Shown here: positions 1 to 64,000 of the stretch, piece by piece
Layout of the letters: the number at the start of each line of letters is the position of its first letter
How positions within the stretch are numbered: the first letter of the stretch is position 1
From: Morchella semilibera
Lineage: Eukaryota; Ascomycota; Pezizomycetes; Pezizales; Morchellaceae
Assembly: GCA_009192285.1 (NCBI GenBank)
Contig: WBVU01000011.1
Location: 1,298,668 to 1,362,667, forward strand
DNA: 64,000 nucleotides
Direction of reading: 5' to 3'
Notes under the pieces: model-generated
Told to the model about the DNA's origin: nothing
Databases searched by the model: none
The model's input: the letters and a program-made list of their open reading frames with translations, nothing else
Translations under genes and position numbers: made by a program

Positions 1-2246
1 AACGACTAGAACAAGTAATTTCAGTGTCAATATGAGTGTCCTCTGAGACGAATTAATGCGGTACTACATAAGTAAATGCTCAATTATTTATATCAAAGCT
101 TATGAAAATTCCCCACGGGTGATGAAACACTTGCTGCTGGCAGACCATGTACATTATTGGCACATTTACTGCGCGCCCTTATATATATGGTGTGGTAAAT
201 GTGTCAAAAGTAATTTTGCCAACGGTGGTGAAAATAATACCAACATTTATACCTTAAAATGGATAAAAGCACAGACTTTTGGCCAGAGAGAGAGAGAGAG
301 GAATTCAATATAATAAACATTTTTGTGCCACGCGGTGGGGAGAACACATTCACCACTGGTGGGCAGGTAATTTTACCAACCTCGGTGGGAGCTTATAAGT
401 GTGGCATTAATCCTTGAAATATTCACAAATGTAGCGCATAAAAGACTGAAACTTTAGCATTTATACGGCACAAAGACTGAAATTCAGCACTAATACCACC
501 GGTGGTAAATAGTTTATCAACCGTTGGTGAAATTACTTTTGACACGTTTACCGCTCCATACTTATATACATGTATATATAAAACATGCAATGTATCTACA
601 TGTATTATACATGTACCCCGCCCAAAAAATGTCCACAATGAAACCCTATGTGATCGATATATACATGTACAGCCGCTCTGCAAAAGTGTTCGTGGTTCCG
701 ATTTTGGGGCGAGGCATTTCCCCACCAAAAACCCTAAGACCACACTTTCCCAGTGACTAATAGCACCTAGAATTAATAAAGGGTAAGATCATAACCTGCC
801 TTCTTTTATATGAACTATATATTGGCATTATATAGCCCCTTTTGGCCAAAATATCTGTGTTTTTATCCATTTTAACGTATAAATACTGGTATCATGTTCA
901 CCACCGTTCGTAAGATTGCTTTTGACACATTTACCGCACCATACACTTTTACTGAGGGGCTCTATATATATAAGCGGCCCAATGTTCTATTTAGCCAGCG
1001 ACGAGGAGCTTGAATGATTGTTGGATCTTATATATACATGTAATTATGATCATAAAGTTTATAGTTCGACAAAGCCGTTAAAGTAGATTTCAACGCAACG
1101 TCCTGTTCCCCGCGAATTGATAGTTGAGATATAGAATCGAACGTTTTTTTTTTCGTTAAGGGATAGGATAAGATCATAGATATATTCAACGGACGAAGAG
1201 GACTTGTGGGGATACGACTGAGTTTGATCAAGGTCTTGACACTCATTTTCAAGAACCCAAGAAAAATACATCTACTGACCTACCACCAGTGTCCGAATGA
1301 TTATTGTTGAAATACAAGGCCTCTGGCTGTTGTTTCTGGCTGATTCTTGTGTGTTATATAAGAAATGGTTTTTTTATGAGGTTTTACTTCGTGACGATGA
1401 TCTATAGCCAGCTGCAGGCGCTGGGCGTAAGAGACATTCGCGAAATCTCTCTCATGCATGGAGGTCATGTGATCGTCAACTTTTGCTGTAAAATATGTAC
1501 ATATGCCCGGGTAAGTCGTCGCATTACCTTGCATCAAAAAAAAAGAAAGAAAAAAAAGCCAGATCGAACTGGTTTGGAATATTCCTATTGTACTCATAGT
1601 GCCAGAATTGAAATTCCGCCGATCAACCCCAATTAAGTATCATTTGGTGGTAGAACATTACAAGTAAGCGGCATTTTAATTTTGGCAGAGTGAGTACTAT
1701 AGGGATACATGCACAAAAGGATCTCATGCCTTGGTTACTTGAGTGTTTATATATTTGTTAAAGTGTAGGTGGAATATGCGAGGTATTATAAGTTTGTGCA
1801 GGGGCACAGTGAACCAATCAGCCAACAAATTAGGGGATAGCCTACGGGCTGAGCACAGTTAGTGAATCAAACAAAACCAAAATTAAAAGAGAAGTATGCT
1901 TATTGAAGCGAGTGATATGTTATGACTCGTAGAAACATTGAATTGAACTTATTTAACCGACTTAGATTTAGATAACCACTTTTTTTTGTAAACTCCTACC
2001 ATAACCCGATTTACTTTTCAGAGGAATACATTTAAATGTACTTTTGTCATCATACTAATTCATGATCGGATCGTAAATGAGACAATTATCTAAACACAAA
2101 TAACGAACTAAGAGACAATAGGGGGGTGGGGGTGGGGGATAGAATATAATAAGAGGGAAACTGGGTTTAGGTCCCTCAGAAGTGCTTTCGTTAGGAAAAG
2201 AAGAAAAAAAGCCGTATTAATGTTCCTCCACAATCAAACTTTTATT
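1..2246. other. Gene-free left flank
   Basis: No protein family is recognisable in this AT-rich stretch. It holds the inverted-repeat element at 187-942, five copies of TACATGTA (567, 597, 608, 662, 1035), a short (GA)n run near 286-300, and G- and A-rich low-complexity tracts near 2120-2210. Possible ORFs around 1300-1640 and 423-760 overlap on both strands, have no family signature and run through low-complexity sequence, so I do not call them. Confidence 0.6.
187..942. repeat. Long-inverted-repeat non-autonomous element
   Basis: Positions 187-284 and the reverse complement of 844-942 match over about 98 bp, imperfectly but throughout: both read ATGGTGYGGTAAATGTGTC, then an AACGGTGGTGAA block, then AAAATGGATAAAA and CACAGA...TTTTGGCC. 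A third copy of the inner part of the arm lies inverted at about 505-562, again with the AACGGTTGGTGAAATTAC block. There is no coding capacity. This looks like a foldback or MITE-like DNA element with internal sub-repeats. I could not define a target-site duplication, so its superfamily is unknown. Confidence 0.6.
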
Positions 2247-5200
2247 TTATTGATGCCCATTGACTGGCATGCCGACAGTTGCAGCCATAGCATCAGCAGC
2301 CAACTTTTTTGCCTCAGCTTCGTGAACCACTCCCTTGATCACATTTTGTTCTTCTGGGCTCAGGCCCTTTGTAAGCCCTTCATAGATCTGAGGCTGCTGC
2401 TGTTGCAGTCCTGTAAAACAATCAGCAAAGGAAAGATCATCCAACTTAAGATGATGTTAAATACCTAACAGTGCGTTCCTGAACAATTGGTAGGGTTCAA
2501 TATTGTCCAAAGGAGTCTCCAAGAGAGTCTCCTCCTCAAGATCATCATCATCATCATCCCAATTAGCAGATAAAACACCCCGAGCAGATGCTTCATTGTT
2601 CAAAAACTCCATATATGCACTGCTCTCATCTGGGATGTCAAGCTCATCGGCTAAGAGTTTTTTTATCAGCGAATTACTCGGGAGGATTGAACATTAAAGA
2701 AGCGTACCATCCTCACCCTCCTTGCCCCATGCTGCCTCGCCTTCCCACTCGTTATCGCTGTCAGTTCCGTAAGAATCATCAAGTGTCAGACCCTCTTTCT
2801 GAATTTCCTCACGGTTCTTCATAGCCAAGGGCAGCGTCTGAAAGAGTGGTACGATCCCCTGCATCAGCTTCGGCCATCCAGGCTGGATACTCTGAGGAAT
2901 CTGGTCTGGCGTAAGTTGGATCAACGCCACAATTGCCACAATAGAAAGCTTCTTGTCGTGGACCCTATTAAAGTGCTCAATATTGGAAAACCAGAGGCTG
3001 AAGAACTTATTTGTCCAACCGTTCCTCTCGAGAATCTGTAAGGTAGCTGCAGGATTGTAGTAAATACAGTTAATAACCATTTCCATCAAATGGATACGAT
3101 ATGATTTGATCTCGTTAGGTGCTGTAAGGCATTGCATGGCAATCTCAACAAATTGAGGCAAGTATTGGTCAGCATGCCCCCGAAGATTTAGCATAACAGC
3201 CTCAGCCAGCTTGCACCCGCAAATGCGGTCCATGGCCCCTAGACGCTCGTTCGTAAAGATCTGGAAGTTTGTTAGAAGCGATAAATACTAGTTTAGTGGG
3301 ATTGATTACAGTTGAAATAATGTCGAACATTGCTGCTAAGTATGTAGGGTTTTGGATTAACATGTCGGAGCCATAGGAGATGTAGTTATCTAACGCGGGA
3401 AGCATCTCTTCAATGTATATTTCCGCACGGTCCTTGAAAGACTTGTGAATAAGCTCAAACACAGCCCACATGGTCCCTGATATTGCCTTAGCAGAGAAAG
3501 TGCAGCTGTCAATGATCTCAAAGACTTCGTTGTACAAGTCTGTTTGTTTCTTAGTAAAGGAGCCTGAGATAAAGGTCTTTTTGCACCTACCAAACAATTT
3601 ATGCTCCAGGGTGACAGTGATAACCGGGACAAGTACTTGCTCTAGTTGCAGAAGGACCCCGGGAGAGCTCTCTAAAGTCAAAATTAGGGTCCCGATAGTT
3701 TGCAATACCCCAAGAGCTGTGATGCTCTTGTCATCCAGATAGTTATCAACATCGTCATCAATAGAGTTAGCACCCTTATCAATGACATCTTGGATGATCC
3801 TAAGATAAGTATCCCTCTAAATGTTGTCAGACTTAGTAGCACAAAATAGAAGATGTGGTACCCACCAGTTGCTCCGTGAGCTGTACTGCAAATGGTGTCA
3901 ATTCTGAAGCAAAAACCTCAACAAACTCTTCCATAACATTGGAAAGTGCATCCACATCGACCTCATTAGCAAGCTGCAATAGTTTCTGCATGATATCCGC
4001 AATGCTTTGTTGCATGGACGTACGAATGAAATCGTGCCGAATTAAAGGTTGTAAGGCCAACGCAGCTTCAACCCGTACAGGGAGTTCAGCGTCGTTGAGA
4101 CATTGTAAGATGTTCTGGTAGATCACAACAACATTCTGAAAAGACAATTAGATCGGTATAGATCACTTGTGTAGATTGAACTTACATTCTCATCCCTAAA
4201 ATCAAGGTCGGAAAATTTCTCTAACACGTCGCACGCACGAGCTCGGAGAAATCCATGGCGGCTTCTAAATTCTGGGAAAACATGACGAACGAAGAAATAT
4301 TCCACCTGATCGGCAATTGGACTGCCCTTTCCAAGAATAATGGTAGACAAGGTCCCAATCATTCTTAAGGCACCTTCCTTTTCCCTGTAGTTCTTCTGTT
4401 CTTCTGGAGCTGCCTCATATCGATTGACCACCTCATTGATGAACTTAAGAACTGTAAATGTCTGCTTTCGGCGGGCCTTGCTAAGCGTGTTCAAGAAATT
4501 TGTGGCAGCAACATCTGGAGCTGATATTTCCTCGTATAAGTTGATTTTGCGGTTCAAGTATTCACCTGGGTCTGATTCGAAGGTCTCCAGGTCTTCGTCT
4601 GTTTGGCAAAGTAAGGGGAAGAGGACATGAGAGATTAAGTTCTCGACATGCGGGCTCAGGTGCTTCCATGTTGCTGATGGTTTGATGCTTTAAAGACTAC
4701 TTAGCTCGTTTCTTTATTTCTGTTAAAGGGAACAAACCACTCATCCATAAAAGTAATAGTGCATGAAAGGCAGATCTTGCTCAACCATGCCTGTTTTGAA
4801 ACCCACAACTCAATCTGCTGGAGGTATGCCTTGAGAATTTCTGGTGCAAAATGTTGGATAAAATGCTTAGAGAACTTCTCATAATTCTCCGAATTATTTG
4901 TGGTGATGCTTGTAGGATTCCCATATCTTTCAAAAATGAGAAAGGGATTTGGCAAAAAAAAAAAAAGAAAGGAAAAAAGAAGTGGAAACACAAGGGAGAA
5001 GAAAAACATACCTCACAAAAAGCCTATTAAGATTTGAGTAGGCCCACTTTTTGGCCTTCCACCATGGATGAGCCTCTCGATCTTCAATATCTTCAGGCAT
5101 AGACTCTGGCGGTGCTTGTTTCCCTACAACTTTGATAAATAAAGTTGCCCACGGGACAATTGAGGATTCCTCTCGAAGATGGGCCGCCAACTCAAACTAT

Positions 5201-6043
5201 TCGCTCTAGTCATTAGACTTATACTAACTATTTCTCTAACAGGGGTTCAAAACTCACATATACAGCATGCTTGTATGTCTTAATAATCATTTTAAGCATG
5301 TCACCTGCATCAGTGCTAGTCTCGTCCACCAACCTGTTTCCGATGGCCAAAAGTGTGGGGAACGTCGCTTGGGTGACGCGATCTAACTCTTCTCTCTTGT
5401 CGTTGGCTTGCTTGAATCTGTATACGCGACAAAGCGAGAGCAAGCATTGCACACCCGCAAATACCGACTGGATATCATTTGAACCAAGGAGCTGCAGGGT
5501 AATGTCCATATAACCAGGCCACTTTTCGGGGAAGTCATAATGAAGGACTTTTCCAATCAACGGCATAAGCTGTTGTCGTATCGGCGAGGCTGCCGAAGCA
5601 AGGGTTGGCACGAGCCGTTCCCGGAATGCTACCTTCTCATCCTCAGAGATGGGCACGTTTTTCGGGAAATCTTCGTTGAATTCCCAGGACCTGATAACTT
5701 TATTTTTGAGGTACAAAACAGCTATCGGGGGTAAACAAAGTGGTCGTCAGCTAAACTACTAGGAATAGGTGCATATTCGGAGAAGAAGGTTTGAGTTTTG
5801 GTGCGATACCAGAAAGGCGAACCTGCGGTTCAGGATCTGCCGCTACAATATCGAGAAGTGCACCGATAAAGCCAGGCGTTGCTTCCGCCTGGAGGTTTCG
5901 TGTTAGTAAAGAGGAAAACTTCCTATTGTAGAGAAGTAAAGGTGATCAAGAACCTGCTTCAGCTGCATCTCGGCTGCTCGTCGAGTATCTGCATTTGTAT
6001 CTAACGCTGCCAGTGTACATCCACGGAGAGCTGCGAGATCCAT
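2247..6043 (-). CDS. nmd5: Importin-7/8 type karyopherin (Nmd5/Sxm1-like)
   Basis: This is an importin-beta superfamily nuclear import receptor. It carries cargo such as ribosomal proteins, histones or TFIIS through the pore and releases it on Ran-GTP. The start at 6043 gives [20 protein letters not shown], the usual N-terminal importin domain. Later exons carry family-typical blocks: a [12 protein letters not shown] segment, the [13 protein letters not shown] block with [18 protein letters not shown] (exon 5228-5716), a [15 protein letters not shown] segment near 5030, and HEAT-repeat exons to the end. The C-terminus is acidic (Asp/Glu run near 2520-2570) and ends MPVNGHQ at 2247. About ten exons are separated by introns of 50-70 nt. 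The next gene, Ski2, lies upstream on the same strand, 0.8 kb away. The split into Nmd5 or Sxm1 is a yeast duplication; a single orthologue is expected here. Confidence 0.9.
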
Positions 6044-6872
6044 GGCGTTTCCCTGATATCTTGTGTAGGGCAGAGTGGTGGGTTGTTTAGGGAGATGAGA
6101 AACAAGATTGGCTTATTGCGAGGAAAAAGATTTTCGAACGAAGGCCAGGGCGGGTGGGGGAGGTAAAGCCCAAGAGAAGATGGCACTTACTCGAAAGTGT
6201 GCAGAGAAGCGGCGGGGATGTGAAGAGAGGGGCAGTGGAGGGGCGAGGGGCACTCAAAGAAACCTCTTGAAGAAAAAAAGAGAGAGAGAGAGCGGAAAAA
6301 TGGTAAAAAAAGAAAGAAAAAAGATTGAGTGAAAAAGAAAAATACAAGCTAGTGATAAGTAGTGCTCGATAGGATATGTGTAGTGTGCGACTAGCTAACG
6401 ACCTTGTCAAGTGGAAAGGGAGTGGAGTAGGGTTGAGAAGCATCTTCTGATTATTTAAGAACGCTAGCCTCAAACCCTACATCAATTACATGTACTGAAG
6501 TCCATCAAGCTCTACTCCTGTCGCTACCCAACACGGCCGTCTCTGAATTAGGCATGTTACAGAGAATATTTCTTTACCATGCCATGCTATGCCGGCAACC
6601 ACTTCTTTCTTTTCTTCCTTTATGTCTACTCTAGCGGCTTCGCGGGGTAAAAAAAAAAAAAAATGAGCCTCCTGCATCGGGAACCTACACCAACACGATC
6701 TAAGCCTTGGCAAGATGGTACCTCAACATAAAACAGCATGTACTGAAGATGTTTTCTTTCCAACTTTAGTACGAAATTATGCATAATTCCTAATGTATAG
6801 CGAATGATACATGTTCTGATTTCCCTGCATGCCAAAAAAAAATGCTGCATATTTACTAGATTAAACATGTAG
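6044..6872. other. Spacer between importin gene and Ski2
   Basis: This 0.8-kb spacer must contain the importin promoter and the Ski2 3' end. It holds purine-rich tracts (6240-6350), an A-run at 6649-6663 and one TACATGTA at 6487. I see no gene. Confidence 0.5.
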
Positions 6873-9800
6873 TTAGCATTGTCTGTGGATTAGTGATATT
6901 TGAATATACAGATGGGTACTGACCAGATACAGCGAAGCGCAATGGCAAACGTCCCTCTTGATTAACTCCTGACACTCCTGCATCTTTGCGAAAAGTGAAG
7001 GATCACCTATTATTCTCGCCGAGTTTTTGACCTCTCTACAAGTCTCGTCTAATCTAGTTATTACTCTAACGATTGTTCCCTCCAGGACATCTGTAAGCTC
7101 AGTAATTTGGTTGAAAGACATTCCTTTCGCCCATTCATAAACTACCTCCATGAGAGCGAAACGCGGTCTTGCCTCAAAGTCATCACTCTCGGCGTTTATC
7201 AGTACCTGGTGTTGTATCTGAATCGAGTTGACTTTTCTCGCAATTTCGATTATCCTGGCTTTGCCCTTTTCGAGCTTTGGTGTGATTGTTGGGACAACGT
7301 CTGTTTTTTCGCTGAATACGAAGGCTGAAAGAAGTGCGACAATTTCTTCAGGTTCGTATTCTGCAAGAACGTTTTCCAGTACCAATTCTGTCAAAACAAG
7401 CTCACTTGTTGAGTTGACCTTCGAGAAACACTGTTAGCACTAGTCCGGATATCCAGACAGAAGGAGAAGAAGGAACCAATTTACTTCACAAGCTACTCGT
7501 CCCTTCAGTAAGACATTTTGGTTTTCATCAATAAATCCCAGTTCCTTTAGCACTGAGACCCGCTGCCCGTAGTCGGGTAGTAGCTGTAAATTCTGGTCAG
7601 AGATCAGTTGTTTCAGCTTGGAGATATTATCCTGGAGCAAAAACTCTTCGTGCCGCATAGCAAACTAAAATTTATTAGTAAAACCCGTACCTGAACCCCA
7701 GAGGAATACTGACGTGGGTAATAAAGTTGGGACATGAAAGGCATGTGCAGTTCAATATCGTTGCGGTTTCCTGTTGCTTCGATTGATAAAGTTCAATAAA
7801 AGTCATATCATTGATCTTGCTCCAATCGCCTTCGGCCCATTCTGGCTTTTTCCAATCCCCGGCAAATTCTAAAAGTTGTGCCTGTAACTCCGCGATCGCT
7901 AACTTGTCTCCGCGACGAGCTGCTTGGAAATCAAACTTTATTATAGTTCTCGAAATCCACTCAATGCTGAATACCGGAATTGTAAACTCCCTAAGTTTCC
8001 ACTCTTTTTTGGGAGTATCCGGCAAATCCAAAGAGGAGCATGCTGGAAACGGAACCAAATCACCTATTATATGTAAGTAATTTAATTTATAAAGTATATT
8101 AGGGGCTTGGTTGCGCAGCCTACTGGATAGTTTTTTATTTGTGTCGGGTTTGAGCCATAATACCTGGAGCAGGGGGCGGGAGCCTTGAAGTATGCCATCG
8201 TTTAGAAGTACGCCAACAGTCCTGGGGCCATTCTAAGAAACTCAGTGAATATTGTACCATTCAGATAGCTGGGAGAGCAAACCTCTTCTTGTATGACAAC
8301 TAGTCGTCCAGGAGCGAACAACCGTCTACCATGAATAGTAGCCAATGATCTTAGTAACACATCTCCCGATAAAACCTTTAGTCTAATGCAAGCATTGTGG
8401 CAAGCCTCAAGATCAACGCTACAAATGTCACAGTCCTCCTTTTTCAATTTTTTCAAACCTTCTTCAGACAAAGCAACCTGCCGTTCATGTTCAGGCATCA
8501 TCGTTTGTGTGGTGTTCTCACTGAAGCTTCGCTTAATCATTTCCTCTATCTTTAAAGCTTCAACACGAAGAAGATTGAGGATCATGTTGTATGTCAAGCG
8601 GAATTGACTTTGCAATTTCGTTGGGTCACCGAGGATCATGTGGTTTAGTGTAGGATACTACAGGAGATCAGTATAAGTCGTCCCACCAGGACCTCTGTAG
8701 ACTTACAGCTGGCGCTTCGTCCATTGGAGAAACAATAATAACAGTGCCCTGGGGGTCCAACCCTCGACGACCAGCTCGACCAGCCATCTGAATATATTCC
8801 CCAGGAAGAAGATCGCGGAATTGCTTCCCATCATGTTTCCGGTATCCCGAAAATACAACAGTACGTGTAGGAAGGTTGAGACCCATGGCAAATGTTTCAG
8901 TCGCAAACAATACTTTGACTAATGTTTTTGCGAATAGAATTTCAACAATTTCCTTAACGATTGGCAATAATCCACCATGATGGACAGCTAGTCCCCGAGC
9001 CAAAAGTTCTCTCATCCTCCTGATTTGTGGTAGTTGCCGATCCTCAGGCTTCAATCTTGCAATACTCTTCTCGATTATCATGTGGATAGCACTTTTCTCG
9101 GTTTGATTGCAGTAGTCGATGTTGCTCAAGGCATCAGCATTCTCCTCACATCTCCTTTTCGAGAAAACGAAGATACAGGCTGGTAAAAGCTCCTCTTTTT
9201 TTAAATGTTGCACGAGATGAACCCAGATGTTTTTGTCTTGAGCAGCGGTATTACGACCTCCTCTCCCGCCTCTAGTGACGGTTCCGCTACTTTGGCCGCG
9301 TTGCTGAGCTCCTCCGCGGCCCCCACGCGGATTTGGGCCTCCACGCTGGTTGGGGCCTCCCCGTTGGTTTGAGCCTCTACGCTGATTGCCACCTCCCTGC
9401 TGATTAACTGTGGCTACTTGAGCCGGTGGTGGATCCTTCTTCCTCGACAGTGCATTATTCGCATCTTTCCAACCTTGCATAAGGAATTTCTTGTCGGCGC
9501 TGACAATTTTATACATCGCTTTATTAGCCCAAAGGTAATGCTCTAGGGGTACCGGCCTTTTTGGTGTTGAAATAACGTAAATATCCTTTTTTTTCGTTCT
9601 ACCAACCCAGCTTGCGAACTCCTTGGTATTTGGAACAGTTGCGGAGAGTAAAATTAGATTTACATGGTCGGGGAGCATTATTATTACCTCCTCCCAAACC
9701 ACGCCCCTCTGCCATCATAATTAGTCTTGATAAATACGAAGAAGAATGTTTAGTTCCGCATACCTCAAGGTCGTTGACATAATGGACCTCGTCAAATATT

Positions 9801-11261
9801 ACAAACTCAACGTCCCTTATTATATCTGCGCCCCTGTACAACATGCTTCTCAAGATCTCGGTGGTCATAATCAAACAGCTTGCCTCTGGATTGATTTGAA
9901 CATCACCGGTTAAGATTCCAACATCATCAAAAACTTTTCTGAAGTCCCGAAATTTCTGATTACTCAAGGCCTTAATGGGTGAAGTATATATAGCCCTATT
10001 AGGTTGATAGAGATTAGCCTAAAAATCACCTCACAAGAAAACAAGTTGAGAATACTTACTTCGTCATATGTTTTGTAGCAAGAGCAATTGCATACTCGGC
10101 AACAACTGTCTTCCCCGCCGATGTGTGTGCGGCAACGAAGACCGAATCACCATTTTCTAGATGATAAACAGCCTCTTTTTGAAAGGTGTCTAACTCAAAC
10201 GGCCACTGTGCAAAGTTAGCTTGTGAATAAATTCTATAGAGGTTTTTACATACTTCTTTTGCCATATTTGGTACAAGTTCGTGGAAATTGGTGATTTCCT
10301 TGTTCACATCGACCATGTGTGCCCATTCTTTAGTCTTTGGCCTTGTCACAGCCAAGGGTAAGTTTCCTTTTGGTGCAAGCATTGGAAACTATCACTAGGG
10401 TTAGAATGATTAAATTATGGTTTAGGGTGGGAGTTATACTTCAATTGGCAGCAAATCATCGATAATGTCCAACTCCGCTAAACGTCTCTCGGCTTTCGTT
10501 ATACCAACACCCCCGGTCTCTTCTTCACGCTTTCTTTTTGGAGCAACATCGCCAAATTTGAAGCTCTCTTCTTCCACGTCCATTTTTTCCTCTACATCAT
10601 CCGCATCCTCCGCATCACCATTACCCCCATCGATACCTTTTCTGAGCCTAAGGCCCCTAGACATTCCTGGCGCAACTTTCAGTAATCCATCCTTACCAAT
10701 TCTTTCTTCTACCAATAACTCTTGCAATTCCAACTCCTCGGGCCTTTCATTGGCAGTTCCAATATCAATACCCCCGGGGCTGAACGGAAAGAAGCCAGCT
10801 TTGCCTCTCACAAAGTCGGCTTTAGAAGCAGGTTTACGCAGAAGAGATGTAGAATTTTTAGCAGTGATTGAGTGGGCTGGGACAGTAACTTCTTTGTATC
10901 CTGTTACCCGTCCCTCGAGGCCTTCACGGGTAAATCGAATGATATTTCGGGACATTGTTGGGGCAAGTCCCATAAAAGAGATATAATTGGGAGGGTCATC
11001 CCAAGGTCTACGGTTTGTTAGTACATTTGTGAGGGTTGAAAAGGAAACTTACTGCTGAAGCTGATTCAGCCATTTTGAAGAGAATGTATGGGAAGGCGCT
11101 AGGAAATCCGTTTGAGCTTGCTTGTGTAGCTCGTCATCGTCAGGTCTAACTCTCTTGCGGGGTTGGCGTTCATCAAGAATGCTATCAATCCAACCATCAT
11201 CTTCCAAGGCTAACGAGGACAATGTTTGTATAGCATCAATTAGGGTAGTTGTAGATGACAT
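6873..11261 (-). CDS. ski2: Superkiller RNA helicase Ski2
   Basis: Ski2 is the DExH helicase of the cytoplasmic Ski complex that feeds mRNA 3'-to-5' into the exosome. Visible parts in order: an N-terminal Ski2-specific region with [15 protein letters not shown] (exon 10434-10973), the [15 protein letters not shown] lead-in, Walker [58 protein letters not shown], then the DSHCT domain ending ASLYL. An Arg/Gly-rich insertion at about 9230-9400 ([10 protein letters not shown] repeats) sits in the helicase core, as in yeast Ski2. The stretch 8060-8200 reads as coding ([17 protein letters not shown]...) when an intron ending near 8234 is removed. The start at 11261 (MSSTTTLID) is chosen for its context; the frame stays open to an ATG at 11339. 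The last residues may instead use a small final exon with a stop at 6856-6858. Confidence 0.93.
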
Positions 11262-11594
11262 CACTTCAAAGTATGGTGTTCCAAAACTGTCTAGCAGAAA
11301 TGTTGATGTCTGATTATACAAGCCCTCAGGCTGTCGCATATGTGCTGTGTGGGCTTACGTAACACAATAAGATACCCGTAGGTCAGTCGCAACACACCGG
11401 ATCCTTTGCTGTCCCGTACGAAATCCTGGGGGATTTTATTTTCTTACTGCAAAAACTCGCTATCCCGTACGAGACTCGGTGAATCTTGGCCATCCGGTAT
11501 AACGATGTGTGATCGTATTTACTTACATATGTACTTACATGTACTACTAGGTAAGATGTGCTCCGGTGTCAAGAGTAAGTGAGTAGACACCGTA

Positions 11595-11683
11595 GTACTA
11601 CGGTGTGAAGGGTAAGTGAGTAGAACTCGGCGGTGCGGTTTGCGTTGCTACGTTCTACTCACTTACCCTTCACACCGTAGTAC
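11595..11683. repeat. Foldback hairpin 1, perfect 32-bp arms
   Basis: Positions 11595-11626 (GTACTACGGTGTGAAGG...TAGAAC) are the exact reverse complement of 11652-11683, with a 25-nt loop. The left arm also starts inside a 16-bp palindrome, ACCGTAGTACTACGGT (11589-11604), and an imperfect direct copy of the arm (CGGTGTCAAGAGTAAGTGAG) precedes it at about 11563. The arms are identical, so either the hairpin is young or pairing is maintained. Confidence 0.9.
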
Positions 11684-12065
11684 ATACACTACATATAGAG
11701 TAGTAGGTACAGCTGTGTCCGGATGTCGCAAACTACGAACCACGAACCATGACCCCGCAACCCCACGATGACCACAAATCCCAGAATCAAAAGTTATAGG
11801 AGTGAGGATAGGAGGAGAGGAGAACTATTGTAACCCTTCCTGATATTTATTATCTAGCTCTATATATGTAGTCTTTTCTTGCTTCGTTCGTTGGTTCGTT
11901 GGTTCGTTCGTTGGTTGCCATGCGCGCGACATCCGGAAAATTATGGGACACGGCTGTACCTTAATATTGCTTTTCGCTTTGATATTACTAACTACATGTA
12001 ATTACTATTTGTCCATACGGTGAAATTAAGTATTGTCTCTCGCGGCCAGTGCGGTTGGGACAATA

Positions 12066-12781
12066 CTTAGGGCCCGTTTGGACAACCTTAGATTACTTCT
12101 TTGGACTATTGGGCAAATTGGATTATCAAAAAGCGAAAATGATAGTCATAATACATGTAATTATAATCAGTGGATAATCTACATATGGTGCGGCGCGTCT
12201 TAAAGGTGACATGCCGGCATTTTAGCTGGAACAATCTTGGCCACTCCAATTGGCTCTTGAGCCAATTGAAGCCTTATATTCCAGCCATATTATGGCTGAG
12301 AACTAATCTTGGTGCGGTTGGTGGGTAGGGGGTATAAATGGGTATGAATACTGTTCCACTTCACCAGGATCTGGGCGCTTTTTAGCAATACAAACAGGCC
12401 AATTTCAAATCTCTAATAACTTTTTAACAAGGGAAAATATCAAAAATCTGTCTGATAGAAGTATTCACCATCACTAGACCTACACTTCTGTCAGACAGAT
12501 TTTGAATATCATGTCTTAATAAAAAGTTATTAGCAACGGTATTTGCTGTCACCTTTAAGATGCGCCGCACCATACATGTCCAGATAATGTTGAAATAGGA
12601 TTAGGCCTTCAGGATATCTGTGCTGTGTGGGAATAATTACCTCCAGAGGTGATTATTTTCTTGGGATAATCGGGAGTTCCAAATGTTGGATTATTCAATT
12701 GCACAAACTGCCTAGATAATCCAAAAGTCGATAATCCATCGGATTATCGTAGATTATTGGGTTGTCCGAACGGGCCCCAAG
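12066..12781. mobile_element. MITE, GGGCCCGTTTGG family (copy 1, carries an insertion)
   Basis: The ends are inverted repeats: CTTAGGGCCCGTTTGGACAA at the left and, reverse-complemented, CTTGGGGCCCGTTCGGACAA at the right. Inner segments also pair (AGATTA... and GGATTATC motifs on both sides). There is no ORF. After removing the nested element at 12186-12572 the MITE is about 0.33 kb. Shorter relatives with the same terminus are at 22117-22203 and 40775-40871. Similar termini occur on hAT and PIF/Harbinger MITEs; no clear target duplication let me choose. Confidence 0.75.
12186..12572. mobile_element. MITE, TGGTGCGGCG family, nested (copy 1)
   Basis: This 387-bp element has terminal inverted repeats TGGTGCGGCGCGTCTTAAAG / (rc) TGGTGCGGCGCATCTTAAAG, continuing into GGTGACA, and is flanked by TA on both sides (12184-12185 and 12573-12574), as expected for Tc1/mariner-type insertion. 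It lies inside the GGGCCC MITE and so is younger than it. It encodes nothing. A related copy is at 12806-13088. Confidence 0.85.
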
Positions 12782-12805
12782 TGGTATCCATTCCTAGCAG
12801 GTGGG

Positions 12806-13088
12806 AAGGGGAGCGGCGCGTTATGATCTCAGCTGGAACAATCTTGGCCACTCCGGCTGGTTCTGAACCAATAGGAGCCTTAGATTCTAGCAATGTAGGG
12901 TATAAATGGGTATAATACTGTTCACTTCACCAAATCTTGGCGCTTTTTAATACAAAAGTGGGCAAACCCAACCCCTTATAACTTTCAACCCAAAAACCTT
13001 CATCATACCTGTATCTACAATTTAGTGTTAGATTTTTGAAAAGTTATAAGCGATGCAATTTGTGTCACCTTTAAGATACGCCGCACCA
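12806..13088. mobile_element. MITE, TGGTGCGGCG family (copy 2, shorter)
   Basis: The right end is the same terminal repeat as in the nested MITE (rc TGGTGCGGCGTATCTTAAAG, then GTGACAC). The left end is degraded (GGAGCGGCGCGTTATGATCT). Shared internal text such as AGCTGGAACAATCTTGGCCA and CTGTTCCACTTCACC-like sequence confirms the relation. It is about 100 bp shorter than copy 1. Confidence 0.75.
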
Positions 13089-13431
13089 TACCCAAACTAG
13101 GTGAAACTACCACAACACAATTAATTATGATGAGGCAAAAATTTATCCTTTTTACACACTTTTGAATTAGTAAAAAGGAGTACACGCTTACCAGCAAAAG
13201 AACCAGAAAATGCGGGTGCTGATCCAAAATCATGACAGGGGTTTCGGACTGGGGTGCGACCAACTTCAGTTGTTCACGAAGCCTGAGAGGAATTGATAGC
13301 AATTTGAATTTGATACAGTAGATACAGATAATAGAGTAAGCGGAGACAGAAAAAAGCGGAAAATAAATCCTCCACCATAACGGCTAACAATGGGTGCGAC
13401 CTCAACAGCTACTAGGGTGCGGTCTTGACAG

Positions 13432-13656
13432 CTACCAACGAGTGTGACCACCTTCATTCGCAATAACAGCAGCGATTCTCTCAGGCATTGTATCAATGAA
13501 CTTTAGGATTTCCTGTGGGGTAATTGCTGCCCACTCTTGCAAAATAGCAGCTTTCATCTCATCATTACCATTAGGTCTTGGATATCTTGCCCCCAATCTA
13601 CCCTTTAACAATCCCCAAATATTTTCAAGTGGATTTAAGTCTGGGGAATTAGCTGG
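13432..13656 (-). pseudogene. Tc1/mariner transposase, C-terminal part
   Basis: This is the end of the DDE transposase: WPANSPDLNPLENIWG is the conserved block holding the third catalytic acid (E of NPLE), followed by LKGRLGARYPRP and an ILKFIDTMPERIAAVI tail typical of Tc1 families, then a stop at 13432. The LTR element entered exactly at the Trp codon of this block; the preceding residues lie at 20753 and above. Confidence 0.9.
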
Positions 13657-13660
13657 CCAG

Positions 13661-14295
13661 TGTGACGGAGTAACCCGACGTAAAGAAGAAGATGACAATG
13701 ATGACGCAGAGGGACTCGAGGAGCACAGTGTACTCGACGAGGAGGCCGATGAAGACAGGGACAACGCCAGGCAGGCACAAGCACAGGCACCGGCGAAGAC
13801 AAAGGCAAGAGCAGGGCACAAGAGACAGAGCAGGGAGAGGTGGACCGTTAAGGGACCTTACAAACGAGAAGCGATGAGGGATACTATGAGTTTCCTCTTG
13901 TCAGAGGATGAGTCTTTGGTAGAGAGGTTATGGCTTTAGAAATGAGTAGATTCCTATGTACGAGATTAACGGGAAAGGACGGAGACAGGAGAGAAAAGAA
14001 AGAAAGAACTATAGAAAAACATCTATCTCGGGCTATTTAACACACCTCCTCCACTAGTTCAATATGACACACCTCCGCTCATAGAACCTCATGGACTATT
14101 ACGCACACCACTTGTAATCCCCCACAGTCTCGCGCTATTGCTACATTACCCAAATCATCACGCCATCGAACTCCCAGAATCTAAATGACGACACGCCTCC
14201 ACCTCGCACTCCCCGCTCTCGCGTACATTTCCCTAACAAACCACAACTGTACATGCCTACCGAATGTCGGGGCAAATGCCAAGAACCGCGGGACA
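13661..14295 (-). repeat. 3' LTR of the chromovirus
   Basis: This 635-bp repeat begins TGTGACGGAGTAACCCG and ends CGCGGGACA on the plus strand, so it has TG...CA ends on the element's own strand. It matches 19519-20138 and 20139-20748. A purine-rich stretch just inside it on the minus strand (GGAGGGGACC) is a candidate polypurine tract. Confidence 0.88.
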
Positions 14296-17200
14296 GATCA
14301 GGTCCCCTCCAAGGGCCTAGCTCCTGATAGGCCGAGGTTTCGAAGGATATTGGTTGTGGAATGCTTTCCTAATATCAGGACTATGCTCCAAATCACCCGA
14401 AGGTTGCCAGGATGATTCTTCATATCCAACATATCTAACTAAGTACTCCACCCTTCGCCCTCTCTTCCGCGAATCCAATATCTCCGCTACTTCCCATTCA
14501 GTCTCTCCTTCAACTTCCACCGGTGGGGTGGTTTCAACAAGTGTTTGTCCGGAGAACAGGTCTCCAACTGTCGCGATAATAATGAAACATGAAAATGGAT
14601 GTATTTTTTCATAGAGGCAGGTAACTCCACATCGTAGGCATAAGGGCTACAATTCCTGTTTACCGGGTAGAGGACCATTTGGTTTCAAAGTCAGTTTTTT
14701 TCGAGGGTCGTTTTGTCTCAATAGTTTTCGAAGTCGAGAGCCAGACAAAATTCGCAACCGTTCATATCGAAAGTGCCGGAGTCCGGTGTAAGTTGGGCCA
14801 TCCTCCTCCTGGTATCTTCTGCGCTCTGAACATTTCAGCTTTTTTCAGGAAATCAAAACAAACCTTGTTTGGAAAAAAACCAATCCTCCCCCTGGGGGTT
14901 TTTGCACCCATAGCCTGGGTCCTCGTTTACCGGGTCTGTTCCGTGGCTGGTAAAGGTCCGGAATGTCATCTTCGGGTGTCTCCCATAGTTAGCTGAAAGG
15001 GGGACATCGTTAGTAAGTTTCGGAGATGTGATTAATTGGTAGCAAATTCAGCCAGAGGTAAAATCACCAGTTATCCTGTTTTGATATGATCACTAACTTC
15101 GGAGGTACTGTTCCATAATGCATTGGTCTCTTTCTGTTTGTCCATCGTCTGAGATGAAATGCTAGTTGGAATAAGAGGGGCTTTTCAGCCGTTCACAGAA
15201 CTTTCAACAAAATTCAGGCAGTAAACCTGTGTCCCTCGAGTAAAAGAGAAGAACAATAGTCTCTGGTAGCCCATGTAACTTTCCAATAACTGTTCCAGGT
15301 TAGACGAGACAGATCCCTGGCGTTAACATTCTCCGTCGTAGGAATCAAATGCTTCATCTTTGTCAATCGATCCACCACTACGAGAATGGCATTAAATCCA
15401 TGACTCTCCGGAAGCCCCGTTACAAAATCCATCGTGACATCCGTCCAGGGTCCTTTGGGCACCGATAGAGGGCGCAGAACTCCTTGTAGGGGATTATGGT
15501 TCGTCTTGCTTCGCCGACAGGTATGGCAATTCTGGACATAGCGGTCTGTATATTTCCGCATGGTCGGCCAATAATATTCCCGGCTGAGAAGTTCCAAAGT
15601 CTTTGATCGTCCAGGATGTCCAGCAGAGGGTTTATCATGATACTCCCGTAGCAGGTAGAGCTTAAGTTCATCAAAATCAGGGACATAAAGAGTATTCCGG
15701 TAAAGCAATAGCCCCTCCTCGCTCTCCTTGCACTCAGCCAACGAGATCTCTTTCGATTGTTGAACGCCATTTCGGAGCATGGAAGAATTCTTGGTTTTGG
15801 AAGCTATGCAACTCACTGGTAAGCTTTGTTAACAATCAAGTACGGGATCACGATCTTACATGCCGGGTTCATTTGACAAAAGAGCCGCTAACCAAGCGTT
15901 AATCTTTGAGCAATCTAACATCAAGCAAACTCAACTTGTGACTGGAGTCTCCCAACAGTCTCCCAGGTCTCCTGGAGTCTCCTGAGACCCTGGATATTTT
16001 CTGAGTCTCCTGAGGGCTCAGGAGACATCAGGAGACAAATGAAGTTTGCTGATGAAATTCCTCGCCTCTTTAAAACCACTCGACTTTTGTTGTTCCAATC
16101 TCTCATCCGTTCCTCGTTGGTAACTCTTAGGCCTCCTGGTCAGATATCAACTTCCCTTTCCCTTGCTTCCCGGGCCTATATTGAATAATGAAAATTAAAC
16201 GAGACAAACACTCGCCACAGTTTGACGTCTATTCAGCAATTTAGTCGACATAAGTTATCAAGATTGCGATGATCTGTAAGTACTTTGACTGAATTGAGCT
16301 GTCTCCAATGAGGTCTCCATTTCCTCGAAACAACGAAATAATGGCTACAACTCCTTATATTAATTTCGTAATTGCATTTCGGCTGGCGAGTGTGTCTTGG
16401 AGAAAAAGCGACGGGTGCAGAAGCTACTTCATCTCTCGTTGTGATAATATCCCTGCCGCACGATAATCTGACGGCAATCGGTTTCCACAATATTCTTTCT
16501 CCGGGATAGGGTGGCATCAATATGGGAGCCGGTGGTAGAAGCAGTTTTGAGTTTCCTGGGAAAGGCTTTGTTTTCAACTTTTTGGGTCCACTCAACATGT
16601 ACGACTGCTTTATTTGTTTTGTCAGAAGTGGTCAATGGCGAGCCATCGGAATAAGCATAGATAAACGTTCGATAAAATTGGCAAACCCAAGAAATTCCTG
16701 ACCATCCTTCCATGTCTTGGGCGCTTCCAGTCACATTGTCTGTACCTTAGCCGGATCCATCTTCATTCCTCAGGGGTCAAGATCATGCCAAATATTTTGT
16801 CTCTTTGTACGCTGAATTCGCATTTCTTCTGGTTTTAAATGGACCTTCATTAGCTTCCAAAGGCTTCCAGTATTGTTCACATCCTGTTTGGTCGTTGTTC
16901 CAAGGTTTCCGATAAATAAGCGAATTATGTTCGTCCAGATTAAGCAGTAGCGGCAACGATCCATGAAAGGGGCGAAGAATATCGTTAATCCAACGTTGAA
17001 AGGTAGCAGGAGCATTAGTTAGGACAAGGCACACAATAATTTCCCAATGTCCATATAGCAGTGTTCGAAAAGCCGTTTTCCACTCGTCCCCTTCTTTAAT
17101 CCTAATCTGATTATATCCCCATCGTAGGTCCAGCTTGGTAAAATAATTAGCACGGGCTAAATTGGCCATCGTCTCTGGGGTAAGGGGAAGAGGGTATCGA

Positions 17201-19518
17201 TCCTTGACCGTAATAGCATTTAGCTTTCGATAATCAACACACAAGCGTAAGGAACCATCAGCCTTTTTAACAAATAGCACCGGGGCGCCGGCTGGAGAAT
17301 TACTCGATCTAAGAAATCCTTTCTGCAAATTATCGGCCAAATAGTCCCTCAACGCCTTCAACTCTTTTCCCGGTTTGACATGCTATACATGGGGACCAGG
17401 TGGGTACTGGTTCCTTTTCCTGAGTTTGTCTCATGGGTTCATAGGACGATGCTGGTGGGTAGTCTAGAAGCATTGGTTCATCGAACAAGCTGTCGGGAAC
17501 CGTGATATCAATTGGAATCATTCCATCCAGGGTTGGCAGGCATCTCAACACTTTGTTGATAGCATAGAGGGTTAGTCGAATAAATTTGTAACAGTAGCGT
17601 CTTGCGAAAGTTTTCTTAACGATCGAGGAGTTATTGCGAAATATTTGAACAGGGCTTTCGGGTGGTGACGTTGATTCCTCGAGCAACAATAGGTTTGTTG
17701 GTTGGATCTGCAATGTTCAGACACACTGATGACTTGGAAGCGAATCTCATTCCTTCCACTGATCATCAAAACTCCATGCTTCCCTCAGCCAAGGATTCCC
17801 ATCACAAATCGGACGTATGTCCCAAACTTTGTAACAAAGAAAGGACCTCCTCCCATGTCCATTAATTTCCAATTCCAACGTCACTTCTGGGTCACTTTCC
17901 AGACTCGATAGGCCTTCATCAATCACATCAATCTCCCTCTCAGTCCGTAAATTTTTCATCTCTTTAATTCATGGCGGCGCACAAAAAGAATTATATATAA
18001 TAAATTAGCATAATCGACGTCTCCAGCTATCAAATGCAGGCAATACAGTGGGTACAATAGATTTTTTATTTTATAGATGAAATGGAACACACTACAATCA
18101 GTTGATTCCCATCCATCTCCCTTCTGATACTGAAAAACGTTGAAATAGACACGCTGAGAGAAAACGCTTTGGAGGTCCTGGGCTATATGAGATTAGGCCA
18201 GGGGAAGAATCTTTTTTTAACTCCTCCTCATCCGACAATACAATCCCTTCATATATATACCTTCTTTTCCTTAATATTAGATATCCACAGCGGCTCCGAC
18301 TCATCCTAGGTGTACACAGCACACTCTTCACCGAGAGGAAAGATATAAGTCTCTAACCAAAATGTCTCAACCCCGCAGTAATAGCAACGATTCTCCCAAC
18401 GACGTGCACTCCTTTTCTCTGGGAATCCGGCGACGGTACTATGCATCCATAGGAAACAGCTCCCAGGAGTATAGAGGGTGGGCGCTGGCGCAGCATCTTC
18501 GGTGGTTTGGTTGGGGTGGTTCTATCGTACGACTGGGGATGTTGCTGGTGAACGGGGGGACGACGGAGCAAAGGGAACGCGGAGGCAGGAGCAATTGGGA
18601 ATCTGGAAAACGGAAATCTCCCCATCCTGGCCTGTAGCGCCCGTTGCTTATTATCAAGACGTTGAAGAAGCAGCCCGCAGTCCTTAATTGTAGTTGGTGT
18701 TTCATTCTGAATCATCAGGGCCATTAGGTCCTGGTTAAGTCCTTCCAACAAACATTCAATCTTAGCCGCTTCGTTGAACTCAGAGTCGGCAGCATATCGC
18801 TGAAACTCTGCAAAGTACTCAGAAAAGGTGCGTTGGCGCTGCCTGATCTCCCTCAGATTTCGAGCAGCAGTGGCGGCGCGGTCTGGATGCCCCAAAAGCA
18901 TTATCCAAAATCTTCAAAAAACTCCGCCATGGAATCGAAGAGCGATTCCTTCATCTGTAATATAAACTAAAAATTGATCCGCCGCCGGTCCTTCCAGTCG
19001 AGAAATAGAATACGCAAGTTGTTGAGCCGCAGGTAGGAAAGCGATCCAAATTAGGCCGTAAGCTTAATCTGAAGTTGTCTCTGGAAGGTCCTGAGAGTCT
19101 TGCGATCGCCCCGGTATTTCTCCGGGTCGGGTAGCTTCTCGGATTTGGATGGTTTGATTAAGTCGTCGTGAAGCTCCTCTAAACCTCCTTTGACTCCTTC
19201 TTGCAGCTTCTTGATCTTAGCCCGTAGTCCCTGGATTTCTTTGCGGAACTCGGCCCGACCTTGTTCGGTTTCGGAATGATGGGTGGTGATGTCGACCGCA
19301 TATTGCTGGACCCCTCCGTGCGCTCTTTGGAGGAGGGCATACGCTTGCATCGCTTCTTCCGTTGCGGCGGGGTCCACTTCAGGGTGAGCGACAAAGAACC
19401 CTTCGAGATCCGTATGGAGCTTCTGATAATCAAATGCATTGGTAGCAGGGGCGGTCATGGTAACTGTGGTACGAGGAACTCGGACAGTGCCAGTCGAGTG
19501 AGGATGGTCTCGTCTTAG

Positions 19519-20138
19519 TGTGACGAAGTAACCCGACGCAAAGAAGAAGATGACAATGATGACGCAGAGGGACTCGAGGAGCACAGTCTACTCGACGAGG
19601 GGGCCGATGAAGACAGGAATAACCCCGGGCAGGCACAAGCATAGGCACCGGCAAAGGCAAAGGCAAGAGCAAGGGCACAAGAGCACAGAGCAGGGAGAGT
19701 GGAGGCGAAGGAACCTCAACGAGAACGATGGAGGGATACTATGATTTCCTCTGGTCAGAGGATCGAGTTTTGGTACGAGAGGCCTATGGCTTTAGAAATA
19801 GGAGTAGATTCTATGTACGAGATAAGGGAAGACGAGAACAGAGGAAAAGAAAGAAAGAATAGAAAAACATCTTCTCGGCTATTTTAACCACCTCCTCACT
19901 AGGTCCAATCATGACTCACACTCCGTCTTAGAACTCATGGAAACTTTAAGAACACTAGCACGTAATCTCCCCCACCATCTCCGATATTCTACATTACCAA
20001 ATCCATCACGCCATCGAAACCTCCCAGAATCTAATGACGACAGCCTCACCGTTCGATTCCCCCGCTCGTCGCTTAACATTTCCTAACAACCACAACTGTA
20101 CATCGCCTACCGAATGTCGGGGCAAATGCAGACGCGGG
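19519..20138 (-). repeat. Inner 5'-side LTR of the chromovirus
   Basis: This copy starts TGTGACGAAGTAACCCGACG and runs to CGCGGGAC near 20140, where it passes directly into a second LTR. It is the copy adjoining the internal region. Confidence 0.85.
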
Positions 20139-20748
20139 ACGCAAGAAAGAAGATGACAATGATGACGCAGAGGGACTCGAGAGCACAGTGTACTCGACGA
20201 GGGGGCGATGAAGAAGGGCCACGCAGGCATGGCACAGCACAGGCACGGCGAAGACAAAGGCAAGAGCAGGGCACAAGAGCACAGAGCAGGGAGAGTGAGG
20301 AACGGGAGGGACTCAAACGAGGAACGATGAGGGATACTATGAGTTTTCTCTTGTAGAGGATCGATCTTTGGTAACGAGAGGCCTATGGTTAGAATAGGAG
20401 TAGATTCTATGTAACCTTGAGATAACGGAAGACGAGACAAGAGAGAAAAGAAAGAAAGAACTAAGAAAACATCTTCTCGGCTATTTAACCACACCTCCTC
20501 CACTAGTCAATATGACTCACACCTCCGCCTCATAGACCTCATGAAACCTTTACGACCATACAAACACGTAATCCTCCCACCATCTCCGCTATTCTATCAT
20601 TACCAATCCATCACGCCATCGAACGCTCCAGAATCTAATGACGACAGCCTCCACCTCGCACTCCCCGCTCTCGCTTAACATTTCCCTAACAACCACAACT
20701 GTACATCGCCTACCGAACTGTCGGGGCAAATGCCAAGATGCCGGGACA
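20139..20748 (-). repeat. Outer 5'-side LTR, tandem duplicate
   Basis: This is a second LTR directly abutting the first. It starts at GCAAGAAAGAAGATGACA, about 18 bp into the LTR, and ends CCGGGACA beside the target duplication CCAG. The join lies at a shared GGGACGCAA/CCCGACGCAA text, which suggests recombination at short homology, or template switching, rather than two insertions. Confidence 0.82.
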
Positions 20749-20752
20749 CCAG

Positions 20753-21880
20753 TCAAGGGAGGGCATATTGTACCAATCTCGCTGTTTTTGGGTACTTTTG
20801 GCTTTGTGAGCCGGTGCACCATCCTCCATTATCCAAAGCCGGCTTCCTAAATCCAAGCAACTGTGGAACCAAAAAGGGTGCAGTGCAGGTTGCAGGATGC
20901 GGTTGATATAGGTTTCTGCATTAATAGTGCCCCAATTTGGCCGGTCCCAGAATACTAGCCTGTATGAAATTACTTGATTAGATTTTATAAAAAAAAAAAA
21001 AAAAATTCCGGAATACTAACTCAGACTTGGTGCCTCCTACAATCGCTCCGCATATCATTATTGAATTCGACTTTTTAAACTTTGGGACGATGCAATCCTC
21101 CTTAAAAACCTCTTCTTTGCCTGTTAAATTAATCAGTAATTTATTTAGTTATTTAAAATATTATATTGAATTACCTGTCTTGCGTGTGATGTAGATCTTT
21201 CCGGCTGAACCACTCAACCAAATATAGCACTCATCAGTCCAAATTGTCTTTCTCCAGTCGGTAATGGTCCAGTTTTGATGATTGCGGGCAAATTCAAGCC
21301 GTCTCATTTTATGTGCAGTCGTCAGGTACACCTTCTTTCGTGCTACACGGCGGACATAGCCCTCTTTGAGAAATGCACGCCTAATCGTCTCTGGGCTAGC
21401 GTTCACCCCTTCTTCAGAAGCGATTTGGAATAGGGGCTTGCGGCGATTCTCGGAATTGAGGGTAGCTCTCTGAACTAAAGCTTGACGAGTAGGTGTATCA
21501 ATTTTGCAAGGTCTTCCCTTCTTTTTCTTAGGAGTTGCTGATCCCCGACAGATAGCAAAGACTGTACTAACACTTAGGCCTTGGTTGCTAGCGATTTTTT
21601 GAAAGGTCCAATGAGCGCTAAATCGGAGTGCATGGATATATCATCGTTGCTTGTAAGAAACTTCATGAATTTTGCGAGCCATTGATAGAGGAATAGTAAT
21701 TTGCTTTACGGATTTTTTACACAGCTGAGGCGTGTTTTTATCTCTTATTTCTTCTACTCGTCCCCGTTTGCACTCGTTCCCGTTGGCATTCATTCCCGTT
21801 TGCATTATACTATTTGATATCAGATCCCTGCCAAACCCTGGTCCAAAACCCCTGTCAAGATTTTGGATCAGCGCACGCAT
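20753..21880 (-). pseudogene. Tc1/mariner transposase, N-terminal and core part
   Basis: On the minus strand, a helix-turn-helix region (HWTFQKIASNQGLSVSTVFA, then a GRP hook in KKKKGRPCKID) is followed by ASPETIRRAFLKEGY, the first catalytic block IWTDECYIW, then WIMEDGAPAH with the second Asp. Counting into 13656, 34 residues separate this Asp from the Glu of NPLE, the DD34E spacing of Tc1. Two apparent spliceosomal introns are present (about 21125-21175 and 20955-21020), each joining the frame cleanly. One in-frame stop lies near 21645, before HALRF. A repeat of CCCGTTTGCATTC-like units at 21751-21806 lies at the 5' side. Confidence 0.85.
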
Positions 21881-21907
21881 TTTCTGGTTCTTTTGCTGGT
21901 AAGCGTG

Positions 21908-22606
21908 TACATGTAGTTACCATAAGGTGTAACAAAATACATGTATTTGAGTAGAGAACCCTGTTGCTAGGTATGGGGTTTCACCACTCAACTACAGTGC
22001 CTCAAAGTGTTTGTGATTCATATAAGATGGTCAGTGCTCGGTGTGGCTTGCAGAGTTGAATCAAAGAACTCAAATGTATCTATGATAGAATTATAGAAAC
22101 TTGATAACAGAGAATAAGAGCCCGTTTAGCAACCAGACAAAACGGTTGAAACGGGGTTAGCAAGGGTAGAAACCCCGTCTCGGCCTGCTGCCAAACGGGC
22201 CCTAAAAACACCATGAACATCTAATACTGATTTTGGCCACCATTAAGTACTGACTTGAGCCGAACATGTCATGACGTTACCGGACCCGACCACTATTGTA
22301 TGTACAAAAGAGGTAGCTAAGCCAACCGTCCGCTGCAACAAAAAGGAAAAGATCGACACAAAAAATATCAGCACCATACTCTGTTTACAGCTGTGCTCTT
22401 GCGGTTGCACATAGGATACCGTACCGGAGGCCTCTGTGGGCGGCGTTGGAAAGCATCATACCTACTATCTATGGCTAGCAGATGCTTATGTCCCTTTCTC
22501 AGCTTGGCCCAAACCCTACTAATGCAGAACAACACATTTGAATGGATACATTAATTATATACGTATATGTAATCGTATAGCATAAGGCATGTGTATTTTA
22601 TTTTGT
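21908..22606. other. Spacer between Tc1/mariner element and CSM3
   Basis: No gene is visible. The stretch holds two TACATGTA motifs (21908, 21938) and the small GGGCCC-family MITE at 22117-22203. It is presumably the 3' flank of CSM3. Confidence 0.5.
22117..22203. mobile_element. Small MITE, GGGCCCGTTTGG family (copy 2)
   Basis: The ends AGAGCCCGTTTAGCA and (rc) AGGGCCCGTTTGGCA are inverted repeats enclosing about 60 bp that itself contains the pair AACGGGGTT / AACCCCGT. It is non-coding. Confidence 0.65.
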
Positions 22607-23630
22607 CTACCAGCCTGGCGGCGACCCCAAACTTGCCATGACCTCCATTTCATCTTCAAAATCATCTCCCAGTGATTTGTTTGCCGCGTGAGCGGTACTC
22701 AGCGATTCATTGATTTTACCTTTTTCTGGTCCTCCCGAAACCCCTCTCGAAACCCCTCCCGAAGCCTCTGCAGAGGCTGCGGCACCTTCGGTACTCATCA
22801 AGGCATCTAACTCTTCATCATCTGGGCCGGCGCCAAAATCACCATCACTGCTGTCGTCTGCCCCTCCTGGCAAGAACAAGGCGCCAGATGGGCTTGCATG
22901 GGCCTGCACATCGGAAAGGTCTTGAGCCGCTATCCCTGTTACTCGCGGTTGAGGGAAGCTATAGAGGTCACTGTCGTCTTGATTACCCTGGCCGTTATCC
23001 CGTGGTTCGTTCTCAGTGATTTCGCCCCCGTCTTCTACCCCCTCCCGAAGAAATCTTTCCTTTTGTTTATTTTCTTCGATCCAACTTAGTCGCTGGGCTC
23101 TCATATTTCGTGAATGCCCTAATTTCTCGATAATTTTGAGAGTGTCACGGAACTTTGCTTTTTTGTAGAGGTCATCTGCCCAAAACTGGTAATATGAGAG
23201 AAGTCTGGCGGTATCACGGTACTGGAGCTTAGAGTTAGAAGAGGCGTTTATAGAGGATTTGGTAATATGAAATACCTCATGACCTTTACCCTTGAATTTG
23301 AGTTTTTTTGGAGCATCTTGCCTCAATTTTGGTATTCCGAGGCTTGACATAAGCCTTGAACTGGTTAGCAACTTTTATAAAAAAGGAAAAAAAGAAAAAG
23401 AAGTGGTTTTTAGGATATATATACCTTTCCTCGTCTAATTTTACCGCAACTCTCCTTCTCCTAATCTTGACCTCCTCATCAATGCCCAATGTGTCTTTTG
23501 TTTCTGCAGGAGGAGTGGGCGCCTTAGTTGATATATCAATATCAGGAATCTCGGCATTATAGTCAAAGAGATCATCTTCCATGTAATCATCGCCAAAGTC
23601 TGCTGATGTATTCGAGTCTACTGTAGGCAT
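22607..23630 (-). CDS. csm3: Replication fork protection protein Csm3/Swi3 (TIPIN)
   Basis: Csm3 (TIPIN) pairs with Tof1 (Timeless) at the replication fork and is needed for checkpoint signalling and fork pausing. Two exons (23630-23425, 23360-22607) give 319 aa. The N-terminus is acidic (MPTVDSNTSADFGDDYMEDD). The Swi3 domain follows across the intron: SLGIPKLRQDAPKKLKFKGK, LLSYYQFWADDLYKKAKF, then LGHSRNMRAQRLSWIEENK. The remainder is Asp/Gly/Ser-rich and ends ASLGSPPGW. The start at 23630 is the first Met of the acidic region; an upstream in-frame Met at 23738 lies in likely promoter. It is divergent from the complex I gene with only 202 bp between start codons, which hold two MluI cell-cycle boxes. 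Confidence 0.9.
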
Positions 23631-23659
23631 GTTGTTGTTGATACTCAGTGTGGCAAATG

Positions 23660-23683
23660 ACGCGTGGAAAAGGAAAGACGCGT
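23660..23683. promoter_or_regulatory. Pair of MluI cell-cycle boxes upstream of CSM3
   Basis: ACGCGT occurs at 23660-23665 and again at 23678-23683, 30 and 48 bp before the CSM3 start codon. In yeasts this hexamer (MCB) is bound by MBF (Mbp1-Swi6) and drives G1/S expression of replication genes. A CACGTG E-box at 23718-23723 lies further into the shared promoter, towards the complex I gene. That the motif acts here is inferred. Confidence 0.6.
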
Positions 23684-23832
23684 CTCTAGAGTAGCATGTT
23701 AATTGGACTGGACATAACACGTGACGCAGGTAACCCAAGGCACGCTATCCCTGATGGGGTTGCGGGGGTTTCAACGTCAACTGATAATTACAGGTAAACC
23801 CGCTTTAAAACACCTCAACATCTCTACTCCTA

Positions 23833-24656
23833 ATGGCTATCCCTCCGAAGCAGCTCAACACTGACTATCCGGTATATTTTTCTCCCTATGTCTTTATACC
23901 GTTTTAATGGCTTGTGGATTTTCTTTGGCTAATAACTTGCTTAGGTCATTGACACGGATCCGTAAGCTGCTCAATCACCACCCAAATCTTAAACCATATG
24001 ACTGAAATGCGGTTCATAGTCACTTTTGGCGTGTTATTCGCTATGCTCGCCCATCTGATTATGCCATAGGAGCTGGTACCGCGGCTGCTGGGCCGGCCCT
24101 CTTCTGGCTGTGGGAGAAAAAGTCCCCAGCAATGCTTCCTAAGGGTGCATTCGCACAGAGCATGCGTGTTGCCGGAGCCCTCGGTCTAACAGCGGGTTTC
24201 TTAAGATTCTACCTTGGATCATCCCGTATGCCCATTCTGGATATCCACGGTCTTTGAAAATAAGACCTAAAAATAGAATAAAACAGGATAAAAACTGATA
24301 TGCTTTGAACCGGCAGTGCGTTTTTGGGGCTGGACAGAGAACCAACGGGAGGTGGACATGGATATGAAGGAAATGGTAGAAAAAGTCAAGAGAAAGGAGC
24401 CACTTTACGGAGAGTCCATCTTGACCCCGTACATGCAGGGGGTCGCCGCCCGAAACTCCCGATACTCCCAGGTCTTTTTCCATGTTATGCCATGGTTCAA
24501 TGTTGTTAATCATAATCAGGTAAGGCTGTTCAGTATCCGTCTTGATGGTGCAGTTTTGGCTAACAAAATTTATAGCACGGCGTTGACACGACCAAGTACT
24601 TTCTTGCTGCTGAAGAGGAACTTGAGAAAGAGCGTGTCCTCCGAGAAGGAAAATAG
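23833..24656 (+). CDS. NADH:ubiquinone oxidoreductase 21-kDa-type accessory subunit
   Basis: This is a fungal accessory subunit of mitochondrial complex I (the family with an N-terminal TDYPVIDTDPHF motif and a C-terminal WGWTENxREV domain). Five exons (23833-23871, 23945-23961, 24020-24225, 24317-24519, 24576-24656) give 181 aa: MAIPPKQLNTDYP, VIDTDP, then HFWRVIRYARPSDYA, a Gly/Ala-rich segment with a likely membrane stretch (GAGTAAAGPALFWLW), RFWGWTENQREVDMDMKEM, SPYMQG-like TPYMQGVAARNSRYS and NHNQHGVDTTKY. Exon 2 is only 17 nt. No cleavable presequence is obvious. It converges on MED17 with 85 bp between the stop codons. Confidence 0.88.
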
Positions 24657-24741
24657 ATACTCAAGCAACGAAAGACCATTTCTCAGTCGGTACAGGAATA
24701 TACATACTCGCAATACTGTAAAGAATATCTTACTTCCTTAT

Positions 24742-26706
24742 TTAGAACTCTTTCAGTAAATCTTGTAAGCTTTTACCCGCCTCGTTACCATCCCACACAA
24801 ACCTAGTGTCTATTCCACCAATTGCTCCTGTAATAATGGACAACCCTACTCTGGTTACCTCCACTCGGATTTTTCTTGTCTGTTTTTCAACATTCCTCAT
24901 CTCATTTCCCTGGGCTATTTGTTGCCACTTATCGCCCATACATCGAATTTCGTTTACAACGCTTCGCTCCAAACACCAGCAAAGATACAGTTCCATCTCT
25001 TCTACAGAGCTAAACTTATTCTCACCCATTAACCGCGCAGACACCCCATCATGCGATGTATTGATGGTGAATCCAGTTCCATATAACGGGTGCCCTAACA
25101 TTGTCGACATCTGAATTTCAACTTTCCAACCACCCGGTAACACAAGTGTAGCCTCGCTTTCTAGCCTCCCCATAAAAGCATCCACAGCAGTCTCCACGTC
25201 CCTAATTTCGGGTTGTCGGCAGTTTTGTAAAGGTTTTAATGAGTATTCGCCATGTAGACCCGCAGACTTTGTGATGCCAATTAGAGTCTTAAGCAGATCT
25301 TGCAAATGACTAAGGTGTTGGTGGTGAATGAGATGTGTTGCAATCGGTCTCACCAAGAGAAGTGGAGGCACAGGTTGCTTTCTCTGGCTTAGCGCAGGTG
25401 GGGGCTTGCTTCTCTTCTTGAGGCTCAATCTATGATTATATGATAGTAGTATCCTAAAGGCCGTTGCTACTCCTTGTGCCAATGCGCTTTCTGGACTGTG
25501 GACATCGAGCGTCGTATCATCATCAAGAGGGGCCTATATATCTATCTATCAGTGATTTTTCTCCCCCCCCCCCCTTCCTCCGTGGGTGATAGATTGAGTA
25601 AACTTACCATATCTATTATGATGCTTCGATGCTCCCCGAGCTGAAGTGTTACACCATCCTCGGTGGTTCTTATTCCTTGATTCGCCATAATCCTTGCCTC
25701 TCTCATGATTTCGAAGAAAAGCTCGTCCTCGTAAACAAAGTTTCGAGCGCGTTCAATCACATCCTTAACTGATGTAGATTTCTTTTTTCCACTCTGGATA
25801 CTGACTCCCTTAATCTCCCCGTTCTCCATCACACGCACTCTAAGCATCGCCTTCCCAAGAGACCCAGTGGTAGCCACATCGTCCATTACAACACTTCCAT
25901 CTTCATCTCTTCTTAACGCTCCTATGCCCTTACTCTTATATTCCGTAGCCGATTCCGCGAATCCATATCTAACGCCTAGGGTCTGCCGTTCTCGAGGCAT
26001 ACGTGTTATTACCCAGCCCTCGTCTCGAATAGCCAGAACTTGCTCCCAGTATCTACTTTCCTTCTCGACCTCTCGCCCAAGTTTCTCAGACGCACTCAGT
26101 AAGGCGTCTGCCGCCGAGTTTAATCCTTCCATCTTCCAAGCTCTTGAAACAATCTCGTCATCCTTGATTGCTTTCGGATCGGGTTTGCGCTGAATCTTAT
26201 CGAAACCTAAGCTTCCAGCGGGTACAGCTTCCTTAAGAGCCGGGGAGAAGGTCAAAGTGCCTATTTCCGGATTATGCAAAGATACAAGAACAGAGATATA
26301 ATCAAGCCCAAAGAGAGCTTCATTTAAGGCATGCCTATTTTCAGGTTTGTTCGCTGTTAGCGACCTTTGGTAGCATCCGGAGCGAGAAGCACCAAATATG
26401 CACATACCCTACCAACGCTGCCATCTCCGCCTTTGCCTTGATCTTCAGTTCCATGGAATTCTCCTGATCACTAACCGCCTTGTCCGCAATACCTCCATTT
26501 TCTTGATTTTCGGAATCCACGTGAAGCTCATCGTCTTGTGGCTCGTCTTTACCAGCAGCTATCTCTTCCTCAAGCAGGCTCTCGTTGACATCGCGGAAAT
26601 GGCCACGTTGGGCCTGTATTCTACTAATGAGAGACGAGACTGAGGTTTCTTCGAGGTTCTCTTCAGGCCAGGACTTTAAGGAGAGTAAAAGTTGATTTGT
26701 ATTCAT
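24742..26706 (-). CDS. med17: Mediator subunit 17 (Srb4)
   Basis: Med17 is the scaffold of the Mediator head module, which links activators to RNA polymerase II. Three exons (26706-26408, 26334-25608, 25533-24742) give 605 aa. Family blocks seen: LNEALFGLDYISVLVSLHNP, SRAWKMEGLNSAADALLSA, KESRYWEQVLAIRDEGW, MPRERQTLGVRYGFAES, then LRVRVMENG and the conserved FYE-type helix ARNFVYEDELFFEIMREAR. The C-terminal half (25482-24742) is less conserved but continuous in frame and ends SLQDLLKEF. The start at 26706 (MNTNQLLLSLKSWPEENLEE) matches fungal Med17, which begin with a short Leu/Ser-rich segment. Nothing is odd apart from a C12 run at 25563-25574 within intron 2. Confidence 0.92.
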
Positions 26707-27231
26707 CGTTACCGGTATTTTGGTTTTCGTTGGGCCGCTGATGGGAGTGAAGGGTTGAAGGTCTACATACCATATAAGCCGCAATGTTACACAGTTGATA
26801 CAACGGCTTGCGAGTCCATGAACCCAAACTCGACTTTTGACTGTATCCCTACAGACTACAAGTATTCTTATAAATTAGCTGTCAGTCCCGCCCGTATATT
26901 AATGAGTCGAAATATTTTGTATGGAGTTAAATTATTTATTTGATAAGGGCTGTTAGCAAAAGGCAACAACTTTTGCTTTTCTTGGGTAGTACTTCTTGTA
27001 AAATCAACGAAAGTGGCAATCTTTTAAAAAAACTTGTGTTTTTGCCAAGACCGGTAATTTGTAGTTCTTGGCGGAATTGGAACTCTAGAGCTTGCTACAC
27101 CACTTACAATTGATAATAGGTGGTACCATGATGCCTTCTGAGCCTATTTCCTAAATCACATCATTTGGCGGTGATGCCTGGGGAGTGCTGCAAAAAGTCC
27201 ATATCTTAGTATCCCAAGACTTTTAAACATA

Positions 27232-27427
27232 CAGTTTACCTCTGCTATACCGAATGCCAATAAAGCCACAAACCTACTATTACGAACAGGTTTTGGTTAT
27301 CCGAATTTCAATTTCACATAGAAAATGGTGGGATTTTATCTGCTGTACCGAATAATCTGCAATCTGCTGTATCGAACGAAATTTTTTGGAATATGCAGGT
27401 TCGTTATAGCGGAGGGAGATTGACTCT
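27232..27427. mobile_element. Pogo-like MITE (copy 1)
   Basis: The left end CAGTTTACCTCTGCTATACC and the reverse complement of the right end (AGTCAATCTCCCTCCGCTAT, then AACGAACC) resemble pogo/Tigger termini, which read CAGT...CTCCGCTATAACGAACC. Internal partial repeats of the terminus (TGCTGTACCGAA near 27340, TGCTGTATCGAACGA near 27364) support this. A TA precedes the left end. It is non-coding. Confidence 0.55.
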
Positions 27428-27452
27428 ACTTAGACGTTGTGGCGCAGTCAAG

Positions 27453-27551
27453 TACGTATGTACTAGCCGAATTTTCAAGTTTAGGGCGGTTGCCACACAA
27501 CATTTGGTTATATCTCGTCCTAAACTTAAAAATTTGGCAAGTACATACGTA
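27453..27551. repeat. Foldback hairpin 2, about 33-bp arms
   Basis: Positions 27453-27485 (TACGTATGTACTAGCCGAAT...TTTAGG) pair with 27519-27551 with three mismatches by eye; the loop is 33 nt. The architecture matches the hairpins at 11595, 37515, 62269 and 62806, but the sequence is different. Confidence 0.8.
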
Positions 27552-28113
27552 GTAGGCAAAAGGACAGGGCACGGGTCAGGGAAAAGGACCTCAAGGGTGT
27601 TTGTCAGTCGGCTAGCGTCGTTTGCACCAAAAAATACTCAAAGTGCTGTTTTTTTTTGGTGTGCCAAAGGGCAACAACACTAGCGAATTAATCAAATATC
27701 TACGGTGTTTTCTTTCTTTCTCTTTCTTAGATATATCATTATAGTAAGAGCTTATTTGATAGAGCACGAGCAGTTCTTATCAAGTAGGCGCAAATCTATA
27801 AACTACTCCCTGGTCCCAAGGCATTCAGTGAGAAATTGCCCCGTTGCACGCCAGTTTTCACGACCTTTTACTAAATGCCCAAGTAGTCCTGAGAAAATAT
27901 GTGGCTAAGAATGGGAATCTAGCCCGATAAATAGGATTAAAGTAAAGTGATTCATTGTACTAGGACTGAGCTTTGATGGTGTAAATATTAATGCTATTCT
28001 ATGTTCGTCAGAAAACCACCTTGGAGAGGGGTTCGCAATTTCTTGCTAGCTACACCTTTGCCCTTCAAACACTTTTCTTTATTCACCAAATCTGCGGCAC
28101 CATGAAAACTTTT

Positions 28114-31100
28114 TTACATGAATGCACACCACCCAATATACCTAAATAGTCTTTGTCAGTATAATCCAAAAAATAAACCCACAAGTCTAACCTACATTGC
28201 ACAAAGATTACCCGGGTCGACAGCTGATCTTAATAATTCCTGGACTTGTCCCTCTACCGACAGCGGAACAGTTTCACCTTGAAACAGGCCCCGGAGTTTA
28301 TTCTGAATGTTCTTTAAGACATCTTTAGGCGTCTCAGGAATTTTCGGGTTTGCTTTCTTCTATAATCGGGTGAGACACTCAACGCGTACGAGTCTCCACT
28401 TAATATTCAACGTTGACTTTGCTTACCTTCTTGACCATATCAACGGCCGGATCATGTAGAAAGGTTTCTAGGACTGTCATAAGTGTATCTTCGTTGTTCC
28501 TCAACACCCTAATTGCTGTTTCACAGGTTCTCCGGAAGGTACCTATGGTCAAAGTATCATTATAAATGCCAGTATCAAAGTGTCTCTTGATGATGGGCCG
28601 TACCTTCATATCCTGTCACACCAAGTGCATCGACCATGTTGTGTGTGAGACGGAAAGGTACTTTTTCTGGTTTCTCAAATCCTAGCCCCTGTAGAAGTTT
28701 CTTGAGAAAGAGATAAACCACCTAAAATTATGTCAACACTCACCTTGTCAAATAGGCAATTGAAATCGACGTGAAGAGTATCGCCGTTTGTTTCATCGAA
28801 GAGAATGTTCTCTCCGTGGCGGTCACCGAGTCTATACCAATCAGAGAACTGTTATATCTAGGAATAAATAAATCATCTAAAGATTATACCCTAATATGTG
28901 TCCAACCATCGACATAACTGCCGAGGTTCTCGAGTAACCGATCCTACTAGCGAACCAAGCAGCTGGACCTGAAAACATTTCAACAAACCATTCATGAAAT
29001 ACGGGAGGATATCTAAGGTGAATTAATATTCTTTCCTCACTTGAGACTAAAGGATGATTCACGAGGTTACCTTGAAAGCACCCCATCCGTAAATATATGA
29101 TAGTTTGGGGGTTCTTTACACGCTTGATCGAGAAGAGTACGAATTTCGGCGTACTGATATATGCATAAATAACTATGTTAATACCCACTCTCCCCCCCCC
29201 CCCCAAAAAAAAAAAAAAAAAAAAAAAAAAAGAGAGAGAGAGAGAGAAAAGACCGGAATCGACCGATGGCTTACCTGAATAATAATTCCCTTTGTCTTAT
29301 AGGATTTTAAAAGGATGTCCCGAAGTGTACGTACGTTATTAACCCACTCAATAAGACCGCATTCTTCGTTCAAAGGGGTGACCATATATGTTCGAATATC
29401 TTGTAAATAATTAGCAAGTCGAGAGCTCTTGCTTAGAAGGGGTTATATATTGTATCCTACATAAACGCCTCCGACTAGAATCGGCGTCTTTCTTCAGGAA
29501 ACGATTGATCATATTATTGAATTCCATTAAACGAGCGTCTTTACGTAGATCATCCTTTGGTTTACATAAAAATGGATAAAGTTTACCATCGGATCCACGC
29601 ATCTTGATTTTTCGAGGCTTCTGCAGAGAAGACATGATGTCCGCATCGTCGGCGAACCCTAAAAGAATTTCAGCCACCTGCACCTCTAGGGGGAACAGGT
29701 CTTAAAGACCTTGCTCACAAAGAATAAAAGTATACGTACCTGCAATTGTAGGTGCAGATAGATTGAATGGAACATTATTTTTTATAGATTCGGGAGTTGG
29801 AGGAAGTGTCACTGTAAGAACTGTTTGTAAAGGTATCACAAGCATGCAAGGTGCTACGGGATGATGGAATCCAAGGTCCTTCGTTAAGCTGACAGTGACT
29901 GCTTTTGAAGGCAAATCTGCGTCACAGAGACGTAGCAGCTGGTCTGTGAGCTTTTGTGCTTGCAATATCAGGTTCTTCAACTCAATATCTGCTTCTTTCC
30001 GCGCCTTAGAGCCAGCTGAACAGTTTTCTTTTATCTTGTTGATTATCCTCGTGCCACGACTAGATCTCTCTCTTGATGTTGACTTGCACACCGCTGTGAG
30101 CGACCAGAGGGCCTGTCTGGGATGAGTCGAAACAACCTTAACAATGATATTCTGAAGATGTATGTAGACCTCTTGACTAGGATGGACAAGCCTAGAAATT
30201 ATTTGGGGAAATGCGGTATAAAACATCCACGCGGGTAGTCTTTCGCTATATCTTTGTACCGAAGCATGTAGTTGGGTTAAATGCTTAGACTTTTCTTTTA
30301 GAATGTGATTTCTAAAATCCGCGTTTCCGTGGACCTCTTCCAATTGCTGGCTCTCGCCTAAATCTAACCAAAGGGTTAGTACTCTAGGCATTGTCTGAAA
30401 TATATATTTTGTTCCAAATGCAAGAGCACGAAGGTAAGACTGGCAGACTAATTTCGCCATTTCTCCGTTTAAGAAGGACTGGCTTTGATTGAGTGGCGCA
30501 ATTCCCTTTTCGGCCTCATAAAGCTTATTATAATGCCGTCCGAGAAAGTAATGACCTTGTTCCCATCTAGCAAAGTATGCTGATGCTTTAAGGTATTTCG
30601 AGATGATCTCTTTTGAATGGGTTTGTCCTGCCCCATCCAGCCACCTTGCCAGCAAAAGCATTGCCTTTGCTGGAACAATATCTTGGGGATAACTCTTTCC
30701 AGATTGAACAGTTGCAGTGATAGGGTCGTTGGTTTGTATCATATTTGAAGAAATCGCTCCCTCGAGAGTTTGTATTGCTTTTCGATGTTGGCCTTCGTGC
30801 CATAGTAGTTTCGCATGTTCCACAGTCGCGAATGGTGCACCGAGTCTTGAGGCATGGAGAACAGAATTAAATGACTGATGTATTTGGCCTGCCTTCCTTG
30901 CAAACCGAGCACTGGCGAGCCAAGTGGACGCAATATTTTCCTGAGCCGATTCGGCACTATACCAATCAGTTTTGCTCAAATGTCTTTTTAGGGGTAGTTT
31001 TTCATACCCGGAGAGCTGGAATGCAGCTCGGCGAAGAGCTAGAATGTACTGCTTATGATTGGAATAGGTTCCCATCACATCAAGACGTCTCTCTAGGTTG

Positions 31101-34100
31101 GCGGAGAAACCAGCTTTATCAAAAGTTCCTTGCTGCAATGTCAAACTAATTTCCTCAAGCTCTGATAACGAATGAAGTTTGACCATTGAATCATGGCATT
31201 GGCGTAAAGACCCAGTTAGAGATTCCGACAATCTACTTACGACACTTTCCCGCGCCCCAGCTATTTCTCTTATAAAGGTATCTGTGTCCTGCTTACGCAG
31301 CGCGGATAAGGCGCCGCCTATTTTGATCTCATAAGATGATTCTGTCAAACCCTCTGACCTTGTGAGATAATTATCTAGCACATCCCATTTTCCAGAAATC
31401 CAAGAAGCTTCAATCGCAAATTCTAATATCCTAGGGTGTAGATTTTGGGAGTCGGCCATCATTCCATCGGCATAGTTTAGTAGCACTTCTAAATGTTGTG
31501 TTAGAAGACCAATAAACGATGTTGATGAAAATAACCATACCGTGTTGCCCGGACTCTTTTAAACAGGTTAATAGATTTGTCTGAATTTCCAAATCATCTG
31601 GCTTCTCGCATAAGAGAAGCTCGTACCAACTCTGGGCAGCTGTCCATCTTCCAGCCTTCCGATGTTCGAGGATCTGTTGGTCGTGATTGAGAACAGGCAG
31701 TTTGTTCGAAATGCCCTCAATACCGTCCGGTTCGTCAATCTGGGTATAAATATGCTGCAACCTCTCATACAAAGGCGTCATCTCAGCTTCAGATATGGTG
31801 TCTCTCTTCTGGCGAATGTGTTGCTCCCAGTAAAAAAGGGCTCTTGCATATGATTGGCACTCAAATGAACGTATACCCATCATATCCGGAGGTATTACAG
31901 AAAGGACCGACTCGACTCGCTGAACAGCAATATCCTTCCCAGTTTCATCTTCTAAAGCAACATGACGGTTTTGTTGCCTTGCTCGTTGAACCTGAAGCGA
32001 TGAGTTTAGTTTTTTCTTGTCGCGCAGCCACCTTGTTAAATGGTCTATGAGAAGAAACACCGTCTATAAACACCCATCAGTTTCCCCCTGGCATTAGAGT
32101 GATTCAAAACAAACCTCGCTGCATTGCTTAAGATTCTCTGAAGCCATGATACTTTCTGGACCTTCAGCGGGTCGTAGCACGGCCAATATTTCGCTAGCAA
32201 TGTTACTCCGATCACTATCCTCCCCTCCTATAATAACATTCAAAGTGACAAATGGTAGCAAAAATATGGATATGGAGATATCTTGGCCTTTTAAAATCCG
32301 GCCGCAAATTGAAAAAATAGCTTCGGCGTTTGCTCCCCTTGCCTTCGACAACAAATCCATAAGTAATAAGTGAAGCCAGTTACGGTGTGTCTTGTTTAAA
32401 GAGAAAATGGGGTATGTACAAGCTGGAGTCTGGGCGTTTTGCTGCAGGATATACTTAGAACCCAAAAACGGCGTCAAAGCACTCCGGGCCGTGGTACTAA
32501 AGGACGCCCACCTCTCAGCTGCTACTGTAGAGTGAGGAATTCGCGCGCCGCGGGTGCGGCTAACATCAACTCCTACTTCGATAAATCTCAGTAGCTCTTG
32601 CATTCCAAATGCGAGGAAAGCCTGGACTTTCGTATTGGTAGCTGAAAGAAATGCCTTCACAACCTTTTCCTCTAGAAAAAAAACAACAAACTCAACACTC
32701 TCGTCCGCCTTCTCAAAATTATGCAGGACCATCATATCGCGTGTTTCACGGGCTGCTTCAACACGATTTGGATCCACGGCTCCTACTAAACCGAGCGACT
32801 CAGCGCAAAGACGTTGAATATTTAACTGAACCCTTGGGTTGGAGTTTGAGTCCACATGTCCGAATGCAACAATGACATCCAAAAGTGTTCTTATTAGCTG
32901 AGGAACCATTTCGTCAGGCTGTTCGTTTATTGCAGCTGTATGTATGAATTCCTGGTTTTCTCTAATAAACCCCGTTAACTCAATCAGTGCCTGCTCTACA
33001 ACGGCTACATTTTCGTGACGGCATCGCCGTGAAAGAAGGTCGAAACGCTGTTTCACACCAATAGAACATCTCCATTCTTTTAGTTGTGCTTCGAAATGTG
33101 AAGATGATGGTATTAACGCCAAAGAAGGGATTATGCCAACATCCTTTTCGATAGCTTGAGAATATTTGTTGAAAAAGTGTGTAATAATTCCCTGAGCTCT
33201 CTTCCTAGCATCTTCCTGAAAATCATTCCAGTATTGTAATATCACTGAAAAGGTCTGGACTATCAGTGGGCTGATCACTTCTGCGGGTAAGGTTGTTATA
33301 ATTGCAGTCCATGCATATAAAGCGCTTGTCCGCAATTGTTCAGTTTCCAGTGCGGATTGTAAACAGGCGCATATCTAGACATAGTTAGGGCGGTTTTTAA
33401 GACTAAAAGGGAAGAGTAACGAAGTAAATTTACCTGCGGTAGTGCGCCGCTTATATACCTCCCCGCTAATATAACCATCTCCTCAATGGCTTTTATTATC
33501 CGAATTTTATCTACCATATGGGTATGGGTCTCTTTCAATGATGTCATAAATTCGGTAAATATTCCGAGAACATTCAACTTGAAAAACTCATCGAGAGGCG
33601 CTTCATTATTCTCGGTAGGTTTCGTTCTGCTTAGCTCGGCTACTAACGATAGTGCTCTATATATCTATTTGACTTAGTATATATATTTCCTAAGCCAGGA
33701 ATGCTTTCAAGGTACAAACCGGTTCCTTATTCTCCTTGTCCGCATCCCCAGCGGCTTTTAATAGTTCAGTTGCAAGAGGAATTTTCTCAGGCCTCACCAA
33801 CTCTCTCAATGAACAGGTTCTAAAATTCTCCGAAGCGTTTATAAGTAGAGCCATTGTCGTTTGCTCCGCCCCCACCCCTTGGGCAAGAAGAAGAGCAAGA
33901 ATGAAGGTCATGTTTTCATGGCATATAACCCAAGAGCTCTTGCCACATGCTTGAGCAATCCGCTCAACTATTTCTACCCGTTTCCACAATATCATGTACG
34001 GTAATGTATAGGTTTGAGTGGCCCCCAGGAAGTCGTCTACAGTGATCCCTAAAATATCCGAAAGGTAAACTACAATCTGTGGTTTAGATTGTAACTGTTT

Positions 34101-36763
34101 AACAACACTTGCGCTGATGCTACGCCAATATGGTGTAAGTAACTGCTTAGGAGTTACATCATGTATTTCTGCAAGGAATTGGATCTAGCACAGTAAGTAT
34201 TTAGGGTACAAAATAATCAACCAGAAATGGATATCCTACTTCGTTGTAAGCAACCCCAATTATGAATGAATTTGCATGTCCAAGGTATTCCACTAGCCGA
34301 ATGAGCGAAAAGTTTAGCTCCGAACCCGCCGATACTCTTGAAAATTATCAGCACAAAACCTTACTGAGTGATCGCACACCAAGCTTACCGCCCTATTTGG
34401 CTCCAGGCCAAAACAAAGGTCTCTTGATATTGTGGCTCATCACTCATCGACTTTGCCCGTAAATAACGGAGGATTTCTATCCTATTTTCTTTCAAAAGTG
34501 CTTCATCATGATTAAACCCGATAAATGACGGTAGCGTTCGTCTGCGAGAAACTTCATTAGCTCGCATTTATCGCAAGAAAATTTGGTAAAGTATACCCAG
34601 CAGCAATCCTAATCTCCCTTCTTGAACTCTTCAGTGATTCGAAACAACATCTTCCAAAGGCCCCGGATAAGCTTAGATGCTTCAAATTTCTTGTGTGATT
34701 CAAAATTCGTCTTATACTCATCAAGCCCCATACACGCACTCTTGAAGAACCCTGGAATTTATCCAGTTTTTGAAGAATCTCTAAACTCGTAAATAGCACA
34801 TCGTTGCGTTCATCGGCATAGGATCTAGCTGCTGAAGATAACTTCGTGGCTTCAACATCACAATAGGAGCAGTAATATTGGGTAGGTTGCAAGTTCTTTT
34901 GATCAAGCTCTAAGCTTTCTGTCAGGTTACCAGCCAAGATACAAGAGATGAGCCCAAGAGATTGAACAACAGTGCATTGATCATTCTCGTTTGTTTTGTT
35001 GAAAGCGTCACCTAGACCCACTGTGTCCAACCCCTTTAGACAAGGTAATCCTTGGTATCCTAGTAAACGAAATGTTTCTAATACCAACGGGTGGGTTTCC
35101 ACACTGGGCAATTCGCCTTTTGTCATGAGTCTAGGGCGTTTTCTGCGCCCGCTGTCATTATCTTTCTGCTCCAAAAACTCTGATGTTTCAATAACCCTGA
35201 GGCGATCGGCCTCCTCCTGCAGTCTTTTATTATTAAAATCCCATACCCCTTCTGTGGTTGATTGTAGGATAGATCTCGCTTTTTCGATGATCTCGGGGTT
35301 TTTAGAAATGTCTAGAATGAGTCGTATTATTACTATCTATGAAACAATCAGTCAATATTTCCATATCGGGTGATAAACTATTTGGGAATATACCTGAAGG
35401 CCATGATCCAGAACTTTCCATGTTCTATCATTACTCATAGCTTTAAACGCCACAGGAAGAGCCTCCTCCCTCAAAAATTCTTCAATCACCAGTGCGTTTT
35501 CCGCGACTAATAAGATTCCAAGAAACACACTTGCCAGAATATGGCCAGTAGGTCGGTTTTCTTGCTCCACCAGTTGACCTAAAGTCTCACTAGCACATCG
35601 TATCATGAAAAGGCATAAATTATTGCATTTCATGCCCCCATATTGCGATCTCGGTATTTGGCTCAGAGCACTCCCCAACGCCTCCAAAATATTGATGCGG
35701 ATTCCAGAAACCTTTGTATTTAACATCGGAATGGGCTCCCAAATCCGCATACTTTTCCATAGCTTTGAAATTTTTTGTAAGAACCACGTGAAATTGTCAG
35801 CCGCAGCCCTTAGTGTGGGAACATGATCGCTAGAAGTAGAGATTCTTGAAAGTATGACAAACATGTGGATTGCTATGCAGGCTGCGTTTTCGGGATCCTT
35901 AATAACAAATCTGAGGGACTGAGGCTTCACTGGGGGGGAATTTGTAGGTAGTTGTGATGGGTTGATTGAAAAGTCTTCGTCTGGAAGCACCAGTCTAAAG
36001 GAATTGGACATAGCAGCTGTGATTTTCGCGGTGCTATGGAATGAATCGATGATACCTTTGTGATTAAAATTGAACATCTCTATCAGCATCGCTTAAGAAT
36101 ATCATCATTACCAACGAAAGGTGCCAAAAAAAGCGTACAAGTAATACAGCTCCGACAGTACCCCATTACCGTTGTCAAATATTTCCACGCCTCAAACTCC
36201 TTTGCTGCAGCTATGAAGATAGCCTCTATTGTCTGTATTAGCTCTAGCTTTATGCTTTCCGCGACTTTGTGCCCAAGAAGTGGAAATAATCTTGGTAGTA
36301 GCCATAAGAATAGTATTGGTCGGTTCGGTTCGGTGACATGCTCGACGGATGGTTGACAGAATAGCACCTGTGGTGATCTTTGAATTGTCAATCTCACCAC
36401 AAGCAAGCTATTCGTTGCCTGGAGCAACAAATCGCTAGTAGAAGCGAAGGGGTCCCCATTTAATAGAATGCTGATTCCAGCTTCCATAACCACTTCTACA
36501 ACTTTGTAGTTTATCCTCACATTGTCTTCAAGGCTTGCGTCCGAAGGGTCCCCATCTGTTCCCATTACTTCCGCTAATAACTGCTGGAAAGTGTCGCGAT
36601 CAACCATCCGAGGCGAACCGCTCCCATTTTTTGATAAATTCTGGACAATAACTGCGACAGAGGAGGGTGGAGGCTGATCTCCATGCTGAGAGCCCGGTAA
36701 TTGTAGAGGCGGTGGCGGCATAGAGCCAGTCACCGCAGTTAATGTTTTTCTCCTAGTGGACAT
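28114..36763 (-). CDS. ATR: ATR/Mec1/Rad3-family checkpoint kinase
   Basis: This is the PI3K-like kinase that senses RPA-coated DNA through ATRIP and activates the replication and DNA-damage checkpoint. The 8.6-kb gene has more than a dozen exons. From the start ([20 protein letters not shown], 36763) come HEAT-type exons to about 32.1 kb, a FAT domain with [13 protein letters not shown] (about 31.8-29.7 kb), then the kinase: [40 protein letters not shown], the catalytic loop [13 protein letters not shown] and [10 protein letters not shown], the latter diagnostic of ATR over ATM or TOR. FATC is split: [11 protein letters not shown] ends at 28196, and a 28-nt last exon (28114-28141) adds YIGWCAFM, fitting the family's YIGWxxF end. 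The kinase introns include a C13-A27-(GA)n tract (29192-29247). An MluI box lies 87 bp upstream. Confidence 0.95.
29192..29247. repeat. Homopolymer and (GA)n tract inside an ATR intron
   Basis: A run of 13 C, about 27 A and then (GA)n lies in the intron between two kinase-domain exons. On the coding strand this is a CT-rich then T-rich tract upstream of an acceptor, so it may act as an oversized polypyrimidine tract. Its length in the assembly is unreliable. Confidence 0.7.
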
Positions 36764-36849
36764 TATATATTAACGGACACAGATTCTTCTCTGGTGGTGA
36801 TGAGATGAGCATGAGAGAAAGGCGGCGAAAACGTGGTGATACCAGGAAG

Positions 36850-36855
36850 ACGCGT
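36850..36855. promoter_or_regulatory. Single MluI box upstream of ATR
   Basis: ACGCGT lies 87 bp upstream of the ATR start codon. A single hexamer is weak evidence, since it occurs elsewhere in the window (for example near 41504, 46765 and 47393). It gains some weight from the paired boxes in front of CSM3, a gene of the same pathway. Confidence 0.35.
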
Positions 36856-37514
36856 ATGACAAGGATAATGGTATGGGTTAGGGTTTCTCGTGTTTTATAG
36901 AATAGCTCGAGGAGCTATTCAGTCGTTAATTAAAGAGTCGGAATTTTTGATAAGCGTTTGGTTGCAACGATATCCGACGACTTATAACGCGCGAGTACGG
37001 GGTGTTCTTAAATCAACCTATAAATGCCCCATATAACTAGCACCTAGGCTAACAGTGGTATTTCCCAAAAACTTCGAAGTTGGCACATATATGCCTCTAG
37101 GCCACAGCATGTGTGAGTATTCACGTGACTCTCCACGTCGAGTGACCAATTATGATTAAAGTGTGTCACACCACAATTTAACACAGTGAGCCACCATATT
37201 TAAGAAATCAACACTTTCAAATACAGTCATGTGCCCGCACTTATGATTGGGGGTTGCATGCAATAAATACATGTAGTCGTTCCTAGCCCATACTGTGGTG
37301 GTGGTGGTGGTGGTGGTGGTGACAGATACATAAGTAAGCTTTGGGATAACCCCCATCGGACTTTTTTGGAGAATCTGGACATTTAGCATAGCAACCAAGC
37401 AAAAAAAAAAAAAAAAAAAAGGACTGGTATAAACCCTTTGGGCTTCCGGTTTGTTAAATACTACCCCTGTATAATTTCAACCGCGAACCGGTTGGGTCTG
37501 GAAACGAGACATGT

Positions 37515-37615
37515 ATGTACTACGGGGGTAGGGGAAAGTCTCCAATGATTTCCACAGGCCATACATATGCATGTACATGTAGTTCTGGAGACTTTCCCCT
37601 ACCCCCGTAGTACAT
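37515..37615. repeat. Foldback hairpin 3, perfect 30-bp arms
   Basis: Positions 37515-37544 (ATGTACTACGGGGGTAGGGG...CTCCA) are the exact reverse complement of 37586-37615; the loop is 41 nt and contains TACATGTA. The arm shares the start GTACTACGG with hairpin 1 but then differs. Confidence 0.9.
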
Positions 37616-37774
37616 GCATCTACTATAAGCACATTCGAGTACTAGAGTTTGTCCCAGGTACATGTATTATCCCCTGGCCTGGTGATACAAGCAGATCCGA
37701 GACCTCTGACGCCCCAGGAGATTTATTTTCCTTCATTTAGAAATTGGTCTTCTAGCTACGGTCTTTCCAAATTA

Positions 37775-37932
37775 CAGCAAAAGCTTGCTATAACGGTACC
37801 TCCTCTATAACGACAGTACTTCCCTGTCCTTTTTGCCCGGCCTTCAGCACTAGCACCTTTATATAAGGGTTACCTCTCTATAACGGTACCAAATTCTAGT
37901 TTCGAGCGTACCGTTATAGTAAGCTTTCGCTG
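37775..37932. mobile_element. Pogo-like MITE (copy 2)
   Basis: This 158-bp element has inverted ends CAGCAAAAGCTTGCTATAAC / (rc) CAGCGAAAGCTTACTATAAC, continuing GGTAC, and TA on both sides (37773-37774, 37933-37934). CTATAACGGTACC also recurs inside. The termini and TA duplication fit a pogo/Tc1-type element. It is non-coding. Confidence 0.8.
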
Positions 37933-38574
37933 TAACAAGGAAAAGGGAAAGGAAACAGACGGGTGTTATTCATTCAATCCTTAGTAGAGGGTTTGTAGAA
38001 TTTGATGTACAGCGGTAGGTAATAAGTGATGGAACATACTGATGCCTGTTTTGGTAAAACGCCACCAACATTTGATGTTTGTACATCATGGCGTTTCATC
38101 ACTTATTACTTACCTGTCGCTGTATATGAGGCAATTTCTACATAATCATTTCACCCACTTTGGAGAGAGTACAGTACCAAAAAGGAGGGTGGTATCACTA
38201 CTGTATCTCCGTCAATACTCTAGAAATGCGGTAAGTATACGTATTGGTACATGGTACTCTTCATCCAATGGCAGTTTAATTCGGCATTCATTACTAAATT
38301 CCGTCCTAGGGTAGTGATTTCACCCCGTTTTTCATACTGTATATATATAATTAAATGCAGTAGAATCGAAGAACATATTATATGCATGTATTTAAGTACA
38401 TGCAAAGTACACATTAAAGATTATCGGCCTCAAGCTTGGCTAACAAAGGCATAAATTTCGTTAAGGAATTGGTATATTAGAACAGACGGCCGTGAGGCGC
38501 CAGGTGTAACCATGCATTATTCTTGCGTGCGCATTTCTAAAAAAGAAGAAGAAAAAAGAAAAGGCATATAGTCT

Positions 38575-39912
38575 CTAAATCTTAGTGCCACCGAGAATAT
38601 CTGCAAGTTCATCAACAACGGCATCCTTTCGCTGGGGCACTTTCTTCTGCTCCTCGTCTTCTGCATCCTTAACAATATCCTCTTTCTCCTCATCCTCATC
38701 CTCATCCGACCCTTCTTCATCCTCGTCCGACTCTTCTTCCAACTCGTCAAGTTCATCCAGCTCTCCAAATCCTCTATCCTCGAAGATTTCCCTCAATCCA
38801 CTAATAGCGGCATCATCCTCTGAGAACTTATTTCCATTGAGTTCCACCAGTTTCAGTGCAGGAAGTGACTTCTTAACAGAGCGTTCGAGAGCTTCAACGC
38901 CCTTAGCATCGATATCGTTGAACTGCAATCTCAATGTTTGGATCGCCTTGTTCTTTCCCTGGCCTAATGCTTCAGCCAATAGAACTCCTCCCCTCGCACC
39001 CAACAAACAGTCACCGACTGCCAACTCCACCATATCTGACCAACCGGTTACAACTGCAGCCAAAGCAGTGGCGCCATGAAACACGAACGTGTTATCCTGC
39101 AGGTCGATTGTCTCAAGCCCGGAACATTTTGAGAGCCCATCTCTCAATAGCTTGTTGATTCCCTCTTGCCTGATACCATTTTGTGCCATTTTTACCGTTT
39201 TGAGTGTCTTGTGCGCAGCATACGCAGCAGCCCACGCATCCATGGACCCGTTTTCAAGCCTGTTACGACCGCAAACAACCGTTTCAAGCGGGGGGAATGA
39301 GGAGTTTGTAGCCTTGAGAGAGGCAAGGTCCCTGATGGCATTGGCGACTATAGTACCGCCAATAGGACCGAGTCCGTTGTTATTTAATAGTAGATGGCGT
39401 AAGGGCCCTACTTTAGAGTAAAAATCGCGCAGGGGCTCTGCTAGACGGCCGCCGAAGGCATTGTCTGATAAATCTACAGTATGGAGATGTGGCAGGTCCA
39501 GGAGGGGGGTGAGGAGGGCTGTGAGGGCATCTGGGATTTCGGAGATAAGGCGGCCAGTGAAAATGTCATCTGCTTTGAATACCTGAGAAAGTTAGAGTGG
39601 TTGATGAGTAAAAATTGGTATATGAGAGATGGACCTTCAGATTTTTGTTTGACTTGAGAATTCCACCAAGAGCTCTGCAGGCTTCGATCCCAAGGGTGTT
39701 TCCACCAAGCCTTATCTCTTCCACAGTAGTGTTTCCTTTGAGAGATGAAATGTAAGGTTCGACGTCAGCCTAGAATGGTGGTAAGTGAACCATTAGCACT
39801 CCAATTCATGTTATTCCAAGTTTCCGCCCATGGAGGTGGTTTAACTGACTGCAGTGTCAAGCTTAAGTGGCTTGCCATCTTTGGATTTGAGAATGAATAT
39901 CTTGTTACTCAT
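38575..39912 (-). CDS. rna1: Ran GTPase-activating protein (RanGAP, Rna1)
   Basis: RanGAP stimulates GTP hydrolysis by Ran in the cytoplasm and so sets the direction of nuclear transport, including that of the importin encoded at 2247-6043. Three exons (39912-39850, 39769-39635, 39582-38575) give 401 aa. It starts MSNKIFILKSKDGKPLKLDT as in Rna1; leucine-rich repeats follow, with IRLGGNTLG, FTGRLISEIPDAL, VDLSDNAFGG, LLLNNNGLGP, CGRNRLENGS (the asparagine/arginine loop contacting Ran), VKMAQNGIR, IDLQDNTF, LRLQFNDID and VELNGNKFSEDD. The tail is strongly acidic (ELDELDELEEESDEDEEG) and ends ADILGGTKI. It matches the length and order of S. pombe Rna1. Confidence 0.96.
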
Positions 39913-42063
39913 ATCGATATATCTCCAGCTTAACCTCTTTCCTGTAGTCAAGTGGCTAGGGCAGTGGCGTTTGCTTGTTTATAGGAAAAAAGGGTTTAAT
40001 AACGGTGGGGTATGTATTTTTCTGGGTGGGGTTGTTTTTTCCCACGTGCTCGTTGCCTCCTTCCAATTACCCGGTCTGGTGCCAAGATTTGAGGCTTAAA
40101 TCTTTAATTTCACTTCAGGGCTACATTAATTCACAAGTGTCTGGAACGATCTCCGGAGGATCGGGGGTTCTCGGAGAATGTTAACGGAACACAGCATACA
40201 TCAGTTACCGATGTTCGGAAGTCCCTCCCTCCATCTCACGGGTCAATGTTGTAGGTGATCCTCGATCCCTCTGAATCCCGATCTCTTTCCCGAAATATCG
40301 AGTTCGGAGGATCTACAAATACAAAATACATCATGTAATTACCTGCGGTTGGGTTCTTGGTTACTCGGGCCGGAAAAGCCTTTGGACACGGATGTCCGTC
40401 GCGTCATCGGTCGTCGTCAATTTGAAGCTCCCTTTTGGGGGGACCGTGTGGCTACTGGTTCTGATCCCACTCATAATAGAACGAACACAGATACCAGTCC
40501 CAGCAGAGCACGTACATGTAGTTGGCACAAAACACAATATCACCCAGGTATCATGATCAGTAAGAGTACTTCTTAGGTAAACAAAAATCGGCGTCCACTC
40601 AGGTGTTGTGAAATCGATGCTCATGCGAAAACAAAGTCGCAACACCTAATCTTAATCCAACCCGATAACAAGTACTAAACCAAAATTAATCAGTTCTAAA
40701 TAGTACTTGCGCTTTTGGTTGTGAACTTTGAGCGCTGAACCAAATGTTTTCTCCGCGGGTTGCGTTATAATTTAGGGCCCGTTTGGCAATAGGAGTTTTC
40801 ATCCGTTCCAACGACCTTTTTATTAGGCCTTGATCTTGGAAACTCCATTTTGTCTGGTTGCCAAACGGGCCTAGTAGTTTCATGGCCCTCACTGAACGCC
40901 AAAGCTTAGTACCTTCATTGATAAGTTGTAATCTCAGAATAATCCAAAGAACTCTTCAGTCTGAACCTAGCGTCGGAACTCGACCCTGTAAGGCTAGCCT
41001 AAGACTAATTCCAACCCCATCCCTTGCAGCAACCACCCGGGGACACAGCCATGAATAGATCTCACTTACTGGCACTAGTGTCTCGTACGAGTAATATCGA
41101 GTAATATACTCCGTAACTTCAGTGATGCTATAACATTCGACTAATGATGTGGTTGATCATGACCACAGGCAGTTCTTTCAAAGAGAATGAGGAACATTAA
41201 GATCGAGGCACGAACAGGAGGGTTTCTTGCATAGAATCGATGAGGCACCTCCGACCTACCAATCAGAACACCAAGTACCTACATGTATCAGGACTAATTA
41301 TAAGGTTTTTCCGAAAGCCAGCTCCATAATATCAATACTACATGTAAGCATAAGCACTGCAAGGCTAGAAACCGTTAGGTGAGGATCGACGACCTTATGT
41401 ACGTGTTCCGTGTGTTTGCTTGCTTGCTTGCACATCCGGTCGCTTGCTTACTTCGGCAGGCAGGGGGGGGGAGCTCCAGGGCCTATCATCAATGATGAGA
41501 AGACGCGTGCATACTTGTATCACCATTCTATTTAAGAGAGTACTCTAGAGTACATGTAGGTGCAAATGCTACAGTGAAGGGTAGAATTTACAGGGATCTA
41601 AAAAACGGGTTTAGGTGGCTGACTCGGCCAATTGGACTCTCCATATTTCTTCATCAAAGTTGTAGGTGCAAGGGGTATATCATATGGATGGATGTGCCCA
41701 GCCAGTCAGTAAGTCAGTTCAAGAGAGAATAAAAACGCGATATCCCGCCAACGCCTGTTTCTTATATCTACATGTATGTAGCATTGAGAAGAATTACCCC
41801 TTTCGTTTCGAAACATTTCTCCCTTGGTCTGCATGATACGCAGGTGTCATACAACATACATACATCATAACAATACATGTAGCTTTAGAGCTCCGTCTAA
41901 GACAATCAGGAGGATCAAAGACTCTTCTACCTATCTGTGCTAAGTAGTCCATCCATCACACAGTGCCTACTTACCCTACATACAACCACCACCACCCCTA
42001 TCATTCCCCTTAACATCATTCCCCTCCCCCACCCCACTGGTCCCGAATAATAATCCATTCACA
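39913..42063. other. Spacer between RanGAP and the 42-kb gene
   Basis: This 2.2-kb gene-free stretch shows a GATC/TCGGAG-rich patch (40140-40320) with local inverted pairs, the GGGCCC-family MITE at 40775-40871 and six TACATGTA motifs (40513, 41280, 41339, 41551, 41769, 41874). The last 0.3 kb before 42064 is CACC-rich and pyrimidine-rich and is probably promoter and 5' leader of the downstream gene. Confidence 0.5.
40775..40871. mobile_element. Small MITE, GGGCCCGTTTGG family (copy 3)
   Basis: The ends GGGCCCGTTTGGCAATAGGA and (rc) TAGGCCCGTTTGGCAACCAG are inverted repeats, with further internal pairing (GGAGTTTTCA / TTGGAAACTCC). It is about 97 bp, non-coding and related by terminus to 12066-12781 and 22117-22203. 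Confidence 0.75.
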
Positions 42064-42681
42064 ATGGCACCCAATGGAATTCCTCACCTTCAACTGCCCA
42101 CACTGGCTCCTTTAGAACCCCTCACTTCTGGCACTAACCTGCCCCACGTCCCCGCTGGAGAGCTGACCCCTACCGAGAACATCGCAAAAGACTCAAGGCC
42201 TCCACCAACGCCTACGTCTCTCGATGCCTCCACCACCACGCCGCCACAGTCCCCAGGACGTCCTACATCTATGCGTCGTTTTCTCTCTCGTGTTTCCTTG
42301 AACTCTTCATACACTCACGAAGACGATGACAAATCCTCCATTCTCTCAGGGCCCCTATCTCCAACAGCATCAGTCATGTCACGCGACAGTAAAAGAAAGG
42401 TTTCTGGCGGCAAGAAAGGATCATGGTGGAAAAAATCGAAGAAAGAAGATAAAACCCAGAACCTTCCTAGGCTTCCACCTGTCGCCGCCGCCGCAGCGAC
42501 TATGATTGCTGCTCAGGTTGCCGCCCCAGCTCATACCGAAAGCTCTCCGGGTAGCTCCCCCACAAACCTAACCCGCACAAGGACGGTACAATCCATTGCA
42601 CCACCACCGAGATTGCCGGACGATCTCTTTGATAGTGGGTTTTCGAGCTTGGATAGCGATATGTTCAAGAACTTCAAATAG
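42064..42681 (+). CDS. Uncharacterised Ser/Pro-rich fungal protein
   Basis: I do not recognise a named family. The single-exon 205-aa protein starts in good context (CACAATGGC). It is rich in Ser, Pro and Thr and looks disordered, with a basic patch MRRFLSRVSLNSSY (about residues 70-83), a Lys/Trp motif GSWWKKSKK (about 118-126), an Ala-rich segment (VAAAAATMIAAQVAA), and an end SGFSSLDSDMFKNFK. Short Ser/Pro-rich proteins with an RRFLS motif, a tryptophan/lysine patch and a terminal MFKNxK occur, as I recall, in other filamentous ascomycetes; this should be verified. A long 5' region with six TACATGTA precedes it. No function is assigned. Confidence 0.7.
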   Translation: MAPNGIPHLQLPTLAPLEPLTSGTNLPHVPAGELTPTENIAKDSRPPPTPTSLDASTTTPPQSPGRPTSMRRFLSRVSLNSSYTHEDDDKSSILSGPLSPTASVMSRDSKRKVSGGKKGSWWKKSKKEDKTQNLPRLPPVAAAAATMIAAQVAAPAHTESSPGSSPTNLTRTRTVQSIAPPPRLPDDLFDSGFSSLDSDMFKNFK

Positions 42682-44880
42682 AACATCAACGACAACGATA
42701 AGCGGGTACACGGGATTTCGAACCACGAGAAGTGGAGGCCTATTTCCTTGTTTTTTGTTCTTTTCTTTCTTTTTCTACAATATGTCCCCCCCCTATTTCT
42801 TCGTAATCGAAAAAAGGGAGCACAGTCAGTACTATCGTTGCCCTTGTTGAAGTGGTTTCAAGGTTTAGCGAATAGTTCATACGAAAGTTCTTGGACAAAT
42901 GGTCCTCTCTGCTGCGTTGCGTTCTCTCCTTTCTATATCTTTTTTTAAACAGCCTCGTTATTGCACCTCTTTTGAAAAGATCTTTTATCATTTAGCAGGG
43001 GTCGCGGAGAGAAATTTGCTTCTGGGGATATTGTGGGAAAATCGTCGGGTACGGCGTTCTCTCGGGGAATCGGCTTAGTTTTTTCTTTCTTTTCTTCCTC
43101 TTCTCCTTCTCCTTCTTCTCTTTATATATTCTTATCGGGCATGGTATGGAAGGGCAGTACTTTTCTTTTCTTTTACTTCTGTAAACACCTAATTATATAT
43201 TGCTTCCTCCTATAACGAAGGCTTATTTCCTACATTAGCTTCTGTTATTTGTTTATGATGAAGCATCGTCTCATTTTTCTGCTACTTATTATACTCCGTT
43301 CCTAAGCTGCATATCTAGTTTTATACCTTATCAGTCTTTTTTCCTTTTTTCTTTTTTTGTTTCTCACTTCGCTCTAATCACTTGACTCAGATTAGGTCCT
43401 TATATAACGGCTTGATTTGTTTGTATCACTTTATTTCCTATGGTCCGTACCCTCATTTACCTCTATTTAACCAATCAGATCATAAGAGGATACAAGGGCA
43501 GTCCTTTTGTACTCCATTGTTGTCTATAAGTTTAAATGACATTGCGATGTTTTATGTTCGTGAACCAGAAGGGGACTATACCGGTTAGGGTTATTCTAGA
43601 TGGGTACATATATTCAATGAAAGTTGCTAGCATGATCATTTCCGTTGATAACATAAGTACATGCAGGTGTGGCAAGGATGTGCTCCCAATGTTGCAACCA
43701 ATGCCGCTTTCATGGGACTGGCGAATCGGGTATTATTATTTCAGCCCAGGTCATGTAGGGCTTGTATTTTTTCAGAAGGTTGCGCCTACATTTGTCATTT
43801 ACAGATTGAACGCAACCTGAGTGTACCTTAAAAAGTGACGCGATTTATATGGCTATAGTTACATGTACATAGTTTTCCTATTGTCTTTGTTTTCGATCTG
43901 GCTGTACGGTCGAGTGATGTGTGGTGATTTCACCCATCGATACCAACCACACACCCACGAAGCGTCATCCTTCCTTAACTAGCTGACTAGAAAAGGGCGT
44001 TATTTATTTGTTGGGGGGTTGCTGTTATAAGAAAAACAATTCAACCTAAGGCCTTTTGACTTAGTGTTCGTCGCATGAATAATCACTCGCATACCTACCT
44101 CAATTGATAAAGGCGCAGTCGGAATCCATCCCTTGCTGCTCGGGAAATAAGCTTTGAGCCATGCACGATACTACATAGTGTCGCTCCGGTTATTCGTGAC
44201 ACAAGTTTGAAATCGACAATCAAATGGTACTATCACATGTATCAAATCCTAAGGTACGATACCCTAGAGTAGGTACACTCGCTCACTGGGTCTTCCTGTA
44301 ATGGCGGTCCACTGGGGTCTCAGACCGATAGTAGAGTTCACTCTGGTGCCGCCAGGTTCAATTATAATGCAGGAAACTACCAAACAGGAACCGCCTTTAG
44401 GTCATGGTCGGCTGTAGAGTAATGGGGTACCTACCTAAAGTACTCCCCATTTCACAACGTTTCGAAGATAACCCGAGGTTTGTGATATTTACCATTGCGT
44501 ATTTGAGGCTTTCAAATCAATTACTATAAAAATGCTGTGTTGGTAACTAAAAAAAAAGGTAGATAAACCAATTGCGGACTTCGAATCGAAAAGGGTTTAA
44601 TCAAGAAAAAAAAAAGTTATATATGACTTAAAAGAACACTCAGTTCTCTCACGGGAGAAAGCACTAGCAAAGCTCAGATAGAGCTAAAAGGTGAAACAAA
44701 ACTCCTGGTATCGGGAAACGTAGATGCAAAACCATTATTCTCCACTCCAATCGCTCCTAAATGCTAGAGAGAAATAAACAAACTTGGCATGGCCTCATAA
44801 TTTAAATGAGATACCACAGGCAAGAGAGTGAAGGGAGTGAACTCATTAGCTCTTTTGTATCAGACAGGGATGCCAATGAT
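42682..44880. other. Spacer between the 42-kb gene and ISN1
   Basis: No gene is recognised over 2.2 kb. The first kilobase is T/C-rich on the plus strand (TTTCTTTT runs near 42750-43350) and is probably the 3' region of the 42-kb gene. One TACATGTA lies at 43860. Around 44290-44350 a GC-richer patch (GGCGGTCCACTGGGGTCTCA, GGTGCCGCCAGG) shows partial inverted pairing. Small ORFs at 43382-43820 have no family signature. Confidence 0.5.
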
Positions 44881-46329
44881 TTAGGAATCAGCTGGCATGC
44901 CATTTTCCAATAAGTCCTTTAATTCATCCAAACTGCTGACAGTTTCGGCTGGGTTTGCAACCCACACAGTAGTTCCGGCCATGCGTGCCTTGAAGTCGTT
45001 ATGTCCTGCGCTCAGGAATTGGTCCCCGATGTGCAAAGTTTCGCTCCCCTTGATTTCACCAAAGAATCTCTGGCAACATAGCACGCCCAGTCTCTTGTCA
45101 CCTATGTCGACAAACACATCATTACCGCCATTGAAGGCACAGAATGGCAACCTCCGCCCAACTTCACTAAGCTCTAATGTCTTTTGAACAGCAAGCACAG
45201 CTTCCTCGAGTTGCTCCCGCTCAAACTTGGCACCGGGAACAATTGGGACAATGCCTACGGCACGGGGCTTACGCAGGATAGTGGCTTTTAGTGACATAGT
45301 TGATACTGACTCTAAAAGAGCGGTCTCAGCGATGTCAAGAAGCTTTTGAATATCCCCTTCTGCCCAAAGGCGCATTTCATCGAGTGCCCATACATCACGA
45401 GAGACACCTGAGAGGAGGGTATCTGAGGTTGCGTCAAATTTGAACAGGTACGACGATTCACCACCGAGAATAATAAGGTTTTGACGCTGTTTATCTGTAA
45501 GGTGTGGAGATGTATTGATGGCTTCAAGAAGGCCATAGAGACGCTCCTTGTACCGGGCGCTGTCAGTGTAGCCTGCCGCCGTTACGATTCCAACACAGAG
45601 GCCTTTGGACATGAGGTGAATTATCCGCGGAATCACTGGGTTCTGGGGGGAGAGGCAATGTCCGTCATCATAGAGGGTTACATCTCCGTCAAAGGTGACA
45701 AGTTTGAGGGGTCCATTTTGGGTGGTAAGCGACATTATTTGTGCCGTGTTGAGAATTAGTCGGATATCATTGAACGACGGCGCTACAAATCTACGGCACG
45801 AAATTGCACGTCGAGAGTCTTGGGCCACAAAAGCAGCCTCAAGGAATAGTGGTGTGAAGAAGGTTCCGACTGAAGGTACGAGGAAGCGAAGTTTAGAGCG
45901 CTCGGGAGCCCCGGCACGTTCATTATTGACTGAGGTAGTGTGAGATCAGCAAGTGGTAGAATTGCGATAGATTTGGAGGCTTTGGTGGGTTACTGTGGTC
46001 GTTGATAAGCTCTTCTACATCCTTCATAATTTCCCGGTAGCGACGACGGGCCTCAATGGCCATATTAGGGAGAGAGGTATCCCCGGCTACGGCAGTAGGC
46101 TGAGAGTGGAGAACGAAGGGGACTGCGAGTAGCCCTTTGATGAATTCGATAAGAGCATCTCGACGGTGAGCCTAGGTGTTATTTGATTAGGATCATGAAT
46201 TGAGTCCAATGAGCTGATGCTGATGTACCTTGAGAGCATATTCGACACGGTATCTGAGAGTGAAGAGCGAAATTAGAACACGATTACGAGTTGGGATTGC
46301 AGGGTTCTTGCTGCTTACCTAGTTGTCAT
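44881..46329 (-). CDS. isn1: IMP-specific 5'-nucleotidase Isn1
   Basis: Isn1 hydrolyses IMP to inosine in fungal purine turnover. Four exons (46329-46319, 46253-46229, 46171-45994, 45929-44881) give 420 aa. Exon 1 carries 11 coding nt and exon 2 only 25; together they encode MTTRYRVEYALK, which matches the start of yeast Isn1 (MSSRYRVEYHLK). Then come AHRRDALIEFIKGLLAVPFV, LRFLVPSVGTFFT, ISCRRFVAPSFNDIR, the HAD-type nucleophile motif VTFDGDVTLYDDG, VGIVTAAGY, LGGESSYLFKF, AVGIVP, FNGGNDVFVDIGDK, LHIGDQFLSAGHNDFKARM and TTVWVANPAET. Unlike yeast Isn1, the stretch between LGGESSYLF and AVGIVP shows no large insertion. Confidence 0.94.
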
Positions 46330-47911
46330 TTTGAGGCTTCTAAACAGGGCAATGGATGGGTGCAGCAGCAAAGCTGTATACACGATAGTTATAGATGATT
46401 GTTTGATATTTGAAACCTTTATTTGGAGATCCTGAAGCATTAAGAAGGGGGGGGGGGGGGTCTGTGTTAAATACTATAGACGGATCCCCTTACACATGTG
46501 AACCTATTGAAACTGGTGACAGCTTTGCTCAGCTCCACTGCGTTTAGGTGCTGAGCAGTTTGAGAATGTGTATGTAGGACCCCGGTCAATGATGTGTAAG
46601 CGGTGTTATCTATGGCCTGGTAGGCGAAGAGGATGGAGATCATGAATGCAGTGTGCAGATGCGACAAATGACGGCACGGGCTCGAGGGACCTCTGGAACC
46701 TCCCCCGGGAAACCGACTGGTCCCGCCCGACAAGTTGATTCGCGGGTCACCGTCAGGGCGGAGGGACGCGTTGCATCCTTCACCAACGGCATGATCACGC
46801 GGTAACTGGATCTCACCTTCCCATAAAGTAGAAAGTCATGTGTCTAAGAATGAGTTCCTCTGTCTATCACCCCAACACGACAGTTAGTCTTTAACTATCG
46901 TTCCTATCCCTTGGATGAAATCGCCAAATCCGCAGCTTGCCTTTTTGATTAAGCAGGCAGCTAACAGCTGTTTTCGACGAATAATGAAAAGTCACCTATG
47001 ATTAATGGTTCAGGCCAGTTAGGTAAATTCACGCACAGAAAAGCTGCAGAGGTCGACTGCTCATAGAATATTTAGACACTTTTGTTGCTACATATGAGTT
47101 CAAACATGACCTATGGAAACAATCCTAGAAATACTGAACTCCTATTTATCAATAATTTGCTCATATTGTTGCTAGGAGGAATCATGGTGAAGTACATGTA
47201 ATAATAAAGCTTCGCCTCGGCTTGTACCGCGAGCAGTTCAATATCTGAACGCATTAGGTCTAGGATAAACGCTTATCGGTGCCCCGAAGTTTGAGAGCCA
47301 TGCTCTGCGGTTAGTAATTATCCTTTCCTAATATGAAGACTCTATCGTTACACCCTAACTCTGCGCATATCATATAACCCCTTGTTCCAAACACGCGTTT
47401 GACAGTGAGCTTCATAACCCCCCCCCGGGGTCCTACCTCATACGTGGGTAGGAAATAGGTATATGTACCTACATGTATTTGATGTTTTTGCTTACTCACC
47501 ATGCATTGAGTCAATTTACCCAATCATTATCAGCTCTGCGTTCTCTAATTTACAGATTGATATCCCAGTAATCTTTCGTGTTCGGATTCGCAAATGACCG
47601 TTTTCGGATTCGCATACCGCCCCTTTGCTGGAGGCTAGCTCGGGCCAATTGTCAAACTGCCACAGGCTTGGCTTCGGATAATTGAGTTTCCACCAAGGTA
47701 TTCCGGAGCTTAGCCGTAACAGACGATTTTTAGTTGCATTCAAGCCTCACCCCTTTTATCGTTGAACCTTTTAAATTTGTTCAACATCCACTTGTTGTTA
47801 TCTTTATTCTTCACCACCTTCACTCACTCACGACTATATCCTTCGATTTTCTGCTTCGTTATTTATCCAATTCAATACTCCCTTTAATTAACCTTCCGTA
47901 TCGAATTCGAA
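46330..47911. other. Divergent spacer ISN1-ERG6
   Basis: This 1.6-kb spacer serves two divergent genes. It holds a G14 run (46447-46460), two TACATGTA motifs (47193, 47470), two ACGCGT hexamers (46765, 47393) and, just before ERG6, a pyrimidine-rich leader (47750-47905). I see no gene. Confidence 0.5.
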
Positions 47912-49242
47912 ATGACCCCTGGCAGACTAGAGAATGAAGACCACAGCCGTGATGCTGCCTTTAACAAGGCAATGCACGGAAAGTCTTCAGAGCTGAAGGG
48001 TGGTTTCTCTGCCATGCTTGGAAAGGACAAAGAGGCCCAGAATGCGGCGGTTGATGAGTACTTCAAGTTCTGGGACGGGAAGGGTGCCGGGAAAGAAACC
48101 GAGCAAGATATGAAGGAACGTGTTGATAGCTATGCCACATTGACAAGACAGTATGTTCTTCCAATTTCGAAATAATCTGTAACGAATAAATGGTAGAGGA
48201 AATTCTTACATGTAACCCTAGTTACTACAATCTTGCCACAGATCTCTACGAGAATGGCTGGGGCCAATGCTTCCACTTCTGCCGTTTTTACGAGGGTGAG
48301 AACTTCTACCAGGCCATTGCCCGTCATGAGCACTACCTTGCCCACATGATGGGTCTCCGCGAAGGGATGACCGTCCTTGATGTTGGCTGTGGTGTTGGTG
48401 GACCTGCTAGGGAAATCACCAGGTTCTCAGGAGTCAACATTGTTGGATTGAACAACAATGATTACCAGATCGACCGTGCGACCAACTATGCCAAAATGGG
48501 CGGTTTGGCCGATAAGCACAAGTTTGTCAAGGGTGACTTCATGCAGATGTCGTTCGAGCCTAACACATTCGATGCCGTGTAAGTATTTACGCTATCGTCT
48601 CATGCCTGGAATAATAAACTAATGCCATACTCACAACTAAAAGCTACGCAATTGAGGCCACTGTCCATGCTCCTTCGCTTGAAGGTGTCTATGGCCAGAT
48701 CTACAAGGTCCTCAAGCCTGGTGGTGTTTTCGGTGTCTATGAATGGTTGATGACCGAAGACTACGATGCAACAAACCCCCGCCACCGTGAAATCTGCCAC
48801 GGAATTGAAGTTGGTGATGGTATTTCCCAAATGGTCAAGATATCTGAGGCCATCCGTGCTATCAAGGCTTGTGGATTTGAGTTAGAGTTCCACGAGGATC
48901 TCGCGCAGAGGCCTGATGTGATCCCATGGTGGTACCCGATTGGTAAGAAGCTTGATCCTTTTTTCACCGTAAACGCTGTAATTGACAGTTATTATAGCTG
49001 GTGATCTGAAATATGTTCGCTCGATGGGCGACTTCCTAACTGTTCTCCGCATGACCAAGGTTGGCCGTGGTCTCATGCACAAGTTTATCGGTGGTCTCGA
49101 AACCGTCGGTATTGCTCCTTCTGGTACACAGAAGACCGCCGATGCTCTTGCAGTGGCTGCGGACTCATTGGTGGCTGGTGCTAAGGAGAATCTATTCACT
49201 CCCATGTACCTGATGATTGCTAGGAAGCCCTTGAATGCTTAA
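47912..49242 (+). CDS. erg6: Sterol 24-C-methyltransferase Erg6
   Basis: Erg6 transfers a methyl group from S-adenosylmethionine to C-24 of the sterol side chain (zymosterol or lanosterol) in ergosterol synthesis, at the ER or lipid droplets. Four exons (47912-48150, 48222-48578, 48644-48942, 48998-49242) give 379 aa, the usual length. Family signatures: [14 protein letters not shown] (sterol-binding region), SAM motif [53 protein letters not shown], and the C-terminal [13 protein letters not shown]. The first intron (48151-48221) contains a TACATGTA. The pyrimidine-rich leader suggests strong expression. No sterol regulatory element is certain. Confidence 0.97.
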
Positions 49243-50004
49243 ATGTAATTTATGGGTTCGAAACCCCGGCAGCCAAGTAATTAGTTCTTCAGATGGTATA
49301 GGGATAGGGGTTTCGGGGAAAATTATACGTTTAGCTATGTAATCTAGTAATAATTTGATTTGGAGGAGTTTCTCGTGTATCTATTAGATCTTGTACATTT
49401 TTAAACCGAAAGCCGAAGTGAATTAAATTGGCCGTGTTGGCCTTTCGTACCGGATAAGGCCGGGATTTCGATAACGATTTGCTGTAATAGGAGGATTAGC
49501 CTCCGCCAATCTGTACATGTAGTTCTAAGGACTAAAATCGAGTGCATGTACTTTATTTATTAAGCCATTATGAGCCTATAGTTCAAAACATTAGATTGCT
49601 CTCAACGCATACCTTGTTCACATACTTATGCACATGGAGGGGTAGTGAATGATTCTCAGTACATGTATATAAATTCAAGTACATGTACTAGATATACCTA
49701 CTTCAAATCTGCATTGTCAGACTACATATGTACATACATATAGCTCAAGTTTGTGGGACATTCTTTCAGCTTATATGATTCTATTATAGAATATGGCTCG
49801 CCAGAATTAGGTACTATATAAGATTGTAATCGCAATGATTAGGAAGGGTAATTCCCCTGATATTCCCGCAGCGTATCTCTTACATCAAACACTAAGCTGT
49901 GATATACGCATGACAAAAAATTCTCGCTTTTTGTATCATCTTAGCCCTAACTAGCAGTACAAGCCGATCTATGTAGTATTGCCCAACCCGTCTATCCTAA
50001 TCAT
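49243..50004. other. Convergent 3' spacer ERG6-ZUO1
   Basis: Two genes converge on this 0.76-kb stretch, so it should hold only 3' ends. It nevertheless carries three TACATGTA motifs (49514, 49660, 49680), which argues against the motif being purely a promoter element. No gene. Confidence 0.5.
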
Positions 50005-51506
50005 TCAAGCAGGTGTCAAAGTTTTCAAGTCTTCAGCGTTGAACAGTCCCTTCTTAACCATCGCCGCAGCTTGTTCATTATAAGCAGCCTTGACCGCATC
50101 TACCGATTTGTCCTTCTGTAGGCGTGCAGCAAACTCACTAAGATCCTCGGCGTCGATCTTTGAAATGATCAAGTCAACGTCAGAGAGAAGGTCATCAATG
50201 ACCTTGGGAGAGGCATCACCAGACACGAAGTAGTTTGTGTCCTTGACAGCACCCTTGAGTACTCGCCTATTCTTCTTGACAGCAGTCTTAGCAGCCTCCT
50301 TGGCCTTCTTAGAGTCGGCCTGCTTGAGCTTTGCTGCAGCCTCCTCTTCCTCCTTGCGCTTCTTTTCCTCCTCCTCTCTAATACGCTTCTCCTCCGCTGC
50401 ACGCTTTTCTTCAGCATCACGAGCATCGCGCTTAGCATTACGCTGCTTCTTCTCCTCGTCTTTGAACTTCTTAATTCTAGTATCGAGAGCAAGGACATCG
50501 TCAACAAGCTTGCGGAGACGGGCGGTGTCCTCTGTCTTTCTCTTTGCACGAGAAGCCTTGTTCTTTCGTTCAACAAATCGCTTCTGGTCACGGTTTTCGT
50601 TGTCGTCCGGAACATCCTCGTCAAGGTATTCAAATGTACGCCATGAATCAAAGTTGTACCAGAAGTTGTAAAATTCTTCGACGTCCTCCTTGGTTGATGA
50701 TTCGTCGCCGAACTTAGGAACTGGTTGCTTCTTTGAAAAGCGAGCCTCAGACTCGAAAACGGCGGACCAGAGCTTGTAGAAATTTCCTTTCGCCTTCTTT
50801 GATGGTGGTTCGCGATTGGCACCCTCATCAACGGAATCAAACTGACGACGTCTGATGGGGTCTGAAAGAACCTCCATGGCTAAGCTTGTTGTCAGTATTA
50901 ATCCGACCCTGGATAACATCGGATCATAGCATACCTTTCTGGATACACTTGAAGAAAGAATCGTCTTCAGTAGCACCGCTGGCAGCCTTTTTGTCGGGAT
51001 GGTGCTTGAGGACCTTTCTGCGGTGGGCCTTCTTGATCTGTTCGTCTGTCGCTTTGTAACGGTATTTTGTAAGACCAAGGACGGCATAGTGATCTTGGTT
51101 CTATATTCGTGGGTTGATTAGCGCAATACTACCCTTAATGAGGTCTGTACATACCTTCCAGTCTTTGGGATCTCTCTGGAGAAGCATTGCGTCTTCAGGT
51201 TCGTCTACCTCGTCGGCGTCGTCGTCTTCGATATTCTTTACATTTTGTGAGGCTTGGATGCGATCATCTTCAGAGAAGGTGCGCGAGTGACGCTTCTATT
51301 ATTTTTGGTTCATTTTAGTTTATGGTAATTACGAGGAAAATAGGTTTAGGGCTTACTCTTCGGGCATGAGCGAGAAAGTGAGGCCCGACAGGCTCAAGTT
51401 TTCGGTTGACTGAAGAAGAGAGCGGGGCATGTACAACAAAATTTGATTCGGTTGACCATCCCTCAGGAAGGGGGGGGAGAGGCTTGATTGACTTGACTGA
51501 GGCCAT
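50005..51506 (-). CDS. zuo1: Zuotin, ribosome-associated J-protein
   Basis: Zuotin (DNAJC2/MPP11) sits at the ribosome exit tunnel with Ssz1 and stimulates the Hsp70 Ssb on nascent chains. Four exons (51506-51357, 51295-51155, 51100-50935, 50879-50005) give 443 aa. The start [20 protein letters not shown] is typical. Then come an acidic linker, [16 protein letters not shown], the J-domain with KHHPDKKA (HPD motif), [17 protein letters not shown], the zuotin homology region [20 protein letters not shown] and [16 protein letters not shown], a long Lys/Glu/Arg coiled coil that binds the ribosome (about residues 275-340), and a C-terminal four-helix bundle ending TLTPA. Confidence 0.96.
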
Positions 51507-52032
51507 CTTTATTATCGATGGTTGCTTTGGACTGAAATATATGGTAGGGTATACAAAATGTTGAAGAACTTCTCGGACGAGGGGTTGCGGGTTGTACGTG
51601 GGCGGAAAATAAAAACCTTTATTAGTGTGGTGGCCCACTAGTGGGTGCGAGTGTTATCACGTGTGGCTGTGTGTTGTGTTTAGCGAGCTAAGGCTAAAGA
51701 TTGTTAAAATTTATACATTTTCGGTGGACCGGCTTCGGCGTATCAGTATTTATCTCTTGCCTTTTACCAGAGATAACCATGCGTACGAGCACTAGCGGTC
51801 CCTAAATAATCTTTGGAAACCCTCAGCGAAAGCGATGCTCGTTCGAACCCTGCTCCTTTCACTATTTTATTTTTGCTACAATGTCTTGGCGTTCTCAAGT
51901 TCGGTATCTGCACCCTGCAGGGCGGGGAGTCCCGTGTGCTACCCATCCAGGTGACTATGTACCTGAAGGCAGCTCTACTCTACAGATAAAGGGACAAACC
52001 TCCCACCCGAAACCATCCTCACAACAAGCACC
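51507..52032. other. Divergent promoter region ZUO1 / metallophosphatase
   Basis: This 0.5-kb spacer separates two divergent start codons. It has a CACGTG near 51659 and CCCAC/GTGGG text near 51633-51646. A GTTCGAACC motif near 51841 looked tRNA-like but has no matching stem (see rejected items). Confidence 0.5.
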
Positions 52033-53969
52033 ATGAAGAAAGTTCATTTGTTACTCCCCGTGTTGGTACAGTTTGCGACAGCTATACAACCTTCTGCGCG
52101 CGACCCACTGCCTAACCAGCAATTCCGCGATCTGAAATGGGGGCAACTTAACTTCTTGCACACTACCGATAAGTCAGCTTCTTCGTCTCCTTAAGATAGC
52201 TATCTCTTAAAAACTAACGCAAATAACAGCCACGGTTGGCATGCAGGGCATCTTCAGGAACCGCAGTACTCGGCTGATTTCGGGGACTACATCTCGTTTG
52301 TTAAGCATATGCGGCGGCTCGCTGACGATAAGGGGGCAGATCTTGTAGTGGTCGACACTGGCGACCGTGCTGAGGGTAAGGAAGCGACCGTTCAACCTCT
52401 CTGACAGGGATTAGAGCTATAACTTATTGCCCGCGTTTCTTGATTATAGGCAACGGTTTATGGGATGCGTCGGATCCAAAGGGGAACTACACAAGGAACT
52501 TCTACCATAAGCTCGACATAGATGTCCTCACGAATGGTAATCACGAGCTGTACAATAAAACTACAGCCCAGAATGAGTACGATGAGATGATCCCATATTA
52601 TAACGGGAAATACGTCGCGTCAAACGTTGATATCGACGTAGAAGGAAGGTGGGAGCCTTTTGCAAACCGGTCCCACAAGCTAGTCACGAAAAACTTGGGG
52701 TTGAAAATTACGTCTTTTGGTTTTCTTTTTAACTTTACTGGAAACTACAACAACACTCGCGTTAAGGCTCCCAGTGAAGTTATCAAAGAAGATTGGTTCC
52801 ATGAGGCCATTTCTGACAAGGATGTTGACCTGTTCATGGTTATCGGGCACATCGATGTTGAGGACCGCGAACTCAGCAGAGTCCTGGCGGCTATTCGGGA
52901 GATAAATCCGGATACCCCAGTTCAGATATTTGGGGGCCACAGCCATCTCAGGAAGTTTGTTCAGTACGATCCCAAGTCAACCGCGCTTGAGTCTGGACGT
53001 TATTTCGAGACTATTGGGTTTCTGAGTATTGATGGCCTTGTGACGAAGGCAAAGAAAGCTGCGTCAAAACTGAACTTCTTTAGAAGATACATCGATGCAA
53101 ACAGAGCTGGATATCAACACCATACCGGGACAAATGAAGACACCTTTGATACCCCCGAAGGCCTACAGATGTCAGCAGAGCTCACCCAGTACCGTGCAGA
53201 ATTGGGCCTTGACCGTCTCATTGGCTGTGCTCCTCAAGATTGGTCCCTCAACAAGGACATGTATGGTAGTCCTAATAACTGGTATACCTTCCTCGAGGAA
53301 ACTGTTCTTCCAAAGGTTGTCATCAACGAAGACCGCCGAGATATCCCACGTATAATCTTTATAAATACTGGTTCTCAGCGATTTGATGTCTTCAAGGGCC
53401 CATTTACATATGATACTAGCTTCCTTGTTTCTCCATTCACCAGCAAGTTCCAGTTTACCCCGAATGTGCCATGGGAATATGCCTCACAGCTCCGTGAATA
53501 TTTTGAAAGCGACTCGGACCCGTACTTCCACGCCCTCGGTGTCCCCGAACGTGAAGGCCCGCGACCACAAACCTACAAATCAAATTCTTTCCGGGTGAAC
53601 CAGAGGCAGCGGAATTTCCTCTCCAACAATGATCATCCACCAACCATAGTCCCAGGGTATACCACCAGAGACGATTTTGGCGATGATGGCGACGACACAG
53701 TCCACTCCCAGGTCATTTGGCACTTCTCCCCTAAGGTCATTCAGGGGAATGCTTCTTTCCCCGATGACTGGGAGACTAGCCCTCCCGAGACCGTGGATGT
53801 AGTGTTTATGGATTTCATTGGGTGGAATGTTGCAGCAGGATTGAACGAGCTTTCAGGGAAAGATTCGTACAAAGCTGTTGATTTCCAACCCTACATGGGC
53901 GAGGAAGATACCATGACAAAGTTGTTGTTGGATTATATAGAGAAGGAATGGCGACATGATTGTGTTTAA
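52033..53969 (+). CDS. Secreted 5'-nucleotidase-like metallophosphatase
   Basis: This is a calcineurin-like metallophosphatase of the 5'-nucleotidase/UshA type, closest to the fungal group containing yeast YHR202W, whose substrate is not established. Three exons (52033-52172, 52230-52375, 52450-53969) give 601 aa. Residues 1 to about 17 (MKKVHLLLPVLVQFATA) form a signal peptide, so it is secreted or vacuolar. Metal-ligand motifs: FLHTTDNHGWH (DxH, built across intron 1), VVVDTGDRAEGNG, TNGNHELY, VIGHIDVED and FGGHSHLRKF. Several N-glycosylation sequons occur (NYTRN, NRSHK, NFTGN). The C-terminal half has the family's VDFQPYMGEEDT region. It ends with RHDCV and has no GPI-type hydrophobic tail. 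Confidence 0.88.
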
Positions 53970-54687
53970 GCTTTTAGGTTTAGGGTTATGTTCTTGGGCG
54001 ATCTGTAATGTTTTATGCGTGCTGCTTTATATTCGGATGTACCAGCAATACTTTGTATACATGCAAACTCTGATATGTCGAATTGTATATCTTTATACGT
54101 GTATATCCCGCGCGGGTTAGCAACATATAGCGATTCCTGTTTTTCCGGGCAAAAAAGATCATCCAAGAGTTAATGGTCTTTCTAGTTCACAGGCCAGCCT
54201 TAATAGTATTGTTTTTGGAGTGTCGAAAGTTCAAGATCGGAGGGGCCCAGTACGTGTAGTTAGAGGCCACGCCAAAGGGCAACGCCATACAGTGGCCCTG
54301 AAAATGTTTGAGTGAAAGAGGGAAGAATGGGGGGCAGCCTGGATTATAGCCGAGCTAAGAATACCTTCTAAGCGCACGTATTCTCGATTAAACAAATGAT
54401 ATCCCCCCTAAGGGTCTGCTGCCTACGAAAAATCACCGTGGTAGCTCTTATTTTAAGGCATATATATGTAGGGAATAGTATACTGGGCCTCGATATACGA
54501 TTAATGAATCAACAACAGAGAGCTGCATGTACCTACATGTAGTTTGGCACATTGGAGTCGAATCATAATCCATGACGCACCCAAACTCCAGGTTAATGGC
54601 AATGACCAAGTTGTCAGTTTTTTTTCTTCCCTAAATCTACTTTGGCGCCCTAAGGTATTAGCAAGACGTCTATATACACAGTAAACC
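53970..54687. other. Convergent 3' spacer
   Basis: This 0.7-kb spacer between two convergent genes holds no gene. One TACATGTA at 54534 (reading TACATGTAGTTTGG). ORFs here are short and lack a family. Confidence 0.5.
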
Positions 54688-55926
54688 TTAGATATTCGCC
54701 GCCCCCGCCCAGATGTCTGACGCCGCCGTCTTGGAATTCTTAAATCGGGCATTCATAGAGGCCAAGATAGTGTACATGGACCTACACAATCGATTACACC
54801 AAAGTCAGCACAGCACAACCTAAATTATAGCCACCTAGAGGGAGAAAGGGAAAGAAAAAAAAGAGTGGGAGGGGGGGGGGGGGGAGTGAATCCATCTCCG
54901 TACTTGATACACGGCACCTCCACGCCCACGCTCTCCGCAATCCTCCACACATTCCCACAGTACGCCTCGACCTCCATCTGTATACCCTTCCTCGCATCCT
55001 GCAGCATACTCGGCACGATCGGCGGCGCCTTCAGCGTCCACCCCATCCTATCCTTCACCAGCGTATCCTCATCGATCTTTACCCCCACCGCATTCGCCGT
55101 TTTGGCCACCTCCCGGATGATTTTCTCCACTAGCTCCACCGCCTGCGGCGAGCTCGCGAGGAAGGACTGCGTATCGAGGTTGGTCACAGCACACACGACA
55201 TTCCACGACCCGTTCCACCCAAGCTTGCCCCAGCGGTCGACGTGTATCGTGTCGGTGGCGCTGCAAAGAAAGCCGGAGGCGTCAAAAAGGCCTGCGAGGT
55301 GCTGGATCCTTGCGCGGTCGGCCCCGATGTCGACCCGGTCGTAGAGGCCAACGGCCATTTTGGGGGTGACGCCGGCCTGGACAATGTGGCCGGGTGCGGG
55401 CTGGCTGGCGGTGATGTAGGCGACACCCGAGGCGATCGGGTTCTGCGGGAAGGCATCGCGGTAGGGTTTCTCGACGCCGACGCCGTTCTGGATCAGGACT
55501 ATGGGGACGTTGGGGGCAATGGGGAAGCTGGAGAGCGGAAGGGTGGCTTCCGGGGGGAGGACCTTGGTGGTCACAATCACGTAGTCGTAGGCTTCGCCGG
55601 CAATCTCGGAGGGGCTGGAGACGACACGATGGGGGCGGCAGACGTGGGTGCCCCAACTACTAGTGGACAGCTTGAAACCGGACTGGGAGACGGTGGGGTA
55701 ATTTCCACGGCAGGCTATGGTGATTTGGACATTGGCGAATTTTGAGGCGGAGAGGAGATGTGCGAAGATGCCTCCAAGTGCTAGTTATATTGATATATAT
55801 TGTTAGTGAGCCCGAGCCTTTCTTTTTGAGTTTCTCTTTTGGTCATTGGGGTAGGGGTTTGTGCTTACTGCCGCCCCCAAAGATGAAGATTTTGAGTGGT
55901 TTCTGGTTTGTTGTGGATTCCATCAT
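54688..55926 (-). CDS. Ketopantoate reductase family protein (PanE/ApbA)
   Basis: This NAD(P)-dependent 2-dehydropantoate 2-reductase family member would reduce ketopantoate to pantoate in CoA synthesis, though fungi have several paralogues with unknown substrates. Three exons (55926-55869, 55780-54904, 54781-54688) give 342 aa. The N-terminus KIFIFGGGTLGGIFAHLL is the Rossmann glycine loop split by intron 1. Then come VSSPSEIAGEAYDYVIVTTK, VLIQNGVGVEKPY, DRWGKLGWNGSWNVVCAVTN (Lys of the active site) and EVEAYCGNVWRIAESVGVEVP. Reading straight on would give a Pro-run end; removing a 122-nt intron (54782-54903, with a G14 tract) yields the better family end IKSMYTILASMNARFK. It is divergent from TYR1. 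Confidence 0.85.
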
Positions 55927-56747
55927 TTCCGGTGGGCGAGGATTAGTGACCAGAGTTGTAGATGTAAATATATAGTAGATTAGCGCAACCGGGGCCCAAT
56001 ATCTAACAATGTCAGAGATCACACATAGCCGCGGGTAAACAGGGACTTGAATTTAGTTTTTGATTGGAATGGAATATATATCTGCATATATATGCATCTT
56101 TACCCCGCCATATGGAGGAGTCTGTGCCCATGAAATTGGGGACCGGCCAATAAATAGTAGATGGTAAATACTCAATCATTGGCTCATAAGTACAATACAT
56201 ACGCGGGGCATGGACCAGCACTCGCTGCGTGACTGGGGTACACACGGTGCTAAATAAAATGGGATTGTAATTATTGTAATTGCATGAATGCAGGGTGGGG
56301 CTTTTTAACCCTGTAGGTAGGTACTTTATGTCTAAGATTTCCCAGTATTATTCTTCTTCTATCATGGGTGGAGGGCGGAGGACAGGCGCGGGGAACCGCG
56401 AAGAGATCCCGCCAAGTGTCTCACCTCACTCACCCCGCCATTCGTCCCATTCCGAGCAAAGTCCATAATTCTCTGATCCCATCCCATCCCTCGCATCCCT
56501 CATCCCATCCCATCCCATCCCATCCCATCCAATCTATCCAATCTGATCCAATCTGATCCCAGTAGCAACAATATAACTAAACACACCCGGACCTCTGTGG
56601 TTTAACCTGAGGTTGGGTCATCCGAATATACCGAAGCAGCTGCTGGTCGTGTGGTGGGTCATACCAGTACAGTACAGTAGTTAATATATCCTTCCCCCCC
56701 CCCTCCCCCTCTTGCCAAACAACATTTCTCCGGAGATATCGATTGCA
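55927..56747. other. Divergent spacer KPR-TYR1
   Basis: This 0.8-kb divergent promoter region contains a CATCC-rich minisatellite (about 56474-56530) followed by AATC[TC]ATCCAATCTGATCC variants, and a C9-type run (56694-56702) just before the TYR1 start. No gene. Confidence 0.55.
56474..56530. repeat. (CATCC)n minisatellite
   Basis: About ten CATCC units, some interrupted (CATCCCTCG, CATCCCTCAT), lie 220-270 bp before the TYR1 start codon in the divergent promoter. They decay into AATCTATCCAATCTGATCC units further along. Confidence 0.85.
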
Positions 56748-58882
56748 ATGGCAGCTACCACTACTACTACCACCGCTACTACTTCTACTACACACGATGT
56801 CGAGGCCCGAGGTGAAACCAACAAGTCAGTCGGCATCATCGGTATGGGCGACATGGGCAAGATGTATGCGCGCTGTATCGCCGGCGCCGGTTGGAGGTAT
56901 CTACGTTCTGTCCATTCTGCTTCTACCCTACCAGTAGGCGAATATAAATACTGAATAATAGCTTTTTTTCCCCCTCCCACTAGAGTCAACGCTTGTGACC
57001 GCGAAGAGAAATATGAAGCACTGAAGGAGGAGTTTTCAGGTATACCCCCACCCCCACCCCCCATTGCAGGAGCTCAGCAGTGTTTATTGATGATGGCCCC
57101 TTTCGTTGACGCTCCAGAGAGATTGAAAATATCCACATCTACGTGAACGGGCACTTTGTCGCGCGCCAGAGCGACTACATCATCTACTGCGTCGAGGCGG
57201 AGCTCATTGACGCCGTCGTCGCCACATATGGGCCTTGTAAGTCCAAGTTCCTCCCATTTCAGCCCACCTGGACTCGTTGCACCAGGGAGCGGGGTGGAGG
57301 CTGACGGGTAGACAGCGACAAAGCTCGGCGCTATTGTCGGCGGGCAGACGTCATGCAAGGCACCGGAGATCAAGGCGTTTGAAAAGCATCTGCCGGAGGA
57401 TGTCGAAATCGTGTCTTGTCACTCGTTACACGGGCCGAGTGTGAACCCGGCCGGACAGCCGCTGGTTAGTATTTCCCCCTGGGGTGCTGAGGATGGGGAG
57501 GAGGCTGACGCGGGGAGCTAGGTGTTGATTCGGCACCGAGCATCGGATGAGAGCTTTGCGCTGGTGGAACGGATACTGTCGTGCTTTAGGTCAAAGTTTG
57601 TCTATCTGACGGCCGAGGAGCATGATCGTATCACAGCTGATACGCAGGCGGTTACACATGCGGCGTTCTTGAGGTGCGCAATTTTCTATACCAGATACCT
57701 GCCTCTATAATGATATCAAGTATCGCATCATACTGAGGATTGTGGCGGTAGCATGGGCACGGCGTGGCACGCAAATAGCCAGTTCCCCTGGGAAGTCACG
57801 AAATGGCGGAGCGGCATCGAGAATATCAAAATCAACATTACATTGCGCATCTACAGCAATAAATGGCACGTCTACGCAGGTTTGCCCCCCCCCCCATATC
57901 CCCACTCCCTCACTACACAGCACCTAACCTCCCCATCAGGTCTTGCAATCCTCAACCCAGCCGCCCAGAAACAGATCCGTCAATACGCCACCTCCGTCAC
58001 CGAGCTCTTCAAGCTGATCCTCGAGGGCAAGCGTCAAGAGTTCGAGACGCGCATCCGCACCGCTGGCGAGTTCGTATTTGGCAAGCAGCGCGACTCGCTG
58101 CTGCTGCGCGACGACATCCTCGACCAGTTCTCACTCAGCGGTGTGCCGAAGGCTGAGCGCAAGCCAAACAGCCACCTCTCGCTGCTGGGGATGGTCGACT
58201 GCTGGTGGAAGTGCAATATTGTGCCATATGATCACATGATATGCTCCACGCCTGTAAGCTGCCCTACTTCCTGTTGCCTAGTTACTGTTGCCCTAGTGCG
58301 CTAGTGTTTCTTACTGTATTTCAGCCGCGATAACCGGCCATGTATATAGTTTGTTTTTATTTGTTTGTGATTGATGCGGTGATTATATCACCAGGAAATG
58401 GGGTTGGCTGGCTGACTGGTGTCTATCTTATGTGGGACTGTAGCTGTTCCGGCTGTGGCTGGGTGCTACAGAGTATCTTTTCCGACAGCCAGATCTGCTA
58501 GACGACTGTATACGCTTTGCGCTCGACGACGATTCCTTCCGGTCCGACGATCTAGAGTTTACGTTTGCTGCTCGGGTATGTCTTCTTCCTCTCCCCCGGG
58601 TGCCGCACCACACGGTAACATCACCCCGATATCACTTCATTATCTACTACCCCCCCTTACCGCTCACTAAATTGTTACCCCAACTCACAGGGCTGGAGCG
58701 ACGCCGTCTCCTTCGGTGACTTCAATTCGTACCGCTTGCGCTTCGAGAAGCCCCAGGCCTACTTTGCGCCGCGCTTCCCCGAGGCCACAAAACTGGGCAA
58801 CGAGATGATCAAAACCATACTGCAGAAAATCAAGTCTGCTGAGGAGGCTGCAGCCGCCACAAAGGTTCCTTCTCCTTCGTAG
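56748..58882 (+). CDS. tyr1: Prephenate dehydrogenase (NADP+) Tyr1
   Basis: Tyr1 oxidatively decarboxylates prephenate to 4-hydroxyphenylpyruvate in tyrosine synthesis. Nine exons (56748-56896, 56984-57039, 57120-57236, 57316-57464, 57522-57673, 57752-57879, 57940-58253, 58444-58575, 58691-58882) give 462 aa. After a Thr-rich leader (MAATTTTTTATTSTT) comes the NADP fold VGIIGMGDMGKMYARCI, then SDYIIYCVEAELID, GAIVGGQTSCKAPE, VSCHSLHGPSVNPAGQPL (catalytic His region), TADTQAVTHAAFLSMGTAW, the long helical C-terminal domain, NSHLSLLGMVDCWW and CSTPLFRLWLGATEYLF. Intron 2 must use an acceptor ending CAGAG to keep SEIENIHIYVNG. The gene has unusually many introns for its size compared with neighbours. 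Confidence 0.95.
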
Positions 58883-59711
58883 AGAGAGAGAGGGGGGGGG
58901 GGTGTGGTAATGATCGTTTTACATGTTTTTTGTGCGGGCGGAAAATACCTTTCTTCTTTCCTTTTTTTGCGCGAATGGATGAAATGGAATGAAGTGTGGT
59001 CATTGAGCTGCACGGGGGTTGGTTGGTTGGTTGGTTGGTAATATTATGGTAATAGCCGTGACATGACATGAAGGAAACGCCTTTCGTGAGGAATGGATGG
59101 ACATGCATGTCTCAAGTGAACATGACAGCGCAGCATAAAAACAAAAACAAGAACAAAGAGGCCACGAAAAAAAAATACAAATGAATGAACCGGGCAAAAA
59201 AAAATAAAAAAATAAAAAAAACTCCTAACCCCCAAATCCATCATCATACCAGACAGTAGATCCAAACCCGATTATACCCTAAAAAAGTAGGAAAAAAATA
59301 ATAAAAATTTAGTTCCACCCCCGCTTATTTTGCGGGTTGTGGTTGTGGTTGTGGTTTTGGTTTTGGTGGTTATTGTTAGGGTTAGAGCTGACGGCGTACG
59401 CTGGGGAATATTCGTTTTTGCTATTCTACAAATGCTCCACGGACCCATCAAGTCGCCCACCCCAGTGTAAGCCAATGTAACCCTCTCTATATAGTTGGGG
59501 AAGGAAAAAAAATGCAAGAAATAGATATGAATAATCAATGAGTGAATAAATCATCACAAGGGTTCCCCTCCTCCTTGTGTTTAAAAAACGGCATTACAAA
59601 AAAAAAAAAAAAGGAAAAGGAAAAGGAAAAAAAAAGGGAAAGAAAGAAGGGAGAGGGAAAGGCGCAAAACAAGAGAACCACATCCCCGAGCCGGGTTACC
59701 GCATTCATTGT
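58883..59711. other. Convergent 3' spacer TYR1-b561
   Basis: This 0.8-kb spacer holds (GA)n-G10 (58882-58902), (GTTG)n near 59020-59037, A-runs (59165-59220, 59598-59640) and a GGTTGTGGTTGTGG tract (59335-59370). It is low complexity with no gene. Confidence 0.55.
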
Positions 59712-61651
59712 TCACATAACTTCTTTCAACGGGATAGACTTCTGCCTCCTTACCTCTCTCGAGCGCTCCTTGATCAGATAGAAGAGCGCATACAGTGACG
59801 CCATGACAGCCACAACCACCAGGTACGTGATTACCCAACCCTTGCTCGCGTTGGCCAGCTCGGGGCCCAGCCCGATACCGCCGTTGACGATGCCGAGGAT
59901 GATGACGATGCGGCCGAACCAGATATGTGCGTAGGACCAGGCCGAGCGTGTGCCGGTGATGAGGAACTGGCGGTGGTGCAGTTGGCCGAGCATGCCCTGC
60001 ACGGGTAGCAGGCACACAATAATAATGCCCATCACTTGATGGTAGCTGCGCCATTGCTATTTGAGGCGATGGATTAGTTTTCTTTGTACAACGTACAGCT
60101 TTTTTCCAAATTGAGGCTGGTGGGTAAAATATATGGATGGTAGAAAGGGGGGGGGGGATAAAATGGTGAGATTAGAAGAATGAGGTTTGGGAACGTTAGA
60201 GGCAATTAGTTATATTAGGACTGGAAGACCTACGGTTCCTGTCATGCTGCTCCTCCACACGCCCATGATCATGCCAATGAACACCAAGATCACATTGAAG
60301 ATCTGCAGGCCGCGGTGCAGTGCCAGCGCGTTCGAGACCCGGTTGTTTAGCAGTCGGATTATCGCTGCGCCGAATGGGAAGAGAAGCACGAATGTGATGC
60401 CCATTATAACACCTAAGAAGCGCCAAACCAAATATAAGAATCTGCACGTACAACTTGTAGAAAAATATATAGCTAATAATGCAACAAAAAATTATACAGG
60501 GCCACACGCCCCAAAAATGTAGCAGCAGGAATAAAGATACGATAAGAAAAACAAGTATTTCCAATGCGGCACAGGTTGACGGCTGCCCTGCAGCTTGTCC
60601 GCCGGGGGTGTTTGTATGTGTATCATGGGTATATATATGCGAATTGAAACCCGCCAGGGATATCAAAAGTGTGCAACATATATATTCGAATCGCCGCCTC
60701 TTCTTTTTGCTGTCGCCTTGGGGGGGGGGGGTAGGATGTATGTCTTTCATGCTACATAAAATGACATAAGGAAACCGCCGTAAGGCTCAATACCATACCA
60801 TGTGCAATCAATACTCTATCCGCCTTTGTCCTCGGAGCTGCAATCGAGCTCCCCGTCGACACTACCGCCGAAGTGCTATTTGTAAACGGGTTCGTATAGT
60901 TCCCTCCGGTAGCCGCTACCATGTTGAGGGCTGCGAAGCCGTATAGCCTGTGTTGGTGAATTGTTACGGTCTTATCTGGGGTTGCGACCTGTTCGTTGTT
61001 GCCCACGGACCATATCAAGCTCTGAGAGGTGCTGTTGACATCGAGAGATCCACCGCTCCACTCGCGACAGTTAGAACCTGTAATGCTACAGTTAGAAGCT
61101 ACTTAGGGCAGAGGCTAGAATTAAGTTGAGGTTTACATCTGATATTGGCGGTCATGATACCATTGGCAATACCGCTCCCGTCCAGCGTCTCGTACTGGAT
61201 CGATTCCTCAAATAGAGGCTCGAATTCACCACTATAAATTTCACCAGATCAGACACCAGTTTCCTCTTCCCTCTCCTGCGAAAGTCCAGGGGGTCCATAC
61301 AGTCCAAGCCTCGCCGAAGCTGTAACCCCTCCGTTCCCGTCCGAATAGATGACAAATATCAATGCGCCCCCCATCCCCGTACCAATTCCCATACCAACCC
61401 AGCCAGCAGACGATGGTCCGGTGACTTGAATAAATGTGTCATTGCCTGACGCGGGGATGTTGAAGCTCGCAGTGTAGCCTCCGACCTGTCGGTTGGCGTA
61501 TGTTGAGATCTGGGCATTGCTTGTAGTGGCTGTTTGGTAGTGGAAAACTATATAAGTTGTCTTGTTCTTTAAGTAGGGTTGATGGTGGGTGGTACAGACC
61601 AAGTGCTAATACTGCTGAGAGAGCTTTTATTGTTGATTTGAATGAAACCAT
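59712..61651 (-). CDS. Secreted-domain DOMON / cytochrome b561 membrane protein
   Basis: This protein joins an extracellular CDH-type cytochrome (DOMON-like) domain to a cytochrome b561 ferric-reductase core, a fusion likely to move electrons across a membrane; the substrate is not known. Six exons (61651-61600, 61529-61301, 61231-61137, 61077-60799, 60412-60234, 60056-59712) give 392 aa. A signal peptide (MVSFKSTIKALSAVLALATT) precedes the DOMON part (YTASFNIPASGNDTFIQVTG, SAGWVGMGIGTGMGGA with a Met typical of heme ligation, CSNCREW, SQSLIWSVGN). The b561 part has five to six membrane helices with histidines in RVLIAHGV, ALALHRGLQIFN, SYHQVMG and YAHIWFGR. A basic tail (KERSREVRRQK) faces the cytosol. 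Intron 4 (60413-60798) is about 390 nt, far longer than others. Confidence 0.9.
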
Positions 61652-61705
61652 TTTATGTATAGATCTTCTTCGCGCCGGTTTATGTCGACTTGCGCTTACC
61701 GGAAG

Positions 61706-61755
61706 TTCTTTCTTTCTTTCTTTCTTTCTTTTCTTTTCTTTCTTTCTTTTTTCTT
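61706..61755. repeat. CTTT microsatellite in the b561 promoter
   Basis: Pure then imperfect (TTTC)n/(TTTTC)n lies 55-105 bp upstream of the b561-gene start codon. On the gene strand it is a purine (GAAA) tract. Confidence 0.85.
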
Positions 61756-62268
61756 ATTATTTGGCGAAAGTATTGGTAGTAGTAACGAACGGTACTAGAG
61801 AACGTCGAAATATACGTTGCTTGGGTCGTTAAACTCCACCTGCACTCTCACGGCGAAGAGAGGGACTTGACGTACGAACAAGAGGAGAAGGGGAGAAACA
61901 AAAAAAAGTGCGGATACACTTCAACTTGTACTGGTAGGGGGTGTGTGTGTGTGGTAAGGCAAAGTAAGGTGTATGCATGGTAAGATTCGGCTGGATTCAT
62001 AATATCCTCCAATAAGCAGCCACCATCTCTCTAAATTCCCACACTGACTGAGACATTGTTCCCAAAAACATAGTCAGCACGGGGCAGCGCGCCGCAGCAC
62101 TGGTAGATAAAAGATTATCCCACCCCACGAGTCACGACTGCTTTGCCAAAAAAAGAAATATTGGGGCTTGAATGGCAACTCTGTTTCAGCTAGGTCGGTT
62201 TCCTTTTTTGACGGGAGAAGCGAACGGGATGTCGGGCGTGTGCTGCCCTGCGAGATGTGCTGGAGTGA

Positions 62269-62410
62269 AGTACTCGGGGCAGGTAAATAGTACCGGACAA
62301 TGCAAGTTTTGTCTCTGGGCTTTTTTTGCAGTAGTTCTCGCCTAGTACGCGCACCCATTGGTGAACCAAAAACCTCTATTGTCCGGTACTTTTTACCTGC
62401 CCCGAGTACT
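62269..62410. repeat. Foldback hairpin 4, 33-bp arms
   Basis: Positions 62269-62301 (AGTACTCGGGGCAGGTAAAT...GACAAT) pair with 62378-62410 with one mismatch; the loop is 76 nt. A TACATGTA lies 7 bp beyond the right arm. Confidence 0.9.
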
Positions 62411-62805
62411 ATAGGGTACATGTATGTACCTACATAGAGCACTCTACTCTAGAGTACATAATGGTAGGGTATGCAGTACTGGCTGCGATGATGATGTTGT
62501 TGATGATGGTGACGAATTGGTGAATTGGTGAATTGTTATTGTTGTTGCCGTGGAGAATGTTATATTCTACTTTATAACCGCATATATACATACATGTAGC
62601 TACGTAGACCCTGAGGTGCTCTCTGACAAGGCCCCACTGTCGGAACATACATGTACATGTAGAGTATGTACCTACATGTACTCTATATTGGGATTACCCA
62701 CCTCCCCCATGAATTTCATGATGCTCGAGAAATACATACTTATCTACACATTCCCAGCTGGGTGTAAAAAACATGTCTGAATGTGCGTTAACTACATGTA
62801 CATCT

Positions 62806-62933
62806 CTACTCGTTTTTCGCTGACGTTTTTGAACTGGGCCATTATTGCATACACCCAAGATCATGAGCTTGGCGTATTTTTGTATGGCATGCAATATCAG
62901 TCGCGTCCACAAACGTCAGCGAAATACGAGTAG
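62806..62933. repeat. Foldback hairpin 5, 26-bp arms
   Basis: Positions 62806-62831 (CTACTCGTTTTTCGCTGACG...) pair with 62908-62933 with two mismatches. Pairing partly continues into the interior (ATTGCATACACCCAAG with CTTGGCGTAT and GTATGGCATGCAAT), giving a long imperfect stem. A TACATGTA lies just left at 62793. Confidence 0.85.
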
Positions 62934-64000
62934 GGGCTTCCAAGTGCACAAAAAAAAAGTAGGGGGGGCTGAGTCGCTTGTGGTCCATTTTGGCTTTTGA
63001 GGGTCCTGAGAGGGGCTACAACAATTCATCCCTGTTTGGGGCTAGTGGGTTTCTCAGGCGAAATGCTTGTTCAAGCTAAACTAGCGGGGGCCCTGCAAAA
63101 TGTCTCTCTCTCTCTCTCTCCCTCTCTCTTTTTTTTTTCTCCCAGGTTTCTCATCTAGCTTTGTATGGCTGTAGAGCCAATCGCTAAATAGCTGATTTAA
63201 ATCGTGTCCGTGATACATACGCAAGCTTTTGTTCAATGCTCCACACACTCCCTCTAGAATATCCGACATAGGTAAATACATACAACTCCGTTTCAATGTC
63301 ACCAGAAACCGATGCTTGGGAGTGACAGGGAAAGAGTAAAAGTGCTGAATCGAGTTGTCTCCAATGCGTTTCAATATCACCACCACTAGCAACAGCAAAA
63401 GCAGCAGCAGAGGGTAGCGGCTAGTAATCCTGAAAGGTAGCCACCATCACTACCATTGGATTCTGCACCACGGAATGCCCCTTGGATCAGGCTCTACTAA
63501 ACGAGCAAATAGGGAAAATGAGATGTTTTTACTGGCTACCGACAGCCGAGAAACAGTGCCTGCATGTAGTTTCATAACACTAGAGTACCAACGTGGGAAC
63601 ACGTTGGCCCAGGTACGACGACTCTGCGGTCGATCGAGCTGATAATGTGCTTAACGACATCCTTGGAATTGACTGGCGGTCGCCAATTTACTTGACCTCT
63701 AAGTAAATTCCGCGCACGAATAACGGCCACTAGGCTCCCGCAACATCATACCTACTCTAAATTAAGCATTGTCACTAATAGTGTGCACATGGTTGATAGC
63801 TAGACCGCCCCAACGATAGATCTCCCTCTTTTTAGAAATAGAACTCGTCATCGGCGGCTAGCCGCTCTTTTCTATCAAATTCTACTGACCGGAGGCCTTC
63901 CTGCGTAGCAAGAACACATTGCCTGCAATATTTGTTCATATAGGAAATTGATCAGGGAGTAGGAACTCCAAGAAAAAAGAATGAAAAAACTTCGTATGTA

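Follow-up and report, generated by a model that had tools for sequence, protein, structure and literature searches.

The octamer TACATGTA is an abundant, sharply defined and two-fold symmetric word in the non-coding DNA of the morel Morchella semilibera, where it is clustered and mildly biased towards the upstream side of genes. There is about an even chance that it is the selected recognition site of a putative abundant, sequence-specific DNA-binding protein. The original prediction had offered four causes, namely a widely bound protein, a replication or chromatin landmark, repeat seeding and mutational bias; the first is the best supported of these, and the last is weakened by the sharpness of the word.

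The window, which is the whole 64-kb stretch of DNA analysed, holds 34 exact copies, against 0.8, 1.3 and 1.8 expected under Markov backgrounds of orders 1, 2 and 3, respectively. The resulting ratio of about 43 to 19-fold is in line with the excess of about 30-fold claimed earlier, and the exact count matched every one of the 34 start positions previously found by hand. Backgrounds of orders 4, 5 and 6 expect 4.6, 15.8 and 30.1 copies, such orders absorbing the word itself. TACATGTA is the most numerous palindrome in the window and the first of its 8-mers by order-3 z-score (33.7), followed by CCCCCCCC (22.5) and AAAAAAAA (19.9). The copies, all exact matches, are the following, with the strand given for the extended form:

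567..574, TACATGTA, spacer, between arms of wide inverted repeat 186-943
597..604, TACATGTA, spacer, between the same arms (186-943)
608..615, TACATGTA, spacer, between the same arms (186-943)
662..669, TACATGTA, spacer, between the same arms (186-943)
1035..1042, TACATGTA, spacer
6487..6494, TACATGTA, tandem spacer
11536..11543, TACATGTA, divergent spacer
11990..12000, minus strand, AACTACATGTA, extended form, divergent spacer (both strands read)
12152..12159, TACATGTA, 24 bp outside inverted-repeat element 12184-12574
21908..21918, plus strand, TACATGTAGTT, extended copy
21938..21945, TACATGTA, spacer
37268..37275, TACATGTA, spacer
37574..37584, plus strand, TACATGTAGTT, extended copy, loop of inverted-repeat element 37515-37615
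37659..37666, TACATGTA, spacer
40513..40523, plus strand, TACATGTAGTT, extended copy, divergent spacer
41280..41287, TACATGTA, divergent spacer
41339..41346, TACATGTA, divergent spacer
41551..41558, TACATGTA, divergent spacer
41769..41776, TACATGTA, divergent spacer
41874..41881, TACATGTA, divergent spacer
43860..43867, TACATGTA, convergent spacer
47193..47200, TACATGTA, edge of doubtful predicted mini-exon, probably spacer
47470..47477, TACATGTA, divergent spacer
48207..48214, TACATGTA, intron 48151-48221 of sterol methyltransferase gene (Pfam)
49514..49524, plus strand, TACATGTAGTT, extended copy, convergent spacer
49660..49667, TACATGTA, convergent spacer
49680..49687, TACATGTA, convergent spacer
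54534..54544, plus strand, TACATGTAGTT, extended copy, convergent spacer
62417..62424, TACATGTA, 6 bp from end of inverted-repeat element 62269-62410
62591..62598, TACATGTA, spacer
62648..62655, TACATGTA, overlaps copy 62654 (together TACATGTACATGTA)
62654..62661, TACATGTA, overlaps copy 62648
62673..62680, TACATGTA, spacer
62790..62800, minus strand, AACTACATGTA, extended form, 5 bp from inverted-repeat element 62806-62933 (both strands read)

Genome-wide, TACATGTA occurs 22,206 times, compared with 3,723 for the reversed word used as a control. A 324-kb sample contains 207 copies for 78 predicted genes, where 5-13 copies are expected, and the word ranks first by ratio among the 256 palindromes, with a 33-fold enrichment in non-coding DNA (order-2 background). 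The suspicion that other AT-rich palindromes might be equally enriched is not borne out: in the same sample the runner-up TATATATA reaches 83 copies, ATATATAT 75 and ATGTACAT 36. As a separate observation on the contigs, C9 is identical to C10 (100% over 3.5 kb).

By our gene models, 32 of the 34 window copies lie in spacers, one in an intron and one (47193) across the boundary of a doubtful mini-exon, which is probably spacer as well. The intronic position of copy 48207 is confirmed, the host gene being a sterol methyltransferase with Pfam support. The density of the word is 1.07/kb in spacers, 0.55/kb in introns and 0.03/kb in CDS. Predicted CDS (117 kb) wholly contains three copies, while its composition predicts about one; coding exons, which the motif was said to avoid, are therefore not enriched, yet they are not avoided either. 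The chromovirus of the original prediction was given without coordinates. No copy occurs between 12152 and 21908, a stretch with an ORF (15214-15828) that, in our reading of its sequence, appears integrase-like.

Around genes, the density is 1.40/kb in the first 1 kb upstream and 0.80/kb downstream, and a copy is found within 1.5 kb upstream in 30 of the 61 stricter gene models. Spacers shorter than 3 kb carry 1.74/kb when divergent, 1.32 when tandem and 0.80 when convergent (p 0.011 when spacers are permuted, and 0.015 for the stricter gene set). With spacers of all sizes, the divergent versus convergent comparison gives p 0.046 for all genes and 0.15 for the stricter set. The link to promoters is nevertheless weak, since the density is still 1.03/kb where the nearest predicted gene is over 2 kb away. 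The earlier judgement against a simple promoter role is upheld by this persistence, but has to accommodate the upstream bias.

The same densities bear on an RNA-level 3'-end signal (a UGUA or PUF-type element, or a polyadenylation efficiency element), palindromic so as to serve convergent genes on both strands. UGUA is indeed present on both strands and some copies are in convergent spacers. However, the first 200 bp past stop codons form the poorest non-coding class (3 copies in 14.4 kb, or 0.21/kb; the 200 bp preceding the ATG have 0.99/kb), among spacers the convergent class is the poorest, and the half-site ATGTA is just 1.7-fold up even with TACATGTA included (1,439 versus 861), which leaves this explanation very improbable. 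A genome-wide chromatin landmark of morels, bound by a putative fungal architectural protein that would organise accessibility, pairing or replication, is a separate and rather unlikely reading. The genome would then carry roughly 20,000 identical palindromes, about one per kb of non-coding DNA whatever the gene distance, and the abundance of the same octamer in Phytophthora would reflect convergent use by unrelated lineages.

The over-representation is nearly all-or-none for one word and does not extend to its one-base transversion variants. A comparison with one-base variants, proposed earlier, gave a divided outcome in the 324-kb sample: pooled transversions are near background (94 versus 80.4 expected), whereas transitions are raised (129 versus 42.9). 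The enriched transitions are TGCATGTA (4.4-fold), TATATGTA (3.2-fold), CACATGTA (2.2-fold) and TACGTGTA (1.9-fold), those that keep the pyrimidine-purine alternation being 2 to 4-fold up; one transversion, TACTTGTA, is 2.0-fold up (p 0.003). The symmetric double variants AACATGTT, CACATGTG, TGCATGCA, TACCGGTA and TACGCGTA are at background. The arrangement TAC-N2-GTA occurs 274 times, 202 of them as TACATGTA, compared with 55-123 for the remaining gaps from 0 to 7. The halo of decayed copies around the word is small, which fits maintained or recent sites and not a long neutral accumulation.

The flank preference is gone by about 5 bp (less than 0.04 bit per position past +5). Within it, a GTT extension is present in seven window copies when both strands are read: the five reported earlier are right, and 11993 and 62793 are added on the minus strand. 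Genome-wide, TACATGTAGTT is found 2,771 times versus 22 for its reversed form. The extension is one-sided, AACTACATGTAGTT being found 43 times against about 86 from independent flanks by our arithmetic.

That loss of flank information within about 5 bp also speaks against the copies being members of one dispersed repeat family, an explanation with hardly any probability left. A paralogue spanning the motif was found for 5 of the 207 copies and for 2 of 207 random controls, in a search that covered the 324-kb sample and eight additional short loci; the possibility of a single family, raised at the outset, is thus answered in the negative. Some copies do lie beside or inside MITE-like elements, and inverted-repeat pairs hold five in their loops (2,795 bp), yet none in the arms of 25 such pairs (1,411 bp). 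For the element at 62300-62410, 4 of 29 scored matches continue across copy 62417, and for the element from 62806, 1 of 9 scored matches continues across copy 62793. Among the matches listed, none spans copy 567 wholly. Against the family, the segment 40400-43900 (3.5 kb, seven copies) has dispersed matches only at its bases from about 367 to 474, with 40 of 83 candidates scored. Copy 12152, described before as part of a MITE, is in fact outside the neighbouring element, and it is copies 37574 (in a loop) and 567, 597, 608 and 662 (between arms) that lie inside inverted-repeat structures.

Such elements also suggest that the word could be the footprint of TA-targeting DNA transposons of Tc1 style, in which an element with CA..TG ends would leave TA-CA-TG-TA, the same eight bases, on excision. 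The genome has 69 rows of DDE_3 transposase family matches and contains TA-flanked inverted-repeat elements, with CAG..CTG ends in 3 of 14 boundary calls. The accessible text of PMC3520976 mentions that Tc1 excision in C. elegans leaves TACATGTA as a rare footprint. The leading TA-N3-TA words, TACTCTA and TACAGTA, could represent footprints of 3 nt; TACTAGTA, which an element with CT..AG ends would leave as a 2-nt footprint, occurs 8 times versus 3.8 expected, and selection would explain the scarcity in CDS. On the other hand, the flank preferences are unlike those of extant TA insertions, where C at +1 is found in 17 of 28 flanks versus 110 of 414 TACATGTA flanks (p 0.0003) and the corresponding figures for G at +4 are 12 of 28 and 72 of 414 (p 0.002), a comparison based on 14 insertions only, of which at least one boundary (c10 11152) looks mis-set. 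Furthermore, TACTAGTA is absent from the ten top TA-N4-TA words, the decayed halo is small, identical excisions would have to number more than 20,000, and the seven alignments for the five copies with a spanning paralogue show no clean 6-base gain on TA and one 5-base gap. An origin in excision is accordingly improbable, and the copies are probably not scars of the MITE-like elements found here.

A mutational or structural cause is possible, although on balance unlikely. It regards TACATGTA, a series of four flexible pyrimidine-purine steps (TA, CA, TG, TA), as the peak of a non-coding tendency towards alternating pyrimidine-purine or TACA/TGTA-type tracts, produced by slippage or biased repair. 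Alternating runs of at least 14 bases number 108 in non-coding DNA, where a single simulated sequence has 17, and 54 are left when TACATGTA is masked; they are not over-represented in CDS (1 versus 4). Alternating words are in general excess around the motif (median 1.4, pooled 2.2), enrichment among the one-base variants is strongest where the alternation is preserved, and the copies spread evenly over non-coding DNA, including its gene-distant parts. Flanks often bear further TAC/GTA or CATGTA units, with eight TACATGTACATGTA double copies in 324 kb. Among the 202 non-coding copies, 71 are inside alternating runs of at least 14 bases and 77 in runs of 8-9. Some non-self flank match is seen for 51 of the 207 copies and for 12 of 207 controls, and probably reflects such tracts. 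Yet the median ratio for the other alternating octamers is 1.4, while TACATGTA reaches 33, the equally alternating symmetric variants TGCATGCA, CACATGTG and TACGCGTA show no enrichment, and slippage should yield a halo of decayed variants. In addition, 84 of the 207 copies are isolated, with an alternating run of at most 10 and no second copy within 20 bp. If the cause is mutational, the process would be unusually word-specific, which is itself surprising.

Pairs of copies within 25 bp number 26 versus 4.9 expected, eight of them being overlapping copies. At longer range, 1,033 pairs genome-wide have gaps of 192-222 and 1,078 have gaps of 132-162, each class about 4 times uniform placing (about 269, our arithmetic).

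If TACATGTA is a protein recognition site, the putative protein would read it as double-stranded DNA, probably as a dimer given the two-fold symmetry of the word. Selection would keep the sites throughout the non-coding DNA, with the highest density some hundreds of bp upstream of genes. The factor would bind in numerous spacers and introns, at single sites or small clusters, and might keep these stretches accessible or mark them, resembling a general regulatory or chromatin-organising factor. The yeast general regulatory factors Reb1, Abf1, Rap1 and Cbf1 have many sharp spacer sites and are thought to keep DNA accessible; their sites differ in sequence, and the morel density persists far from genes.

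Profile matches for a TALE homeodomain, by which divergent homeodomains could be missed, were limited to two PF05920 rows from one gene, with WFINARRR. The Irx homeodomain has Ala where WFINARRR has Ile, and these matches gave no Irx-type candidate, the sole Homeobox_KN gene found not being of that type. The likeness to Iroquois lies in the site, its palindromic TALE-homeodomain consensus being given as TACATGTA in the part of PMC3520976 available. The identical octamer is also published as an abundant promoter palindrome, Phytophthora motif-1 or M93 (PMC3520976, PMC3597505, both in partial text), located upstream of 12,070 Phytophthora genes; a homodimeric factor is suggested there and, in the portion available, not proven (PMC3520976). 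In that oomycete, as far as these partial texts describe it, the motif is an upstream element that correlates with infection-stage up-regulation, whereas in the fungus it occupies spacers and introns with a mild upstream bias.

If a protein reads the site, a single factor would make contact upstream of about half the genes, as in the 30 of 61 models above, and it would be easy to pull down given that its recognition sequence is already base-exact. This would provide a handle on the organisation of spacer chromatin in filamentous fungi outside the yeast models, in the Pezizomycetes, which are cultivated and little-studied.

The eight-letter palindrome TACATGTA starts at 34 positions of the window, and an exact count finds every start position of the original prediction correct and its list complete. 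Thirty-two of these copies lie in spacers, one in an intron and one at a doubtful exon edge. The 324-kb sample, which joins the window (1,298,668-1,362,667 of contig C10), the surrounding 200 kb of C10 and 60 kb of contig C1, contains 207 copies, whereas first-, second- and third-order Markov models predict 4.8, 7.8 and 13.2. Orders 4-6 predict 35, 94 and 177, and these orders absorb the word itself. By ratio, TACATGTA ranks first among the 256 palindromes in the sample. The runner-up counts, among 15 listed, are 83 for TATATATA (13 expected), a word that often occurs as a simple repeat, and 75 for ATATATAT; TACTAGTA is found 8 times versus 3.8 expected.

The Morchella semilibera assembly (GCA_009192285.1; 23 contigs, 56.76 Mb) holds 22,206 copies versus 3,723 of the reversed word (the same letters in reverse order), and whole-genome counts are somewhat inflated because some contigs are duplicated in the assembly. 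Contigs C9 and C10 are 100% identical over the 3.5 kb compared, which left no differences for a haplotype comparison. On C12/C13 and C21/C22, hits come in pairs at similar coordinates. These near-identical pairs seem to be either two nuclear haplotypes or duplicated contigs.

Genes were modelled with a purpose-written HMM gene finder trained on the sample itself, which returned 78 genes and about 471 introns (median 64 bp). Dropping 17 weak models out of the 78 gave a stricter gene set. Three window models were checked against Pfam and contain an importin N-terminal domain, a sterol methyltransferase and a zuotin-like DnaJ protein. The window protein at 52500-53969 is 92% identical to its best match, from Morchella sextelata, and the next named matches (Tuber, Sphaerosporella and Choiromyces) stand at 55-57%. 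The window also carries a U5 spliceosomal RNA gene on the plus strand at 51725-51836 (Rfam RF00020, 59.9 bits).

The density of TACATGTA is 1.07 copies/kb in spacers (181 copies; 4-15 expected), 0.55 in introns (21; about 0.9 expected) and 0.03 in CDS (3; about 1 expected). Among spacers shorter than 3 kb, divergent ones carry 1.74 copies per kb, tandem ones 1.32 and convergent ones 0.80. The divergent surplus over convergent spacers gives p 0.011 by spacer permutation (0.015 with the stricter gene set) and, at all spacer lengths, p 0.046 (0.15). The 200 bp preceding the ATG hold 0.99 copies/kb versus 0.21 in the first 200 bp past stop codons, a deficit that leads us to reject a 3' RNA signal. 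Even where the nearest predicted gene is over 2 kb away, the density is still 1.03/kb, so TACATGTA characterises non-coding DNA as a whole, in surplus upstream of genes and depleted on their 3' side, and is not a promoter-only element.

The enrichment is sharp. The non-coding part of the sample (207 kb) contains 202 copies. The one-base transversion variants of TACATGTA, when pooled, occur 94 times versus 80.4 expected, TACTTGTA being 2.0-fold up (p 0.003), and the transition variants, all of which keep the pyrimidine-purine alternation, occur 129 times versus 42.9. Genome-wide, TGCATGTA is found 5,179 times, roughly double the 2,668 of its reversed control. Enrichment of TATATGTA was apparent in the sample, but genome-wide this word is about as frequent as its reversed control (7,802 versus 7,487). 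The excess is gone when TAC/GTA half-sites are placed at altered spacing, and also with most symmetric double changes. By our estimate, a neutral origin followed by long decay predicts that relatives carrying a single substitution should roughly equal the intact copies in number. Few such relatives are found above the alternation background, and the sites would therefore be maintained, or recent.

The main rival explanation is a mutational or structural tendency toward alternating tracts. Motif refinement by EM drifted to a generic alternating tract, and the over-representation of alternating words was therefore tested. The tendency is real in this genome: alternating words are generally over-represented in non-coding DNA (median ratio 1.4, pooled 2.2), and the non-coding DNA of the sample has a several-fold excess of long runs in which pyrimidines and purines alternate, even with TACATGTA masked. 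No over-representation of such runs was found in the CDS of the sample. On the other hand, the ratio of TACATGTA is 33 against that median, and the tendency seems too weak and too unspecific for a 33-fold enrichment of one word.

The flank preferences extend about 5 bp, with few A at +1 (11%), 62% T at +3 and 50% A at +4. Isolated copies (84 of 207) show G at +1 in 40% and T at +2 in 53%, in part because isolation is defined by the break in alternation. Copies embedded in tracts have flanks that favour further TGTA, TATA or CATG units. TACATGTAGTT, a one-sided GTT extension, occurs 2,771 times genome-wide versus 22 for its reversed word, and a by-eye look at 26 sample copies showed no pattern in its orientation relative to genes. 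The longer palindrome AACTACATGTAGTT was rejected, with 43 observed versus about 86 predicted from independent flanks; the core palindrome is therefore eight bases and the extension one-sided. GTACCTAC and GTAGGTA words are also over-represented in the sample (GTACCTAC 57 versus 9.5). The GTAGGTA profile resembles that of TACATGTA, spacer-rich and 3'-poor, and these words are perhaps a second, related element.

Copies of TACATGTA tend to cluster. Pairs within 25 bp number 26 in the sample versus 4.9 expected, an approximately 5-fold excess, and 8 of the 26 are overlapping copies. The sample showed a bump at 200-250 bp, but nucleosome-scale spacing finds no support in the two gap ranges counted genome-wide, 192-222 (1,033 pairs) and 132-162 (1,078), which are about equally frequent, each about four times uniform placing.

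One repeat family as the source was rejected: a motif-spanning paralogue exists for 5 of 207 copies versus 2 of 207 random positions. Non-self matches somewhere in the flanks are found for 51 of 207 copies versus 12 of 207 random positions. Five window copies lie within loops of inverted-repeat pairs. The MITE-like inverted-repeat elements of the window are as follows.

MITE-like inverted-repeat elements (window coordinates)
186-943, MITE-like inverted-repeat element
11564-11683, MITE-like inverted-repeat element
12184-12574, MITE-like inverted-repeat element
37515-37615, MITE-like inverted-repeat element
62269-62410, MITE-like inverted-repeat element
62806-62933, MITE-like inverted-repeat element

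The segments 402-560, 816-943, 62300-62410 and 62806-62900 are dispersed across many contigs. A further dispersed segment of about 100 bp (40766-40873) has matches on many contigs and overlaps no copy of the palindrome. Matches to two of the MITE-like elements continue across the adjacent copy in a minority of cases (4 of 29 and 1 of 9). With the window included, TACATGTA lies no more than 60 bp from 7 of 19 elements, where 2.1 would be expected (p 0.004), but this association, first noticed inside the window, was not replicated outside it (2 of 11 versus 1.1) and was rejected.

The copies are probably not transposon excision scars, even though TA-flanked inverted-repeat elements are present and 3 of the 14 called have CAG..CTG ends. 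The flanks of these 14 insertions in the sample, one or more of which has a doubtful boundary, differ from those of the palindrome, with C at +1 in 17 of 28 versus 110 of 414 (p 0.0003) and G at +4 in 12 of 28 versus 72 of 414 (p 0.002). The top TA-N3-TA words in the non-coding DNA of the sample are TACTCTA (85 versus 37.5) and TACAGTA (61 versus 38.8). Both match the three bases at the ends of local TA elements (CTC..GAG and CAG..CTG) and are possible 3-nt excision footprints.

Within the full-text literature searched, the exact word was found in Phytophthora papers only (PMC3520976, PMC3597505 and PMC6165875). The retrieved passages of PMC3520976 describe it as 'motif-1', upstream of 12,070 Phytophthora genes, whereas the same octamer in the morel shows no promoter restriction. 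Several fungal papers contain its letters once, within longer strings, and the titles and abstract openings among the matches listed report it in no fungus, most subscription papers being outside this scope. The fungal case, which has over 20,000 copies and is not confined to promoters, thus appears undescribed within the literature searched. The same passages of PMC3520976 give this octamer as the preferred site of an Iroquois TALE homeodomain. An Iroquois analogue is unsupported here, as the genome search returned one TALE gene, reading WFINARRR. The best account is that TACATGTA would be recognised by an abundant putative DNA-binding protein, likely a dimer, which would play a general role in regulation or in chromatin.
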